A stretch of DNA of 64,000 nucleotides. Source: Pleurocapsa sp. FMAR1. GTDB taxonomy: Bacteria; Cyanobacteriota; Cyanobacteriia; Cyanobacteriales; Xenococcaceae. The translations under genes were made by a program, and so were the position numbers. Of this stretch, positions 1 through 64,000 are shown in pieces. The notes under the pieces were generated by a model. That model was not told the origin of the DNA. It did not search any database and saw only the letters and a list, made by a program, of their open reading frames with translations. The stretch is taken from NCBI RefSeq assembly GCF_963665995.1, contig NZ_OY762512.1, positions 5,208,001 through 5,272,000 on the forward strand, in the 5' to 3' direction. The first letter of the stretch is position 1, and every line of letters begins with the position of its first letter.

Positions 1-2
1 GA

Positions 3-710
3 GCGAACGTGATGATTGCCGATCTTCAAGGCGATAAAGTCAAAGAAACGGCAGCAAGTATCGCAGCAGAAACAGATAGCCATTGCATTGGTATGGCTTG
101 CGACGTAACGAAGTCCGAAGACATAAATGCGGTTGTCGCAGCGACCGTAGAGGCGTTCGGGGGAATATCGACCCTTATTAATAATGTGGGTTGGGGCGAT
201 CGCCATGACTATCCGACAGCGATTTCTGACCAAGCGTTTATTGATTCTTACAAGCTCAACACAATCAGCGCCTACCGTATGTCCATGGAGTGTCTACCGC
301 ATTTGCTCAAGGCAAAGAATCCGAGCATTAGCAATTCTGGCTCATTTTCATCAGCCGTGCCTACTTATGACATTCTAGCCTATGGCACATCAAAGGCAGC
401 CCTAGACCAGATGATGATTTCGATTGCACATATGCTGGCTCAAAAGGTTCGCGTAAACTCTATCCTCATCGGCACTGTAATGACGGCTGGCTATGGTGAT
501 GCTGGAATCGATCTTGCCGTAGAAAAGCTGTTCCACCCCGACAATCTAACTGGTCGAACAGGTCAGCCTAGGGATATTGCAAACGCGATGCTTTGATTAT
601 GCTCGCCAGCAGGTAGTTGGGTTAGTGGTCAGATGCTTAAAGTTCATGGCGGTGGCTCGGTCGTCCGCCTATTCGACAGACGATCGCAGGTATTCTCTTT
701 CTCTAGTTGA
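3..710 (+). pseudogene. Short-chain dehydrogenase/reductase, broken by one in-frame TGA; N-terminus outside window
   Basis: Classical SDR fold oxidoreductase (NAD(P)H-dependent). The frame is already open at the window edge, so the first strand and the glycine-rich cofactor loop lie upstream. Visible are the acidic end of beta-2 (MIADL), the CDVT motif, NNVG (the NNAG equivalent), and the YxxxK catalytic pair in YGTSK. A TGA at 594-596 stops the protein after DIANAML. The same frame then continues for 37 codons as LCSPAGSWVSGQMLKVHGGG and beyond to a TGA at 708-710. That continuation is the normal SDR C-terminus, so the stop is a nonsense mutation, not a frameshift. Loss of the last strand and the substrate-loop end probably inactivates it. 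A sequencing error is possible. Confidence 0.85.
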
Positions 711-736
711 TAATTGTTTTGGTGGAGGAGAGGTCG

Positions 737-816
737 ATGAAAATAACTTTGCCGAAAACGGAACTTGAGCGGTTATTTGTAGCTCGGAGTAAGTCTGTAA
801 CTTTCAAAAATAAGTG
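737..816 (+). pseudogene. Start of an unidentified small gene cut by ISL3 insertion
   Basis: A good ribosome site (GGAGGAGAGG) lies a few bases before the ATG at 737. The frame reads MKITLPKTELERLFVARSKS and onward into the left inverted repeat of the ISL3 element at 817, where it ends after a few more codons. I do not recognise the family. It may be the 5-prime end of a gene whose remainder was lost when the element inserted. Confidence 0.35.
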
Positions 817-951
817 GGGTCTTGCACACTTTTGGTGAACCGAAAATAAGGCGATCGCTAAGAAATGCAGCATGGTTTCAAAATTTATAATGTCTATCAG
901 ACAAGCATTTTATGAGTAAATAGGAAGAGAAATTAAAAGCATGATGATTTA

Positions 952-2584
952 TGTTAGAAGTTCAGCCCTTGGATAATTCTGGTTTATTACAACATTTACT
1001 GCCTGATTTTTTTGTCTCAAGATAACATCTTGGTCAATCAGTGAAACAGAAAATAAATTAACGATACAAGTTAAAACTCAGAGCATACAGGCAGTTTGTC
1101 CGATTTGTAATTCAATAAGCGATCGCGTCCATAGTAATTATCAGCGATCGCTATTAGATGTATCTTGGGGGAACTATCAAGTCTGTTTGAAGCTTTCAAC
1201 CCGAAAATTATTTTGTTCAAACTCAAATTGTGAGCGTCGAATTTTCACACAGAGATTACCCAAAATAGCAGCACCTTGGGCAAGACGAACAGAGCGATTG
1301 AATATTCAACTTATTAAAGTAGGTTTAGCACAGGGAGGATTACCAGGGTCACGTTTGACTCAACACTTAGGAGTAAAAATTAGCCGTCAAACCCTACTCA
1401 GGTTAGTAATGAAAATGCCATTACCATCTCACCCTGTCCCAAAAATCTTAGGAGTTGATGACTGGGCTTATCGTAAACGCCACACCTACGGTACTATTTT
1501 GGTAGATTTGGAAACTCGTCAGCCAATAGACTTGTTATCTGACCGCACAGCTACAACTTTAGCCGAATGGCTACAAGAGCATCCTGGGGTTGAAATCATC
1601 TCCAAAGATAGAGCCAAAGCTTATAAAGAAGGAGCGTCAAGAGGATGTCCAGAAGCCATTCAAATAGCAGACCGCTTCCACTTACTACAAAATTTAGCTC
1701 AAATGTTAGAAGTAGTGTTGAATCAACACCGAACATTACTGAAGAATGTGGAAGATGAGACCAATAATTGTCCGATTATTGAAGATCAAAAAGTTGCTCA
1801 ACCAATTAGCTCGAACCAAAAGCTCTCAAACTTGCCGTAAGAACGGAAGCCAGTTGAAGGTTATGGAGGAAAAGCAATTGCTCACCACTTAGGGATTGGC
1901 AAAAACTGTTTTTCGTTAACATCCTGAAAGAGGACGAAGTGATAAAGGACGAGGAAGTTTCTCCTTACAAAAAGTATCTTCAGTCAATGGAATTCTGGTT
2001 TTCACGATTCAGAAACTTTATGCTGAAATTAAATTACATTATGAAGGAAGCTATGTCACTTTAGCTCGAAAAGTCTGCGTGAAGCACAGGGCAAGAGAAA
2101 AACTTAATAAACCATTACCGATAGTGTTTGAACCGAAAAAATCGCTGATGACTGTACGTCAGTATGGCTAATTCTACGTCATAGCATCAACCAAAACAAA
2201 GCCGAAACGGAAGCCATTGAATTATTGAAAAAACAACATCCAGATCTTAATACGGGAATTTCTTTAGCAATGGATTTTGCCGATTTAGTTCGTCGAAAAG
2301 CGGTGCGACCCCGCGTCGCCGACAGGCGCAAGGGAACGCGCACCAAGAAACAAAATAAATTAACGGAATGGTTGAAAAACGCCGAGGAAAGTAAGATAAG
2401 AGCCATTAGTGGTTTTGCGAACAAACTAAAAGATGATTTAGATGCAGTCACAAATGGAGTGACTTATCAATGGAGCAATGGGCAAGTAGAAGGACAAGTT
2501 AATCGACTCAAGATGTTAAAAAGGCAAATGTATGGACGTGCCAGTCACGAACTACTCAAGAAAAGATTTTTGTGTCCTGTCTAG
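952..2584 (+). pseudogene. ISL3-family transposase, fragmented and carrying an in-frame 48-bp repeat insertion
   Basis: The N-terminal frame starts at 952 (MLEVQPLDNSGLLQHLLPDF) and breaks within about 25 codons. A central frame at 1187-1840 carries the zinc-finger region and the DDE core (GVDDWAYRKRHTYGTI, then ISKDRAKAY, then QIADRFHLLQNL). The C-terminal frame at 2225-2584 carries the final acidic motif region (WSNGQVEGQVNRLK). At least two frameshifts separate the parts. At 2300-2347 a GC-rich 48-bp mosaic repeat adds 16 codons (AVRPRVADRRKGTRTK) without changing frame, between RRK and KQNK. The protein cannot be made as one piece. Confidence 0.85.
2300..2347 (+). repeat. Mosaic hairpin repeat, minimal 48-bp copy
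   Basis: GC-rich insert in the transposase reading frame after an A-run. It starts GCGGTGCGACCCC and ends GCGCACCAAG, so GGTGCG and CGCACC form the closing stem. Inside is GCGTCGCCGACAGGCGCAAG, a shared core found again at 13660-13684 and 23128-23152 in the opposite orientation. Confidence 0.8.
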
Positions 2585-2633
2585 TAGGCTAGCGATCGCT
2601 AGTTCTTGAGTTCACCAAAAGTGTGCAAGACCC

Positions 2634-3300
2634 TATTTACTGTGACACTGCCAATAATTTGATTTTGCGTATCGCTTCCAGAAGCTACATCAAAAGCAAT
2701 AATTTTCTCATTAGTCGTTGCAAATAATCTTGTTCCATCACTGTTTAGAGCTAATTGACGAATAGCACCTGAACTAGGGATATTAAGATTTGAATGAGTA
2801 TGATAATCCTTGGAGTCGGGATCGATATTTAAAATATAAATAGTTCCAGTATTACGATCTCCTATGTAGGCATATCGGTCATCAGAACTGATAACAATTG
2901 AAGATGGAGTCGCTCCTGCACCAAGATTAATTGGGTTTATTCCCGATGTTTCAAGATTAGTATCTAAATTACGAAATCCAATGCCATCCACTACGGCGAC
3001 TGAATGAGTTTTTTCCAGAGGAACATAAATACGAGAAGCATCACTCGTAGCTGCTAGTTCTTTTGGTAAATCAGGTTGCGTCGGATCGCCAATAGGAACT
3101 TTGGCTAGAATTAGGTCTGAACTACCAACAGCCGAGTTGTTAATAGTAGCTTTGGGATCTGAAGTGTCAATAAAATAAATTTCATCAGAAAGACGTTGTA
3201 CCGTGACAGCTCTTTCAATATTTTCGTCAATATTTAGAGAAATATTACGGCTAGATAGCTCTCCCTTCGATATATTAAATCTTATCCACAATAGAAGCAT
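2634..3300 (-). pseudogene. Beta-propeller C-terminal segment of the giant surface-protein pseudogene, truncated by ISL3
   Basis: The translated segment has YVTN-type propeller repeats (SSIVISSDDRYAYIGDRNTG, then RQLALNSDGTRLFATTNE). The upstream frame that ends at 3275 (cadherin-like repeat, AVSDASIVDKI) connects here by a frameshift around 3275-3300. The downstream end runs into the ISL3 inverted repeat at 2633, so the last residues before the stop come from the insertion sequence. It is probably a secreted domain of the same large protein as the next fragments. Confidence 0.7.
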
Positions 3301-5938
3301 CGCTTACCGCATAACCATCATCGGCAAAAAGCTTAAAGGATGCAGTACCTGTATAGCCTACCTCTGGTTTAAAGATGGCAGTCTGACCATCAGCACTAAA
3401 GGATACCTGACCGTGTTCTACATCCCTGGTTCTAAAGAAAGTGCGATCGCCTTCGGGGTCTTTTGCCAAATCCTTTAAGGGAATCTCAACGCTTAAATCC
3501 TCATGGGTTATCGCTTCACTATCTTTGACCACAGGAGCTTGGTTATAACGGAAACCGTAGTTACTACCGAGTATTTGCACATCTTTTGAGTTAATAGTGC
3601 GATCGCGATTTACATCCAAGGCTGCATCATAACCAGCATCACCAATCGATGTACCAAGGGCATTTTTGACTAACTGACTATCAACCCCGTCCACTGCATT
3701 ATCGCGATTTACATCCCCTGCAATACCCAGTTGCAGTTCATAATCTCCTGCATCGTTAACAGAGAGTAAATTCAAGCCTTCTTTATCAATCGTATAAAGA
3801 GCAAAGCTACTATCGGCAGTTGTTTGGGTACTAAGGAGTGTTAAGCCTTCAATAGTTGGCAGTTCATCAGTACCAGTTAAATCTACTCCTAATAGGACAG
3901 AACCAGTATTTGTAGAGAGGATTTCCGAATCTCTAAAGCCAAAGCTATACAGACCCTCTCCCGTACCCGTAGTAGTTGACCCAGTAAAGGAACTAGCCGT
4001 ACTCAAATCACCAGTAAGCGGTTTAACTACAGGAGTATCAAAGTATTCAATTGCCTCTCCCGTATCACCCGCAATCAGATTCAATCCTTGATCGCCATAG
4101 CTGTAGCGGACAGAATCACCAAGGGCTAGGTTTCTGGCACTAACTAGATTACCCGCCTTGTCATAGTCATAAACAACCGCCGTGCCGTTAGGTGCAGTTA
4201 CCTGAGTCAAACGACCAGCCTTATCGGTTTCAAACCTAACCATCTCACCCGTAGCAGGATTCAAGATACCACTATCGCTGTAAATTAACCGCGTACCATC
4301 TGCTGTAACTTGCTCTTGTAAATTACCCGTAGCATCTAAGGTGTAAACTACATTTTCTGGTGTGGTTAGGGTGTAGGGATTTGGGGAATTGGGGGTTTGG
4401 GGGAAAGAAGGATTATACGGCTTGGCTGTTTGCAGATCGTAAAATCTGTTGCCTGCCTTACTCAACAGTACATCAGTAGAGTCTAGGGTATAATTAACCC
4501 CATCATCAGCTACCCACGCGGGACGATAGTAAGTCAAGCCTGTAATCTTTTCGGCTACTGGTTGGAAGGTAAAGCCGACTCTTTCGCCGTCGGGAGTAGT
4601 GAGGTAGAGTCTTGTACCAGATTCAAAAGGTTTTAACCCCTCATTCCCCTTACCGCGAATCTCAACATCAGTCTCCAGGTCAAAGTCCCAACTACTTGCC
4701 CAGCCATTACCAAAGCTGCCAGATTCTTGACGCTGCACCGAATCATAACGACGAGTCAGATCTATACTAGTACCGCCAAAGTCAATACTCAGATCGTTAT
4801 CAATCCTTTGATACTGCGCTTTCTTATCATTACCCTCAACTTCTACAACAATTTCAGTAGTAGAGGTACGACCTTTAATATCAGTAGCGGTTAGCTCAAG
4901 AGTGTAGAAACCATTACTATATATAGCAGGATCTAAAGATGCGATCGCGCCATTATTAACATTGCCATAACCAGTTGCTACTACACCCCCTTCACCTTTA
5001 CCCTTCAAAGATAAAGTCCATTCATCAAGATTGCGATCGCTAACCGTCGCCTTAATCTCGGTAGCACTGTCAAAAGCCTGACCATTCAAGCCCAAGCCAA
5101 ATGCCACCACAGGGGCTGCCTTGTCTTCGGGGTCGCGTACCTTGAGTATTTCTGTCTTAGTAGCAGTACGTCCTGCTGCATCGGTAGCGGTAACTTCTAC
5201 CTCCACTCTGCCTGTAGTATCGGCAATAAATTCAGCTCGGTTACGCTTATCTAAGGTCAGCTTTTTACCGTTAACCGAAACTGAGATCGTTTTAATCTCG
5301 GTAAAGCTATCGGCTAAGGCATTAATAACAACTTTCTGCCCTGGAATAGCCGGAAAACTGGGAGTGAATTCTAAATTAACTACGGGAAGTGTTGGTTTGG
5401 CTTCAACGCGAATTAGAGCATTGCGTTCGGCTATGTCTTCGCCATCAGATACCTGATAGGTAACAACATAATCTCCTACCTGTCCTGGAGCTGGCTGCCA
5501 TTTGACTAGTCCTGTATCTTTATCTAGAGTTGCACCTAGGGGTAAGTTTTCAACGCTATAGGTCAACGTCGCCCCTGCATCGGGGTCAGAACTAGAGAGA
5601 GTAAATTCTAATTCTTCTCCTAAAGCCACTATCTGCGGCTTAACCTCAATACTAGGAGTGCGGTTGACGTTGGTAACGGCAATCTCAAACTCCTTAAGAT
5701 CCCGACTACCATTGCTATCGGTAACGGCAAACTCTAATTTGTAGTCTCCTGCCTGTCCGTAGTTGGGCTTCCACTTAAACTCTCCCGTGCGACTATCTAG
5801 TTTTGCTCCAGATGGTAGTTCGGAAACAGCCGAGTAGAGTAAAGGATCGCCGTCGATATCATTACCCTTGAGGTTAAAGACCAGCTCGGTATTCTCCCTT
5901 GTAGACTGGAGGGGTAGTTGAGTCAGAACAGGAGCGCG
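3275..5938 (-). pseudogene. Cadherin/RHS-like and dockerin segment of a giant surface-protein pseudogene
   Basis: An open frame of about 890 codons with no natural start; the first possible start is a GTG near 5629, but homology continues upstream to about 5938. In order it shows putative-Ig/cadherin repeats (TGEFKWKPNYGQAGDYKLEF, then ATLTYSVENLPLGATLDKDT), Ig-like repeats, an RHS/DUF6531-like start (IDLTRRYDSVQ, SFGNGWASSWDFDL), YD-type repeats (VYDYDKAGNLVSARN) and two dockerin-type calcium repeats (DVNRDNAVDGVDSQLVKNAL and DVNRDRTINSKDVQILGSNY). A last cadherin-like repeat follows. It enters from the previous fragment by a frameshift beside a HIP1 site at about 5937-5944 and leaves by a second one near 3275. 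Confidence 0.75.
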
Positions 5939-6580
5939 ATCGCTAGTGGAGCAATATTAGCATGGCTGCCCTGAATTTCTGTAGCAAAAGCAATGGCTTT
6001 AAAGGGTCGTAATACCGAATCAAATTCCGATGGGCTAGCTGTATTAGTTGTATTGGGAAGGGCAGCTTTGGCTTCAGTAAAGAGAGGGTTGGTTTTGTAG
6101 TTGGGATTGGGTGGACTAGCAGGGGCGGGAGTTGGTTCGCTGCTGCGGACTACATCGGCTAGTGAACCCAAGTTAGTGCCACTGCCATCATCGGGTAGGG
6201 TGACTCCTAAGTTGGCTACTTCTCTATTACCTGCGTTATCTGTGGCTAGAGCCAGGAATTCATAAGTTTTACCTGCAAAGGCAATGGTGTAGGGAAGAGT
6301 CTGTATCAAATCTTGCGCCATAGATATGTGCGGTTACATATTTGCTGTCTCCCCCCTGGTCGGCAATAACGTCGGTAATGCTAGAGGGAAGAGCTTCTGC
6401 CAGGATACGGGTTTTAGTGTTTTTGCTTGGTTGAGAGAAACCTTTGACTAGGACGTAGTAAGTTCCAGGTTCGGTGGTGGGAAGGATAACGTTTTGGTCT
6501 GCTTCTAAACCGCCCTTGTAGGCATAGTCATAATCTGTGCCTGTGGGAATAGTTCCTTGTTTGATAAAGACTTCATAGCA
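5923..6580 (-). pseudogene. Linker fragment of the giant surface-protein pseudogene
   Basis: Two overlapping short frames. The upstream one (6580 to about 6320) continues the CARDB part and reads VFIKQGTIPTGTDYDYAYKG and later GTYYVLVKGFSQPS, a PPC-like beta-sandwich. The downstream one (6321-5923) reads YTIAFAGKTYEFLALATDNA with a proline-rich linker (SEPTPAPASPPNPNY). Frameshifts lie near 6580, 6320 and 5940. It has no independent function and is annotated to show continuity of the ancestral gene. Confidence 0.65.
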
Positions 6581-8660
6581 TTATTGACGGCAGAGTCTAC
6601 ATTAACCCGTAAGGTTTCTCCCTCACCCACCTCAACTTGATAGAGACGAGACTGCCCCGTACTGAGAGTAGTTTCTTTAGCTACACCCAAGTTTAATTCC
6701 TCTACCGTAACGTTAAGAGGATTAGGGGAAGCGGTACAGTTATTGACCTCATTCTCCGTCTCATAGACCTGATTCAAGATATCAGGACGGACGATGATGC
6801 GGTACTGCCCTGGTGCAGCAGGAGGTAAGATTGTGTCTAGATTTTGCGTATAGGATTCTCCAGGTTCAATTATGCCATTATGCTTGACCTTACCTAAAGG
6901 ACGGTCTTCAATATCCCAAATAGCATCGGTGGAAAGGTACAGCGCATCACTCCACTCACCTTTAGCTGCATTTGGTCCTGCGTTAGTCACAGTCCATCGC
7001 AAACTGATATTGTCGCCTGAGAGGGCAGTATTGGGAACTTTAATATCTTCAACCTGAAGATCGGCAGGAGGTGGGAAGTCTAAAGATAATGGTTGCGTAC
7101 TGGGACGGGAATTATTAAAGTCAAGTCCGCCTTCAAATATTTCTGCTTTAGTTCCTTTGCTGGCAGGGTCGCTAATGACGAAGACATAATATGGCCCCGA
7201 TAAATCTGTAGGCAGATTGACAGTTTGATCGACGGTATAGCTGGCACCTGCATTTAAGCCTCCAGAGTGACCAAAAGAAGTCAAATAGCGATCGCTCTGT
7301 AGATCTAAGAACTTGTCACGAGAAAGATAAACGCGATCTTGCCAGCTAGTTTGAGTAGGATTACCTGTTCCCTGGTTGGTTACGGTGTAGCTAAGGTTGA
7401 AGCTCTGTCCTACTGTCGCCCGTTGGGGAATATCTACCGAAGTTATCGCTTCTGGGGCAACTATATTGGTTACTGTAAGATCTGGTGGAGCGGTAAAGGT
7501 AACATTAAAAGGATCGGAAACTAAAGAGTTGTTATTGTTATAGATAAATTCAAATGGACCACCAGTTTTAGCAACTATGTAGTGTTCACCTGAAATGCAT
7601 TCAGGTAGAATCACCTGTCCCGAACGATTGTAGTTTTTACCTACGGCTAAAGCTCCTGCCCTGTCAAACGAACCTAAATCGGCAACTATATTTTTACCTT
7701 GAGGATCTGTAGCTAGGTACAGAGAGTCTGACCATTCGCTAGTATTGGTTAAACCGATACCGTCGTTAGTTACCGTCCAGTTTACCGTTATAGGCTGTCC
7801 GCTATTGGCTGCACCAGTCGTGTCCAGTTCGGTGATTTGCAAATCGGCATAGGGGATGGTCATCACATCGAAGAAGCCATCTTTGCCACCGACGTTATTT
7901 TCTTCTAAACCGTTTTCAAATACCTTTGTCTTGGCATCTGTCTTGATAAAGAGGTTGTAGCGGCCAGTAAAGGCGGGAGGCAGCAGTATATTTTCGCTTC
8001 TGTCGTAAAATTCACTTTCTGCTAAAAAGCCTGTATGGGTATACTCGCCAATGACAAGATCGTCACTATTGCCAACAGTCCCATCCTTTGAGGCAATAAC
8101 TCGATCTACCCAGGTATCGCTGTAGCCAGTTCCCGTACCCTGATTGGTTACCCTCCAGCTAACCTTGACTTTAGCTGGGTCATCAATGGTTAAGTTAGGC
8201 GCAGTGACGTTGGAAACGGCTAAGTCGGCGTAGGGAGCTAGGGTAATATCTATGGGATTAGCAATAACGTTGTTGTTTTCGCCGATAGCTTCAATTAGAT
8301 TATCGTCTGCATCGCTGACAATCAATACATACTTATTACCAATAATGTCTTCACGAAGGTTGGTATTAATGGAGATTTCTTTAGTTTCCCCTACCGTCAA
8401 ACTTTCCCTATGTTCAAATTCTCCAAAAACCCGATCGAGATCTGCTTCAAAAGTCGCGTTATCACAAATATATACCTTATCTTTCCAGCTACTAATGGTG
8501 GCGGACGTTCCTTGGTTGGTTATAGACCAACTGAGATCGACATTTGACCCAGATAGAGAGGTGGCGGGGGCAGATATCAAAGTAGGAACTATATCTGCGT
8601 GGGATACTTTAGTTATGTTATCTGCTGCCCCTAGGTTATTACCGACGCTCTGGATTTAAA
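6505..8660 (-). pseudogene. CARDB-repeat segment of the giant surface-protein pseudogene
   Basis: About 690 codons made almost wholly of CARDB (cell-adhesion related) repeats of roughly 115-120 residues. Each has the signature of a polar start (DLAVSNVTAPN), a WRVTNQGTG or WTVTNDGIG strand, WSDSLYLATD or WQDRVYLSRD, and a YVFVISDP or YIIVRPD strand before an NN-S/D end. Such arrays are secreted adhesion or stalk modules. The frame is open a little upstream of its first start codon (IQSVGNNLGAADNI) and ends by a frameshift near 6580. Sequence conservation between repeats is high, so decay looks recent. Confidence 0.8.
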
Positions 8661-9852
8661 TTTAAGCCATCGATGTCGAGAACATACTCACCTGCTGGTA
8701 ACTTTAAGATGGGATCGGCAATGTTTTTTCCATCCGACTGTGTAAAATTGCGATTGTAGTAAGTCTTGCCGTCTGTATCTTTAATTGTCCAGTTAAAGTT
8801 ACTGTTGTTAGTTAAAGCATCAGAGTATAGTGAAGAATCTTCGTTGAGAGTGAAACTATACTGGTCTTGCTGTAGTACATTGGAGGTAACTGTTTCTCCT
8901 AATGTCAAATCATCAGGCTCTTTCGTCAACGAGCGCACATTAAAGCTGTAGTTACCATTGTAAGAAGAATAAAGATATTCAAAAATCGCTCCTTCCATTA
9001 ATAGGCTATAAGTTCCTGTTTTGGCTAAGGTTAATTCACCCCCATCAGAGTTGAAAGGACGATCGAATACTATAATTGCCATCAGGATCGACTAAACTCC
9101 AATAAGTACTTCCCGTTCCATAAGGATAAGTCCCTGCATAACTGAAATAGTCAAACAGAAAGCGATCGCTCCTTTGCTGCATCAAATTTGTATAGATCGG
9201 TTTGATTGCCAGGGTCAAGCTGGTCACTAACTGAGGTGTCTGGAGTCAGGATGCTGGCTGTTTTAAGGTCGGATAGACGGAAAGAATAGGTAATATTTGT
9301 GTTTGGATAGTCGCTGCTTGCGAGATAGCTACCAGCTTTTAAGTTGAGGACTGGATTGTTAATTTGATAGCCATCGGATGCAGCAAAGGAGCGACTATCA
9401 ACTACCTTTCCATCTGCTCCTGTTAAACTCCATTTGAAATTGCCATTATTGGTTAAAGCATCGAAATAAAGCAAAGAATCGGTATCGAGGTTGACATTAA
9501 AATATTTGTTTTGGGCGATGGTACTCGTGATAGTCTGACCGAGATTTAATGAAGGTGCGATGAGATTTATAGCGACAGCTTTGAGATTATTGGTCTCGTC
9601 AGTTTCACCTTGAGAGTTATCGCGATCAGTTACGAACAAAAGATAACGATTACCTAGTAAACGAGATGGAAGGGCTACATTTTGGGAAATCGTGTAATTG
9701 TCCCTCGCTGCTAATGGTGTTTGTGCATCTATCAATTCTTCGGTGACGTAAATATCTGAGTTATCAAATGCTGTATCGCTAGAAATATAAACTTGATCGT
9801 ACCAATTATTTAGTGCAGTAACTTTTCCAGAGTTAGTAACTGTCCAAGACAA
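8639..9852 (-). pseudogene. PPC-like sandwich domains of the giant surface-protein pseudogene, three broken frames
   Basis: Three overlapping frames (9852-9151, 9227-9045, 9082-8639) together read one ancestral stretch: a CARDB end (SWTVTNSGKVTALNNWYDQV), then PPC/bacterial pre-peptidase-like repeats (LGQTITSTIAQNKYFNVNLD, LDPGNQTDLYKFDAAKE, LGETVTSNVLQQDQYSFTLN). The 9160-9170 break lies at or just before a HIP1 site: the frame ending ...AAKERSLSV is replaced by ...SDRFLFDYFSYAG. The 9852 frame is open further upstream to about 10090. Confidence 0.7.
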
Positions 9853-11375
9853 TGGAATTGTTTCTCCTAATGCAGCATTTGATGGTGCGGTGGCATTAGA
9901 TACAACTAAATCGGGCGGAGTTATTTCAATTGGAACTGCACGAACATTATCTGTCTCGTTAGTTTCGCTTTGGTCATTATCATCATCGGTAACAAATAGT
10001 AAAAAGCGATTGCCTAATTCTGTATAGGGGATAGAAAAGCTAGCTTCAGTAGTATAAGAATCTAAACTTTCTAATGAATCCTGATTATTTCTTAATTAAG
10101 AATAAATAGGTTCATCTTCAGAAAAGTAGACGCTATCATACCAACGAGCATTGGCATTTGCTTCTCCAGTGTTATCTACCGTCCATGAAATATTGTAAAC
10201 ATCACCACCATAAAGAGGAGTATCCAGCCCACCAGTTTCGGAAATCTTGAGATTTGGCTCTTTTATTTCAATGGGTGCAGCATAAACATTATTAGTTTCG
10301 TTACTCTCTCCTTGCTGGTTATCGTCATCGGTCACAAATAAAAGATAGCGAGATCCAGGTTGAATATAATTGGAAATTATAATATTTTCCTGATTGCTAT
10401 AGCTATCTCCTGGCGCTAAAGGAGTATTATCATCTGTATATTGAGACGAAATATAGGTGTCATTGTCGTCAAATACGGGATCGTCAGAAATGTAAATGCG
10501 ATCGCTCCAATTAGCATTGGCTGGATCTGAACCATCATTGCTAACTGTCCAAGCAATATCAATACTCTCTCCTAAAGAAACGGTTGAAGGATCAGTTACC
10601 GTAATACTTAAATCTGCTTTTGCGAAAAGCTCAATTGGGACAGCATAGGTATTGTTAGTTTCGCTACTTTCTCCTTGGTTGTTGTAGTTATCAACAGCAA
10701 AAATTAGATATTTGAAACCAGAAGATGTATTGGGAAGATTAATATCTTTGGTAATTGTGTAGCTATCGGATGGAACGAGTGAAATGTAGCCAGAATTTAA
10801 AGTTGGTGAATTTTGCTCTTCTTCTTCTCCTTGAGCGGACAAAAGTAAGGCTGATTCTTCTTCCCCTTCATTAAAACTTTCAGAAATATAAACATCATCA
10901 ATGTAAATATCATCATTACCGTCTAGCTATTCATCATCAGAAAGATAAACCGAATCATACCAATTAGCAGGTGCAGCCACATCGCCGATATTTTCTACAG
11001 TCCAATTTGTTGTAATAGTATCATTGACCGAAGCTGATGTAAGAGCTTGTGCATCAGTAATGGTGATGTCAGCAGCTACTAACTGTATAGTCACAGCAGT
11101 TAGATTGTTATCTTCATTTGCTTCTGTCAGATTATTGTATCCATCGGTAGCAAATAAAAGTGCCAAACCCCATCTAAACTATCTTCGCTACCGTAACCAT
11201 AACCATATCCATTACCATCCCCGTAAGCATTTCCTATACCGTTTCCGCTACCATAACCGTTTGTTTCCGCTATTATAGAGGAAAAATGGCGTAAACCCAT
11301 TTCAATAAAGACAGTGAAAAAGATTATTACCTTACCAACTTTACTCCTACTATTATCTTTGGCTTCTCCAGGCAT
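9853..11375 (-). pseudogene. N-terminal CARDB repeats of the giant surface-protein pseudogene
   Basis: CARDB repeats continue (WTVSNDGSDPANANWSDRIY, then YLLFVTDDDNQQGESNETNN) in the frames 10842-10096 and 11166-10927, separated by in-frame stops at 10927-10929 and a frameshift. Upstream of 11166 a short Gly/Tyr-rich stretch (GNAYGDGNGYGYGYGSED) is encoded in another frame up to 11375. It may be a linker from a lost upstream part. No convincing signal peptide or true start is visible, so the original N-terminus is uncertain. Counting all fragments, the ancestral protein exceeded 2,800 residues. Confidence 0.65.
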
Positions 11376-11655
11376 TCTTCAGGCTCAAGAAAATAAACAT
11401 CAAATACAGCAGCTTGAAAATACCGAAAGAATAAATGCCTTTAACCTAGTTAGTGCTGCTTATAGAGGTAGATTTAAAGAGTTGGGCATTCCCAGCTATG
11501 CCAGACTCGACCAAGCATATCGAGGCGGACAAATAACCGCATTGGATTTGGTTAAAGCAGCAGTTGAAGCCAATCAATTATCGGCAATTGCTTTGGAAGA
11601 TAAAAATTATGTTAATGCAGTTGATACTAGTCTTCATGGTCTGGTAACGAGATAA
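11314..11655 (+). CDS. Small secreted protein of unknown function
   Basis: 113 residues. A clear signal peptide is seen (KKII, then LPTLLLLLSLASPGILQAQ, with likely cleavage after AQA/AQE). The mature part is helical and polar, with repeated phrases (GIPSYARLDQAYRGG, ITALDLVKAAVEANQLS) that look like two short helical units. It is divergent from and slightly overlaps the start of the broken CARDB gene. I believe similar small exported proteins exist in other cyanobacteria but know no function. The frame is intact, unlike most neighbours. Confidence 0.6.
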   Translation: MKKIITLPTLLLLLSLASPGILQAQENKHQIQQLENTERINAFNLVSAAYRGRFKELGIPSYARLDQAYRGGQITALDLVKAAVEANQLSAIALEDKNYVNAVDTSLHGLVTR

Positions 11656-11932
11656 ACACACTCGACTATTGAAAAATAAAAAATCATGAATTCAAACAAT
11701 TTTCCATGAAGTTAAAAAAGCTAGGTTGAGCTTGAAAACAAAGGCTTAAAACCTTTTGGCAGTGAGTAATGTGATGAGTGTTTAAAATTGATTGCCGCGT
11801 GGCGATACAGTGTTACCTAGAAACAACACATAGAGGTTGCGCTCGCATGAATTAGGGGGATATGACAGTAAAATTTACGAATCGTTGCCATCTCCTGACC
11901 TGCTTAACGGCGATCGCACTTTTGACTAAAAA
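11656..11932. other. Non-coding stretch, no feature recognised
   Basis: About 280 bp, AT-rich, with one HIP1 site near 11910. I see no gene, RNA or repeat in it. Confidence 0.5.
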
Positions 11933-12328
11933 CTAGCGGATGATAGGACTACCATGATGTTGAACCAGATACCATTTTTGTGCCATTTTCTAAAAAATGT
12001 TGGTTGCTATTGATTGTGCTTTTAGTTTTCTGCCTCGGCTCGACTGTAACACGGTTTCGCGAACTACTATATAAGCAATAGCCCAATCAACTTTGACCTT
12101 AACAACTTCTACATCAATTTCTATTGAATCAGTGTTGTTAAAAATAGATTTCCAAGAAGCTTGAATTGTATCCCATCCCACCAGCACCTTACCCCCAGGA
12201 TGAATACACAAACTGGACGAACCTTGCCACGACAAACGGTTCATGTTTCCCAGATCTTTACTGGAAGAAGCATCATAAAAAGCTTGATTAGTAGCTAAAA
12301 CTTTTTCTCGATCCAATGAATCAGTCAT
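11933..12328 (-). pseudogene. SnoaL/NTF2-like (DUF4440-type) protein, broken by one in-frame TAG
   Basis: Cone-fold NTF2-like protein with VLATNQAFYDASSSKDL at the first helix, SLCIHPGGKVLVGWDTIQAS in the middle and AIAYIVVRETVL in the sheet. Members of this family in cyanobacteria end with a strand and HHGSPI. Here a TAG at 11990-11992 stops the frame after ATNIF, but the same frame continues KMAQKWYLVQHHGSPIIR to a TAG at 11933-11935. The stop therefore replaced a codon, probably GAG, and removes the final strand. Function of the family member is unknown. Confidence 0.8.
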
Positions 12329-12372
12329 AAGAGGATTTTATAAACAATTTTAGTCAAACTACTATTTTTTGC

Positions 12373-12606
12373 TTAAATTGAATTCTTCAAGGTAATAAGA
12401 TTCATCGACCTCCACCAACCGCTTTTTGGCTTTTTTTTGCTCCAAGGTTTTTTTGGGTTCTGGTGGTTTGGGAGTATCGGGTCATCATTACGGAAGTCAT
12501 CACCACCGTTGCTATCATTAAACGACGAGAATAACCAAGCCACCAATAAACCAAATAGGTAAGCGAATGCTAGAAGGATAACAAGTCTAAATGCTATCAA
12601 AAACAT
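12373..12606 (-). CDS. Small membrane protein, unknown function
   Basis: 77 residues. One N-terminal membrane helix (MFLIAFRLVILLAFAYLFGL plus LVAWLF), then an acidic linker with N and D, and a basic tail rich in lysine and tryptophan (KKPWSKKKPKSGWWRSMN). An A-run inside the lysine tail could host a slip, so the C-terminus is less sure. It lies between the broken NTF2-like gene and the recD2 end, on the same strand. No function is assigned. Confidence 0.45.
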   Translation of the reverse strand: MFLIAFRLVILLAFAYLFGLLVAWLFSSFNDSNGGDDFRNDDPILPNHQNPKKPWSKKKPKSGWWRSMNLITLKNSI

Positions 12607-12956
12607 GGTTTTTTGAGGGGTTTGGGGAGTTTTCGTGCCTTAATTATACGGTAATCTCGATTGTAGAAACTTACTTTCCAACCTCTCCTTCAATCTCGTA
12701 TACCTCTGCTGCTGCTTGACCTGCTTTACGGCGATCGCAATAGCCTTTTGTGAACCTACAATCAACGCTAGTTTCTTAGCTCTAGTAAGACCAGTGTAAA
12801 ACAGATTACGAGAAAGCATAACGTAGTGCTGAGTATAAAGGGGTAAAATAACTACGGGATATTCCGAACCTTGACTTTTATAAATACTCGTCGCCCCAGC
12901 GAGAGTAATTTCATTCAAATCGGCATAGTCATAAACTACATCACGACCGTCACGAT

Positions 12957-13064
12957 GAGGCGCGTTCCTTTGCGCCGTAAAACGACGTGGTGAGACACTT
13001 GCGTTGCGGCACATGCGGAAGTGCGCCTTTGTATGACCCGTTGCGGGGGTTTCCCCCGTTGAGG
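12957..13064 (-). repeat. Mosaic hairpin repeat in recD2, 3-prime part (split from 14092-14158 by IS630)
   Basis: GC-rich block joining the recD2 C-terminal fragment to the IS630 left end. It contains the palindrome AACGGGGG/CCCCCGTT-like unit at about 13040-13061 and an ACATGC...TTTGT module at 13011-13032. Its outer end on the recD2 side is GAGGCG at 12957-12962, complementary to CGCCTC at 14153-14158 at the other outer end. Confidence 0.75.
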
Positions 13065-13071
13065 TATAGCA

Positions 13072-14023
13072 TTACGCGAAGACATTAGGACATTGCGCGA
13101 AAGCAGAATCAACACACTCTCGGATAGTTTCAAAATCGTAAATTCTTTGTTTCATCCAAGTTTTGAGAACCGACCACCAACGCTCTATTTTGTTTAAATC
13201 AGGGGAATACGGGGGCAAATACCAAATTTCACATCCTGCATGATGAACGATTTCAAGAATGCTTTGTCCTTTGTGAAAGGTTGCATTGTCAATCACGATA
13301 ATGTCGCCAGACTTCAATTGAGGAAGCAAACTTTTTTCTAACCAAGTCTCAAATACTTGACGATTACAACATCCCTCATATGTCAACGGTGCAAAAACTT
13401 TTCCTGATTTTAACGCTGCAATCCAACTAACCCTGTCTACTCTTCGACCCGATTTTAATCCATAACATCTTGTTCCTTTCGGGCTATATCCGTATGGATA
13501 ATCGTCTCGATTGTCGAATCCTGCTTCATCTACATAGACGATTTTGCTTCGATCTATTTGACCGATACGTTCAAGAAATTGTTGCCTTTTTTCTTCATTT
13601 CTCTCTCGATACCCATAAGTTTGTCTTGGTCAGCGTACATGCGGGCAAGCCCTTTGTCTTGCGCCTGTCGGCGACGCGGGGTCTGACCGCTTTTTTTCTA
13701 GTTATGCCCAGCTTTCTTATCGCATCGCTGACATTTTGCTGAGTTAGATTCTTCCCCCATAATTGAGCTATTCGTTGCTGTGTTTTGTTGTTGTGTTGCA
13801 ACACAAATTCTTGAAAACGCAGGAGGTTTTTAATCTTGGGCTTTTTTCCTTTTTGATGAAGAGCGATCGCTTTGAAGTCACCCTGAACTTGTTCTCTTTT
13901 GAGCCACAAGTTCAGTGTGTTACGACTGATAGCGAACATTCGGCATACATTGACTTTCTTCTCGCCACTTTTTACTGCTTTAATTGCCTTCGCTCGCAAA
14001 TCGTAACTGTAAGGGGATGCCAT
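13072..14023 (-). pseudogene. IS630-family transposase interrupted by a mosaic repeat
   Basis: The N-terminal part (14023 to about 13692) has the helix-turn-helix (SGEKKVNVCRMFAISRNTLN) and the linker up to LGITRKK. A roughly 69-bp GC-rich repeat at 13623-13691 then shifts the frame. The rest, TYGYRERNEEKRQQFLERIG and on, resumes in another frame and reaches the DDE core: VYVDEAGFDNRDDYPYGYSP, IVIDNATFHKGQ and LPPYSPDLNKIERWW, ending at 13072. Without the repeat the frame would be whole, so the repeat is what inactivated it. Confidence 0.85.
13623..13691 (-). repeat. Mosaic hairpin repeat inside the IS630 transposase
   Basis: Read on the minus strand it begins GCGGTCAGACCCCGCGTCGCC after a seven-A run and ends GCTGACCAAGACAA. 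The closing stem is GGTCAG/CTGACC, different from the copy at 2300 but again complementary. An internal ACATGC-type module (13638-13658) has the stem GGGC/GCCC. Confidence 0.8.
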
Positions 14024-14091
14024 TAATCCTATTCTCTTTCGTTTCTTGATTTATTCAGTATAGCGTCCTAACCTTATAACGTATTGCTATA

Positions 14092-14158
14092 CCTGCGGGG
14101 GGCACCCCTTGGTTGTCGAGGGCGAGCAAAATGTTGAACCATGCGCGGGGGTCGCCTC
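14092..14158 (-). repeat. Mosaic hairpin repeat in recD2, 5-prime part
   Basis: Minus-strand reading leaves the recD2 frame at IDFD, enters GAGGCGACCCCCGCGCATGG, and then contains CTCGCCCTCGACAACC and a GGGGTGCCCCCC hairpin up to the IS630 end. It pairs with 12957-13064 as one former insertion. Confidence 0.75.
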
Positions 14159-15720
14159 ATCAAAATCAATCGTGATTTCCTTTTCGGTTTTATCAATCGC
14201 CCTAACTATTCCTAGATCGCCATTAAACACCTCCCTGCTGTAGTCGTTTTTGAGCTGCATTACGCGATCGCTTACTCTCAAAATACTATCTCCTCTGACT
14301 AACTCGGCTTTATCTTCGGCAGGAGGATTGATTAGCTGTTGTAGCACTTTGTTTAAATTACGAGTACCAATTAAACCCTTAGTCATGGGACACAGCACCT
14401 GTACATCGGTAGCAGGGTCAAAACCAGCATGAGGAATGTAATGCTCGATTAGTTCACAAATAGTTTGTACGCCATAGCTTCTGTGCCTCCTGAATGCCAG
14501 AGACAGTCAGATGTAGCTTTCATGCTAATTGGTTCGAGTTTGGGTATCTGACCGTGATTGATTTGATGGGCGGTACGAATAATCGCACTTTCTGCTGCCT
14601 GACGAAATACTTGAGTCAGACGCACGACGGGGATTTTCTCTGAGGCAATTAGGTCTTTGAGAACATTTCCAGGTCTCACAGAGGGTAACTGATCGATATC
14701 TCCTACCATCAGCAGTAAACAATCTTTAGGTATGGCTTTGAGCAGAGAATGAGCCATGAATAAATCGACTATGCTAGATTCATCTACTACAATCGCACTG
14801 CAATTAAGCTGATTATCCAAGTCTCGTTTAAAGCCCATCTTGCTTGGGTCAAATTCCAACAGACGATGCAGGGTTTTTGCCTCAATTAACTGTTCTTCAG
14901 TTATCATTTCTTTAAGTATTGCAGCGATCGCTTCTTCTTTTGCTTTATATTCTTCAGTGGTCAGTAACTCCTTGGTAAAAGGTACGATCTTAGATTCGGG
15001 TAGATAACAATGTCCGTCTTCACTGGCTTTATCTAGAACATGAAGCACTCCCGCCCGATAGCGAAACTTAGACCAGGGTGATACTTCTACATTGACTGCA
15101 ATGCGATCGGCAGTTAAAAACCCAATCCCAAAGATATCTATTGCTAGCTGGTATGGATTTGTTGTTACCGTCGAGATCGCACTATCACCATACTGTTTGT
15201 ATATCTTCACGGCATAGGTAGTAAATACCCCGTGTCCTGAAAGAAAAATCATTACTTCTTTAATTGATTTCTGTTCCTCCCAAGTGCTAGAAATCATAGT
15301 GATTCGTTTTTTAGCTATCCCTGGCACTTCCGAGAGGCGATAAATTTGGTTTTCGATGATCTCTAAAGTATCCAGCCCAAAATGCTTGACGATGAGTTTA
15401 GCAGTAACAGGTCCTACTCCTTTAATCAAACCACTGCCTAAATATTTCTCAATTCCCGTCAGCGTCGCTGGTTTAGTCTCTTGATACTGAACAACCTGAA
15501 ACTGCGAACCATACTGAAGGTGTTCTATGCAAATTCCCTGTAGCTGTAGCGTCTGTCCTGCTTGGATGTTGGCAAAGCTACCTACTACCGCAATTAACTG
15601 TTTGACATTACCCGTGTTCAACCGCGCAATAGTATAACCCGACTCTTCGGAGTGAAACGTAATTCGCTCAATAACTCCAGTCAGTGATGATAGCTGTGTT
15701 GTCGCAATTGATGAGGTCAT

Positions 15721-15990
15721 AAAGCAAATGTTCTATTGCTCAAATTAATGGTTTATTAATGTTCCCTAATATTAAAAGATAAATAATATATAGCAATATG
15801 TGGTCGTCGAATGAATCAAACGTGATTGGTCATTGACCTTGGACTAGCGATAATAGGTTGAGCGTTTTTGTCAGGGGTTCGAGCTGAAGATGTGCGGTTA
15901 CTATGATATGGCACGATTTAAAGTCTCTGCTTTGAGTCACCTTACAAGTGAGATAGTAGATGTTGACAACTGATAAGTAACTAATAACGT
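15721..15990. other. Intergenic, no feature recognised
   Basis: About 270 bp, AT-rich, between the recD2 start and the DoxX gene, which diverge. It presumably holds both promoters, but I cannot place a confident box. Confidence 0.4.
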
Positions 15991-16482
15991 ATGTTAAAAT
16001 CAATCATAGATCTGTTCGCTTCACTCTACATTTCATTTCCTATTGGTGTTCAGGGGTCGACGTTATTGGCTTTGCGAGTCGGCGTAGGAGTATTGTTTGT
16101 CCTGCATGGCTATCCGAAACTAAATCATCTTCAAATCTGGTCTAATGCTTTAAAAATGCCAATTTATCTCTGCTTTCTATCGGCTTTATCGATGTTTATC
16201 GGTGGTTTTTGCCTAATTGTAGGCTTGTTGACTCCTCTTGCTTGTGTGACTATTTCGGGTTCGATGGTATTTGCGCTGGTTCTAGAAATTATTCAAGGAT
16301 TACCTTTTGTAGCACCAGACCCCTATCTAATTCCCGAAGGAGAGTATGAAGGTGCGAACGGGAAAGGCGAACCTCCCAGCCAAGAGAAAGCATTCATTTT
16401 CATTCTAATGTTAACTGTACTCTTGGTTTTTGGTCCTGGAGGATTTTCAATTGATGCCTGGTTATTTGGCGTTGCTCGATGA
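15991..16482 (+). CDS. DoxX-family membrane protein
   Basis: 163 residues, four predicted membrane helices. The first carries the family signature LALRVGVGVLFVLHGYPKL. The second and third are FLSALSMFIGGFCLIVGLLT and ACVTISGSMVFALVLEI. A hydrophilic loop (FVAPDPYLIPEGEYEGANGK) precedes the last helix (FIFILMLTVLLVFGPGGFSI). DoxX proteins are small membrane proteins linked to thiosulfate oxidation or redox stress in some organisms; the precise role here is unknown. Length and frame are normal. It stands alone between the broken recD2 and an IS1 element. Confidence 0.85.
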   Translation: MLKSIIDLFASLYISFPIGVQGSTLLALRVGVGVLFVLHGYPKLNHLQIWSNALKMPIYLCFLSALSMFIGGFCLIVGLLTPLACVTISGSMVFALVLEIIQGLPFVAPDPYLIPEGEYEGANGKGEPPSQEKAFIFILMLTVLLVFGPGGFSIDAWLFGVAR

Positions 16483-16953
16483 GCAATGGATTAAGCAAAG
16501 ACCTAAATTTCTAAAAACACACGCCTCAAAAAAGGTCACACCGCTTTTTCTTATTACCTGGTGAATAGCTTCACTATATTTTTTCTTTCTATTTTTGGTA
16601 GTCCTAAAGAGGTAAGGATATAAGATTTAGAATGTAGAGCATTTAAGCTATATGTCAGCCGATTTACCCCTTTTTCCATCTTGTGACTCAAACCAAATTG
16701 TTAAGAATGGCAAGATCCATAATGGTAAGCAGAATTACAAATGTCAAGATTACGGAAGACAATTTGTAAAAGATCCCGAAAACAAAATTATCGATCAAGA
16801 CACAAAAGATTCAATTGATAAGCTGCTGTTATAAAAGATTCCTCTAGCTGGTATTGCCAGGGTTACCTAGGTTTCAGAACCTTGGCTACAAAATTATGTT
16901 AACGACAAATATGAATCAGTTTCTAAACAAGTTCAAGTGAGAGCTAAAAAAAA

Positions 16954-17455
16954 GCGGTGCGACCCCCGCGCATGGTTCAACACCCGTTAGCATTCCCTTG
17001 CGCCAGCCGCAAAATGCGGCTCGACGTTGCTTCTTGCTCAATAAGCTCAACGGGTCGCAGACCCGCAACGCTTTTTCGCGCACGCGGGGTCTTGACTCAG
17101 TTTGCTCGCCCTCGACAACCAAGGGGTACCCCCCGCAGGTACCTCGCCCTCGACAGTTCCAGAAGACGCGGGGAACCCGCGCAACGGACTCACCTGCGGA
17201 CGAAGCGTCCTTGGTCGCAACGGGGGAGACCCCCGCAACGGTTTTGCGAGACAGCCTTGCAGGAACGGCGGCTTTTGAGTGAGAAGCTTCCCACTCAAAA
17301 CGCGCCTTGGCTTTCCCTCCGCAGACGAACGAAGGACTTGTACGCACGTACTTGTACGCACGTACTGTCGAGGGTGTCTCGCAACGGAGGGAACCTCCGC
17401 AACGCAACTGTCTCACCGCGTCTTTTTAAGACGAATCGCGAACCCTCACCAAGAC
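16954..17455 (+). repeat. Composite mosaic hairpin repeat, 0.5 kb, at the IS1 frameshift site
   Basis: It starts GCGGTGCGACCCCCGCGC directly after a run of A and ends CCTCACCAAGACA, giving GGTG/CACC at the ends. Inside are many hairpins, such as GCGGACGAAGCGTCC, AACGGGGGAGACCCCCG, TCTTTTTAAGACG and repeats of ACTTGTACGCACGTAC (17336-17367). Long overlapping open frames on both strands are by-products of its GC content, not genes. Confidence 0.8.
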
Positions 17456-17715
17456 AGGGAAATTAACCATTCAGGGCGATGAAATGTGGTCATTTGTAGC
17501 CAACAAAGACAATAAACAATGGATTTGGCTAGCTCTAGATGCAAAAACCAAAGAGATTGTTGGGGTTCAGGTCGGCGATCGCAGTAGAGAAGAAGCCAGA
17601 GAACTCTGGCAGTCACTCCCAGGAATATATCGTCAATGTGCAGTTCGCGAAGAGTGATTTCTGGGAAGCGTATGAACAAGTAATACCCTCGAAGCATCAT
17701 AAAGCTGTAGGCAAA

Positions 17716-17807
17716 GCGGATGCGACCCCGCGTCGACGCAAGGCACAAGCGTCCGACACGAGGGCATCTCTAGACGGGAAGCCACGCGGACTTGGGAATG
17801 CGCACCA
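17716..17807 (+). repeat. Mosaic hairpin repeat in the IS1 transposase 3-prime part
   Basis: It begins GCGGATGCGACCCCGCGTC after GGCAAA and ends AATGCGCACCAATA. Comparison with the clean IS1 copy (AVGKERKTN) places it between GGCAAA and AGAAAC. The core differs from other copies (GTCGACGCAAGGCACAAGC), so it is a diverged or recombined member. Confidence 0.7.
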
Positions 17808-18091
17808 ATAAGAAACAGGTAAAACAATTATGTTGAGAGATTCAACTGCACTTGGGAGACAAAGAGTGTCTCGTCTGGTCAGGCAAACGCTATCATTCTC
17901 CAAAAAAACGGAAAATCAGATTAGGGCAATTTGGGGGGAGGAAATGGCTCTGTTTAAGAGCCATATTCCACTGGCCCGTTGGTATTTCATCCACCACTAC
18001 AATGCATCTTTACCTCTTTAGGACTACCAAAACTTTATTACCGCAGTAAATCTTTTATGGATTTATTAATTTTAGGTAATGAATTATTTTA

Positions 18092-18320
18092 AATTCTGCT
18101 GTATCTAAATTTCTATTTAGTTGGCAACTTTATTTTAGGTACTTGGAATACAAATTTATGGCAACTAACTATAATTTGTTTGCCCATCTATCTATTGAAG
18201 CAAGCAACCAACGTTTTGCAATTACAAAATGCTGCTAGAGAAATAGCGAATATAGATTTAATCAATAGTAGTCAAAGCGATCGCTTAACTAATAAATCAT
18301 CTGAAGTCAAGCAAAGCTAA
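18092..18320 (+). pseudogene. Remnant of a membrane protein
   Basis: An open frame without a start codon reads ILLYLNFYLVGNFILGTWNT, then LWQLTIICLPIYLLKQATNV and NAAREIANIDLINSS before a TAA at 18318. Two hydrophobic segments and a polar tail suggest the C-terminal end of a membrane protein whose front was lost when the IS1 element arrived at 18028. The family is not recognised. Confidence 0.35.
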
Positions 18321-18464
18321 AATAGTGCAATAAAACTATCTGGTCAACAAAAAAATTATCGGCGTTCATCTGTGGACTAATATATCAAACCAATATTGAC
18401 GGCTTAGTAGGGCGAGGTACAGTACACCTCACCCTGTATTCTAATTAAACTGCCAGACTATGAC

Positions 18465-19505
18465 CTAAATCATGTCGAACTGTTCGCCTGTAACCTGATC
18501 GGCAGTATCGCCACCAGTAATATTAATATTGTCTAGAGTAACTTGCTGACCGAAAATATCTGTCACCAACAAATCTTGTGGTCCAGATATGCCAGAGCTA
18601 CTATTAAACACAAAACGGTTATCAGCCCCGCGTGTCATTGATGTAGTACCACCACCATCTTTCAATATATCCACGCTTTCAACTGGATAGCGATGGTTAT
18701 TTAATCTGATTGCAGCATACCAAGGATTAGATCCAGAAATACCTTCAGCTACAACCCCCTGACCAATTGTGTTGCCATAAGGGGTTTTGAAGCCGTCTCC
18801 AGGCCCAATTAGTTCATAATCAATATTTACTACGCCATCAACAGGATCGGCAACCTTAGCAAAAGCTTCGGCACTCAAATCCAAACCATCGGCACGTTCG
18901 TACAGGTAATCGGCAATCTGAACTACAATGGGATCTGCACCTTCTCTTTGTTTTGGCCCAGACACTTTCAAGAAACCACCACTGGCTTCTGAGTTATTCC
19001 ACTGCACATTATTGATGGCAGTAATTCCCGCCAAAGCACCTCCAGAAAGATTGTCATAACCAGAAGCAACTTTCCCACCAGCAGGGTTAGCTGCATCGTA
19101 GAAGGTTGCCCGTCCTTGATAAGTCTCATCCAACGACAAATCAGAACTTATGCTGGCATTAGAAGTGCTATAGAGACTATCGCTGGTACTAGGACTATCA
19201 AAGCTCGACCCTTGTATATCAAAATTCTGCGGTTTACCATCGCCATTACCAGTAAAACCAAAGGTTATTGTTTCGCCAGCAGCAATTTCACGATTCCACG
19301 AAGCATTTTCAATGGTGTAATGCCCGTTGTCTTTTCCTGTTATTTCAGCATCCCAAATATTGGTAATTTCAGCGGGTAAATCAAACTCAAGATCCCAATT
19401 AGCTAGGCTGCTATTACCTTTGTTAGCGATCGATATTTCTCCCTGAAAAACATCGCCCCAGTCTTGTACCTGGGAATAGCTGACGTCTATAGATTCATTC
19501 GGCAT
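18465..19505 (-). CDS. Expansin-like protein with N-terminal CBM2-type cellulose-binding domain
   Basis: 346 residues. Residues about 5-105 resemble a family 2 carbohydrate-binding module (WGDVFQGEISIANKGNSSLA, NWDLEFDLPAEITNIWDAEI, FGFTGNGDGKPQNF). After a serine-rich linker, residues about 127-230 form the double-psi barrel of bacterial expansins (GRATFYDAANPAGGKVASGY, AGITAINNVQWNNSEASGGF, VVQIADYLYERADGLDLS, AFAKVADPVDGVVNIDYELI). Residues about 235-335 match the second, beta-sandwich domain (WYAAIRLNNHRYPVESVDIL, TRGADNRFVFNSSSG). Expansins loosen cellulose or peptidoglycan without hydrolysis. There is no classical N-terminal signal peptide, as in many cyanobacterial exoproteins exported by other routes. 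The frame is intact. The dockerin-bearing pseudogene at 3.3-5.9 kb is another polysaccharide-related gene in the window. Confidence 0.85.
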   Translation of the reverse strand: MPNESIDVSYSQVQDWGDVFQGEISIANKGNSSLANWDLEFDLPAEITNIWDAEITGKDNGHYTIENASWNREIAAGETITFGFTGNGDGKPQNFDIQGSSFDSPSTSDSLYSTSNASISSDLSLDETYQGRATFYDAANPAGGKVASGYDNLSGGALAGITAINNVQWNNSEASGGFLKVSGPKQREGADPIVVQIADYLYERADGLDLSAEAFAKVADPVDGVVNIDYELIGPGDGFKTPYGNTIGQGVVAEGISGSNPWYAAIRLNNHRYPVESVDILKDGGGTTSMTRGADNRFVFNSSSGISGPQDLLVTDIFGQQVTLDNINITGGDTADQVTGEQFDMI

Positions 19506-19849
19506 TTAGTCAAACTCCTATGGTGAAGTAAGCCGATACACTCTAAGCACTTAAGAAACGGCCAAGTAACCTTAAGTCGTTAGCTGTGGATCGAACAACT
19601 TTATTTTGTTTTCTGTTAACGGTTTGCACCGTAACAAGGATATGTAAATTTCTTGTAAAGCTACAAAATAAAATATTTTATCTAGGTGAGAGACCCCGTC
19701 GTTTTACGACGGGGCTTCCTCACCGTTGGTGAATGCTATTATTGCCGAACAAAATAGCTCAAACACTTTGAAAACTGGGTCTGCCTGATGGTTGTGAAGC
19801 TACTAGATCGGGTTGATTCCTGGCAATTGGCGAAGCCTTCGGCTAGGCA
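19506..19849. other. Intergenic region upstream of the expansin gene
   Basis: Contains the GC-rich hairpin at 19685-19735 described separately. Otherwise AT-rich, with the expansin promoter presumably near 19510-19660. No gene is seen. Confidence 0.4.
19685..19735 (+). repeat. IS200/IS605-like end hairpin (copy 1)
   Basis: CCCCGTCGT, a TTT loop and ACGACGGGG form a strong stem at 19694-19714, followed by CTTCCTCACCGTTGGTGAAT. An almost identical inverted copy lies at 31283-31335. In cyanobacteria such hairpins commonly mark right ends of IS200/IS605-type elements. No transposase is attached here, so it is a solo end or a small derivative. Confidence 0.55.
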
Positions 19850-20350
19850 TTGCTAGATAAAAATCCACATAATATAAAAGCGAATCTTATTAAAACAAGC
19901 GAAATATTCTTGCAAGAGTACGAACAAGGTATATAGGCAGGTAGATATCAGCCACAAGAATTACTTAACCTAGATTTTGCCTTGTGTTCTCATTATTTTT
20001 TTACGGCGATCGCCGACCTGGAAATCAGAACTACAGATTTATTGGCAGCTAAGGCAGAGTTAGAAAGGCAACAAGAAGAAGAGAAGCTAAAGATTGAAGA
20101 TAAAGTGTTAAGCCGAATCTTAGATTACGAAGCTGCCCAACGCCAACATGATTTACTAACTTCGAGCCTAGAAAATCTAGAACAGCAAAGGAAAGTAATG
20201 ATGATTGGCTATAAGTTTGGACAGGGCAGTACAAATTAGATATTAGGTATGGAGGTAAGACACGATCGCACTATTGAGCAGTTGACTGATGTATCTATTA
20301 ATAGAGATGAGTCTGTACGGAAGTTAATGCATTTGGTTGGGGAACAATGA
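19850..20350 (+). pseudogene. TolC-like outer-membrane efflux protein fragment with in-frame stops
   Basis: One continuous frame reads ANLIKTSEIFLQEYEQGI, stop TAG, AGRYQPQELLNLDFALCSHY, FFTAIADLEIRTTDLLAAKA, ELERQQEEEKLKIEDKVL, then GYKFGQGSTN, stop TAG at 20237-20239, ILGMEVRHDRTIEQLTDV and a final TGA at 20348. The long coiled-coil helices and the late YKFGQGST phrase fit a TolC-type helical barrel. The assignment is from pattern only. Two stop codons in an otherwise preserved frame show decay by point mutation. Confidence 0.55.
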
Positions 20351-20480
20351 AGATTCTCGGATAGAGCGATCGCAGTATTAATATTGAGGTGACGAGCGGA
20401 TATTCGGTCTGGGAGGCAGGGCAATAGTTATTACTGATTTTGTTTAAAATCCAATGGAGAGTAAAAAAGTGTAATATCTC

Positions 20481-20711
20481 ATGGACTTTATTAAATTTAA
20501 TCCCTTGTTAGCCAGTTCTACTTATCACAAACTAGGATTGAGAGCCAAATAATATTTACAATATCTCAATGCTGGAGGTGAAAAACAATATTTAGCCGAA
20601 GTAACCATGTATAACTGTATGGTTAGCTTTCTCAAAGATTTGAGCATGAAACAACAGTAAGCCGAAGAGTATTGTGAGAAGCACGATAAATTAATCGAAC
20701 TGGCTCAATAG
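20481..20711 (+). pseudogene. Small helical protein with two in-frame stops
   Basis: Starting at ATG 20481 the frame reads MDFIKFNPLLASSTYHKLGL, RAK, stop TAA, YLQYLNAGGEKQYLAEVTMY, NCMVSFLKDLSMKQQ, stop TAA, AEEYCEKHDKLIELAQ and TAG at 20709. The phase is kept through both stops, so this was a gene of about 76 codons or more. Family not recognised; it lies among plasmid-type genes. Confidence 0.5.
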
Positions 20712-21060
20712 ATTAACTCTATACTCGGATGAGCAAATAGTTAAACAGTTTATCAAAAAAAAACTAATCTCAAAGCTTTTTGATACGACGAGCGATAGTC
20801 TTTCCCAAGTAGTGCGATCGCTTTGTTTTATCAGTAGGTGTTCTGGGTCTTGATGCGCGTACATGCGGCAAAGCGCCTTTGTCTTGCGCCTGACGGCGGA
20901 TGGCACTATTCGTGCCATCGTCCTGCTTCGCAGGACTTTGCTTGCTTCGCAAGCTGTGGGTCGCATCGCTTTTCCTGGTATCCAATTAAGAGGGTAGGGT
21001 TCGGTCATGGCTATCCGCGAATTAATTATATCCGTCCACGATGATACACTCTTTCTCTAT
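20712..21060 (-). pseudogene. Unidentified gene remnant carrying a mosaic repeat
   Basis: On the minus strand, either side of the repeat at 20848-20969, the frame reads MTEPYPLNWIPGK and then DPEHLLIKQSDRTTWERLSL, VVSKSF. Without the repeat the two parts join as ...IPGKDPEHLL... The family is not known to me. The rest of the stretch has no other coding signal. Confidence 0.35.
20848..20969 (-). repeat. Mosaic hairpin repeat with three consecutive hairpins
   Basis: Minus strand: starts GCGATGCGACCC after GGAAAA and ends GCGCATCAAGAC. The closing stem is GATGCG/CGCATC. On the plus strand it holds TGGCAC/GTGCCA (20901-20917), GTCCTGC/GCAGGAC (20920-20936) and GCTTGC/GCAAGC (20940-20954), plus an ACATGC-type module at 20861-20882. 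The same order, with different stem bases, recurs at 24744-24842. Confidence 0.8.
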
Positions 21061-21079
21061 AGGTATCAAAACAAGCGTT

Positions 21080-22062
21080 CAGACCCCCGCGCATGGTTCG
21101 TGCCTTTGCTTATGCCAGGGAACCTTTTCGACACTTTGCTCGCCCTCGACAACCAAGGGGTACCCCCCGCAACGGTTTTGCGAAACAGCCTTGCAGGAGG
21201 GTTTCCCTCCGCAGAGGACTGTTGAGGGTGTCTCGCAACGGGTCATAGACGAGGCGTGTTTTGCGAGACAGTCCGTTGGCGGGGTTCCCCCGAGGCGTGT
21301 TTCCCAAAAACTGCCGTCCGCAACGCAAGTGTCTCACCACCGCAACTGCTTCACCGCGTCGCCGTCAGAGCTAGAAACGGATGGCGGCTTTTGAGTAAGA
21401 ATACTCTTACTCAACCTCGACAGTTTGCTCGCCCTGACAGTTCCTTCAACGCGGGCAACCCGCGCAACGGACTTGTCCTTTCTCGCAACGGGGGTTCCCC
21501 CCCGCGCATGGTTCAGCAGTTTCGCAGGGCGGGGTACCGCCCAAGTCGCGTCTAGCGACAGGCTCTGGAGAGCCTCGCCTAACGGGAGGAAAGTCGGCAC
21601 GTTCCAACGTGCGCTGCTTTGCAGCCTGCAGCGGGGGAACCCCGCCACCCTCAGCAATAGCGCTACTCGGAGGGAACCTCCGCAACGCTTTGCTTCGCAA
21701 CGAACTGCTTCACCGCAACGCAACTGTCTCGCAACGGGCGAGTGGAATATGCTCTCGCGGACGCTTCGTCCGCCGCCGTTGCAAAGCAAAGCGTTGCGGC
21801 TCGATAGAGCCTGAGAGCATCGGGAAGCATTCCCTTGCGCCCTACGGCGACGCTTTAGGGGGTCTTCCCTCATTTCCTCGCCCCAAAACGCGCCTTCTCT
21901 GTTCAAGAGCCTGTCTTGAGACAGTTGTTCATGGGGGAAACCCCCGCCCTCGACAGTTCCTTCAACGCGGGAAACCCGCGCAACGGACTCACCTGCGGAC
22001 GAAGCGTCCTTGGTCGCAAGACCACACTGTCTCGCTGTTCCACACCCGAAGTTCAAGGGAAT
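21080..22062. repeat. Composite mosaic hairpin repeat, about 1 kb
   Basis: It starts in CAGACCCCCGCGCATGGTTC and ends in CACCCGAAGTTCAAGGGAATG. Made of tens of short hairpins: GGGTTCCCCC types, GCGGACGCTTCGTCCGC, GGCTCT-GG-AGAGCC at 21561-21574, GACAGTT/AACTGTC borders and others. About 150 bp (21474-21646) are almost the same as 24440-24604. Many long open frames in all six phases occur here only because stops are rare in GC-rich DNA. The protein-like phrases recur in unrelated frames, so none is called a gene. Confidence 0.8.
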
Positions 22063-22073
22063 GCTGAACAAGA

Positions 22074-22345
22074 AAGGGTCAATCTTTGGTAGTAGAACCA
22101 TTTTCTAGAGCAGCTTTTACTTTCCTGACAGTATGAACTGAAACTCCAAATTTTGATGCTGTTTGACTCGATGATATTTCTCAAACTCCTTCACCTGTTG
22201 CCATAACCGATCAAGAATCAAAATAATTCTAGTCTTAGAACCTTTGTCAAAGACAGTGCATTTACCGCCATCGCCGTGTTTCTTAAAGTCATCCCAAGTC
22301 AAACCAATTACCTCACTAACCCTTAGTCCACAGCCGTACACAAGA
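22074..22345 (-). pseudogene. Tyrosine recombinase fragment fused to an HTH remnant
   Basis: The frame 22345-22117 reads LLLSLVYGCGLRVSEVIGLT, WDDFKKHGDGGKCTVF and KGSKTRIILILDRLWQQVKE, including the first catalytic Arg of XerC/D-type integrases (GLRVSE). The rest of the catalytic domain (HxxR and Tyr) is missing. After a frame change near 22180 it continues SSSQTASKFGVSVHTVRKVK and AALENGSTTKD, a helix-turn-helix-like end. Two different remnants appear joined. Both types are common on cyanobacterial plasmids. Confidence 0.55.
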
Positions 22346-22460
22346 GATAATAAAAGGCGATCGCGCTACTCAACTCTCCCGTTATCGACTCATGAACGGC
22401 TAGGGCAAAGTCACCTTTACCCGTTCCCGCCTCACCTAATACCAGAACTGACAGCAGATT
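22346..22460 (-). pseudogene. P-loop ATPase fragment
   Basis: On the minus strand an open stretch reads SVLVLGEAGTGKGDFALAVH and ESITGELSSAIA. GEAGTGKG resembles a Walker A motif with the usual S/T after the lysine changed to G. No start or end is present. It is a short remnant next to the ParA fragment on the opposite strand; the parent family is unknown. Confidence 0.3.
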
Positions 22461-22875
22461 ATGAATATCTAATTGTGGATGGACCCGCCAGTTTATCTGA
22501 AGCTACCAGGGCAATTCTATTTAGGTCGAATTTAGCTTTTATTCCCGTACAGCCTACAGGAGTAAATCTGCGTTCGGCTTATCTATTGCCATGCTACTTG
22601 TCAAACAGGCTCAATCAGTTCGGGGTGGATTGCCCAAGGCAGTAATGTTTCTCAGTCGGGCAGTGAAGGGTACAAAGCTCAAAGATGAGGGGATCGCTTT
22701 ACTAGGCAGAAATCTAGAGGCGATTTTATTGGATACAGTAATTCATCAAAAATAAGCGATCGCTGACACTTCAGGACAATCGGCTACAGTCTGGGACATA
22801 CCAGGAAGACCAGCTAGTGAATCTGCATCAGAATACGAAAAATTATTTAAAGAATTAATCGAGCAACTACCATGA
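22440..22875 (+). pseudogene. ParA-family partition ATPase, 3-prime half, with frameshift and in-frame stop
   Basis: Reads ELTADYEYLIVDGPASLSEA (Walker A-prime/B region of ParA/MinD ATPases), then FRSNLAFIPVQPTGVNLRSA. A frameshift near 22585 leads to AMLLVKQAQSVRGGLPKAVM, FLSRAVKGTKLKDEGIALLG, LLDTVIHQK, a TAA at 22753-22755, then AIADTSGQSATVWDIPGRPA and ELIEQLP before a TGA overlapping the next start. The N-terminal KGGxGKT half is missing. It partitions plasmids in living relatives; here it is dead. Confidence 0.8.
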
Positions 22876-23024
22876 CCAAAAAACCAAGAAAGTCTCTTAA
22901 TGATTCTCTAGCTTCAGAATTTGTATTTGGTGGAGACAAACCCCAAACAAAAGCAGCACCCACACCAGATGTTGAACCAGAATCAGAAGAAGAAGTGGCG
23001 TTGCATCAGAGCGGGATGATTTAA
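22872..23024 (+). pseudogene. Small ParA-partner protein, 3-prime end replaced by an IS1 element
   Basis: Start ATG overlaps the stop of the ParA remnant by four bases (ATGA), the usual arrangement of a parA-partner operon. Reads MTKKPRKSLNDSLASEFVFG, GDKPQTKAAPTPDVEPESEE and then runs into the terminal repeat of the IS element at 22997, which supplies the last eight codons and the stop. It probably encoded a small DNA-binding partner. Confidence 0.55.
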
Positions 23025-23110
23025 AGAGGGATACTTTTAAAGTGAAGGTAGTGAAGCAATAGCTTAATTGATAATTGAAGCATTTCGTCGCACTTGGAAT
23101 AACACAAAGT

Positions 23111-23160
23111 GTCTTGGCAAGCGTTCCCTTGCGCCTGTCGGCGATGCGGGGTCTTGCTGC
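23111..23160 (-). repeat. Mosaic hairpin repeat, 50-bp copy
   Basis: Minus strand: GCAGCAAGACCCCGCATCGC ... GCTTGCCAAGAC. The closing stem is GCAAG/CTTGC. The core is the same as at 2300-2347 apart from the stem. Inserted after an A-run in the transposase. Confidence 0.8.
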
Positions 23161-23428
23161 TTTTTCTTTTTAAACGAGCCAAACAATGTCTTAGTCTGGT
23201 GTTCTCACCCTCAACACGAGTCATGTAGGTTTTGAGAACTAAATGAGCGCAATCGTTGATTAAACAAGGATAAACTAGCCATCCGTCGGTAACATAGAAA
23301 AAAGATTTCCCACCTTTAATTATTTGCCATAGAGGTTTAAATGTTTGGACAGAGCGAGAGCCTAGTACCCAAGCTAAGATTCCAGGTGAAAAATGGTTGA
23401 CGACTGTCCACAACCATCGTTTATTTTG

Positions 23429-23478
23429 TCTTGGTGCGCGTTCGCGATTCGTCTTAAAAAGACGCGGGGTCGCACCGC
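23429..23478 (-). repeat. Mosaic hairpin repeat, 50-bp copy with TTTTT-loop hairpin
   Basis: Minus strand: GCGGTGCGACCCCGCGTC, then a TCTT-TTTA-AGA hairpin, then GCGAACGCGCACCAAGA. Closing stem GGTGCG/CGCACC. Preceded by a five-A run. Confidence 0.8.
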
Positions 23479-23741
23479 TTTTTAACCAACGTAAGTCTGT
23501 AATTCATCGAGCTCAGTGATCTCTGGTATTTCTGACATCGCTGGTGCATTTGGTAACACTCTAGCAGAAACTCTTACCCATCGAATTACCGTATTATGAT
23601 TAACTCCTGTTACTCTTTCTAGCGCCCGAAATCCTAGGTCATTTACATACATCCGAAGACAGTTTTGCTTAACTTCATTCGGATATCCGCGCTCTGTATA
23701 TTCATTGATAAATTGACGCTCGCACTGCTGGCAATGATAAT

Positions 23742-25088
23742 TTTGCGAGACACTCCGTTGGGAAGCCGCCTTAAAAAAGCCGCCTTTTCTGGGGGAAGCT
23801 TCCTACCCAACCTCGACAGTTCTTACCGTTTAATAGATGGGTTTAAAGCTCCGTCGTTCTTGCGTATGGAGCCTCAACGGGGGTTCCCCCCGCAACGAAC
23901 TGTTTCGCTTTTCGCGCTTTACGACGATTGGGACTGAGGACTGGGGAGGGCGCGAACAGGGACTGGGGGAGTTATTTGACTGCGTAGTCAGACCCAACGG
24001 GGGAGTGGAATATGGCTCTTAAACAGAGCCATATCCTCGCCTCAATCCCTAATCCCTAGTCACACGAATCACCGACCGTTCACGGCGGTGAGGAGTCAAG
24101 AAAGTTGCTCATGGGGGAAACCCCCACCGCGAGAGTGGAATATGCTGCCGCGGACGCTTCGTCCGCCGCCTTCCCTTTGGGAAGTCGAAGCTCTCGCCTT
24201 GCTTGCAGCATTTCCTCTCGCAAAGACCGCACTTTCGCGCTTTGCTCGCCCTCGACAGTACATGCGGCTTAAGCCTTTGTTTCAACGCGACGGGGCTACA
24301 TGCGGGCAAGCCCTTTGTAAAGGGCAAGGAAGCTCGGCACGAATTTATTTCAGCATACGCAAGTCTTGTCTAAGCGCGATGCAATCACGCCCACAGCCCC
24401 GAACCGAACCCGCGCAACGGACTCAGATGCGGACGAAGCGTCCTTTCTCGCAACGGGGGTTTCCCCCCGCGCATGGTTCAGCAGTTTCGCAGGGCGGGGT
24501 ACCGCCCAAGTCGCGTCTAGCGACAGGCTCTCCAGAGCCTCGCCTAACGGGAGGAAAGTCGGCACGTTCCAACGTGCGCTGCTTTGCAGCCTGCAGCGGG
24601 GGAACCCCCGTTGCGAGACAGCGCGATCTTGTTGGAAACCAACAAGATCGCGCTGTCGAGGGCGAGCTACCTGCGGCTAAAGCCTTGGTTGAGCAAGAAG
24701 CAACGGCGGCGGACTCCAGTCCGCGAGAGCATCGGGAAGCATTACATGCGGACAAGTCCTTTGTTTGCGCAGTAGCGGCGAACGGCACGTATGTGCCATC
24801 GTCATGCGAAAGCATGACTTTGCTTCTGTCCGAAGCTGTGGGTCTTCCCTCATTTCCTCGACCCAAAACGCGCCGTGTGTGAATATTCATCCAAAAAACG
24901 CGTCATCGGTTTCACCGACCTAAGGGAAGTGTCGAGGGTGTTTTCCTCTACGATGACCATTCTTACGAGCGACCCTGCGTCGCCGATAGAGCGGGTGGAA
25001 ATGCTACATGCGGACAAGTCCTTTGTGTTCAAGAAGCTTATTCCACACCCGAAGTTCAAAGGAACGCGCGAGTTTACGGATTTGACTC
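23742..25088. repeat. Composite mosaic hairpin repeat, 1.35 kb, the largest in the window
   Basis: Sits between two halves of the IS1 InsA reading frame. Contains ACATGC-type modules at 24260, 24298, 24744 and 25006, a perfect 20-bp-class palindrome with AACAAGATCGCGCTGTC arms at 24621-24659, a GGCTCT-CC-AGAGCC hairpin at 24526-24539, and a triple hairpin at 24784-24836. A less GC-rich stretch near 23940-24100 (CCTAATCCCTAGTC) may be captured foreign DNA. Open frames here are not considered genes. Confidence 0.8.
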
Positions 25089-25152
25089 GACTGACAATTA
25101 GGACATTTCATATCTTCACTTTTATCAGATCATCCCGCAGGGATGCAACGCC

Positions 25153-25411
25153 CTATTTTGCCTTTGATAGAGATACTAAAGCTAGTATCATCGCCAATGT
25201 CAATACAGCGATCGCCAAAACAGACAAACTTTTTACTAAAACTGATGTCGATGTCAGAGTAATTCGTTGGCATGAATCAGCAAAAGGAGTTGACGATCTT
25301 ATTGTACAGAAAGGAGCAGAGGCTTTTCATCAAGCTTATAGTAAGGCGTTATCTCTAAAAACTTGGTTGGTCCGCACCTCAGTTCAGTTGACCTACAAAG
25401 CCAATATTTAG
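25153..25411 (+). pseudogene. DUF3854-type (plasmid primase-like) protein, C-terminal remnant
   Basis: Reads YFAFDRDTKASIIANVNTAI, TKTDVDVRVIRWHESAKGVD, DLIVQKGAEAFHQAYSKALS and ends at a stop at 25409. The FDRDTK and KGVDDLIV phrases are the toprim-like acidic motifs of DUF3854 proteins found on cyanobacterial plasmids and mobile elements. The N-terminal part was removed when the IS1 element joined at 25152. Confidence 0.7.
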
Positions 25412-25460
25412 ATCAATAGAAAATATTTGGGGTCATTGTCATCGGTGAAGACTGAGAGTA

Positions 25461-25690
25461 GTGCGATTCGTTGGAGCAAAGAGCTTCCAGAAAATAGAGG
25501 GGGAAAGGCTTCTAGGGGATGACGGAGAGAAAACCGTATGTAGCCTGAACTGATAGATGAATATGGGTTAAAGTCCCACCATTTAGGAGAAAAAATGACT
25601 CCCTACCTGCCCACGATAACCCGACTCGGAATTCGGGAGGTCGAAGCTGGGAACAGGAAGCAACCAGAGGTGAAACAGATCAACCACACC
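25461..25690 (+). other. Probable group II intron 5-prime fragment
   Basis: Starts GTGCGATTCG, the typical GUGYG start, and continues with segments that look like domain I of cyanobacterial group II introns (AAAGAGCTTCCAG, GGGGAAAGGCTTCTAG, AACCGTATGTAGCCTGAACT, GGTTAAAGTCCCACC). It is cut at about 25690 by a mosaic repeat. No reverse transcriptase follows. The call rests on recall of the sequence pattern, not on a folded model. Confidence 0.45.
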
Positions 25691-26050
25691 ACCGCAACTG
25701 CTTCACCGCAACGGGTCGCAGACCCGCAACGGCTATATGCGGAAGTGCGCCTTTGTTGGAAGCGATGGCTCATGGGAGGAAGGCGTGAGCCGCACCTGAC
25801 CCCCACCGCGAGAGTGGAATAGCGCTTGGGTCTGTTGCGGGGGTTCCCCCCGTTGAAGAACTGAACCAAGACAGCCCTTGAACTCAGGGCACCCGTTAGC
25901 ATTCCCTTGCGCAGTAGCGGCGACGCGGGGTCTTCTCTCATTTCCGTGCAGCAAAGACCGCCTCGCTTCGCTCTTCGCGCTTGCCCGCATGTATCGCGTT
26001 GTTGAAACAAAGGACTTGTCCGCATGTACTGTCGAACCATGGGCGGGGGT
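25691..26050. repeat. Composite mosaic hairpin repeat
   Basis: Joins the intron fragment to the next transposase remnant. Includes AACGGGTCGCAGACCCGCAA, GCGGGGGTTCCCCCCG (25838-25855), an ATATGC-type variant at 25735-25756 and an inverted ACATGC module at 26007-26027, ending in ATGGGCGGGGGTCGCTCG. Confidence 0.7.
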
Positions 26051-26676
26051 CGCTCGTTAATATTATGGGAGTTGGGGAAGAGGAAAAAAAATTTGAGTAT
26101 ACATTGAAGGTCGCAACGAACAGAAGCAAAAAGTTATCTTCGTTTTATGAACTGGCAAGCTCTAGAAGCAATGAAAAGATTCTTTGATACAGGGAAGCTA
26201 ACAGTAATAATTCATGACAATGATTCAACAAGGTGATTCAGCGCGTTGGGCGGGTCAGATGTGGGGAGTACCCATTCCTCGACTTGAAGCGACTGAATCA
26301 AGACAACATCAAATTTGGTCAAAACAAGGATTGAGTATATTTTTCCTGACTCTTACATGTGGACAAGCGCGAAGAGCCGTTGCGGGTCTGCGACCCGTTG
26401 AGGCTACTGAGCAAGAAGTCCTTTGTTCACCTGAAATGAATCGTATTGAAGCGAGTGGAACATGGTCGGGTTTCCCGACCATGTTCCACTCGCTTGTTGA
26501 AAATACTTGGCGCAGAGTGTACCCGCTCATGTCGCTTGGCGTTCGCTCTCAAACGCCAAGAATAGGGTGGTCGTGTATTTGAGGATGAATATGATTTGGC
26601 AAAAGCAATTATTAAAGGCATCGAGAATCGAGGTCAACAGGAAAATTATGCTGTAAAACGTTTAATGTTTAATTGA
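26051..26676 (+). pseudogene. IS630-family transposase remnant with two mosaic insertions
   Basis: Pieces in order: KVIFVL-like strand, WQALEAMKRFFDTGKLTVII, HDN (second catalytic Asp), SIFFL, then a repeat (about 26355-26425), PEMNRIEA (the catalytic Glu motif), a second repeat (about 26452-26568) and VFEDEYDLAKAIIKGIENRG, QQENYAVKRLMFN with TGA at 26674. Several further frameshifts are present. The second insertion starts with a long perfect hairpin of GAGTGGAACATGGTCGGG and its complement. Confidence 0.75.
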
Positions 26677-26775
26677 GTGGAGCTACTTATTGAAAGTAAA
26701 GGGTTTTGTTTCTACAAATCCACGCTTGGGAATTAAAAGACACATAGCAGTTGATAGCTTAGGCTTTCCCCGCTT

Positions 26776-26985
26776 GGTGCGCGTTCCCTTGAACTTCGGG
26801 TGTGGAACAGCGAGACAGTGTGGTCTTGGGGGTTTCCCCCATGAACAACTGTCTCAAGACAGGCTCTTAAACAGGAGCGTTTCCACCCGCTCTATCGGCG
26901 GCGCGGTGAGTCCAGTCCTGCGGACGGGTTTCCCTCCGCAGGGAACTGGCGAACCATGCGCGGGGGTCGCATCCGCTTCTTCACT
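26776..26985 (+). repeat. Mosaic hairpin repeat, a shorter version of the 21895-22062 arrangement
   Basis: Plus strand: GTGCGCGTTCCCTTGAACTT, GGGTGTGGAACAGCGAGACA, TGGTCTTGGGGGTTTCCCCC, ATGAACAACTGTCTCAAGAC. The reverse complement of 22062-21895 has the same order but with an extra block between TGGTCTTG and GGGGG. It ends with GCGCGGGGGTCGCATCCGC at about 26955-26973. Confidence 0.75.
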
Positions 26986-27216
26986 CACTGCACTAAGGCT
27001 AATTTATCTGATGATTGGGGATTAATTGAAATGTTGTTTGACAACATTTCAATTATTTTAGGTTAAAACCGATGAACATACCCAAAATCACCATTCTCTT
27101 GGATCGTGGATATCATCCCGATAAAATCATTTATGAGCTAGAAAAAATTTATCCAGCGATCGCGAAAAAAGTTAAGTTGAAATTGTCTCCTAAACCATCA
27201 CTCATCTCAGAAAAAA

Positions 27217-27240
27217 GCACAAAGGACTTGTCCGCATGTA
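27217..27240 (+). repeat. Single-module mosaic repeat, the smallest copy
   Basis: About 24 bp after a six-A run: GCACAAAGGACTTGTCC then GCATGTA. It is one ACATGC-type module in inverted orientation (stem GGAC/GTCC) and nothing else. It breaks an otherwise recognisable IS5 frame. Confidence 0.7.
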
Positions 27241-27510
27241 GAAAAATCAGGGTTTGTAGCTGTCAAAGCTCGATGGGTTATCGAAAGATCGAATGCCTGG
27301 ATGGAAAGGTGCAAGAGCTTGGTAAAAAATTATGAGCGCACTCTTGACCATGCAAATACTAAGCTCAATCTTTGTTTCCTTCGACTAATGCTCAAAAGGT
27401 TGGCTCGTACTTAAAAATATCTCAAATGGGTTCTATAGACCTTCGGCTGATAAAATTTGGGCGATCACCAGATACTCTAGATCTTGTAATCAAAGCTTGA
27501 GGTCGATGAA

Positions 27511-27936
27511 ATGGTAAATCCTAAAAATGAGTCGTCATATCAACATTTAGGTACAGGCTTATCTTTTCCATTGCAAACCAATGTACAGGGAGGACTTAAG
27601 CTAAGTGCTGAAGCTCAAAAAGTCAAAGAATCAATCTGGTTAATTTTGCGTACCGACCTAGGCGAACGCGTTTATCGCCCTGACTTTGGCTGTCGCTTGT
27701 CAGAACTAGCTTTTGCCCCCTTAAATAACGATACTTTACTCAAAATTCGGCTCTACGTGCTCGAAGCACTACAGACATGGGAGCCTCGAATTGAGGTTGA
27801 TGAAGTTCGTGCAGATCCCGACACTGCTGGACGCGTTAACATTGTCGTTAACTACCATCTCAAGTCTTGTCCCGACCCCTACAGTTTTGTCTACCCGTTC
27901 TATTTAGTCTCAAAGGTGGAAAATAATGAACTTTGA
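27511..27936 (+). CDS. GPW/gp25-family baseplate wedge protein
   Basis: 141 residues. The gp25/lysozyme-like wedge fold is recognisable from GTGLSFPLQTN, LSAEAQKVKESIWLILRTDL, GERVYRPDFGCRLSELAFAP and LRLYVLEALQTWEPRIEVDE-like phrases, including the conserved EPR(I) near the C-terminus. In contractile injection systems it anchors the sheath to the baseplate. First of four colinear genes; the next start overlaps its stop by 11 bases, so translation is probably coupled. A GAGG-type ribosome site precedes ATG 27511. An IS5 remnant ends only about 100 bp upstream, so the other structural genes expected upstream (sheath, tube, spike) are not adjacent. Confidence 0.85.
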   Translation: MVNPKNESSYQHLGTGLSFPLQTNVQGGLKLSAEAQKVKESIWLILRTDLGERVYRPDFGCRLSELAFAPLNNDTLLKIRLYVLEALQTWEPRIEVDEVRADPDTAGRVNIVVNYHLKSCPDPYSFVYPFYLVSKVENNEL

Positions 27937-30136
27937 CTTTTTACCTCGGCTTCCCAGTTCTCGGCTGGACGACCGCAACTTTGATGATTTAGTAGAAGAA
28001 TGCCTGTTGCGTATTCCCCGCTATTGTCCAGAGTGGACTGACCACAATGTTAGCGATCCTGGCATTACCCTGGTCGAGCTATTTGCTTGGCTCACCGACC
28101 AAATGCTGATGCGGTTTAATCAGATTCCCCGCAAAAACTATGTAGCTTTTCTAGAACTGTTGGGAATTCGTCTACAGCCGCCGATTCCGGCTCAAGTCAG
28201 GCTGACTTTTTACCTCAGCACTCATTTACTAGAAAACTACACCATCCCACGCGGAACAGAGGTGGCAACAGAGCGCACTGAAACTCAGGAGGCCATCATT
28301 TTCACTACCGATCAAGACTTGGTAATCGGTCAACCAACCATAAAACATATATTATCCGCACCAGATGCAGGCAATACTCCTCAATCGCTCCTCGATCGTT
28401 CCGAGCAATGGCATCGTCAACATAACGGTCTTACAGTGACTCACGAATTTGAACTATTTCCACAAAAGCCGCAGTCTGGCAATAGCTTTTATCTTGTAAT
28501 TGAACCTGATACCAGTTTAGAAGGAAATGTGTTAGCGATCGCCTTTACAGGAGCACCAGGAACATCTACAGGCATAGATCCAAAGCATCCTCCCCGCAGT
28601 TGGGAAGCCTGGGACGGCGAGTCATGGATAAAGGTACTTTTGCAGGAAGCAGACGACACTACCAATGGCTTTAGCTTTGATGAGAATACGGCAGATAACG
28701 ATAGCTTCGAGCAGAGTGGCGATGTAATTTTACATCTGCCCGAACGCTGGCCTACAGACGGTTTTAATGGCTATAAAGGTCATTGGATTCGCTGCATTCT
28801 CAGCGAATCTAGTCACCGCCAGCCAGGATATGCAAATTCTCCTCGGATTAAAACAATAGCGATGCGTTCGGTTGGCGGAGCGGTGCAGGCTAGTCAATGC
28901 GTTCTGGTAGAAGAGGAAATATTAGGGATCAGCAACGGGAAACCAGGGCAGAGCTTTGAAGTTGAGACTGCGCCCATTCTAGAGGGACGGGGAGGGGAGC
29001 AACTGCTTGTTCTTCCTCTGGGGAGGCCTCCCGAAAGCTGGCAGAAGGTTGAAGACTTTGCTGAATCAAAACCCCACGATCGGCATTATGTCGTTGATGC
29101 ATTGGCGGGTACTATTCAGTTTGGACCATTGATTCGCGAACCGCAGACGCTGAAGAAGCAAACTCAAGCTCGTGCCTCTTTACAGCAGGTGCTGCCAGCA
29201 GAGCAATCGCCCAGTCAAAACCTTCACGAGCAAATAATTGAGCAACAGTATGGGGCAATTCCTCCCCGTGGTGCTGAAATTACGTTTACCTATCGTACTG
29301 GGGGAGGTAAACAGGGAAACGTGCAGGCGAACACGCTGAGATTTATGAAGACGGCAATTCCTTATGTAGACAGCGCGACCAATCATCATGCTGCCGTTAA
29401 CGGTGCCGATGCCGAATCTCTCGAACGAGCCGTATTGAGAGTGCCACAGATACTGCGATCGCACGATCGAGCCGTCACTGCGGCAGATTTTGAGGCCTTA
29501 ACTCTCAAGGGCAGCGGCGGGGCAATTGCCCGTGCATTGACTTTACCGATGTCCGCCAACCAAGCTGCTGGGAGCGTCAGCGTGTGCGTTGTGCCTCAAG
29601 CTAATACCGATCTCATCGATCTCGGACGCGGGATTACTCCAGATAACTTCAATTTAAATTCGGCTCTACGCGATCGAGTCTTGCACTATCTAAACGAAAG
29701 ACGTTTGCTGGGTGTTCAGGTGCAGCTACAGCAGCCCAACTATGTTGGCGTATCGGTTCAAGCCGAAGTTACTTTGGAGCCTGCTTACAACAACCTAAGC
29801 GCTCAGGCCGAGATTATCCACAAACTCAAAGTTGCCCTTTATCGCTACCTTAACCCTCTAACTGGCGGTCCAGAAATGACGGGCTGGCCCTTTGGTCGCC
29901 CCCTTTATCCGTCAGACATAATGGTCATCCTTCAGCAAATAGCAGGAATTCAATACTTGGGGGCTATCCTACTGTTTCCTCTTCAAAAAAATGGGGAATC
30001 TTGGCACAGACAAACAACGCCTGTAAACTACATAGATCCTGGCCCTTTGGGTTTACTCTGCTCCTGGGCAGATCCACAGGCGCGTACAGGACATAGTGTG
30101 AATGTTCTGACAGACCAATCTGCAGTGAGGATTTAG
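27926..30136 (+). CDS. Baseplate J/gp6-like assembly protein of a contractile injection system
   Basis: 736 residues. The start has the family hallmark PEWTDHNVSDPGITLVELFA followed by WLTDQMLMRFNQIPRKNYVA and FLELLGIRLQPPIPAQVRLT. The middle carries inserted beta domains (PRSWEAWDGESWIKVLL). The C-terminal third has the J-like ring region (NGADAESLERAVLRVPQILR, AVTAADFEALTL, LNERRLLGVQVQLQQPNYVG). In phage-like injection systems this protein builds the inflatable baseplate ring with gp25. Starts inside the gp25 gene. Frame intact, with length near that of the putative baseplate assembly family. Confidence 0.9.
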   Translation: MNFDFLPRLPSSRLDDRNFDDLVEECLLRIPRYCPEWTDHNVSDPGITLVELFAWLTDQMLMRFNQIPRKNYVAFLELLGIRLQPPIPAQVRLTFYLSTHLLENYTIPRGTEVATERTETQEAIIFTTDQDLVIGQPTIKHILSAPDAGNTPQSLLDRSEQWHRQHNGLTVTHEFELFPQKPQSGNSFYLVIEPDTSLEGNVLAIAFTGAPGTSTGIDPKHPPRSWEAWDGESWIKVLLQEADDTTNGFSFDENTADNDSFEQSGDVILHLPERWPTDGFNGYKGHWIRCILSESSHRQPGYANSPRIKTIAMRSVGGAVQASQCVLVEEEILGISNGKPGQSFEVETAPILEGRGGEQLLVLPLGRPPESWQKVEDFAESKPHDRHYVVDALAGTIQFGPLIREPQTLKKQTQARASLQQVLPAEQSPSQNLHEQIIEQQYGAIPPRGAEITFTYRTGGGKQGNVQANTLRFMKTAIPYVDSATNHHAAVNGADAESLERAVLRVPQILRSHDRAVTAADFEALTLKGSGGAIARALTLPMSANQAAGSVSVCVVPQANTDLIDLGRGITPDNFNLNSALRDRVLHYLNERRLLGVQVQLQQPNYVGVSVQAEVTLEPAYNNLSAQAEIIHKLKVALYRYLNPLTGGPEMTGWPFGRPLYPSDIMVILQQIAGIQYLGAILLFPLQKNGESWHRQTTPVNYIDPGPLGLLCSWADPQARTGHSVNVLTDQSAVRI

Positions 30137-30139
30137 GAT

Positions 30140-31261
30140 ATGGGGTCAACATCTACCTCCAAATCAGCCAGTCTTCATATCTCTCCTATGCACATTTCTG
30201 GAACCAATGCTCATGGAGGAGATCGAATGCTTGGGGAAGCCACAGAAGGCTTGCAACAGCAACCTAAAATTGTGGTTCATCCAGGAGAACTCTGTCGAGT
30301 TGCCCTTGAGATTAAAAACTGGGAGTCTCAACCTCAGCACCTCACTTTAAAGCTGGAGGGAGCATTCCCTTTAAAATGGTGTCAGCTACAGACGGATGTT
30401 GAAAGCGCACCTCAATTAGGGATAGCCCTACAAAACTCAGTGGCGCAAACGTCAGACACTTCGATGGAGGCTGCGATCGATAGTGTAACCCTAGAAGTGG
30501 CTGCCAAGAAAAGCAGATATGCTGACTTATGGTTTCTGATTCCTGACGATTTTTTTGAGGGGCAAGATGCCCTTCAGGAGAGCAAGGGAAATGAGCTCAA
30601 CTTTCGAGGTTGCCTGTCGATTTATGCTAATCAAAGCCTGAGTCAGGGGTTAAGTCCACATCCAATTCAAGAATCAAATTTTGAGCTAAACGTTCGACCG
30701 AGGAGTACCTATACTACTTTTCTGCCAACAGTTTATCAAGAAGTTGATTACATTCATCGCTTCATCAACATTTTTGAGCAAGCGTTCGATCCAGTAGTGA
30801 ATAGCTTCACTTCGATGTGGGCGCATCTAGATCCGCTGACTGCACCTCAAGCGCTCCTGCCGTTTCTAGCTCACTGGGTAGACTGGCCAATTGATGTAGA
30901 GCTAGATTTAACTTATCAAAGGCGGCTAATTCGACGCGCCGTAGAAATTTATCGGTGTCGCGGAACCCGTAAAGGACTTCGATTTTATCTACATTTATAT
31001 ACAGGTTTACCGCTCGACGAACACATTGACCGGGAAGCAGATAAATCAATCAGCATTACCGAACCCTTTGGTCAAGGATGTTTATTTGGATTAGCCTATG
31101 TAGGAGAAGATGCAATTATCGGTGGTGGTAAGCCTTATCACTTCGACGTGCGCTTACGCGCCCAGTTAAACAGCCCCCTTGATGAGCAGCTCGTACGGCG
31201 AATAATCGACCAGGAGAAGCCTGCATTTTGCTCCTACAGCCTTCGGATAGAGACAAACTAA
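30140..31261 (+). CDS. Tail protein (gp7/Afp12-like) of the contractile injection system
   Basis: 373 residues. The N-terminal half is a beta domain (HPGELCRVALEIKNWESQPQ, LKLEGAFPLKWCQL). The C-terminal half is the conserved phage tail protein domain: TTFLPTVYQEVDYIHRFINI, FEQAFDPVVNSFTSMWAHLD, LPFLAHWVDWPIDVELDLTY, RRLIRRAVEIYRCRGTRKGL, YTGLPLD. It begins three bases after the previous stop, so the three genes form one operon. Its usual role is linking baseplate wedges. Frame intact. Confidence 0.85.
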   Translation: MGSTSTSKSASLHISPMHISGTNAHGGDRMLGEATEGLQQQPKIVVHPGELCRVALEIKNWESQPQHLTLKLEGAFPLKWCQLQTDVESAPQLGIALQNSVAQTSDTSMEAAIDSVTLEVAAKKSRYADLWFLIPDDFFEGQDALQESKGNELNFRGCLSIYANQSLSQGLSPHPIQESNFELNVRPRSTYTTFLPTVYQEVDYIHRFINIFEQAFDPVVNSFTSMWAHLDPLTAPQALLPFLAHWVDWPIDVELDLTYQRRLIRRAVEIYRCRGTRKGLRFYLHLYTGLPLDEHIDREADKSISITEPFGQGCLFGLAYVGEDAIIGGGKPYHFDVRLRAQLNSPLDEQLVRRIIDQEKPAFCSYSLRIETN

Positions 31262-31282
31262 ATAAAAACAAACCTTTGTTGG

Positions 31283-31335
31283 GCATTCACCAACGGTGAG
31301 GAAGCCCCGTCGTTTTACGGCGGGGTCTCTCACCT
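31283..31335 (-). repeat. IS200/IS605-like end hairpin (copy 2)
   Basis: Inverted near-copy of 19685-19735: GCATTCACCAACGGTGAGG, CCCCGTCG, TTTT loop, CGGCGGGG with one mismatch in the stem, then TCTCTCACCT. It lies in the 119-bp gap of the injection-system operon and could act as a terminator or attenuator. Confidence 0.55.
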
Positions 31336-31380
31336 AAAACTTATTTAACCGAATTAGCGTATCTAATTGGAGATATCTTT

Positions 31381-32565
31381 ATGACCCATTCTTTTCCAAA
31401 TCCAGCGATCGCCCCCATGCAGCGCCAACAAGTTAGAGATGGCTTGCTTTTAACTGCCGAGCGTTGGCAACGCGCCCATGACTATCAGCGCAAACGCCAA
31501 AATCTTCACTATCAGTCAATCAATCAGCCAGGGATTGTTTGCGGGTTGGGAGTATGGGTAATTCCAGCCCCAGAAGATGTTGCTGCTCAATATCGAGACA
31601 ATCGCTGGGTGCAAATTCAGCCAGGAATTGCCATTGATTTAGAAGGAAATCCGATTATCGTACCTCATCAAATCAATTTTCGGATTGCAACTGAGTTAAA
31701 GGAGTCGGAACCTGTGACTGTTTATTTGGTAGCTCAGTATCGAGATCCCGATCACTTAGGGGCAAGCCCCGATCAAGAGGTTGTACAGGAAACTTTTAGA
31801 ATTGACGAGAGAAGTCGTCCCCCTGAGCGGTCAGAGGTGGAGCTTTGTCGCGTCCTGCTGCGATCATCACAGCAGGAATTGCTCTGCACACCTGCCGATG
31901 TTTTTTTTCCAGGATATGGCGACTTAGACTTGCGTTATCGTCGTCAAGCACAGGCAAGACCCCAAGGCTTGGTTCAAATTGCCGAAATCAACTCAGATGA
32001 TGAAGACTGTAGCCAAAATTTTTTTAATCTCACATATTTACTGCGCGCTGTTGAAGATATCTATCCATCCTTAAAAGGTGCAGAAACCGTTGATCGAGTC
32101 ACTTGGGATGAAGATCTGCATCTTTACGAACTGTTATATTTGACTGGGCAACAGGATTTATCGCTGAATAACCATCAATTCTCGAAGCTTTCAAGCTACC
32201 TGAAGTCGGGGGGGACTTTGCTGGTCGATGCCCCCGTCAAGAGTACAGAACTGATTCAATCAGTCCAGGCAATAGCTCAAAAGTTGCAAACACCACTAAA
32301 GTCTCTACAAGAAGCCCGTCGTGACCATCCCTTGCGAATAAAGCCGTTTCTGTTTTCTGCGTTACCAATAATCGATGGAATCAAAATCCAACTCTTGTTT
32401 GGTGGGGGAATTATTCTAGCAATCGGCAATATAGGCGGATCGTGGGGATTAGATGAACAATTACAGCGATCGCGAACTGAGATTAGAACCGCTCAAGAGT
32501 TAGGGATAAATATTCTACATTTTGCTTGGAAACGCAAGCAGATGATCGATTTGCAATCTGAGTAG
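31381..32565 (+). CDS. Injection-system associated protein with C-terminal DUF4159-like domain
   Basis: 394 residues. The N-terminal part (LLLTAERWQRAHDYQRKRQN, YQSINQPGIVCGLGVWVI, WVQIQPGIAIDLEGNPIIVP, VTVYLVAQYRDPDH) looks like a virion or baseplate accessory module of unknown function. The C-terminal part (YELLYLTGQQDLSLNN, LSSYLKSGGTLLVDAPV, HPLRIKPFLFSALP) matches DUF4159, a Rossmann-like domain. GGAG precedes the ATG by 7-8 bases. It follows the tail gene with a hairpin in between. Such proteins accompany baseplate genes in cyanobacterial injection clusters as I recall; role unproven. Confidence 0.7.
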   Translation: MTHSFPNPAIAPMQRQQVRDGLLLTAERWQRAHDYQRKRQNLHYQSINQPGIVCGLGVWVIPAPEDVAAQYRDNRWVQIQPGIAIDLEGNPIIVPHQINFRIATELKESEPVTVYLVAQYRDPDHLGASPDQEVVQETFRIDERSRPPERSEVELCRVLLRSSQQELLCTPADVFFPGYGDLDLRYRRQAQARPQGLVQIAEINSDDEDCSQNFFNLTYLLRAVEDIYPSLKGAETVDRVTWDEDLHLYELLYLTGQQDLSLNNHQFSKLSSYLKSGGTLLVDAPVKSTELIQSVQAIAQKLQTPLKSLQEARRDHPLRIKPFLFSALPIIDGIKIQLLFGGGIILAIGNIGGSWGLDEQLQRSRTEIRTAQELGINILHFAWKRKQMIDLQSE

Positions 32566-32579
32566 TGCTAAACAAGTAA

Positions 32580-33073
32580 TGAAGCATTGTAGTAATGTTA
32601 CAATTTCAAATAGCACCAATATAATTTTCTAGCAATTTTGAAAACGATAAAGTGTCTTGGCGAGCATTCCCTTGCGCCGACGCGGGCAGATGCGGACAAG
32701 TCCTTTCTCGCTGCTCTCCGTACCAAACGTGACACTCTTTGTCTTAACGTACGGTTGAATCGTTCAATATAGCTCGTTTGACTTTCTTGTTGAAACAGTC
32801 GCTCATGGAAGTTTCCCCCATGAGCGACTGTTTCGCTTTGACCACTGCCCGATGCCGTTTGTTAGATATTATTATTCCATAAGCTGCCCAAAAATTGGTG
32901 TGGGCAACTGCACACTGTCGATACACGCTTTGGTAAAGATGACCACAATTCTCTGGCTGCCTGTTCGTCGCGATCGCCAACGCGAGAGTCGAATAAGCCG
33001 AGGAAACCTCGGCATTTCGGTAGTGAAACAAAAATCTGTGGGGAGAGTCTAAAGACATTAGTAATCAAACCCT
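32580..33073 (-). pseudogene. IS1-family transposase remnant with mosaic insertions
   Basis: Minus strand phrases: LALAIATNRQPENCGHLYQS-like out of phase (true IS1 phase GDRDEQAARELWSSLPK), VYRQCAVAHTNFWAAYGIII, SNKRHRAVVK, RAILNDSTVR. These correspond to InsB. Interruptions: a hairpin of GAAACAGTCGCTCATGG and its complement at about 32787-32836, a repeat at 32654-32706 ending GCTCGCCAAGACAC, and another hairpin at about 32979-33020 (GCCGAGG/CCTCGGC). No complete frame remains. Confidence 0.7.
32654..32706 (-). repeat. Mosaic hairpin repeat, truncated at its 5-prime end
   Basis: Minus strand: AAAGGACTTGTCCGCATC, TGCCCGCGTCGGCGCAAGGG, AATGCTCGCCAAGACA. The usual starting stem with ACCCC is missing and the ACATGC-type module forms the start instead. 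Inserted between CGAG and CTTTATCG of the IS1 frame. Confidence 0.65.
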
Positions 33074-33078
33074 CGAAG

Positions 33079-33300
33079 GAAATGTGGTCGTTTATAAAAA
33101 AAACAGAAGAAAGGCTTTAGCCGCATCTACTGTCAAACAGATGATATTCAGATGGGAGATTGCTCGATTGGAGTCAGTTTAGATGCTTTAAGCGGATTAA
33201 TCATAGCAGCTCGTGTCGGAAAACATAGCGATAGATTTCTCGAAGAACTAATCCTAAATACAAAGGGGAAAATTGTGATTACTTCACTGTCGCTCAAAGA
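33079..33300 (+). pseudogene. Another IS1-family transposase remnant
   Basis: Starts MWSFIKKTEERL with a stop, then after a single small mosaic module (33111-33131, AAAGGCTTTAGCCGCATC) continues QMGDCSIGVSLDALSGLIIA, ARVGKHSDRFLEELILNTKG. This is the DDE start of an IS1-like InsB of a third type. It ends where another remnant begins. Confidence 0.65.
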
Positions 33301-33423
33301 CGGAGCAAACCCTCTTTTTCTAATTTTTCTGCCTTGGCTAATTTGATTCCATTGGTCATCGACACAATAGAAGACAGCAATGATAAAATCTTCAGTATTA
33401 AACATTGTCCCATCGAGATTCAA
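33299..33423 (-). pseudogene. Transposase N-terminal remnant (IS982/IS4-like)
   Basis: Minus strand reads MFNTEDFIIAVFYCVDDQWN, QISQGRKIRKRGFAPSLSDS, EVIT and is then lost in the neighbouring remnant. The N-terminal phrase with a DDF/EDF and RxRGRxPxLSDSEVIT pattern is typical of IS982-type and related DDE transposases. Nothing functional is left. Confidence 0.6.
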
Positions 33424-33502
33424 AACATTATCATCTCAGATGGGATTTTCTTTTTCAAATTGAAAGTCGCACACGGCGTATTAGTTGTTTAATAATTTAA
33501 TT

Positions 33503-34366
33503 ATGACTAGAAATCAACTTACTTCAATGCTTAATACTCTATACAATTTATACAGATTTAACAATAGTTACTTTCTAGCTATTTGCTTATTGTGTTTATC
33601 TCTGGGAATGACTAATCCTGCTCAAGCAGAATATAAAAAACCCAAAACGCAAACAAGAAATGATGCGCCTAATTCTCAGACAACTAGTATTGCTGCTACT
33701 AGAGGAGTTTGTAATCTAACCTCTGATAGCCCTAAGCAAAAGGCTAATTTAGCTACCTTCACAGCTTTAGCCCCTTATAGTCATGTGGGACAATCTAGTG
33801 CTTCTCATCCTACTTTCACCTGGTATATTGGCGATCGCGAATCTTATCCCATAGAGTTTTGGCTTTATGAATTTGACCCTGCTAGTTATGACGGTAAAGG
33901 AAAACAAGTATATCAAGCTAAACTACCTAGTTCTGCGGGAATTATGACCCATACTCTACCCAAACAACAAGTTGGTTTAAGCCCAGGCAAAACTTATGTT
34001 TGGCAAGTTGCGGTTATTTGTAATCCCAACAGTCCTTCTCAATCGTTGGTAGTTGATAATCAGGTAAAAATAGTGGCAGCCGATCCTACTATCACAGCTC
34101 AATTAAATAATAGTCAGGATGCAAATCCTGTTACTAAAGCCAATATCTATGCTCAAGCTGGTTTATGGTACGATGCTCTAGCCGAAGTCGCAACTTTGCC
34201 CAACGATCCACAAGCTCAAGATTTTACCCTAAAGTTAATCTCTCAGCTAGCAGCTATAGAACAACCAAATAATAGTTCATCGGCAGAAAACGCCAAAGAA
34301 ACCAAGCTAATCGAAACCCACCAACAAAACCTCAAACAAATCGTTGAGGCTTTACAAACAAAATAA
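33503..34366 (+). CDS. DUF928 secreted protein
   Basis: 287 residues from ATG 33503; ATG 33524 is another possible start. A signal peptide is likely (SYFLAICLLCLSLGMTNPAQ, cleavage after AQA). Then GVCNLTSDSPKQKANLATFT, ALAPYSHVGQSSASHPTFTW, YPIEFWLYEFDP, LSPGKTYVWQVAVICNPNSP identify the DUF928 beta-sandwich. The C-terminal part (AKANIYAQAGLWYDALAEVA-like, LKLISQLAAIEQ) is helical. DUF928 genes commonly neighbour TPR-CHAT and two-partner-secretion genes in cyanobacteria, as here. Convergent with the CHAT gene. Confidence 0.85.
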   Translation: MTRNQLTSMLNTLYNLYRFNNSYFLAICLLCLSLGMTNPAQAEYKKPKTQTRNDAPNSQTTSIAATRGVCNLTSDSPKQKANLATFTALAPYSHVGQSSASHPTFTWYIGDRESYPIEFWLYEFDPASYDGKGKQVYQAKLPSSAGIMTHTLPKQQVGLSPGKTYVWQVAVICNPNSPSQSLVVDNQVKIVAADPTITAQLNNSQDANPVTKANIYAQAGLWYDALAEVATLPNDPQAQDFTLKLISQLAAIEQPNNSSSAENAKETKLIETHQQNLKQIVEALQTK

Positions 34367-34445
34367 TCTAACGCTGCTGGAGCGAGATTCTTAAAAAGCT
34401 AATAGCTGATAGCTACTAACAGAATACATCAACGTCTATTAACTT

Positions 34446-37052
34446 CTATAACCAATTGCCAATTAGAATAAAGGGCGACCAAAAAGCAGGAGAAATATCT
34501 TTTTTGATTAAAGCTAACTGTGCTTTTTGTAAGGCTTGTGCTTTATTGAGATTTTCATCTTGCAAACCAAGATAAAAGTCTTTAACGACTATAGGAGTTA
34601 TTTCATCGCTAATCGACCATAAAGAAGCTAAAGCACTACTCGCCCCAGCTTGAATGGCTACTCCTGCTAAACCTAGTGCTGCTCGTTCGTCGCCGACGGC
34701 GGTTTGACAAGCTGTGAGGGTAATTAGGTTAACAAGTTCGTTTTTCGTTGCCGTACTGCGAATGATGCGGTCTAGTTCGGGAATAGTAAGTTTTTCATTG
34801 TTTCCCGTAACCAGGAAAGTATCTTTTGGTTCAGAACTAAATTGACCGTGGGTGGCAATATGGATAATAGGATAAGATGTCTGGGCTAATTCCTGCTGCA
34901 CTCGCTCTGGAGTAAAGTTAGCATTCAATAGTCCCTTACTCTCGGCAAAAAAACTTTCAACTTCGCTAATTTCCTGTTTGACATTGGGCAAGGGAGGAAA
35001 GGATTCATTATCTATTTTTGATGCTTGACTAAGACCAAGAGCTAGAGCTTTTAAGTCTTTCCTGTTTAAAGTAGCGGAACTGGTGAGATTTAAACTGGGA
35101 GTAGTGGCGATCGCATATTTTTCAATTAAAAATTGTTTGCCATCATGTAATGCAGCCATCGGTACGCTTCTGAGTAAACCATCTTGGATAAATACCAAAG
35201 TGGTTATTTGTTCTTGGTTTAAGTCTGCTGCAAAAGGTTGAATCAGCCAGCTATAAATATTCTGTCCCAAGGTCACATCGAATTGGGTGTAAAAATTCTC
35301 TAATCCTCGCCGAAATTGATTGATTTCTTGGGTAATAGCAGTTTTTCCTTTATTGCCATGCCAAACTATTTTAGTTTTACGTCCAGGAAAGCTAACAATT
35401 ACCGCAGTACGGTCATCTAAAATAATGGTGCTGAAGTATGCCGTGTGAGGATTAGGGTCTAGCAGATCTACTTTATTGATGGTAGCAACATCATTAATAG
35501 CGCAGTCATTGCCAAAATAATTTTGTAGTTCAGCCAGTCTTAAAGAATCGACTGTAGTTAAAATTGAACTGACGTTTTTTATTTGTTGGGTTTGGCTTGG
35601 TTCGACTACTAAGACATTATCGGCGGTATTTAATCTTTGAGCGATTAAGCCACGATAGATCGGTTCGACAGTATCGCGGAAGTCAAATTGAACATCTCGA
35701 TTAGCAGTTAGAATATTGTCGCGAATACTTTCTAGGGTAGCGATCGCCGTTTCATAGGCAGCGATCGCAGCCTCTGGCTTATCCTGAGCGAGTAAAATTC
35801 TGCCTGTTTGCCATTCCCAAAGGTAAAGACTATCTCTTTCTTTTTCTGCCGTTAAACGAGCTTTTTCGGTTAATTTCAGGGCTTGTTGATAGTCTTGAGA
35901 ACATTCATAGGTATGTCCTAATTCCCCCAAAGCAAAAGAGGTTGCTCTGCTATCCTGCAACTGTTGGGCTATATCTACCCCCTGCTGTAATAAGGCTTGG
36001 GCTTTGGGTAAGATGTCTGCACCATAACAACTGGTAAAACTGACTTTTTCTGGTTGTAATAATCTAGCTAAATCAATAGTGGCATAAACAGTAGTTGATT
36101 CTGGGGGGAGGGTAGAAATTAAATTCAACGCCTGTTGTTTACTCTTTGCTGCTGCGGTGGAGTCTGATAAACGATAGTATAGAGGCAGAGAACTAATCAA
36201 ACTCCGCACCTGTTCTAAAGAGTTTTGTTGTTGTGTCGCTAAATCCAGGCTAGTTTGAAAATAATCCAAAGCTATTTTGTCTTGTTGTTTGCCGTCTGCT
36301 CGTAGCTTCATCACAGGGCTATCAGGAGCATTTTCTACCCCCCTGCTGCCATAAATATCTCCTCTGCTGGCTGCTGATTCTGCTTGACGATAACTAACCT
36401 GTGCCAAACTGCTATAGGTGTTACCCAAACTATTTAACGCAGACATCTGTAATATTTGATTATCAGTGGCTTGAGCAATTTTTAAACTGGCTTTTAAATA
36501 ATCAACTGCTTTGGCATAATCACCCCGCAGACGATAAGCCTCACCCAAACTTCCTTGAGCAGCAACTTCTCCTAAAGAATCTTTTATTTCTTGGGCAATA
36601 GCGATCGCCGAATTTTCAGAACATTGATTTTCACCACATAATAGCGCGATCGCCTGACGATGTTGCCCCATACTAGTATAAGCTTGAGCCAGTTCGGTAA
36701 GACTTCTACCTAATTGTTGCTTATTTCCTCTTTTTTGGTACTCATTTACTGCTTGTGACCAAAAGGCGATCGCTTGTTCGGTCTGTCCGATTTGCTGATA
36801 GACTCTAGCTAAATTTTCTAAAACTATAGCTGTATTGGGGTTATCCTTTGTTGCTTGGTAACTAGATAAAGCCTGTTGCCAAGATGCGATCGCTATTTGA
36901 TATTTTCCTTGTTGATATGCGGTAACTCCCTGTTTTACTAAATCGCGATCAAGGACTTGAGCTTTAATCGGCGAAACTTGTCCTAGTGCCAGAGATATCG
37001 CCAAAGCGATCGTAAACAGAGTTGACCAAAAATGAAAAGAGCGACGCGCCAT
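34446..37052 (-). CDS. TPR-CHAT caspase-like protease, exported
   Basis: 868 residues. Signal peptide at the start (RSFHFWSTLFTIALAISLAL, then GQVSPIKAQ). Residues about 35-470 hold many tetratricopeptide repeats (AYQQGKYQIAIASWQQALSS, TAIVLENLARVYQQIGQTEQ, LGEAYRLRGDYAKAVDYLKA). Residues about 590-868 are the CHAT domain: catalytic His in HIATHGQFSSEPKDTFL, catalytic Cys in LITLTACQTAVGDERAALGL, then ASSALASLWSISDEITP and AFWSPFILIGNW. CHAT is a separase/caspase-like cysteine protease, and the TPR part probably recognises a partner. It lies in the secretion locus, so it may process or sense the haemagglutinins; that is inference. Confidence 0.92.
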   Translation of the reverse strand: MARRSFHFWSTLFTIALAISLALGQVSPIKAQVLDRDLVKQGVTAYQQGKYQIAIASWQQALSSYQATKDNPNTAIVLENLARVYQQIGQTEQAIAFWSQAVNEYQKRGNKQQLGRSLTELAQAYTSMGQHRQAIALLCGENQCSENSAIAIAQEIKDSLGEVAAQGSLGEAYRLRGDYAKAVDYLKASLKIAQATDNQILQMSALNSLGNTYSSLAQVSYRQAESAASRGDIYGSRGVENAPDSPVMKLRADGKQQDKIALDYFQTSLDLATQQQNSLEQVRSLISSLPLYYRLSDSTAAAKSKQQALNLISTLPPESTTVYATIDLARLLQPEKVSFTSCYGADILPKAQALLQQGVDIAQQLQDSRATSFALGELGHTYECSQDYQQALKLTEKARLTAEKERDSLYLWEWQTGRILLAQDKPEAAIAAYETAIATLESIRDNILTANRDVQFDFRDTVEPIYRGLIAQRLNTADNVLVVEPSQTQQIKNVSSILTTVDSLRLAELQNYFGNDCAINDVATINKVDLLDPNPHTAYFSTIILDDRTAVIVSFPGRKTKIVWHGNKGKTAITQEINQFRRGLENFYTQFDVTLGQNIYSWLIQPFAADLNQEQITTLVFIQDGLLRSVPMAALHDGKQFLIEKYAIATTPSLNLTSSATLNRKDLKALALGLSQASKIDNESFPPLPNVKQEISEVESFFAESKGLLNANFTPERVQQELAQTSYPIIHIATHGQFSSEPKDTFLVTGNNEKLTIPELDRIIRSTATKNELVNLITLTACQTAVGDERAALGLAGVAIQAGASSALASLWSISDEITPIVVKDFYLGLQDENLNKAQALQKAQLALIKKDISPAFWSPFILIGNWL

Positions 37053-37533
37053 ACAACTAATTTTTTAAACATTCGATGATATCTAAGATTATGCCGAAAA
37101 TTGGCACTTTAATAGTAGGAAATAATAAAGGAATTAACCAAAGAGAAATCAGATTAAAATTATAATTCATTATTCAGCGATTTTTTCAGCCAAAAAATAA
37201 AAAGAAGTATCGACTAAGCGATGCTTCTTTCGTGCAAAATTAAGATTATTTTAAAAATCTAAATCTGATAAATCACTGTCAATAATGTGTATGACCACGA
37301 GCAACAGAACCAAAATTAATCAAGTCATTTGTAGTTTTAGCAACTTCGGATGTAGATATTATGAGTACGTAATTATACGCTTAGTCAGTCAAAACTCGAC
37401 GTAAAAGTTTACTTATACACATAGTTACAGTTTAAAATTCATTAAATTAAGTTGAATAATTCTGATTATACGAGAGAGCGTTGTTTTTTGTCCGTTTGCT
37501 GTGGCAACGCCAGCTAGGAGATAAAGGCTTTGC
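37053..37533. other. Intergenic between CHAT and CHASE2 genes
   Basis: 480 bp, very AT-rich. It holds the inverted repeat at 37201-37230. The CHAT promoter should lie just above 37052 but no box is clear. No small gene found. Confidence 0.4.
37201..37230 (-). terminator. Inverted repeat, possible terminator downstream of the CHASE2 operon
   Basis: AAAGAAGTATCG at 37201-37212 pairs with CGATGCTTCTTT at 37219-37230 with one G-T pair, loop ACTAAG. It lies about 300 bp past the CHASE2 stop; T-rich sequence follows on the minus strand (TTATTTTTTGGC). Moderate candidate only. Confidence 0.4.
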
Positions 37534-39429
37534 TTAAAAATGCCAAAACCAACCTTTATTTGCCATCCAGGTAAGTTCACAAATCGTACCTTTAGGTTCA
37601 CGAGGATAACGTTTAAACTCTCCTCTTAGTTGCTTGGCTAAATCATTTGCTTGTTTAGTTCCGCCACCTGAGTTTTTGTTCTTACTATCTAAACCAATGC
37701 CATTATCTTCAACCCGAATGATGCTTTTATTATCTTTTTGCTGACAGATTACTTTCAAACGAGTCACACCTTCAGCATATTTGCCAACATTGATAATTGC
37801 TTCTTCTAAAAATCGACATAAGCTACGTTTTTGTTCTAGTGTTAACTTATTTGCATCAATACTATCTTCAAAATTGTTTATTTTAAACTTGATAGTTTTA
37901 AAATGAGGGTAATCAAGGATTATAGTATTGCTATATACCTGATAGAGAATTTCTTTTAATGGACATTGCAGCTCGACTTCAGATTTTCCGATGTGAATAC
38001 TATTGCCGTCAACAACGGTTTCTTTTTCAATTAAGTTGCCAACATCCCGTAGTTCTTCATTTAAGATATGTAATTCTTTGACCAGCCAATCTTCTGCTAG
38101 CTCTTTTGAATAGGCATCGCGTAAAATCTTTTTAAGAGTCTGTATGGGGCGATTGTGAATGGTAGAAGACATATATTCAATCATATATTGTCGCTCTTTT
38201 AGTTGAAATTTTAAGTTTTGGCGATCGCGATAAAACATTGAAGCTGTTAAACCTAAACCGTTCAGAAATAGCACCAATACAGCAGGAACTACTGGCAACC
38301 ATAAACCATATTCTAATAACAATAAATAGCAAATCAAAGCAGCTAAAATACTGCTGATCAAAATTACCGTTGCTAATTTCCAAGGGGATTCGTTTAATAG
38401 CCTTGCCAAAGCAATTCCTAAAAATCCCCAGGCAAAAATCCAGAGATATTCCCCACCATCATGCCAAACCCACAGTAACGGTCTATTATTCAAGACTGCA
38501 TTAATAATTTGACTAACAGCATGAGCTTGGATTTCTACACCGTAGATAAAGCCAGTATTATCAGAACGTACAGCATTAGTACTAACATCATCTCTAGCAC
38601 TCAAGGCAGTAATGCCAATTAAGACAATCCGATTTTTAATCCAATCAGGCTGAACCTTACCCTGCTTAATGTCTGCTAGTGAAACAATCCGAAATGGATG
38701 CTTACCACGGCGAAAGTTCAGTAGAATTTGATTTCCCCTCGCATCTGTCCTAATGTATCCCCCTGTCTGGGGATTAACTCTAGTCAATTTAACTTGACCC
38801 ACCTGCATGGTTTCAGGATCGTCGGAGGCATTTTCCAAAGAAATATTTTTAGTGGCTAAATACTGTTCGACTAAGCGAATTGGTAGAGAAAATTTAAGCT
38901 CATTGTTATTTACTACGGTTAATAAATTACGGCGTAAATTTCCATCTTTATCTAATAAAACATCGACAAATCCAATTTGTTCTGGGGTCAAAGCATCAGG
39001 TGGTTTGATCACATCAATACGTGAATTTTCTTGGCTTGATAATACTTTTTCAATCCCAATAATGTTCTTTTGCGCAAATACTTTGTTTAATTCAGCATGA
39101 CCAGGCTCTTGGGGTTTATCTCTAACTATATCGATACCAATGACCGCAGGATTGTAACTTTCAAGAGTAGTGATTAAATTAGCTAATTCTCGATCTGATA
39201 GAGGATATGTGTCTAAATTGTTAATATCTTGCTCATTAATACCAACAATCAAAATTTGGTTATCAACAGGTTCTGGGCTTCTTAATCTTAGAAAAGTATC
39301 TAACGCAGCTAGTTCCAAAAATTCTAAACCACCTAAAGCCCTTACTAAAAAAACTAAAAAGATTACGGCAATACCTGGCATTGCTCCAGTACGCCAAATA
39401 GCTATTTCCTTTTTTACTTTTTGCCACAT
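37534..39429 (-). CDS. CHASE2-domain membrane sensor histidine kinase
   Basis: 631 residues. One membrane helix near residue 20-35 (AMPGIAVIFLVFLVRALGGL), then an extracytoplasmic CHASE2 domain (LAALDTFLRLRSPEPVDNQI, LIVGINEQDINNLDTYPLSD, YNPAVIGIDIVRDKPQEPGH, IVLIGITALSARDDV). Three more helices follow (WIFAWGFLGIALARLL, VILISSILAALICYLLLLEY, LPVVPAVLVLFLNGLGL). The phosphoacceptor region is NarL-type (MSSTIHNRPIQTLKKI) and the ATPase has the N-box (FLEEAIINVGKYAEG) and G1 (RVEDNGIGLDS); the end is GTICELTW. It probably signals to the response regulator transcribed just before it, with a 54-bp gap. Confidence 0.9.
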   Translation of the reverse strand: MWQKVKKEIAIWRTGAMPGIAVIFLVFLVRALGGLEFLELAALDTFLRLRSPEPVDNQILIVGINEQDINNLDTYPLSDRELANLITTLESYNPAVIGIDIVRDKPQEPGHAELNKVFAQKNIIGIEKVLSSQENSRIDVIKPPDALTPEQIGFVDVLLDKDGNLRRNLLTVVNNNELKFSLPIRLVEQYLATKNISLENASDDPETMQVGQVKLTRVNPQTGGYIRTDARGNQILLNFRRGKHPFRIVSLADIKQGKVQPDWIKNRIVLIGITALSARDDVSTNAVRSDNTGFIYGVEIQAHAVSQIINAVLNNRPLLWVWHDGGEYLWIFAWGFLGIALARLLNESPWKLATVILISSILAALICYLLLLEYGLWLPVVPAVLVLFLNGLGLTASMFYRDRQNLKFQLKERQYMIEYMSSTIHNRPIQTLKKILRDAYSKELAEDWLVKELHILNEELRDVGNLIEKETVVDGNSIHIGKSEVELQCPLKEILYQVYSNTIILDYPHFKTIKFKINNFEDSIDANKLTLEQKRSLCRFLEEAIINVGKYAEGVTRLKVICQQKDNKSIIRVEDNGIGLDSKNKNSGGGTKQANDLAKQLRGEFKRYPREPKGTICELTWMANKGWFWHF

Positions 39430-39483
39430 TTAATTACCAAAAAATTGGTTTTAGACAAATATTTTAAAATAAGATAGTTTAAT

Positions 39484-40149
39484 TTAATCAATTAAGCCTA
39501 TTTCTCTAGCTTGCTTTTCAGTTTGTAACCGTAAGTTTTTATCGTCTTCTGGATAAACTTCTAAAGCATCTTGAATCTTAGTCCAGTAATTTCTGACGGT
39601 TCTTTCGGCAATACTCATTTTTTTAGCAATTTCTTTATCAGTTAAAGATTGATTAAAAGCTAATTCTAATAAATTATGCCATTCTTCTTTTAATTCTAAT
39701 CCTGTACGCATTTCTTTGGGGGTAAAATTGATTCCCTGTAGTGACCATTCAACTTTAGTCAACATCTGGTCTATTGGTTCACTTTTATCTGCTACTGTAA
39801 AACCACCTTCGTGTTCGTTAATCTGAGGACGCAAACGAATTAAAGCCCTCGCATCAGCACTTTGAACCACAAGATTGAGGGAAGGGTATTTCTCCATGAT
39901 GGTTCTCAGCAGTTTTATGCCTGTTTCTGGCTGAGGTTTATTACCTAATTTTTCAGGTAGTGAAAGATCGCTAATCACTACGTCTCGATCGGGAAAACTA
40001 TTTAGCTTTTCTAAAGCTTCTTGAGTTGTTTTTGCTTTGATAATATCAGCACTAGAATATTTACTAAAAATTGCGTCTATAGTTCCATTAATTACGGCAT
40101 CGTGATCGTCAATGACTAATATTTTAGTAATCTTATTGATTGTGTTCAT
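39484..40149 (-). CDS. NarL/LuxR-type response regulator
   Basis: 221 residues. Receiver domain with LVIDDHDAVINGTIDA, phospho-Asp in DVVISDLSLPEKLG and the later conserved LVVQSADARALI and VADKS (K of the active site). C-terminal LuxR-like helix-turn-helix: LLELAFNQSLTDKEIAKKMS, IAERTVRNYWTKIQDAL. The receiver loop after the Asp is longer than usual (GNKPQPETGIKL). Second gene of the three-gene minus-strand operon, between a kinase-like protein and the CHASE2 kinase. Confidence 0.88.
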   Translation of the reverse strand: MNTINKITKILVIDDHDAVINGTIDAIFSKYSSADIIKAKTTQEALEKLNSFPDRDVVISDLSLPEKLGNKPQPETGIKLLRTIMEKYPSLNLVVQSADARALIRLRPQINEHEGGFTVADKSEPIDQMLTKVEWSLQGINFTPKEMRTGLELKEEWHNLLELAFNQSLTDKEIAKKMSIAERTVRNYWTKIQDALEVYPEDDKNLRLQTEKQAREIGLID

Positions 40150-40200
40150 TTCTATTTGTTATTACAATATTTGTCAACTGGAGTTTAAATGCTAATAGCT

Positions 40201-40842
40201 TTACCATTTAAAATACCAAATATTACTAACTTTGCTCAATATGTTTTGACAACTACCAAAGGTTAAACATTCAAAGGATTTTTGAAGATACTTCAACTCT
40301 TGTTGGTGTTTTTTGGGCAACTGTTTATTTGCTCCTGGCTCGACAAAAGTAATTTTTAGCTGATTATGATGATTAATTTGATTTTGTTTCAAGTCAATAA
40401 CAGTTAAATTATAAGAATGATTTTCTGCTAGTTGAATACTTAATAGTTCCGCTAAAGTATTGAATGTGATCGAGTCGTGGGCTGGAGATTTTTGTCGCCA
40501 GTTTAGAGGTGAGTTTAATTCAAATTGACGTAAAGGAAATTGTTCTCGCCATTTAGTTACCAAATATTGTAAGGCAAAAGGTAATCCTTCATTAATATAT
40601 GGAGGAGAAAGGCGATCGCTTAATTCTTTGAGAGTAGAATGAAAATGTTCTAGTTGTGCCACACATTTTTGACGAGACGAGCTAGCTAATTCATTTGGCT
40701 TGAGCGAAGATAGTTCTAAATTACGGCGTATGGCAAAAGATTCTTGTAGTAATTGCTCGCGAATCAAGTTTGCCTCAGACTCCAATTGTTTTAATACCTT
40801 TTGATACCACCATTGCAATGCTTTGTCCACTCCATACCTCAA
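40201..40842 (-). CDS. Histidine-kinase-like protein lacking clear catalytic motifs
   Basis: 213 residues, no membrane helix. The first half is a long coiled helix (QWWYQKVLKQLESEANLIRE, LLQESFAIRRNLELSS) followed by AQLEHFHSTLKELSDRLSPP and GLPFALQYLVTKWREQFP, the layout of a NarL-type dimerisation domain next to an ATPase. The ATPase-like half (NTLAELLSIQLAENHSYNLT, LKITFVEPG) lacks recognisable G boxes. It may be a degenerate kinase that binds the regulator or the CHASE2 kinase. First gene of the operon; 51 bp to the next start. Confidence 0.6.
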   Translation of the reverse strand: MRYGVDKALQWWYQKVLKQLESEANLIREQLLQESFAIRRNLELSSLKPNELASSSRQKCVAQLEHFHSTLKELSDRLSPPYINEGLPFALQYLVTKWREQFPLRQFELNSPLNWRQKSPAHDSITFNTLAELLSIQLAENHSYNLTVIDLKQNQINHHNQLKITFVEPGANKQLPKKHQQELKYLQKSFECLTFGSCQNILSKVSNIWYFKW

Positions 40843-41203
40843 CTAGATAATTCCCTATAAAACTATTTTTAACCGTAGAATTATAGTTTCTCTATCGTTT
40901 TCGATAGTAAATAATATTTTATTAATTATTAAATGAGATGTAATGCCTAAAAGTGCCAAGTTTTCCCCAATATCTGTTCTATCAATATTTTTGGCAGTGT
41001 TGCAAAAAGCGGAGATAAAAGTAAAAGAGAATAGATAAACCTCAAATTAACTTGTCTTTTTTCCACTTTTACACAGCTATCCCGAATAGAGAGTGAATAA
41101 ACTTAATTTGACCTAGAATATCTTCTTTCTCTACATTCTTGATTTTACCTTTACAAATTATGTTTATCGATTCACATCTAGAAATAGTGCGATCGCTTCA
41201 AGA
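40843..41203. other. Intergenic, no gene recognised
   Basis: About 360 bp of AT-rich DNA upstream of the kinase-like operon. The minus-strand operon promoter should be within about 150 bp of 40842. Nothing else is seen. Confidence 0.4.
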
Positions 41204-41401
41204 CGATTCCTCTCCAAAGCTATTGAGCAAGAACATTTAGATGTAGTCAGAGTGATTAATATAGATAAAGCAAAAGCTTGTCCCAAGGCGATGGAAGAGA
41301 AGGAGTCTGGATTATTGCCCGAATCTGTTGAACATCGAGCAGTTAAATACTTGAATAATTTGAGCGAACAAGATCATCGTTACACGAAGGTGTTACAATA
41401 G
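41204..41401 (+). pseudogene. IS6-like transposase remnant
   Basis: Reads RFLSKAIEQEHLDVVRVINI, DKAKACPKAMEEKESGLLPE, SVEHRAVKYLNNLSEQDHRY, TKVLQ and a stop at 41399. The order (FFxKAI, VINxDKxxAY, VKYLNNxxEQDH) is the DDE core of IS6/IS26-type transposases, with both ends gone. Confidence 0.75.
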
Positions 41402-41590
41402 ATTTACTCAGAAAATACGTCAAAAACCTACGATTTTCCCCCGCTAAACCCTGTTCAAAATTCAGCCTATCACTCTTCTGTGAGGGTCTTCTTTTGAAAG
41501 AAAAATAATAATTTTCGGTTGAGGTATTTTATATATTTACCGCAACCGTGGATTAATTTTTAGTTACATCAAGCAAATAAGATATTTGAA

Positions 41591-43331
41591 TGGAGAAAGT
41601 CTATTTATCGTCTGGCTTTACAGTTTCTATTTTCAGCCTATTGTCTAGTTAAATTCTCTCTTTCTTTAAATGCCCAACCAGCACCCGACGAGCTTCCGCC
41701 ACGAGAAACGCTGCAACAAACAATTCCCCCCAATACACAACCCATTCCCGAAACCAATCCTGTTTCTGAAAAGGATAAACCAACAATTTCTATACCTAGT
41801 GGTTTAAATTCTTCTCAATGTGAGCTATCAGTTAATCAACCTAATAAAGACTATGCAGATCGGTTTTTAATTAGAGACATCAAAGTAGTCGGCAATACAG
41901 TATTGCAGTCGGAGATAGATCAGATAGTTAAAAACTCCCAACTAAAATATCGCACTGCTACCTTTGAAGATTTAGTATGTTTGCGCTCTCGCATTACCCA
42001 GCTTTATCTAGCCAAAGGTTATGTAACTTCTGGGGCATTTTTGGCGAATAATCAAGACCTAAGTAATGGTATTGTCACAATCCAGGTAGTAGAAGGAGAG
42101 TTAGAAGATATCGTGATTACTGGATTAGAGCGTCTTCAAGAAAGTTATCTTCGTAGTCGCCTCGAACTAGCTGCTCAAAAACCTTTAAACAAAAATGATT
42201 TAGAAACAGGATTACAACTTTTAGTAATCAATCCCTTGTTTAAGACTGTGGATGCAGAATTAACCGCAGGGCAAAAAACTGGCAGTAATGTTTTGCTTAT
42301 TAATGTCAAACAAGCTAGAAGTTTTACAGCAGGTATTGGAGTCAATAACTATCGCGCACCCAGTATTGGCGAGTTTCAAGGCAGCGTTAATTTGGCTCAT
42401 GGTAATTTTTTAGGATTTGGCGATCGCCTATCTGCCGAATATGGTGTGACAGAAGGTTTGGATATTTACAATGTTGGCTATACCATTCCTTGGAATGCTT
42501 ATGATGGAACGATTGGCTTTAGCTATAACAATAGTGATAGTGGCATTATTGAAGCGCAATTTCGCGATTTAGATATCAAAAGTGAAACTGAATCCTATGC
42601 TGTTGATTTGCGCCAACCCCTAACTCGTTCTCCTAATCAAGAATTTACCCTTGGTTTTGGTTTGGACATCCGTCGCCGTCGTACCTTTTTTAGGAGATGA
42701 ACCTTATTCTTTTTCTGTAGGAGTGGAAAACGGTAAATCCAACACGACAGTGCTGCGTTTTTCCCAAGATTGGGTAAAGCGCGATGCCAAAAGCGTTTTA
42801 GCAGCGCGATCGCAATTTAATATCGGCATTGATGCTTTTGATGCCACGATTAATGATACGGGGACAGACGGTCAATTTTTGGTTTGGCAGGGACAATTTC
42901 AGTGGGTAAAGCAATTATCTCCCAGAGTGTTATTTATAGCTAGAGTTGGCGGTCAGTTTACAGGAGATTCTTTACTTTCCCTAGAAAAATTTAGCCTTGG
43001 GGGAGTTAGTACGGTGCGTGGTTATGAAGAAAACCAACTGGTGACAGATAGCGGGGTGTTAGGTACTTTAGAACTGCGTATTCCCGTCACGAAAAACCCT
43101 AGTACCTTAAATTTGAATCCATTTGTTGAATTTGGTACGGGCTGGAATAATGACGAACCAAATCCTGAAAATTCTACCATTGCTAGTATCGGGCTGGGAA
43201 TGGATTGGGCAATTGGTGGCGGATTATTATTTAATGTTGATTATGGTATTCCCTTAATTGATGTGAATAATCAGGGGAATTCTTTACAAGAAAATGGTTT
43301 TCATGTTTCTTTTAGGTATCAACCTTTTTAA
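41591..43331 (+). pseudogene. TpsB (ShlB/FhaC/HecB-type) outer-membrane transporter, frameshifted at a T-run
   Basis: Translocates TpsA exoproteins across the outer membrane. The frame is open from about 41591 (WRKSIYRLALQFLFSAYCLV), with a proline-rich linker, the first POTRA (FLIRDIKVVGNTVLQSEIDQ, LYLAKGYVTSGAFLANNQDL, VVEGELEDIVITGLERLQES), the second POTRA and the start of the barrel (FTAGIGVNNYRAPSIGEFQG). At 42682-42700 the frame reads TFFRR and stops. One T fewer in the six-T run would give TFLGDEPYSFSVGVENG, which is the frame that continues to 43331 (EKFSLGGVSTVRGYEENQLV, FNVDYGIPLIDVNNQG). No good start codon is in phase; ATG 41590 is out of frame, so a second lesion near the start is likely. 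Either a pseudogene, a phase-variable gene or a sequencing error. Confidence 0.85.
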
Positions 43332-43488
43332 ATTGTAAATTCACTGAGTACGTACTTAATAACATGGCAGTTTTGTGCAACAGTCCGCGCCAAATAAGGA
43401 AAAAAAGCAGACATAAAAGGTGAATGTAATTCCTGACTATAAATCTTATTCTTCAAATTAAGCAATCAAGCCAAATGAGGAAAAAAAG

Positions 43489-45405
43489 ATGACATTGCAG
43501 ACACGGGAATTCAGCAATTTTTCGCTCAATAACAGTCAAGAACCAGGAGATAACTTTAACACTGCGCTAAATTTAGGAACACTTAATAGCGGTTTGACCG
43601 TTCGAGAGTTTGTCGGTTCTATTGACACCACAGATTTGTATCAATTTACATTAGATCGAACTGGAGAAATTAACCTTGATTTGGAAGGATTGAGTGCAGA
43701 TGCAGATCTAGGAATTTTTGATAGTAACGATATTTTAATTGGTTTATCTGAAAACTCTGATTCTGCTTCAGAAACTCTTAGTGGTATTCTTGATGCTGGC
43801 ACTTATTATGCCTCTGTAGTTTCTTATGATGGCGACGATACCGACTATAACTTAAACTTCGCTCTTTCTAATTCGTCTTCCGCGACACCAGACCCTGGTG
43901 AAACCTTTGATACAGCACTAAATCTAGGTGCGATCAATGGCAACACAACAATTCTCGAAAGTGTGGGTAGCAGCGATACAGCAGATTTTTATCAGTTTGA
44001 AATCGCACAACCTAGTGATTTTAGTCTTTTTCTCGATGGTTTAAATGGTGATGCTGATGTCAAATTATACGATCGCAATGGTGAATTGCTAGATGTATCT
44101 CAAAACTATGGTACAGAAGCAGAATCTTTCGGTAACACGATACAACCTGGTACTTATTTTGTTAGCGTCAATTCCTATGACGGGGTTGAAACTGATTACA
44201 CTCTCAATCTTTCTACTACTGGAACTTCTGAGCCTCGCGATAATCCTACAGCACAAGACCCTGGTAATAGTCTTGATACAGCTTTACAACTAGGAAATCT
44301 CAATGCTAATTTTAGCGCACAAGAAACCGTCGGAATTAATGACAACGTTGACTACTATGAATTTAGCGTTAGCGAATCAGGTATTTTTACGGCGGATTTA
44401 TCGGGATTAGCTGCCGATGCCGATATTCGTTTGATTAATGATGTTAACGCTAATGGTGTGATCGATCAAGGAGAAGTCACAGCGTGGCAATGGGAAATAG
44501 GTAACAATAGCGAGTCAATTCGTTCTTTTTTAGATTCAGGAGACTATTTTTTAGAAGTTGGTACTCGCGATAATCAAACCACAAACTATACTGTAGAAAC
44601 TGATTTTACTGCTGCCGTTAGCGATCCTCTGGCTTTCAATATAGAAATTGCTTGGGGACAGGGTTCTGAAGGCTTGAGTCAAGGAATGGTTGATGGAATA
44701 TATGAAGCAGCAGATTTTTGGGAAAACGTAATTTCTCACAGCAGCTTTGATAGTAATCAAACTTTAACTATCGAAGTAGGTGGAGAGGTTCAAGAGTGGG
44801 GAACCGATGGCGGAGTTTTAGCTTCCGCAGCACCTTACACAAATGAAACTGACCTAAACGGAAATATTATGCCTGTCTATGGCATTTCCTCTATTAATAC
44901 CGATCCTAATGCTATAGAAGCTCTCAGTTCCGATCTCGAACGCTTTACTCGTGTCATGATTCATGAATTTGGTCATGTGATGGGTATTGGTACTCTATGG
45001 GATGACCTAATCGATCCCCTTACTGGCACATACAATGCCGATACCTATGCAGGAATTGCTTACGGTCAATTGTCCGATAATCTTGCACCTACAGCAATTC
45101 CTCTGACTACTGGAGTAGGATCAGGTTCGGATCTAGCTCATTGGCGTGAAGAAGTTTTTGGCAATGAATTAATGACTCACTCAGCAGAATATCCTGGTGA
45201 ATCTATGCCTTTGAGCCAAATGACAATCGCTTCTTTACGGGATATCGGTTGGAACGTTAACTATGGTGCAGCAGAATATTATCCTGATAGCTTTACCCAG
45301 CAAGCTACTCAATCTTTAATCAGCACTACTGATGCTTCGAGTACTATTACTCAAAACATTATAGAAACAGTGGGTATTTATGAAGAAAATACTCTCTTTG
45401 GTTAG
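43489..45405 (+). CDS. PPC-repeat protein with leishmanolysin-like (M8) metalloprotease domain
   Basis: 638 residues. Three pre-peptidase C-terminal (PPC) repeats occupy about residues 15-375 (PGDNFNTALNLGTLNSGL, STDTTDLYQF-type strands, LDAGTYYASVVSYDGDDTDY; repeated from residues 142 and 262). Residues about 380-610 form a zinc protease: MIHEFGHVMGIGTLWDDL gives HExxHxxG, and SDLAHWREEVFGNELMTHSA supplies the distant third ligand seen in leishmanolysins. No cleavable N-terminal signal is visible; a type I or other export route is possible. It sits between tpsB and the first tpsA copy and may process surface proteins. GAGG ribosome site before ATG 43489. Confidence 0.85.
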   Translation: MTLQTREFSNFSLNNSQEPGDNFNTALNLGTLNSGLTVREFVGSIDTTDLYQFTLDRTGEINLDLEGLSADADLGIFDSNDILIGLSENSDSASETLSGILDAGTYYASVVSYDGDDTDYNLNFALSNSSSATPDPGETFDTALNLGAINGNTTILESVGSSDTADFYQFEIAQPSDFSLFLDGLNGDADVKLYDRNGELLDVSQNYGTEAESFGNTIQPGTYFVSVNSYDGVETDYTLNLSTTGTSEPRDNPTAQDPGNSLDTALQLGNLNANFSAQETVGINDNVDYYEFSVSESGIFTADLSGLAADADIRLINDVNANGVIDQGEVTAWQWEIGNNSESIRSFLDSGDYFLEVGTRDNQTTNYTVETDFTAAVSDPLAFNIEIAWGQGSEGLSQGMVDGIYEAADFWENVISHSSFDSNQTLTIEVGGEVQEWGTDGGVLASAAPYTNETDLNGNIMPVYGISSINTDPNAIEALSSDLERFTRVMIHEFGHVMGIGTLWDDLIDPLTGTYNADTYAGIAYGQLSDNLAPTAIPLTTGVGSGSDLAHWREEVFGNELMTHSAEYPGESMPLSQMTIASLRDIGWNVNYGAAEYYPDSFTQQATQSLISTTDASSTITQNIIETVGIYEENTLFG

Positions 45406-45601
45406 AGAGAAATCGTTCAATATAGATGTTGCCACTTAGCCTGGCATATTATTGCTAATTTCTCGGTCATTTGTTGTATATATCTATGCAAATGAATTTG
45501 CGCTTTATCTCCAACAAACACATATTAACAAAAAGCTTAATAATTAGAGTACGTGAAGAGTTTTCAGGTATTCTGAAAAGAAAACTGCTGCTATCTTCTC
45601 T

Positions 45602-48600
45602 ATGAAACCTGCTTTTCTCGCCTCTGCTTTACAACTTTCTTCTTTAATTCTGGTTGCTACTCTGTTTAGCAAAGCCAACCCCGCTTTATCTCAAATAATA
45701 CCAGACGATATGGGTACAGAAAGTTCGGTTGTTAATCCCAGAGATGCCAACAGTGAAAGCATTGATGGTGGTGCGGTACGGGGACAAAATCTCTTTCACA
45801 GTTTTACTGAATTTAATGTCGGCGAGGATAGAGGAGTTTATTTTGCCAACCCCGATGCTGTAACTAACATCTTCTCTCGTGTTACTGGTAATGATGTTTC
45901 TAATATTTTAGGAACTTTAGGCGTAGATGGTGCTGCTAATTTATATTTGATTAATCCTAATGGAATTGTCTTTGGCGAAGGTGCTTCTTTAGATGTACAG
46001 GGTTCTTTTACTGCCACAACTGCCGATGGGATTGAATTTGGCGAACAAGGTTCTTTCAGTGCTATTAATGCAGAATCACCGAATTTATTAACAATAAATC
46101 CTTCTGCTTATTTATTTAATCAGGTTGCTCCTGGTGCGATCGCCAACAATTCTCAAGCTTCTGCCGATTTTAATCCTTCACCATCTTTCGATGATAGTTA
46201 CTTTGGTTTGAGAGTACCAGATGGTCAGAATTTATTACTACTTGGTGGCAATGTTGAAGCGGATGGTGGCGGACTAACAGCAAGTGGTGGTCGAATTGAT
46301 ATTAGTGCAATAGCAGGAGAAGGAGTTATTGGACTAAACAACAATGGGAGTTTGAATATTTCAGATAATATTTCTAGAGGAGATGTCTCGTTAACTAACG
46401 GTGCAAAATTTTCAGTTACTGGAGATGGCGGTGGAGATATAGCGATCGCCGCCAAAAATATTAGAATTGATTCAGCAAGTACTATCACAACTGGCATTTA
46501 TAGCAGTTTGAGTTCGCCTGATTTGACAATATAACAGTAGATAACAGTTCAAATGAAGCCTGATGCCCAAGCGGGAGATATTTCGGACATTGATGCGACT
46601 GACAATATAACTAGTAGATAACGGTAGAGTTAACACGCAAATGAAGTTTAGCGATTTAGAAGCAGTCAAGGCAATGCAGGAGATATTTTCAATTAATGCT
46701 ATATTCTCAATAATGTCCAAGTTGGCGATTGGCAAAATGGTAGTCAAATAGAATCTCTTACTTTCTCGCGGACGAGGAGATCAAGAGGAAATGTAACTGT
46801 TCGCGCTTCTAATATAGAATTGTCAGGGACTAGCAGACAACTTTCAATGTAGTTTATTTACTAGGTATTGGATCTCAAGCACAAGGTAATGGCGGTAATG
46901 CAGGAGATTGACCATTAACACAGATAATCTAAGTCAGTGGTTTATTTAGAGCGATCGCGCTCAAGTATCAGCTTCTACTTTTGGTGTAGGGAATGCAGGA
47001 AATCTCGCCATTACAGCCAATAATTCAATTTCTCTCGATGCCAGTTCCTATATTTTCAACAATGTTTTGATTCGTGATGCAGTTGGCGATGCTGGCAAAA
47101 TAGATATTACAACTGGTTCACTTTCTGCTACTAATGGCTCTCAAATTAATTCCTTTACTCGCGGACAAGGTGATGCAGGAGATATAAGCATTAATGCTAC
47201 CGATTCAGTTACTTTTGATGGAGTCGATGGTAATGGCAATTCCAGTGGTTTATATAGCAGCGTTGAAGCTGGTGGTGTAGGAGTCGGTGGAAATATTAAA
47301 CTTGAGGCAGGTTCATTATCTCTAACTAATGGTGGGCTATTAAACGCTAGCGTTCGTGGAGCTTCTGATTCTCTTCCAAGTGGCAGAGGTAAAGGTGGCA
47401 ATATTAATATTCAAACAGGAAATCTAGTTGCCAGAAACGACGGACTAATTAGTTCTAGTACTTCTGGTCAGGGAGATTCGGGTAATATTGCCATTACAGC
47501 CAATAATTCAATTTTTCTTGATGCTTTGGATATTGTCAATAATGTGAATAGTGATGCGGTTGGCGATGCTGGCAAAATAGATATTACAACTGGTTCACTT
47601 TCCGCTACCAATGGCTCTCAGATTAATTCCTTTACTCGCGGACAAGGTAATGCAGGAGATATTACATTCAAGCTACCGACGCAGTTACTTTTGATGGAGT
47701 CGATAGTAATGGCAATTCCAGTGGTTTATCTAGCAGCGTTGAAGCTGGTGGTGTAGGAGTCGGTGGCAATATTAATCTTGAGGCAGGTTCATTATCTTTA
47801 ACTAATGGTGGGCTATTAAACGCTAGCGTTCGTGAGGCTTTTGATTCTCTTCCAAGTGGCAGAGGTAATGGTGGCAATATTAATATTCAAACAGGTTCAC
47901 TTTCTGCTACTAATGGCTCTCAGATTAATTCCTTTACTCGCGGACAAGGTGATGCAGGAGATATAAGCATTAATGCTACCGATTCCGTTACTTTTGATGG
48001 AGTCGATAGTAATGGCAATTCCAGTGGTTTATATAGCAGCGTTGAAGCTGGTGGTGTAGGAGTCGGTGGCAATATTAATCTTGAGGCAGGTTCATTATCT
48101 TTAACTAATGGTGCGCTATTAAACGCTAGCGTTCGTGAGGCTTCTGATTCTCTTCCAAGTGGCAGAGGTAAAGGTGGCAATATTAATATTCAAACAGGAA
48201 ATCTAGTTGCCAGAAACGACGGACTAATTAGTTCTAGTACTTCTGGTCAGGGAGATTCGGGTAATATTGCCATTACAGCCAATAATTCAATTTTTCTTGA
48301 TGCTTTGGATATTGTCAACAGTGTCGAGAGTATTGACGCGGTGGGCGATGCTGGCAAAATAGATATTACTACTGGTTCACTTTCCGCTACCAATGGCTCT
48401 CAGATTAATTCCTTTACTCGCGGACAAGGTAATGCAGGAGATATAAGCATTAATGCTACCGATTCCGTTACTTTTGATGGAGTCAATAGTAATGGCAATC
48501 CCAGTGGTTTATCTAGCAGCGTTGAAGCTGGTGGTGTAGGCAATGCCAGAAACGGGGGAAATATTAATCTTGAGGCAGGTTCATTATCTTTAACTAATGG

Positions 48601-49715
48601 GGGAAGATTAAACGCTAGCGTTCGTGCTAGGCTTTTGATTCTCTTCCAAGTGGCAGAGGTCAGGGCGGTAGTATTAATATTAATGTAGATAATACTTTGA
48701 CAATTGTTGACGGAAGCGAAATCAATGTTGCTACTTCTGGTCAAGGTAATGCTGGAGAAGTGAATATCAATGCTGATTTTCTTCATTATCTTTAACTAAT
48801 GAAGAAAATTAAACGCTAGCGTTCGTAAGGCTTTTGATTCTCTTCCAGTGGCAGAGGTCAGGGCGGTAGTATTAATATTAATGTAGATAATACTTTGACA
48901 ATTGTTGACGGAAGCGAAATCATGTTGCTACTTCTGGTCAAGGTAATGCTAATTTTAACCTAGATAATAATACATTCATTTCTAGTGTCAGCACAACTAA
49001 TTTTAATGCAGGAAACATTAATCTTAATGTAACCGATTCTCTACAAGCAACTGATAGCTTCATCTCTACTAGTTCAACTCAATCTTCAGGAGGTAACTTA
49101 AATATCTTCTCTGGAGATATTCAACTTCGTGGCAACAGCGATCTTACGACTAATATTTTTGTAGGAAAAGGAAGCGGGGGAAATATAGCTATTGAAGCTG
49201 ATTCGGTTATTGCTTTTGACGACAGCGATATCTTTGCTTCTGCACCAGAAGGACAAGGAGGCAATGTTACCTTAGATACTCCTGCTTATTTTGGAGAAAA
49301 CTTTACTCTCAATTCTTTAACTGCTAATCCCGATACTCTAGACAATAACTCTCGCGCTGATGTCAACGCTACAGGTGCAGTATCATCTGGTACAGTTTCT
49401 ATTCCTAATGTGAGTTTTATTCAAAACAGTCTTAATGATTTACCAAATAACTCGATTAATACCGATGAATTAGTCGCAAATAGTTGCGTTGTGCCAGTAG
49501 GTGATAGAAGCCAGGGTAAATTTATTATTACTGGGACTGAAAGCTTACCAGTACGTCCTGGAGATAATCTACCTTCTAAATATCCGACAGGAGAAGTACG
49601 GAATGTACCTGAAAAGCCAAGTGGTTGGCAACCAGGCGACCCTATTATTGAACCCCAAGGGGCTTATCGTTTAGCCAATGGCAAGTTAGTGTTGAGTCGC
49701 CAGTGTTCCCGATAA
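45602..49715 (+). pseudogene. TpsA-type filamentous haemagglutinin, copy 1, fragmented
   Basis: The N-terminal 310 codons are intact: signal peptide (FLASALQLSSLILVATLFSK), TPS domain (GQNLFHSFTEFNVGEDRGVY, LINPNGIVFGEGASLDVQGS). From about 46530 on, the gene is a series of frameshifted and partly duplicated repeat units (47067-47756, 48305-48688) and ends in an intact C-terminal piece (49410-49715, ANSCVVPVGDRSQGKFIITG). Many 1-5 bp indels relative to copies 2 and 3 occur in 46530-47000 and 48600-48960, including a nearby duplicate of about 190 bp. This may be real decay or misassembly of repeats. The intact copies show what the ancestor looked like. Confidence 0.85.
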
Positions 49716-49732
49716 ACTAGCTTCTTTTAATT

Positions 49733-50110
49733 TTAAACAAAAGAATTATCGGCGCTCGCGACAAAAGAGTCGTGGTCTGACCATGTATTCATAAAGTCAT
49801 TGTATTCAACAACTGATGAGCAGCCATTAGGAGTTCCACTGTCATTCAGAATAATGTCCACCGAGCCATCAAATTCGTAGTTAATACCAGTTACCCAAAC
49901 AGCATGATCCGCGTCTTTTTGCTCTAAGCTATTACCGTACTGGTCATATTGAGGCTGCCAAATTTTATTACCATCTAGCCCAACGATGGGTTTATCTCCC
50001 ATTGACAAAGCATCTTGCAAAGTAGCAAAAGAGGTATTATATGACCTATATGTTTCAATTGCCAGACTTTTAAGGCTTTGTAAAGTAGTAGAACTATAAG
50101 TTAAATCCAT
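49733..50110 (-). CDS. C39-peptidase-like small protein lacking the catalytic Cys (copy 1)
   Basis: 125 residues. A good GGGAG ribosome site precedes ATG 50110. Recognisable are TSFATLQDALSMGDKPIVGL, ADHAVWVTGINYEFDGSVDI, ILNDSGTPNG and VEYNDFMNTWSDHDSF: the second half of a C39/papain-like fold with the catalytic His (in HAVWVTG) and the Asn/Asp (NDSG). The Cys-bearing first helix is absent, so it is probably not an active protease. Placed convergently between TpsA copies, which suggests an accessory or immunity-like role; not proven. Confidence 0.6.
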   Translation of the reverse strand: MDLTYSSTTLQSLKSLAIETYRSYNTSFATLQDALSMGDKPIVGLDGNKIWQPQYDQYGNSLEQKDADHAVWVTGINYEFDGSVDIILNDSGTPNGCSSVVEYNDFMNTWSDHDSFVASADNSFV

Positions 50111-50321
50111 CGATCTCGCTCCCTTAATAAGTTATTCGATTAAGCTTCGATCTTGGAATAAAACTAATAGTTAGGGATTACATTGCCCTTTTAGGAGAAT
50201 TGCCAATGCTTTTGCTTTGCTGGATAAATTTTGACAAAGACTTGACACGCTCGCCTAAAAAACTAGAGGATTTAGTAAAACTATTAAAAACGGCATCAAA
50301 AAAATTCTGGAGATGTGGCAG

Positions 50322-53300
50322 ATGCGATCGCTCTTATTTTATAGTCTTGTAGTTAGTGGAATATTAATCTTTAAATGCGAGCGCGCCTTTTCCCAGATTA
50401 CCCCCGACAATACTTTAGGTGCTGAAAGTTCGGTAGTTAATACTAGAGATGCTACCAGCGAAAGTATAGATGGTGGTGCAGTACGGGGACAAAACCTCTT
50501 TCACAGTTTCCAAGAGTTTAATGTGGATGCAGGCAGAGGGGCATATTTTGCTAATCCTGATGCTGTAACTAATATCTTCTCTCGCGTTACAGGGGGAAAT
50601 CCTTCAAATATCTTAGGCACATTAGGCGTAGATGGTGCAGCTAATTTGTTTTTGATTAATCCCAATGGCATTATTTTTGGTCAAGGTGCGAGTTTAGATG
50701 TGCAGGGATCTTTTACTGCCACTACTGCCGATGGGGTTGAGTTTGGCGAACAAGGTTTTTTTAGTGCGGTTAATCCAGAATCACCGAAGTTATTAACGAT
50801 TAATCCGTCTGCTTATTTCTTTAATCAGCTTTCTCCAGGTGCGATCGCTAATAATTCCATTGGATTGAGAGTACCAGATGGTCAGAATTTATTACTACTT
50901 GGTGGCGATGTTAACGTCGATGGTGGTGGTATAGTCGCAAGTGGTGGTCGAATCGATCTTGGTGCAATAGCAGGACAAGGGGTTATTGGACTAAATAGCA
51001 ATGGGAGTTTGAATATTCCCGATAGTATTGCCAGAGGAGATGTTTCGTTAACTAATGGTGCTGCATTTTTAGTTTATGGAGATGGAGGTGGAGATATTGC
51101 GATCGCCGCTAAAAATATTAATATTCTTTCACGAAGTAATTTGAATGCTGGTGTTTTCAGTAATTCTAGTTTACCTGATGCTCAAGCGGGAGATATTACA
51201 ATTGATGCGACTGACAATATAATAGTAGATAACGGTAGAGTCGCAAATGAAGTTTCTTTAGAAGCAGTCGGCAATGCTGGAGATATTTTCATTAATGCTA
51301 ATTCTCTTCAAGTTTTAAATGGTAGTCTAATAGAATCTCTTACTTCTGGACAAGGAGATAGCGGAAATGTAACTGTTCGCGCTTCTAATATAGAATTGGC
51401 AGGGACTAGCAGTGATGGACAACTTTCAAGTAGTTTATTTACTAATATTGGATCTCAAGCACAAGGTAATGGCGGTAATTTAACCATTAACACAGATAAT
51501 CTAAGTCTGAGCGATCGCGCTGAAATATCAGCTTCTACTTTTGGACAAGGAGATACGGGGAATATTTCCATTACCGCCGATAATTCAATTTCTCTTGATG
51601 CTAGCTCATATATTCTCAATAACGTCCAAAGTATTGATGCAGTTGGCGATGCTGGCAAAATTGAGATTACAACTGGTTCGCTTTCAGCAACCAATGGTAG
51701 TCAAATTGATTCCTTTACTCGCGGACGAGGAAATGCGGGGAATATTTCTATTACCGCCGATAATTCAGTTTCTCTCGATACTAGTTCATATATTCTCAAC
51801 AATGTCGAGAGTAGTGATGCAGTTGGCAATGCTGGCAAAATTGAGATTACAACTGGTTCACTTTCAGCAACCAATGGTAGTCAAATTGATTCCGCTACTC
51901 GCGGACGGGGCAATGCTGGAGATATAACTATTCAAGCCTCAAATGCCGTTACTTTTGATGGATTCGATAATAATGGATTTCCCAGTGCTTCATTTAGTAG
52001 TGTCGAAGCAGGTAGTGAAGGCGATGGTGGCAATATCAACATTCAAACAGGAAATTTAGTTGCAAGAAACGGTGGACAAATTAATGCTGGTACTTTAGGC
52101 AAAGGAGATACGGGGAATATTTCCATTACCGCCGATAATTCAGTTTCTCTCGATACTAGTTCATCTATTGTCAATAACGTCCAAGGTATTGATGCAGTTG
52201 GCGATGCAGGTAAAATTGAGATTACGACTGGTTCTCTTTCAGCAACCAATGGTAGTCAAATTGATTCCTTTACTCGTGGACGAGGCAATGCTGGAGATAT
52301 AACTATTCAAGCAAGAAATGCCGTTACTTTTGATGGATTCGATAATAATGGATTACCCAGTGCTTCATTTAGTAGTGTCGAAGCAGGTAGTGAAGGCGAT
52401 GGTGGCAATATCAACATTCAAACAAGAAATTTAGTTGTTAGAAACGGTGGAGAAATTAATGCTAGTACTTTAGGAAAAGGAGATACGGGGAATATTTTCA
52501 TTACCGCCGATAATTCAATTTCTCTCGATGTTGGCTCAAGGATTGTCAATAACGTCCAAGGTATTGATGCAGTTGGCGATGCTGGCAAAATTGAGATTAC
52601 GACTGGTTCTCTTTCAGCAACCAATGGTAGTCAAATTGATTCCTTTACACGCGGACGAGGAAATGCGGGAAATATAACTATTCAAGCAAGAAATGACGTT
52701 ATTTTTGATGGATTAGATAATAATGGATTAGCCACTGGTTCATTTAGTAGTGTCGAAGCAGGTGGCAAAGGCGACGGTGGCGATATCAACATTCAAACAG
52801 GAAATTTAGTTGTTAGAAACGGTGGACAAATTATTGCTGGTACTTCAGGCAAAGGAGATACGGGGAATATTTTCATTACAGCCGATAATTCAATCTCTCT
52901 TGATGCTAGCTCATATATTTTCAACAATGTCGAGAGTATTGACGCGGTGGGCGATGCTGGCAAAATTGAGATTAATACTGGTTCACTTTTAGCAACCAAT
53001 GGTAGTCAAATAGATTCCTTTACTCGCGGACAGGGTAATGCGGGAAATATAACTATTCAAGCCTCCAATGACGTTACTTTTGATGGATTCGGTAACAATG
53101 GATTATTCAGTGCTGCATTTAGTAGTGTCGAAGCAGGTGGCAAAGGCGATGGAGGAAATATCAATCTTACAGCTCGTTCTTTATCTCTAACTAATGGAGG
53201 AAAATTAGACGTTGGCGTTCGTCAGGCTTCAGCGTCTCTTCCAAGTGGCAGAGGTAAAGGTGGTAATATCAATATTGATGTGGATGATGCTCTAACAATT

Positions 53301-54137
53301 GCTGACGGAAGCAGAATTAATGCTATTACTTTTGGTCAAGGTAATGCTGGAAAACTAGAAATTAAGGCAAATTCTCTCAATCTAGATAATAATGCATTTA
53401 TTTCAAGTGTTAGCGAAACTAATTTTGATGCAGGAGATATTACTCTTAATATAGCCAATTCTATACAAGCAACAGATAGCTCAATCTCTACTAGTTCAAC
53501 CCAATCTTCAGGGGGTAATTTAACTATTAATGCAGGAGACATAAAGCTTCGAGGCAACAGCGATCTCACTACCGATATTGCTTCTGGGCAAGGCAGTGGC
53601 GGAAATATCAATATAACTGCTGATTCGGTTATTGCTTTTGACGACAGCGATATCTTTGCTTCTGCACCAGAAGGACAAGGAGGCAATGTTACCTTAGATA
53701 CTCCTGCTTATTTTGGAGAAAACTTTACTCTCAATTCTTTAACTGCTAATCCCGATACTCTAGACAATAACTCTCGCGCTGATGTCAACGCTACAGGTGC
53801 AGTATCATCTGGTACAGTTTCTATTCCTAATGTGAGTTTTATTCAAAACAGTCTTAATGATTTACCAAATAACTCGATTAATACCGATGAATTAGTCGCA
53901 AATAGTTGCGTTGTGCCAGTAGGTGATAGAAGCCAGGGTAAATTTATTATTACTGGGACTGAAAGCTTACCAGTACGTCCTGGAGATAATCTACCTTCTA
54001 AATATCCGACAGGAGAAGTACGGAATGTACCTGAAAAGCCAAGTGGTTGGCAACCAGGCGACCCTATTATTGAACCCCAAGGGGCTTATCGTTTAGCCAA
54101 TGGCAAGTTAGTGTTGAGTCGCCAGTGTTCCCGATAA
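50322..54137 (+). CDS. TpsA-type filamentous haemagglutinin, copy 2
   Basis: 1,271 residues from ATG 50322; GGAG at 50309 gives proper spacing, while the ATG at 50313 touches it. Signal peptide (SLLFYSLVVSGILIFKCERA), then the TPS secretion domain (NLFHSFQEFNVDAGRGAYFA, LINPNGIIFGQGASLDVQ). The long passenger is a beta-helix made of roughly 125-residue repeats (GDTGNISITADNSVSLDTSS, VGDAGKIEITTGSLSATNGS, FTRGRGNAGDITIQ) encoded by 375-bp near-identical DNA units. The C-terminal domain (NSCVVPVGDRSQGKFIITGT, EPQGAYRLANGKLVLSRQ) has a Cys pair. Exported by a TpsB protein; likely a surface adhesin. The only TpsB gene in the window is frameshifted. Confidence 0.9.
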   Translation: MRSLLFYSLVVSGILIFKCERAFSQITPDNTLGAESSVVNTRDATSESIDGGAVRGQNLFHSFQEFNVDAGRGAYFANPDAVTNIFSRVTGGNPSNILGTLGVDGAANLFLINPNGIIFGQGASLDVQGSFTATTADGVEFGEQGFFSAVNPESPKLLTINPSAYFFNQLSPGAIANNSIGLRVPDGQNLLLLGGDVNVDGGGIVASGGRIDLGAIAGQGVIGLNSNGSLNIPDSIARGDVSLTNGAAFLVYGDGGGDIAIAAKNINILSRSNLNAGVFSNSSLPDAQAGDITIDATDNIIVDNGRVANEVSLEAVGNAGDIFINANSLQVLNGSLIESLTSGQGDSGNVTVRASNIELAGTSSDGQLSSSLFTNIGSQAQGNGGNLTINTDNLSLSDRAEISASTFGQGDTGNISITADNSISLDASSYILNNVQSIDAVGDAGKIEITTGSLSATNGSQIDSFTRGRGNAGNISITADNSVSLDTSSYILNNVESSDAVGNAGKIEITTGSLSATNGSQIDSATRGRGNAGDITIQASNAVTFDGFDNNGFPSASFSSVEAGSEGDGGNINIQTGNLVARNGGQINAGTLGKGDTGNISITADNSVSLDTSSSIVNNVQGIDAVGDAGKIEITTGSLSATNGSQIDSFTRGRGNAGDITIQARNAVTFDGFDNNGLPSASFSSVEAGSEGDGGNINIQTRNLVVRNGGEINASTLGKGDTGNIFITADNSISLDVGSRIVNNVQGIDAVGDAGKIEITTGSLSATNGSQIDSFTRGRGNAGNITIQARNDVIFDGLDNNGLATGSFSSVEAGGKGDGGDINIQTGNLVVRNGGQIIAGTSGKGDTGNIFITADNSISLDASSYIFNNVESIDAVGDAGKIEINTGSLLATNGSQIDSFTRGQGNAGNITIQASNDVTFDGFGNNGLFSAAFSSVEAGGKGDGGNINLTARSLSLTNGGKLDVGVRQASASLPSGRGKGGNINIDVDDALTIADGSRINAITFGQGNAGKLEIKANSLNLDNNAFISSVSETNFDAGDITLNIANSIQATDSSISTSSTQSSGGNLTINAGDIKLRGNSDLTTDIASGQGSGGNINITADSVIAFDDSDIFASAPEGQGGNVTLDTPAYFGENFTLNSLTANPDTLDNNSRADVNATGAVSSGTVSIPNVSFIQNSLNDLPNNSINTDELVANSCVVPVGDRSQGKFIITGTESLPVRPGDNLPSKYPTGEVRNVPEKPSGWQPGDPIIEPQGAYRLANGKLVLSRQCSR

Positions 54138-54154
54138 ACTAGCTTCTTTTAATT

Positions 54155-54532
54155 TTAAACAAAAGAATTATCGGCGCTCGCGACAAAAGAGTCGTGGTCT
54201 GACCATGTATTCATAAAGTCATTGTATTCAACAACTGATGAGCAGCCATTAGGAGTTCCACTGTCATTCAGAATAATGTCCACCGAGCCATCAAATTCGT
54301 AGTTAATACCAGTTACCCAAACAGCATGATCCGCGTCTTTTTGCTCTAAGCTATTACCGTACTGGTCATATTGAGGCTGCCAAATTTTATTACCATCTAG
54401 CCCAACGATGGGTTTATCTCCCATTGACAAAGCATCTTGCAAAGTAGCAAAAGAGGTATTATATGACCTATATGTTTCAATTGCCAGACTTTTAAGGCTT
54501 TGTAAAGTAGTAGAACTATAAGTTAAATCCAT
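54155..54532 (-). CDS. C39-peptidase-like small protein lacking the catalytic Cys (copy 2)
   Basis: Identical in sequence to the gene at 49733-50110, being part of the tandem unit. The same ribosome site, His and Asn/Asp motifs are present and the Cys half is again missing, so the truncation predates the duplication. The flanking tpsA genes face towards and away from it as in copy 1. Confidence 0.6.
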   Translation of the reverse strand: MDLTYSSTTLQSLKSLAIETYRSYNTSFATLQDALSMGDKPIVGLDGNKIWQPQYDQYGNSLEQKDADHAVWVTGINYEFDGSVDIILNDSGTPNGCSSVVEYNDFMNTWSDHDSFVASADNSFV

Positions 54533-54743
54533 CGATCTCGCTCCCTTAATAAGTTATTCGATTAAGCTTCGATCTTGGAATAAAACTAATAGTTAGGGAT
54601 TACATTGCCCTTTTAGGAGAATTGCCAATGCTTTTGCTTTGCTGGATAAATTTTGACAAAGACTTGACACGCTCGCCTAAAAAACTAGAGGATTTAGTAA
54701 AACTATTAAAAACGGCATCAAAAAAATTCTGGAGATGTGGCAG

Positions 54744-57700
54744 ATGCGATCTCTCTTATTTTATAGTCTTGTAGTTAGTGGAATATTAATCTTTAAATGC
54801 GAGCGCGCCTTTTCCCAGATTACCCCCGACAATACTTTAGGTGCTGAAAGTTCGGTAGTTAATACTAGAGATGCTACCAGCGAAAGTATAGATGGTGGTG
54901 CAGTACGGGGACAAAACCTCTTTCACAGTTTCCAAGAGTTTAATGTGGATGCAGGCAGAGGGGCATATTTTGCTAATCCTGATGCTGTAACTAATATCTT
55001 CTCTCGCGTTACAGGGGGAAATCCTTCAAATATCTTAGGTACGTTAGGAGTTGATGGTGCAGCTAATTTGTTTTTGATTAATCCTAATGGCATTATTTTT
55101 GGTCAAGGTGCGAGTTTAGATGTGCAGGGATCTTTTACTGCCACTACTGCCGATGGGGTTGAGTTTGGCGAACAAGGTTTTTTTAGTGCGGTTAATCCAG
55201 AATCACCGAATTTATTAACAATAAATCCGTCTGCTTATTTCTTTAATCAGCTTTCTCCAGGTGCGATCGCTAATAATTCCATTGGATTGAGAGTACCAGA
55301 TGGTCAGAATTTATCACTACTTGGTGGCGATGTTAACGTTGATGGTGGTGTTTTAGTCGCAAGTGGTGGTCGCATCGATATTGCTGCAATAGCAGGACAA
55401 GGTATTGTCGAATTAAATAGCAATGGGAGTTTTAATATTCCCGATAGTATTGCCAGAGGAGATGTCTCGTTAACTAATGGTGCTGGATTTTTTGTTATTG
55501 GAAATGGAGGTGGAGATATTGCGATCGCGGCTAAAAATATTGATATTTTTTCAGGAAGTGGTCTCTATGCTGGTATTTCCAGTAATTCGGGTTTACCTGA
55601 TGCTCAAGCGGGAGATATTACAATTAATGCAACTGACAATATAGCAGTAGATGAAAGCTTTATTCTAAATCAAATACGTTCAGAAGCAGTCGGCAATGCT
55701 GGAGATATTTTCATTAATGCTAATTCTCTTCAAGTTTTCAATGGTAGTCAAATAGCATCTTCTACTTTTGGACAAGGAGATGGCGGAGATGTTACTGTTC
55801 GCGTTTCTAATATAGAATTGGCAGCGACTAGCAGTGATGGACAATTTGCTAGTGGTTTGTTTACTACTGTTCTATCTCAAGCACAAGGTAATGGCGGTAA
55901 TTTAACCATTAACACAGATAATCTAAGTCTGAGCGATCGCGCTAAAATATCAGCTAGTACTTTTGGCAAAGGAGATGCTGGGGATATTTCCATTACCGCC
56001 GATAATTCAATCACTCTCGATACTAGCTCATATATTTTCAACAATGTAGAGAGGAGTGAGACGGTGGGCGATGCTGGCAAAATTGAGATTAATACTGGTT
56101 CACTTTCGGTAACCAATGGTAGTCAAATTGATTCCTTTACTCGCGGACAGGGTAATGCAGGAAATATAACTATTCAAGCAAGAAATGCCGTTACTTTTGA
56201 TGGAAGTGCTTCATTTAGTAGTGTCGAAGCAGGTGCTATAGGTGATGGTGGCGATATTAATATTCAAACAGGAAATTTAGTTGCAAGAAACGGTGGAACA
56301 ATTGCTGCTAGTACTTTAGGCAAAGGAGATACGGGTAATCTTTCCATTACCGCCGATAATTCAATCACTCTCGATACTAGCTCATATATTTTCAACAATG
56401 TAGAGAGGAGTGAGACGGTGGGCGATGCTGGCAAAATTGAGATTAATACTGGTTCACTTTCGGTAACCAATGGTAGTCAAATTGATTCCTTTACTCGCGG
56501 ACAGGGTAATGCAGGAAATATAACTATTCAAGCAAGAAATGCCGTTACTTTTGATGGAAGTGCTTTACTTAGTAGTGTCGAAGCAGGTGCTATAGGTGAT
56601 GGTGGCAATATAACTATCAAAGCGGGTTCTTTATCTTTAACTAATGGAGGACTAAACGTTGGCGTTCGTCAGGCTTCAGACTCCCTTCCAAGTGGCAAAG
56701 GTGATGGTGGCAATATCAACATTCAAACAGGAAATTTAGTTGCAAGAAACGGTGGAACAATTGCTGCTAGTACTTTTGGCAAAGGAGATACGGGGAATCT
56801 TTCCATTACAGCCGATAATTCAATTACTCTCGATACTAGTTCATATATTTTCAACAACGTTGAGAGTATTGACGCGGTGGGCGATGCAGGTAAAATTGAG
56901 ATTAATACTGGTTCTCTTTCGGTAACCAATGGTAGTCAAATTGATTCCTTTACTCGCGGACAGGGTAATGCGGGAGATATAACTATTCAAGCCTCAAATG
57001 CCGTTACTTTTGATGGATTCGATAATAATGGATTGCTTAGTGCTTCAGCTAGTAGTGTCGAAGCAGGTGGCAAAGGCGACGGTGGCGATATAACTATCAA
57101 AGCGGGTTCTTTATCTCTAACTAATGGAGGACTAGACGTTGGCGTTCGTCAGGCTTCAGACTCCCTTCCAAGTGGCAAAGGCGACGGTGGCGATATCAAC
57201 ATTCAAACAGGAAATTTAGTTGCAAGAAACGGTGGAACAATTGCTGCTAGTACTTTAGGCAAAGGAAATTCAGGTAATCTTTCCATTACCGCCGATAATT
57301 CAATTTCTCTCGATACTAGTTCATCTATTCTCAACAATGTCGGGAGTGGTGATGCGGTTGGCAATGCTGGTCAAATCGAGATTACGACTGGTTCGCTGTC
57401 GGTGGCTAATGGCTCTCAAATTAATTCCTTGACTCGCGGACGGGGTGATGCTGGAGATATAACTATTCAAGCAAGAAATGACGTTACTTTTGATGGATTA
57501 GAGAATAATGGATTACGCAGTGCTTCATTTAGTAGTGTGGAAGCTGGTGGCAAAGGCGACGGTGGCGATATAACTATCAAAGCGGGTTCTTTATCTCTAA
57601 CTAATGGAGGACTATTAGACGTTAGAGTTCGTCAGGCTTCAGACTCCCTTCCAAGTGGCAGAGGTGAAGGTGGCGATATTAATATTCAAACAGGAAATTT

Positions 57701-58541
57701 AGTTGCAAGAAACGGTGGAACAATTGCTGCTAGTACTTTTGGTCAAGGGAATGCTGGAAAACTAGAAATTAAGGCAAATTCTCTCAATCTAGATAATAAT
57801 GCATTTATTTCAAGTGTTAGCGAAACTAATTTTGATGCAGGAGATATTACTCTCAATATAGCCAATTCTATACAAGCAACAGATAGCTCAATCTCTACTA
57901 GTTCAACCCAATCTTCAGGGGGTAATTTAACTATTAATGCAGGGGACATAAAGCTTCGAGGCAACAGCGATCTCACTAGCGATATTGCTTCTGGGCAAGG
58001 TAGTGGCGGAAATATCAATATAACTGCTGATTCGGTTATTGCTTTTGACGATAGCGATATCTTTGCTTCTGCACCAGAAGGAAAAGGAGGCAATATTACC
58101 TTAAATACTCCTGCTTACTTTGGGGAGAACTTTACTCTCAATTCTCTAACTGCCGATCCTAGTACTCTAGACAATAACTCTCGCGCTGATGTCAATGCGA
58201 CAGGAGCAGTATCGGGTTCGGTTGCTATTCCCGATGTGAGTTTTATTCAAAACAGTCTTAATGATTTACCAAATAACTCGATTAATACCGATGAATTAGT
58301 GGCTAATAGTTGCGTTGTGCCAGTAGGTAATAGAAGCCAGGGTAAATTTATTATTACTGGGACTGAAAGCTTACCAGTACGTCCTGGAGATAATCTACCT
58401 TTTAAATATCCGACAGGAGAAGTGCGGAATGTACCTGAAAAGCCAACTGGTTGGCAACCAGGCAACCCTATTATTGAACCCCAAGGGGCTTATCGTTTAG
58501 CTAATGGCAAGTTAGTGTTGAGTCGCCAGTGTTCCCGATAA
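54744..58541 (+). CDS. TpsA-type filamentous haemagglutinin, copy 3
   Basis: 1,265 residues, same start logic as copy 2. The N-terminal TPS domain is almost identical to copy 2 (LINPNGIIFGQGASLDVQ). The passenger differs in the number and order of repeats. It has extra blocks of the type AGSLSLTNGGLDVGVRQASD and SLPSGKGDGGDINIQTGNLV, and lacks others. The C-terminal domain differs by a few residues (GNRSQGKFIITGT). Divergence lies mainly in the repeats, which fits slippage or recombination between 375-bp units. A surface adhesin, presumably exported by a TpsB partner. Confidence 0.9.
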   Translation: MRSLLFYSLVVSGILIFKCERAFSQITPDNTLGAESSVVNTRDATSESIDGGAVRGQNLFHSFQEFNVDAGRGAYFANPDAVTNIFSRVTGGNPSNILGTLGVDGAANLFLINPNGIIFGQGASLDVQGSFTATTADGVEFGEQGFFSAVNPESPNLLTINPSAYFFNQLSPGAIANNSIGLRVPDGQNLSLLGGDVNVDGGVLVASGGRIDIAAIAGQGIVELNSNGSFNIPDSIARGDVSLTNGAGFFVIGNGGGDIAIAAKNIDIFSGSGLYAGISSNSGLPDAQAGDITINATDNIAVDESFILNQIRSEAVGNAGDIFINANSLQVFNGSQIASSTFGQGDGGDVTVRVSNIELAATSSDGQFASGLFTTVLSQAQGNGGNLTINTDNLSLSDRAKISASTFGKGDAGDISITADNSITLDTSSYIFNNVERSETVGDAGKIEINTGSLSVTNGSQIDSFTRGQGNAGNITIQARNAVTFDGSASFSSVEAGAIGDGGDINIQTGNLVARNGGTIAASTLGKGDTGNLSITADNSITLDTSSYIFNNVERSETVGDAGKIEINTGSLSVTNGSQIDSFTRGQGNAGNITIQARNAVTFDGSALLSSVEAGAIGDGGNITIKAGSLSLTNGGLNVGVRQASDSLPSGKGDGGNINIQTGNLVARNGGTIAASTFGKGDTGNLSITADNSITLDTSSYIFNNVESIDAVGDAGKIEINTGSLSVTNGSQIDSFTRGQGNAGDITIQASNAVTFDGFDNNGLLSASASSVEAGGKGDGGDITIKAGSLSLTNGGLDVGVRQASDSLPSGKGDGGDINIQTGNLVARNGGTIAASTLGKGNSGNLSITADNSISLDTSSSILNNVGSGDAVGNAGQIEITTGSLSVANGSQINSLTRGRGDAGDITIQARNDVTFDGLENNGLRSASFSSVEAGGKGDGGDITIKAGSLSLTNGGLLDVRVRQASDSLPSGRGEGGDINIQTGNLVARNGGTIAASTFGQGNAGKLEIKANSLNLDNNAFISSVSETNFDAGDITLNIANSIQATDSSISTSSTQSSGGNLTINAGDIKLRGNSDLTSDIASGQGSGGNINITADSVIAFDDSDIFASAPEGKGGNITLNTPAYFGENFTLNSLTADPSTLDNNSRADVNATGAVSGSVAIPDVSFIQNSLNDLPNNSINTDELVANSCVVPVGNRSQGKFIITGTESLPVRPGDNLPFKYPTGEVRNVPEKPTGWQPGNPIIEPQGAYRLANGKLVLSRQCSR

Positions 58542-58562
58542 ACTAACTTCTTTTAATTTTAA

Positions 58563-58686
58563 ACGAAAGGATTATCGGCGCTCGCGACAAAAGAGTCGTG
58601 GTCTGACCATGTATTCATAAAGTCATTGTATTCAACAACTGATGAGCAGCCATTAGGAGTTCCACTGTCATTCAGAATAATGTCCA
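58563..58686 (-). pseudogene. Third C39-like copy, truncated to its C-terminal end
   Basis: Minus-strand sequence matches the last about 41 codons of the 125-residue gene (IILNDSGTPNG, VEYNDFMNTWSDHDSF) and then ends abruptly at 58686, where unrelated AT-rich DNA begins. It marks the right edge of the tandem array. Confidence 0.8.
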
Positions 58687-58876
58687 TATTTAAATAGAGT
58701 AAATGCTTAAAGGCGATCGCTATTTGGCAGAAAACTGCAAGATTGCCTAAAGCTATAAATATAGAGGAAGCAGGTCAAACAATTTGTATTATTCTTTACA
58801 TTGGGATTTTTTTAAATAAAGCATTCACTTTTTGTGGGCTTGAGCGTTCTGCTTCGCTTTTTAAAAATACATATTG

Positions 58877-59658
58877 GGTAGTCCTAAAGATGTAAGGACG
58901 TGTTGTAATGATGGACAAAATACCAGATTGCCCCGATCTGATTTTCGATTTTCTTAGAGAACGATAGAGTCTTCCTGACTAATCGAGAAACTCTTTGTCG
59001 CATTGTGCAATTAAATCGTTCTATGTAATTGGTTTTTCTCTCTTTCCCCACCGCTTGATGGCGTTTTGAAGGAATTACCTGTTCATAGGCTTCCCAGAAG
59101 TCACTATAACAAACGGCACACTGTCGATAGACTGAGGGCAAAGATTGCCATAGCTTTCTCGCTCCATGACGACGGCGATCGCCGATATGAACCCCGACTA
59201 TTTCTTTAGTTTTTGCAGCCAAAGCCAACCAAATCCATTGTTTATTGGCTTTATTACCGACAAATGACCACATTTCATCACACTGAATCGTTAATTTTCC
59301 TTTTCTTTTGTTCTCACTTTAACTTGCTGAGAAACTGATTCGTATTTAGCATTGACATAACTCTGTAACCAAGGTTCTGAAACTTCTGTAACTCGGGCAA
59401 TTCCAGCTAAAGGAATCTTCTCTAAGAGTAATTTGTCAATCAAGTTTTTGGTTGGTTGGTCGATCATTTTATTCTGTGGATTTTCCACATATTGTCTACC
59501 ACAGTCGCGACATTTATAATTTTGCTTGCCATTGTGAATGTGACCGTTTTTAACAATTTGTTCTGAATTACATGATGGACAAGATGGCAAATCTACTGGC
59601 ATGGAAATCAAATGATCTACAATTTCCTATTTTATATCCTTACATCTTTAGGACTACC
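58877..59658 (-). mobile_element. Complete IS1-family element
   Basis: Perfect 22-bp terminal repeats (GGTAGTCCTAAAGATGTAAG and GA) at 58877-58898 and 59637-59658 bound a 782-bp element, the expected IS1 size. No direct repeat of 8-9 bp is evident at its flanks. This is the uninterrupted reference for the copy at 16597-18028. Confidence 0.9.
58884..59611 (-). CDS. IS1-family transposase, two frames joined by likely programmed frameshift
   Basis: Frame A (59611-59291) is the InsA part: zinc ribbon CPSCNSEQIVKNG, YKCRDCGRQ, then IARVTEVSEPWLQSYVNAKY. Frame B (about 59311-58884) carries CDEMWSFVGNKANKQWIWLA, GVHIGDRRRHGARKLWQSLP, SVYRQCAVCYSDFWEAYEQV, NYIERFNCTMRQRVSRLVRK and HHYNTSLHL. Between them is ACAAAAGAAAAGG, where frame B reads KRKGKLTIQ immediately before CDEMW. 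A shift on the A-rich run would fuse the frames, as in IS1. The stop codon lies inside the terminal repeat. Likely able to transpose. Confidence 0.85.
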
Positions 59659-59808
59659 TAAAAATTGATAACCACTGTGGCATTTTTCTGCCAGCTTCAA
59701 GGAATAAAACAGCAAGTGATTACACAGAAAAGGTAGTTTATTCATCTTTTTAGATTAGGTAAATTGTAATTAACAAACGAATCGCCTATTTAATGAAGGG
59801 GCAAGAAG

Positions 59809-60051
59809 ATGTTAAATAAACTACAAATTCATTCTTTAGTTACATCAGTTTTATTACTACCCACGTTAGTTCTTACTGCCCAAAAAGCAGATGCCCATCC
59901 ACTAGATTTTATTTCCACTAATTTAACTAATTATCCTATTTACGAATTGTATGTATCTTCTGGTAATACGGACAATTGGTAAAAAGTCGTTTTAGCGAAA
60001 GATGTACTGCCTAGTAACTAGTCAAGCCAGATTGATTTTCAGGGGTTTTAA
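59809..60051 (+). pseudogene. Small secreted protein with in-frame stops
   Basis: Starts MLNKLQIHSLVTSVLLLPTL, a signal peptide ending ADAHPLDF. Then NLTNYPIYELYVSSGNTDNW is followed by TAA (59980-59982), but the frame continues KVVLAKDVLPSN, TAG (60019-60021), SSQIDFQGF, TAA (60049-60051). Similar proteins I recall continue after NW through DVLPS and IDFQG-type strands without stops. Decay by several point mutations in one frame. Confidence 0.7.
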
Positions 60052-60136
60052 CGTCCAAAGTCTAACCAACCCATTTTTATTACCTTTGTGATTTACGAAT
60101 GACTACAATTCATCACATGGGGGCGTTAATTTGCCT

Positions 60137-60262
60137 GTCTTGGTGCGCGTACATGCGGCTAAAGCCTTTGTCTTGCGCCTTACGTCGACGCGGTGAGTCC
60201 AGTCCTGCGGACGGGTTTCCCTCCGCAGGGAACTGGCGAACCATGCGCGGGGGTCGCAACGC
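60137..60262 (-). repeat. Mosaic hairpin repeat outside any transposase
   Basis: Minus strand: GCGTTGCGACCCCCGCGCAT after seven A, ... GGCGCAAGACAAAGGCTTTA, ... GCGCACCAAGACAG. The closing stem is weaker (TTGCG/CGCAC, with a G-T pair). Contains the ACATGC-type module at 60151-60171 with GGCT/AGCC stem. It lies 80 bp upstream of the histidine kinase start. Confidence 0.75.
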
Positions 60263-60341
60263 TTTTTTTAGCCATAAGTGCATAAGTCCATCTTTGCTAC
60301 ATCTATTAAGAAGACAACACGAATCATTTAGGAGAAAACCA

Positions 60342-61541
60342 ATGCAACTCGTTGATCGCAGTATTTCTGATCGAACTCCTTCCATACATATAAAACTCTT
60401 AAAAAATCTAAGTCCTCAATCCGAAAAGGGAACTCCCCAGTATTTCACCCAGAAACTAAAGCATTTTTTGCAGCTACAAATCGATCAATTGGCAGCTCAA
60501 TTACAGATTCAATGGACGAAAGTGGTTTATCAAGATCCGCAGATGCCCGATTGCCAACAAGTTCTTGAAGCCTCTCAAATGCCTTTCCCTTTTGCAAAAG
60601 AGAGCTTGGATTACTTACAAACCGAAGGTTGGTTAGCTAATGCTTCATCCGCCCTCTCGCCAAAGCCGATTGATTCAGAGATACTAGAAAAAGGCTTTTA
60701 TTACTGTCATTTTGGTGAAATAAGGCAGCCTAATCAATACTTACTACTATTTGCCAATAGACCTTTGTCATATACTCATCGGCAATTTATCAAGCGAACT
60801 GCTGCCAGTATAGGTGAATATTTAGACGAACATCAACAAAACTGGCAACATCGCCAGAAGATTCAAATTTTAGAAGATCTTGTTCAACGAGTAGGGCACC
60901 AGTTACGTCATCCTTTGGCTTTAATTAATCTCTATGCTCATAACCTTAGTCAGCTTCTGCCTAAGAGTAAGGAGCAAAAACAAGCTTCAGTTATTTGCAA
61001 GACTGCTCAGGACTTAGATCGAACTCTCACTGAGATCGTGCAGTCTGCAAGTAGTGAAAAGTTGCAGCTTGTACCACAAGATATCTGCAGTCTCGTTCAT
61101 AAAACCGTGGAAGAATTTCAAGGGTGGATTTTGGAAAAAGATCTGCAAATTTGTTGTGCCGATCGTCCACTTACTTTAAAAATCGATCCGCTTCAAATTA
61201 AACAGGCTATTAGTAATTTATTAAGTAACGCCATTCATTTTAGCCCCCAAGGGGCAAAGATTTTTATTAATTGGCAAGAGCAGCAGGGCGATGTTTTGCT
61301 GACCTTGAGAGATGAAGGTCTTGGTCTATCCTCAGAGGATTTACAAAAGCTATTCAAGCCTTTTTATACCCGCCGTTCGGAGGGAACAGGTTTAGGATTA
61401 GCCATTGCCCAGAAAATTGTACTCGATCACGGAGGCAAACTATGGGCAAAAAATGCACCTAGAAAAGGAGCAGAATTTTTCATTACTCTACCTCGATTAA
61501 TTCCATTCATTAACTTATCAGAGGACAATACCGCATGTTAA
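60342..61541 (+). CDS. Soluble sensor histidine kinase
   Basis: 399 residues from ATG 60342, preceded by GGAGAAAACC. No membrane helix. Residues about 35-185 are an unrecognised GAF- or DICT-like sensor ([36 protein letters not shown]). The HisKA H-box is [20 protein letters not shown]. The ATPase has [16 protein letters not shown] (N), [15 protein letters not shown] (G1), [18 protein letters not shown] (F and G2) and ends [11 protein letters not shown]. Stop overlaps the next ATG by seven bases, so kinase and regulator are translated together. Confidence 0.9.
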
Positions 61542-62227
61542 CCCAAGTGACACAAACAAAAGAAACCAAAACCATATCAGTGCTTTTAGTCGATGACGAT
61601 CACCAATTCCGGGCTGGAGTCAGAACTTTCCTAGGCTGCTCCCAAATTCAGGATCGAGCCATTGAAGTGATTGGGGCAGCGGATTATCCAGCTTTGGCTT
61701 TGTCCCTTGCCAAGCAGTATAGTCCCGACCTAATTCTAATTGATATGGAATTAATTGAGGGGGATGGTCTTTCCCTCTTACAGCAACTTCGAGACAGTAA
61801 TATATCGAGTAGAACCCTTGTTCTATCGGGTCATCAAGAAGACTACTGGATTTATCAGGCTATGCAGTTGGGGGCAAATGGCTATGTATTTAAGGGTCAG
61901 GTTTCACAGCAGTTGCTAGATGCGATCGCCACTGTTATGCAAAACCAAATCTATTTACCGCCTGAAGTTGCCACTGGCTTCTTTAGAAAATTCGAAAAAA
62001 ACCAAGCTTCATTACCCTTACAGCTTGGTCAGTCCTGCAATCTGTCCAACAGAGAAAACGAAGTTTTATACTGGCTTGTTCAAGGAGCCTCAAACGATCA
62101 AATTGCAAAGCAACTCTACATTTCAGTGGCTACTGTTAAGGCTCATCTCACTAATATTTTTTTGAAACTACAGGTAACAAGTCGGACACAAGCCATTGTG
62201 GCAGCCATCAGAATGAATCTAATTTAG
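61535..62227 (+). CDS. NarL/LuxR-type response regulator
   Basis: 230 residues. Receiver with [19 protein letters not shown], phospho-Asp in [37 protein letters not shown] and VFKGQ (Lys). Linker, then LuxR helix-turn-helix: [40 protein letters not shown] and [17 protein letters not shown]. Cognate partner of the kinase before it. The third gene starts about 54 bp later. Confidence 0.9.
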
Positions 62228-62280
62228 TCGTAATTTCATTCAACTATTTTGGTTAAGTTTTAACTACTGAGAAGATTTTA

Positions 62281-64000
62281 TGCCTATTGTTAATACTACT
62301 ACGCTAGCTAAATTCTACCAATGTACAGAAAATGCGCCTCTGAGCTGTCGCAAGCCGATAGAAACTACTGAGAAGATACCAGGTGCCAAGTTTTGTCTAG
62401 AATGCGGATTTCCCACGACCTTGCCAGTTTCAACTGAACTTCGGGGCAGCTTAGGCACCTATCGCATTTCTAAACTAATTAGGTCTCAGGGAATGGGACG
62501 GCTTTACAGAGGAACTCAGACCAGCAATGGTCAATCTGTTGTAATGAAGGAGTATTTACTGCCTAAGCAATATTTTAATGCTGTGGAAGCACAACAGCGC
62601 AGAATAGCCTTGGGTCAAGTTACCCTGGGCAATTTAACCACCCCAAAGAGTCAGGAGTTTCGGTTGGTCACTCGATCAGATACCATTGCCGATCCATCAA
62701 GCGATCGCGTCTATCTAATTTTTTCAGGCGAAATTGCGGCACTTCCTACCCTGAAGCAGGTTTTGACAGAGACAGGAGCATTTTCTGCATCGCGAGTACG
62801 ACAAGTCCTCAATCAAATATTGCAATCGTTACATTTCCTCCACACTCAGCCATCGAGATTAGCCTCTGAAACCACAGGAACTGCCCACGGTAATTTGGGG
62901 CTTGACAGCCTGGTCGTCAGTGATAACGGCTACGTCTATGTTTGCGATCTGGCATCCTGGGAACAGCTTTTTGTCCCTGTCCCACCCCAGATGGTATTAC
63001 CGCAACAAGACTTAATCGATCTCGGAGCAGTCGCGTTTGCTCTCTGGACGAATCGAGAGATTCATTCTAGTTCTGACGCACCACTAAATTCGCGTGAGGC
63101 TCAACATTGGCCCCAAGACGATCCGCCCCTGAGAGATTTTCTGCTTCGTTTGCTAGGGTTAGAAACCCCGTTCAACTCGGTGGCAGAGGCGCGTCAGGCT
63201 TTGATTAAACTACCTCAACCTGAAACGGCTGCTAATTTTCAGGGAAATCTCAGCCCAGAGTCTTCGGCAAAACAGAAATCTCGATATTGGCTTTTGAGTT
63301 TACTCGCTTTGCCTCTATTAGGATGGCTGTTATGGTTGCTATTGCCCCGATTTATGTCAAATTCTGATGCACAGATGAATAGCTTTAAGCAGCTTTTACC
63401 ATCGTTTGCAGATGTGAATGCTATTCAGCCAGGACAGTATCCCTATACCGGAGAAGCACTTGGAACTTGGACAACCGTTTTGGACAAAAAGCCTGTGAGC
63501 GATCGCCAAGTTAGAGAGTTTTTGACCCAACCCAAGTTGGATACAGCAGCTATTTTTAACTACCGAACTTATGCCCCTCAACGTTCTCCCCTCAATGAAG
63601 TTCTCAAAGCAAACGCCAAGGCAAATTTTGCAATCGCCAGTTTATCAACCCAACTACCCGAAGGGTTAATTCAGGAAACGATTGCCTATGATGGTCTTTT
63701 AGTCTATGTACCTGCATACAAAAGTCAAAATCTACCAAGTGCGTTGCAAGGCAAGATTAGCCTTGCCCAATTGCAGCAGATTTTTACAGGGCAACTTACT
63801 AATTGGAAACAGCTAGGTGCAAATTTTCCCGATCTGCCGCTCAAACCCTATCGACCGATGGAACCTGAATCGTTAAGCCTGTTCCAACAAAAAGTTTTAG
63901 GCAACGATCCGAGTCTGATTGCCCAATTTAGTAAGATTGAGCAACGTTCAACCTTTGATACCTTGCGCTCCATTGCCACTGGAGAAAAGCAGGTGCAAAA
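62281..64000 (+). CDS. Pseudokinase-like protein with membrane helix and PstS-like binding domain, 3-prime end outside window
   Basis: ATG 62281, open to the window end (573 codons seen). N-terminus: zinc-ribbon-like Cys pairs (YQCTENAPLSC, FCLECGFP) as in cyanobacterial four-Cys kinases. Kinase-like domain: Lys in VVMKEYLLP, but the catalytic loop is HGNLGLDSLVV, not HRDxKxxN, and the metal motif is VCDLASWE, not DFG. Membrane helix YWLLSLLALPLLGWLLWLLL at about residues 338-357. Then a periplasmic-binding domain like PstS (KISLAQLQQIFTGQLTNWKQ; YRPMEPESLSLFQQKVLG). It is probably catalytically weak or dead and would sense a small ligand outside the membrane. Same direction as the kinase and regulator. 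Confidence 0.85.

Follow-up and report, generated by a model that had tools for sequence, protein, structure and literature searches.

Small hairpin insertion elements of cyanobacteria whose stems change in sequence but mostly keep pairing

Can a repeat scattered along a chromosome change the arms of its closing stem from copy to copy and still be one mobile element? The question is raised by a 64,000-nt stretch of DNA from Pleurocapsa sp. FMAR1 (hereafter the window), for which a preliminary description had proposed mobile hairpin repeats with arms that differ between copies yet pair. The unit, H1, is 51 nt long and reads GC-[arm6]-ACCC-C-[stem-loop]-AAGGGAAYG-[arm6']-AAGA(C/G)A. Folded as one strand, it is closed by a stem of 6 bp whose sequence is free; next come an invariant internal loop (A / AAYG) with an adjoining CCC/GGG helix, likewise invariant, another small loop (C / AA) and, at the apex, a 5-bp stem that is partly free in sequence. 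Among the arm pairs having the H1 flank and tail, 75 out of 87 start with ACCC; with three permuted tails, only 6, 3 and 2 such pairs were obtained. H1 is part of a whole family of tiny insertion elements in cyanobacterial chromosomes, with a unit size of about 45-51 nt. The Rfam 15 covariance models gave no match across the 64-kb window at gathering thresholds, and none at E ≤ 1 in positions 2240-2420. The letters of the stems vary between copies and yet mostly pair, so what has been conserved is the folded shape.

Table 1. Copies of H1 and of related hairpin elements in the window
Feature	Position	Strand	Arms	Remarks
H1 element, 51 nt	2300..2350	+	GGTGCG 2302-2307 / CGCACC 2339-2344	tail AAGAAA
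Composite, ~1.2 kb	12954..14161	-	9-bp arm GATGAGGCG / CGCCTCATC	gene label recD2 in the preliminary description
H1 long form, 69 nt	13622..13690	-	GGTCAG 13688-13683 / CTGACC 13633-13628	
H1 composite	16954..17456	+	GGTGCG 16956-16961 / CTCACC 17445-17450	5/6 by eye; nested modules between
H1-like copy, longer interior	17708..17814	+	GGATGCG / CGCACC	one bulged base
H1 composite	20846..20969	-	GATGCG 20967-20962 / CGCATC 20857-20852	nested hairpin modules inside
H1 composite	21075..22075	+	GTTCAG 21077-21082 / CTGAAC 22064-22069	981 nt of nested modules between
Sister family H2/H7 copy	21816..21879	-	GA-GGGAAG..CTTCCC-GAT	
H1 element	23110..23160	-	AGCAAG 23158-23153 / CTTGCC 23121-23116	5/6
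H1 with different inner hairpin (GCGTCTTTTTAAGACG)	23427..23478	-	GGTGCG 23476-23471 / CGCACC 23438-23433	
H2/H7-type left half	25894..25937	-	GA-GAGAAG; right side CTAACG	unpaired, 2/6
H1-like copy	32651..32722	-	AGCGAG / CTCGCC	5/6 by eye; another hairpin module adjoins left arm
H1 composite	60136..60262	-	GTTGCG 60260-60255 / CGCACC 60147-60142	5/6 by eye

The copies cited in the preliminary description were all recovered where it had placed them (Table 1): GGTGCG/CGCACC at 2300 and 23429, GGTCAG/CTGACC at 13623, GATGCG/CGCATC at 20848, GCAAG/CTTGC at 23111 (here read as AGCAAG/CTTGCC, with one outer mismatch) and GAGGCG/CGCCTC at 12957 and 14158, the last two (12957-12962 and 14153-14158) being parts of 9-bp arms. 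The flanks that it gave, an A-run and GC before and AAGAC after, also match the sequence. Its list was nevertheless incomplete, since the pair closing the composite at 21075..22075, for instance, had been missed, and its statement that the arms differ yet pair does not hold for every copy of the window: GAGAAG (25937-25932) is followed by CTAACG (2/6), in what is probably a recombined copy, four copies are paired at 5/6 by eye (23158, 60260-60255, 16956-16961 and 32651-32722) and one is bulged. Three of the copies lie in transposase genes. The one at 2300..2350 is in frame inside an ISL3-type transposase frame (PF01610, E 9e-11, for the window copy only), and its flanks are shared by 4 copies in the fetched stretches of the same genome; the long form at 13622..13690, itself nested within the 12954..14161 composite, sits in an IS630-type transposase ORF (PF01710, E 8e-9, again for the window copy only), with 17 copies having similar flanks in the fetched stretches; the host of the 23110..23160 copy is an IS1-type transposase ORF (PF03400, E 9.5e-12).

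Beyond the window, the family was found in 24 of the 24 same-family relatives sampled and, order-wide, in 42 of 195 genomes; per-genome copy counts above about 130 are lower bounds, to be read as "at least". At least 115 stretches and two viral loci were read. Okeania gave 490 matches in six genomes, and the 90 Okeania copies are 90 loci from the upper part of the R1-ranked list, a choice by which GGTGCG was favoured; a crude tnpB motif count was positive at 6 of these 90. Of the two loci from viral contigs, one (L312) looks like a chance match, and comparison of plasmid records with L071 gave one match, of 49 bases.

Pairing was assessed on 111 distinct copies from several genomes, picked by left flank and core only, with the arms ignored. 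Fourteen distinct arm sequences were present, and the arms were fully Watson-Crick paired (6/6) in 93 copies, whereas 1000 shuffles of the partners gave 26.5 on average and never more than 38, which rules out chance pairing; seven more copies were paired at 5/6. Double-change cells numbered 115, versus 30.8 ± 4.2 after shuffling and 6-16 in slid versions. Mismatches of the G.T (6) and A.C (7) types were about equally rare in this set and hence do not indicate which strand folds. When covariation was scored against a tree-based null, four of the five varying arm column pairs came third to sixth of all pairs; the expected counts per simulated alignment were 0.05 for 7-47 and for 8-46, 0.017 for 9-45 and 0 for 10-44, values that are coarse, as the null was built in-house on the model of R-scape and comprises 60 simulations. 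Arm pair 6-48, variable in 10 of 87 rows, did not covary. The inner stem also covaries, at pair 20-30 (expected count 0), while 21-29 was not significant; a U.G is found at 20-30 in 30 of 87 rows, and a slipped register pairing C23 with G30 would account for this wobble as well. Covariation tells apart the segments for which constancy is required, the internal loops and ends, and the two stems, for which pairing suffices. Arms varying independently, or pairing at chance level, would have told against the preliminary description; both were sought in this larger set and neither was found.

In the sister families the core is kept and the arms, first bases and tails differ, with unit sizes of 51, 48 and 45 nt across families; the feet are GC or GA before the arm and AAGA(C/G)A, GAT or TAGC after it. 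The family with the GAT tail is fully paired in 17 of 17 copies, with five arm sequences. In 56 copies the arm is preceded by GA; of these, 32 pair at 6/6 and 22 in 4 positions or fewer, most of the poorly paired ones being H5 (CGAGCG..CGCGAG), with 3 contiguous bp only. The pairing of H5 and the poorly paired GA copies count against the explanation that we prefer below.

The mobility claimed for these repeats is borne out by empty sites, near-identical sites being found both with and without the element. The best empty-site match was gap-free in 15 of 33 junctions for tail 7 and in only 0-2 of 27-33 junctions for tails 3-6 and 8-11. H1 is inserted mostly after an A, with a target duplication of at most 1 base. 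A 2-nt duplication of AG was considered and dropped, since the empty sites carry the right-hand dinucleotide: where this is other than AG, the empty site has the right-hand version in five cases out of six. The G after the left A seems to be H1's own base. Copies form tandem arrays and lie inside one another, and self-nesting occurs between CAAG and GGAA, with matching empty outer copies (#113, #174, #176, #185). Of 99 testable copies, 20 lie inside a long open frame of one or the other strand, a count made without chance control, and several are in transposase genes. Fifty-eight pairs of copies at the same site, which are not independent, were compared: arms differ at 10 of 696 positions (1.4%) and most of the core at 1.5%, for a mean flank divergence of 12.6%. 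Eight of the 10 arm differences affect one side only and are confined to three copies; the sole paired change is between nested copies, which may be separate insertions. MITEs of the DDE type have constant terminal inverted repeats and a target-site duplication; an ordinary element of this kind was rejected, as the arms vary and the duplication is 1 nt at most. It is fair to call the repeats unlike ordinary MITEs, as first proposed, yet stems with alternative residues that remain complementary are already known from REPs (passages of PMC3733652).

No mobiliser was found through Y1_Tnp and RAYT gene counts, Y1 and RAYT loci, or spans of up to 5 kb. Across 25 genomes of the family, Y1_Tnp gene number did not follow the number of copies (rho 0.05, p 0.80), and on these gene counts canonical Y1 was rejected as sole driver; with the full set of 40 genomes there was a trend (rho 0.31, p 0.05), which we read as shared kinship. 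For RAYT, a weak positive trend within the family (rho 0.37, p 0.07) stood beside none over the 40 genomes (rho 0.11, p 0.50), and two genomes with 100 and 66 copies (G018 and G017) had no RAYT match at 1e-10. The element was present at two of the genome's own seven Y1 loci (once within a tnpB-like frame, once in a composite), R1 was found in 1 of 59 further loci (29 Y1, 30 RAYT), and neither group had a flanking pair. A RAYT-driven REP was rejected on the absence of flanking pairs and of a significant count link, the weak within-family trend notwithstanding. A search of the fetched stretches for an autonomous copy sharing the ends, in spans up to 5 kb, gave no clear case (16 rows after filtering); four spans of 1.6-4.5 kb (L220, L305, L261 and one of 3016 nt in the window) were taken for separate copies. 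The missing mobiliser and autonomous copy, like column pairs 6-48 and 21-29, weigh against the explanation that we prefer below. Insertion on the lagging strand should leave a strand bias on the chromosome; the best two-arc fit, made without a mapped origin, had a p of 0.165 for 120 hits, i.e. 116 of 147 rows plus 4 others, after leaving out 17 IS630 rows, 3 ISL3 rows, 2 duplicates and 9 weak rows.

The build of the hairpin family, its ends to the base, its clean insertion and nesting, and the pairing and covariation of its stems are demonstrated; the paired changes remain to be explained. We lean, by no great measure, towards the view that the hairpins of 45-51 nt are non-autonomous insertion elements moved in folded form by an enzyme acting in trans, only copies that fold being moved. 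The element would fold as one strand into a long hairpin, and the enzyme would read the fixed loops and the ends, cut the strand out or copy it, and join it at a new site, mostly after an A for H1, without duplicating more than one base; since foldable copies alone would get moved, a change in one arm would spread only together with that of its partner. What moves is inferred to be a single strand in its folded state, with selection acting when it is moved and the enzyme supplied in trans. The earlier proposal that a folded form (RNA or single-stranded DNA, the two not being told apart) is selected or produced is supported by pairing and covariation. It seems unlikely, if conceivable, that this amounts to a novel mode of DNA movement in cyanobacteria, in which a self-contained hairpin of ~50 nt, read by its internal loops, would be spliced as a folded strand or copied from RNA into sites ending in A (the same loop of related copies among them), the enzyme being of a kind other than RAYT or IS-borne Y1; if true, the GC clusters of yeast mitochondria would represent convergence. 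We hold it rather unlikely that the mobile form is RNA, the hairpin being transcribed and then reverse-transcribed elsewhere: the yeast mitochondrial GC42 clusters, for which passages of PMC4478555 suspect RNA-mediated copying, are of the same size class, are likewise palindromic and likewise have AG as target nucleotides, and U.G at 20-30 (30/87 rows) would fit, but its reading as a slipped register weakly opposes this.

Template switching during replication might copy one arm onto the other, the paired changes then being a mutation bias without selection on the fold. It is said to yield multibase compensatory changes in RNA genes (passages of PMC8794818), the arms are close together in simple copies, and 5/6 copies (7/111) exist, as intermediates would; we nevertheless regard it as an improbable account, for alone it leaves the fixed sequence of the internal loop unexplained, and in the 58 same-site pairs eight of the 10 arm differences (out of 696 positions) are one-sided, the only paired one being between nested copies. 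This source of paired changes was absent from the reasoning of the preliminary description. Retention of the hairpins in situ by selection for a role in host mRNA (stability, termination or attenuation), which the pairing would then reflect, would agree with the flanks of same-site copies (12.6%) diverging more than their arms (1.4%) or most of their core (1.5%); the tandem arrays, the nesting, the near-identical sites with and without element, and the location of 20 of 99 testable copies in long frames (no chance control), several in transposase genes, make it very improbable. We give hardly any credit to repeated entry of one core into different pre-existing hairpins, whose arms would belong to the hosts and would not have co-evolved: sister families do share the core and not the arms, first bases or tails, but within H1 alone, chosen by one flank, there are 14 paired arm sequences, and of the 87 pairs that have the H1 flank and tail, 75 contain the ACCC loop.

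To our knowledge, it is still an open question by what means hairpin repeats of very small size spread in bacteria. Nostoc SDRs are 21-27 nt long; SDR1-5 were reportedly described as small dispersed repeats by Elhai et al. in 2008, and we know of no mobiliser for them. Like H1, they are very small mobile cyanobacterial repeats with precise insertion; they differ, as compared by description, in being shorter than the 51, 48 and 45 nt found here. Rickettsia palindromic elements are hairpin repeats inserted in frame in protein genes, a likeness with H1, and are set apart, by description, by their greater length and their host. Elements of the IS200/IS605 type (Y1) insert precisely 3' of a short motif without target duplication, and H1 shares precise insertion, with no duplication beyond one base. 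SDR1-5 of Nostoc are cited as small dispersed repeats in passages of PMC4390886, PMC2884548 and PMC3116915, the first of which has SDR5 inserting between nucleotides 3 and 4 of HIP1. Paired stem changes per se are not new, REP sub-families with alternative complementary stem residues being already described (in passages of PMC3733652). GTAG/CGTC REPs and REPINs are also alike in being short hairpins with intragenic in-frame copies and presumed single-strand recognition (passages of PMC3733652, PMC3116915 and PMC6006769). Unlike them, H1 and its sisters are without a GTAG, GTGG or CGTC tag at the hairpin foot, the RAYT loci are not flanked by the element, copy number is not significantly linked to that of RAYT, and internal loops and ends are constant, single hairpins being inserted with defined ends. 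The GC42 cluster shares with H1 a palindromic form (42 nt), AG target nucleotides, the merging of units and non-autonomy; it differs in being mitochondrial and in a described constraint of stems against loops (passages of PMC4478555), and also in that the G following the left A seemingly belongs to the element in H1. With the ends of the hairpin family known to the base, empty sites available and copies in the hundreds, the question of movement can be tested experimentally. The repeat sits within transposase genes whose IS still multiplied, and it moves into its own kind.

The genome of Pleurocapsa sp. FMAR1 is a single contig of 5,429,540 bases, of which the window covers bases 5208001-5272000. 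When the window was re-read, every copy cited in the preliminary description was found, with the arms as given. Alignment of 13 short copies from this genome gave the consensus NAGC-[arm6]-ACCC-C-[5-bp stem, 7-nt loop]-AAGGGAAYG-[arm6']-AAGAC, where arm6 and arm6' are the arms of the closing stem. Pairing is possible between the core's CCC and GGG, which makes the whole element a single long hairpin whose two variable stems are separated by two fixed internal loops; folding of individual sequences returned such a hairpin in most, not all, of the 12 copies folded. A covariance model (R1) built from the same 13 copies gave 147 matches in the genome (E<=1), and 121 of these were read (left out: 16 IS630 repeats, 9 weak rows and one other). 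The common core was also seen with very different arms and flanks, as in the sister families of the main family, H1 (see the table). The insert lengths of H1, H2/H7 and H3 (51, 48 and 45) and of a 69-nt long form are each divisible by three.

Ends of the hairpin families and coordinates of individual features (L numbers denote DNA stretches analysed)
Feature	Location	Ends or content
H1 family		GC..AAGA(C/G)A
H2/H7 family		GA..GAT
H3 family		GTCGAG..CTCGACTT
H4 family		TTCGAG..CTCGAA
H5 family		CGAGCG..CGCGAG
H6 family		TAGC 3' of right arm; sits inside another core
Long form, 69 nt	window 13622-13690	
Composites	L073, L137, L069, L053	arm spacing 178 to 753 nt
Composite	window 21077-22069	arm spacing 981 nt
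Composite, 1.2 kb	window 12954-14161	includes IS630-type copy
H1 in frame	L204 4869-4923	
H1 in frame	L241 1997-2051	
H1 in frame	L286 4269-4323	
H1 in frame	L291 4949-5003	
H1 in frame	L071 2787-2841	
H5-type copy	L311 4852-4884	IMG/VR contig, filed as viral
RAYT-like gene, then inverted repeat	L076 1462-2057	TAGGGTGGGCAT / ATGCCCACCATA
Large open frames, many internal repeats	window 45602-58541	spacing 375-480 nt and about 4.4 kb

The claim that the arms change while their pairing is kept was borne out in a set of H1 copies picked on the core and an AGC left flank alone (141 matches from several genomes, 111 of them distinct). All six arm positions paired in 93 copies, five in 7, four in 8, three in 2 and two in 1; when partners were shuffled 1000 times, full pairing was seen in a mean of 26.5 copies and a maximum of 38. 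Fourteen paired arm sequences were present: GGTGCG (43), GGTGAG and GGTCAG (14 each), GTCGAG (6), GGTCGG and GCCGAG (3 each), GGCAAG and GGGCAG (2 each) and six singletons. Fewer than five pairs were seen in 11 copies. Eight of them (L206, L243, L253, L272, L275, L284, L304, L308) had a second right end downstream which, by eye, fits the left arm at five or six positions in most (L284 being read only in part); they read by eye as probable nested copies whose core recombined with that of the host copy. The other three (L165, L185, L286) are either recombinant or unexplained. In a wider set of any family, picked by core alone, 167 of 238 copies paired at 6/6 (11.4% expected from shuffles), with 24 paired arm sequences. 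GA preceded the arm in 56 distinct copies, among which pairing was 6/6 in 32, 5/6 in 2, 4/6 in 17, 3/6 in 1 and 2/6 in 4. All 17 GAT-tailed copies of this group paired fully, with five arm sequences; the 4/6 copies were mostly H5, where contiguous pairing is restricted to GCG/CGC.

Covariation was scored on a gapless alignment of 87 distinct H1 sequences, in which 97.0% of cells paired and 115 cells carried double changes (30.8 when shuffled, 6 to 16 when slid). The null re-placed substitutions randomly over a tree built with FastTree, in 60 simulations; against it, the scores of arm pairs 7-47, 8-46, 9-45 and 10-44 and of inner pair 20-30 exceeded those of nearly all null pairs. These five, with 23-30 (the inner stem in a slipped register), were the top six of all column pairs at least 3 apart. 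Covariation in the closing stem holds for four arm pairs but not for 6-48, which varied in 10 of the 87 rows without covarying. Inner pair 21-29 was not significant under this null (0.88 expected). Pairs 11-43, 17-33 and 18-32 were invariant and 19-31 nearly so, and are therefore uninformative.

To locate the ends, the joined flanks of 106 distinct H1-type sites (at least five arm positions paired) were searched for empty sites in the DNA stretches analysed. With seven tail bases removed, the best match was gap-free in 15 of 33 spanning matches, against 0 to 2 of 27 to 33 for other tail lengths. The central dinucleotide was read in 24 gap-free cases (identity at least 70%; among the empty sites, several are paralogues or just 70-80% identical). 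Fifteen were uninformative, with AG in all three places. Where the right dinucleotide was not AG (6 cases), the empty site had the right-hand one in five (AC in 3, AA in 2) and matched neither side in the sixth. Three further cases had AG as the right dinucleotide and AT, AA or CG in the empty site. From these dinucleotides, the H1 unit is best read as the 51 nt from GC to AAGA(C/G)A. The base before GC was A in 99 of the 106 sites. By eye, tandem heptamer arrays keep their phase across the insert (L210, L255, L257, L302 and others).

H1 also inserts into other H1 copies, between CAAG and GGAA, and other hairpin modules lodge within it, the outer arms frequently remaining complementary. In the Pleurocapsa sp. 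FMAR1 DNA, 20 distinct left ends with a known arm type lacked a close partner (22 rows, two places entered twice); the exact complement followed by AAGA lay downstream in 12 and was absent in 8; three of these 8 (window 16951, window 60264 and L037) had, by eye, a 5/6 partner. Two such modules, M3 and M2, likewise combine constant boxes with alternative paired stems, apical in M2: 41 of 65 M3 copies were fully paired and 29 of 51 M2 copies paired, against 13% shuffled in each case.

Twenty of the 99 copies with sufficient flank sit in open frames of at least 150 codons on either strand, a raw count without chance control. The frames at the five H1 sites of the table, in several Okeania-type genomes and in Pleurocapsa sp. 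FMAR1, look by their motifs like tnpB; that of L071 is intact over 441 codons with the element in frame. In the stretches fetched from the latter genome, 17 IS630-type and four ISL3-type copies (families tested on the window copies) carry H1 inside the transposase frame, so H1 did not stop their spread. The 1.2-kb composite interrupts a putative recD2, so named in the preliminary description; the frame through its low-coordinate end contains a stop.

R1 matches were found in all 24 sampled genomes of the same family (5 to 127 each) and in 4 of 15 more distant ones (40 relatives in all, Pleurocapsa sp. FMAR1 included). Within the order, under stricter filters (E<=1e-6), 42 of 195 genomes and 22 of 94 genera were positive. 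All 80 pattern matches listed with titles were cyanobacterial (e.g. Xenococcus, Pleurocapsa, Okeania, Crocosphaera, Hydrocoleum, Baaleninema); at least 35 further loci had no title, and one of them, L276, looks like chance. An H5-type copy lies on a contig filed as viral, so mobile DNA can carry the hairpin family.

The constancy of the internal loops and ends, the free sequence of stems that still pair, the exactness of insertion and the nesting of copies in their own kind fit a mechanism in which a folded single strand, DNA or RNA, is recognized. A serious rival is template switching as the source of the paired arm changes. Same-site copies (58 non-independent pairs, loci L372-L461 and others, mean flank divergence 12.6%) differed at 10 of the 696 positions compared in the arms, 25 of the 1624 in the rest of the core and 49 of the 116 at the loop tip. 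The two loop-tip bases thus turn over much faster (42%) than the flanks, the arms and remaining core being nearly unchanged. Across 90 Okeania copies the differences were 6.5% (arms), 6.8% (other core) and 56% (loop tip), so separate insertion may account for some of the same-site copies. Neither of the obvious candidate mobilisers was supported: among same-family genomes, the number of Y1 (IS200/IS605-type) transposase genes was unrelated to that of element copies (rho 0.05, p 0.80), and the number of RAYT (REP-associated transposase) genes tended to rise with it without reaching significance (rho 0.37, p 0.07). The element was not found flanking the Y1 and RAYT loci examined, and no significant chromosomal strand bias was found among the copies.

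Among the titles and abstract openings listed for literature on such repeats, none names this hairpin family; the Nostoc SDR description lies outside that comparison, and novelty falls if it covers H1 or its covariation. REP sub-families with complementary stem changes are already known (PMC3733652), so stems that vary in matched pairs are in themselves no novelty. Unlike REP, the hairpin element lacks REP feet and RAYT flanking. Yeast mitochondrial GC42 is strikingly similar in its size and in its AG target (PMC4478555). The inverted repeat that follows the RAYT-like gene of L076 is perhaps a GTAG-type REP, separate from the H1 hairpin family.
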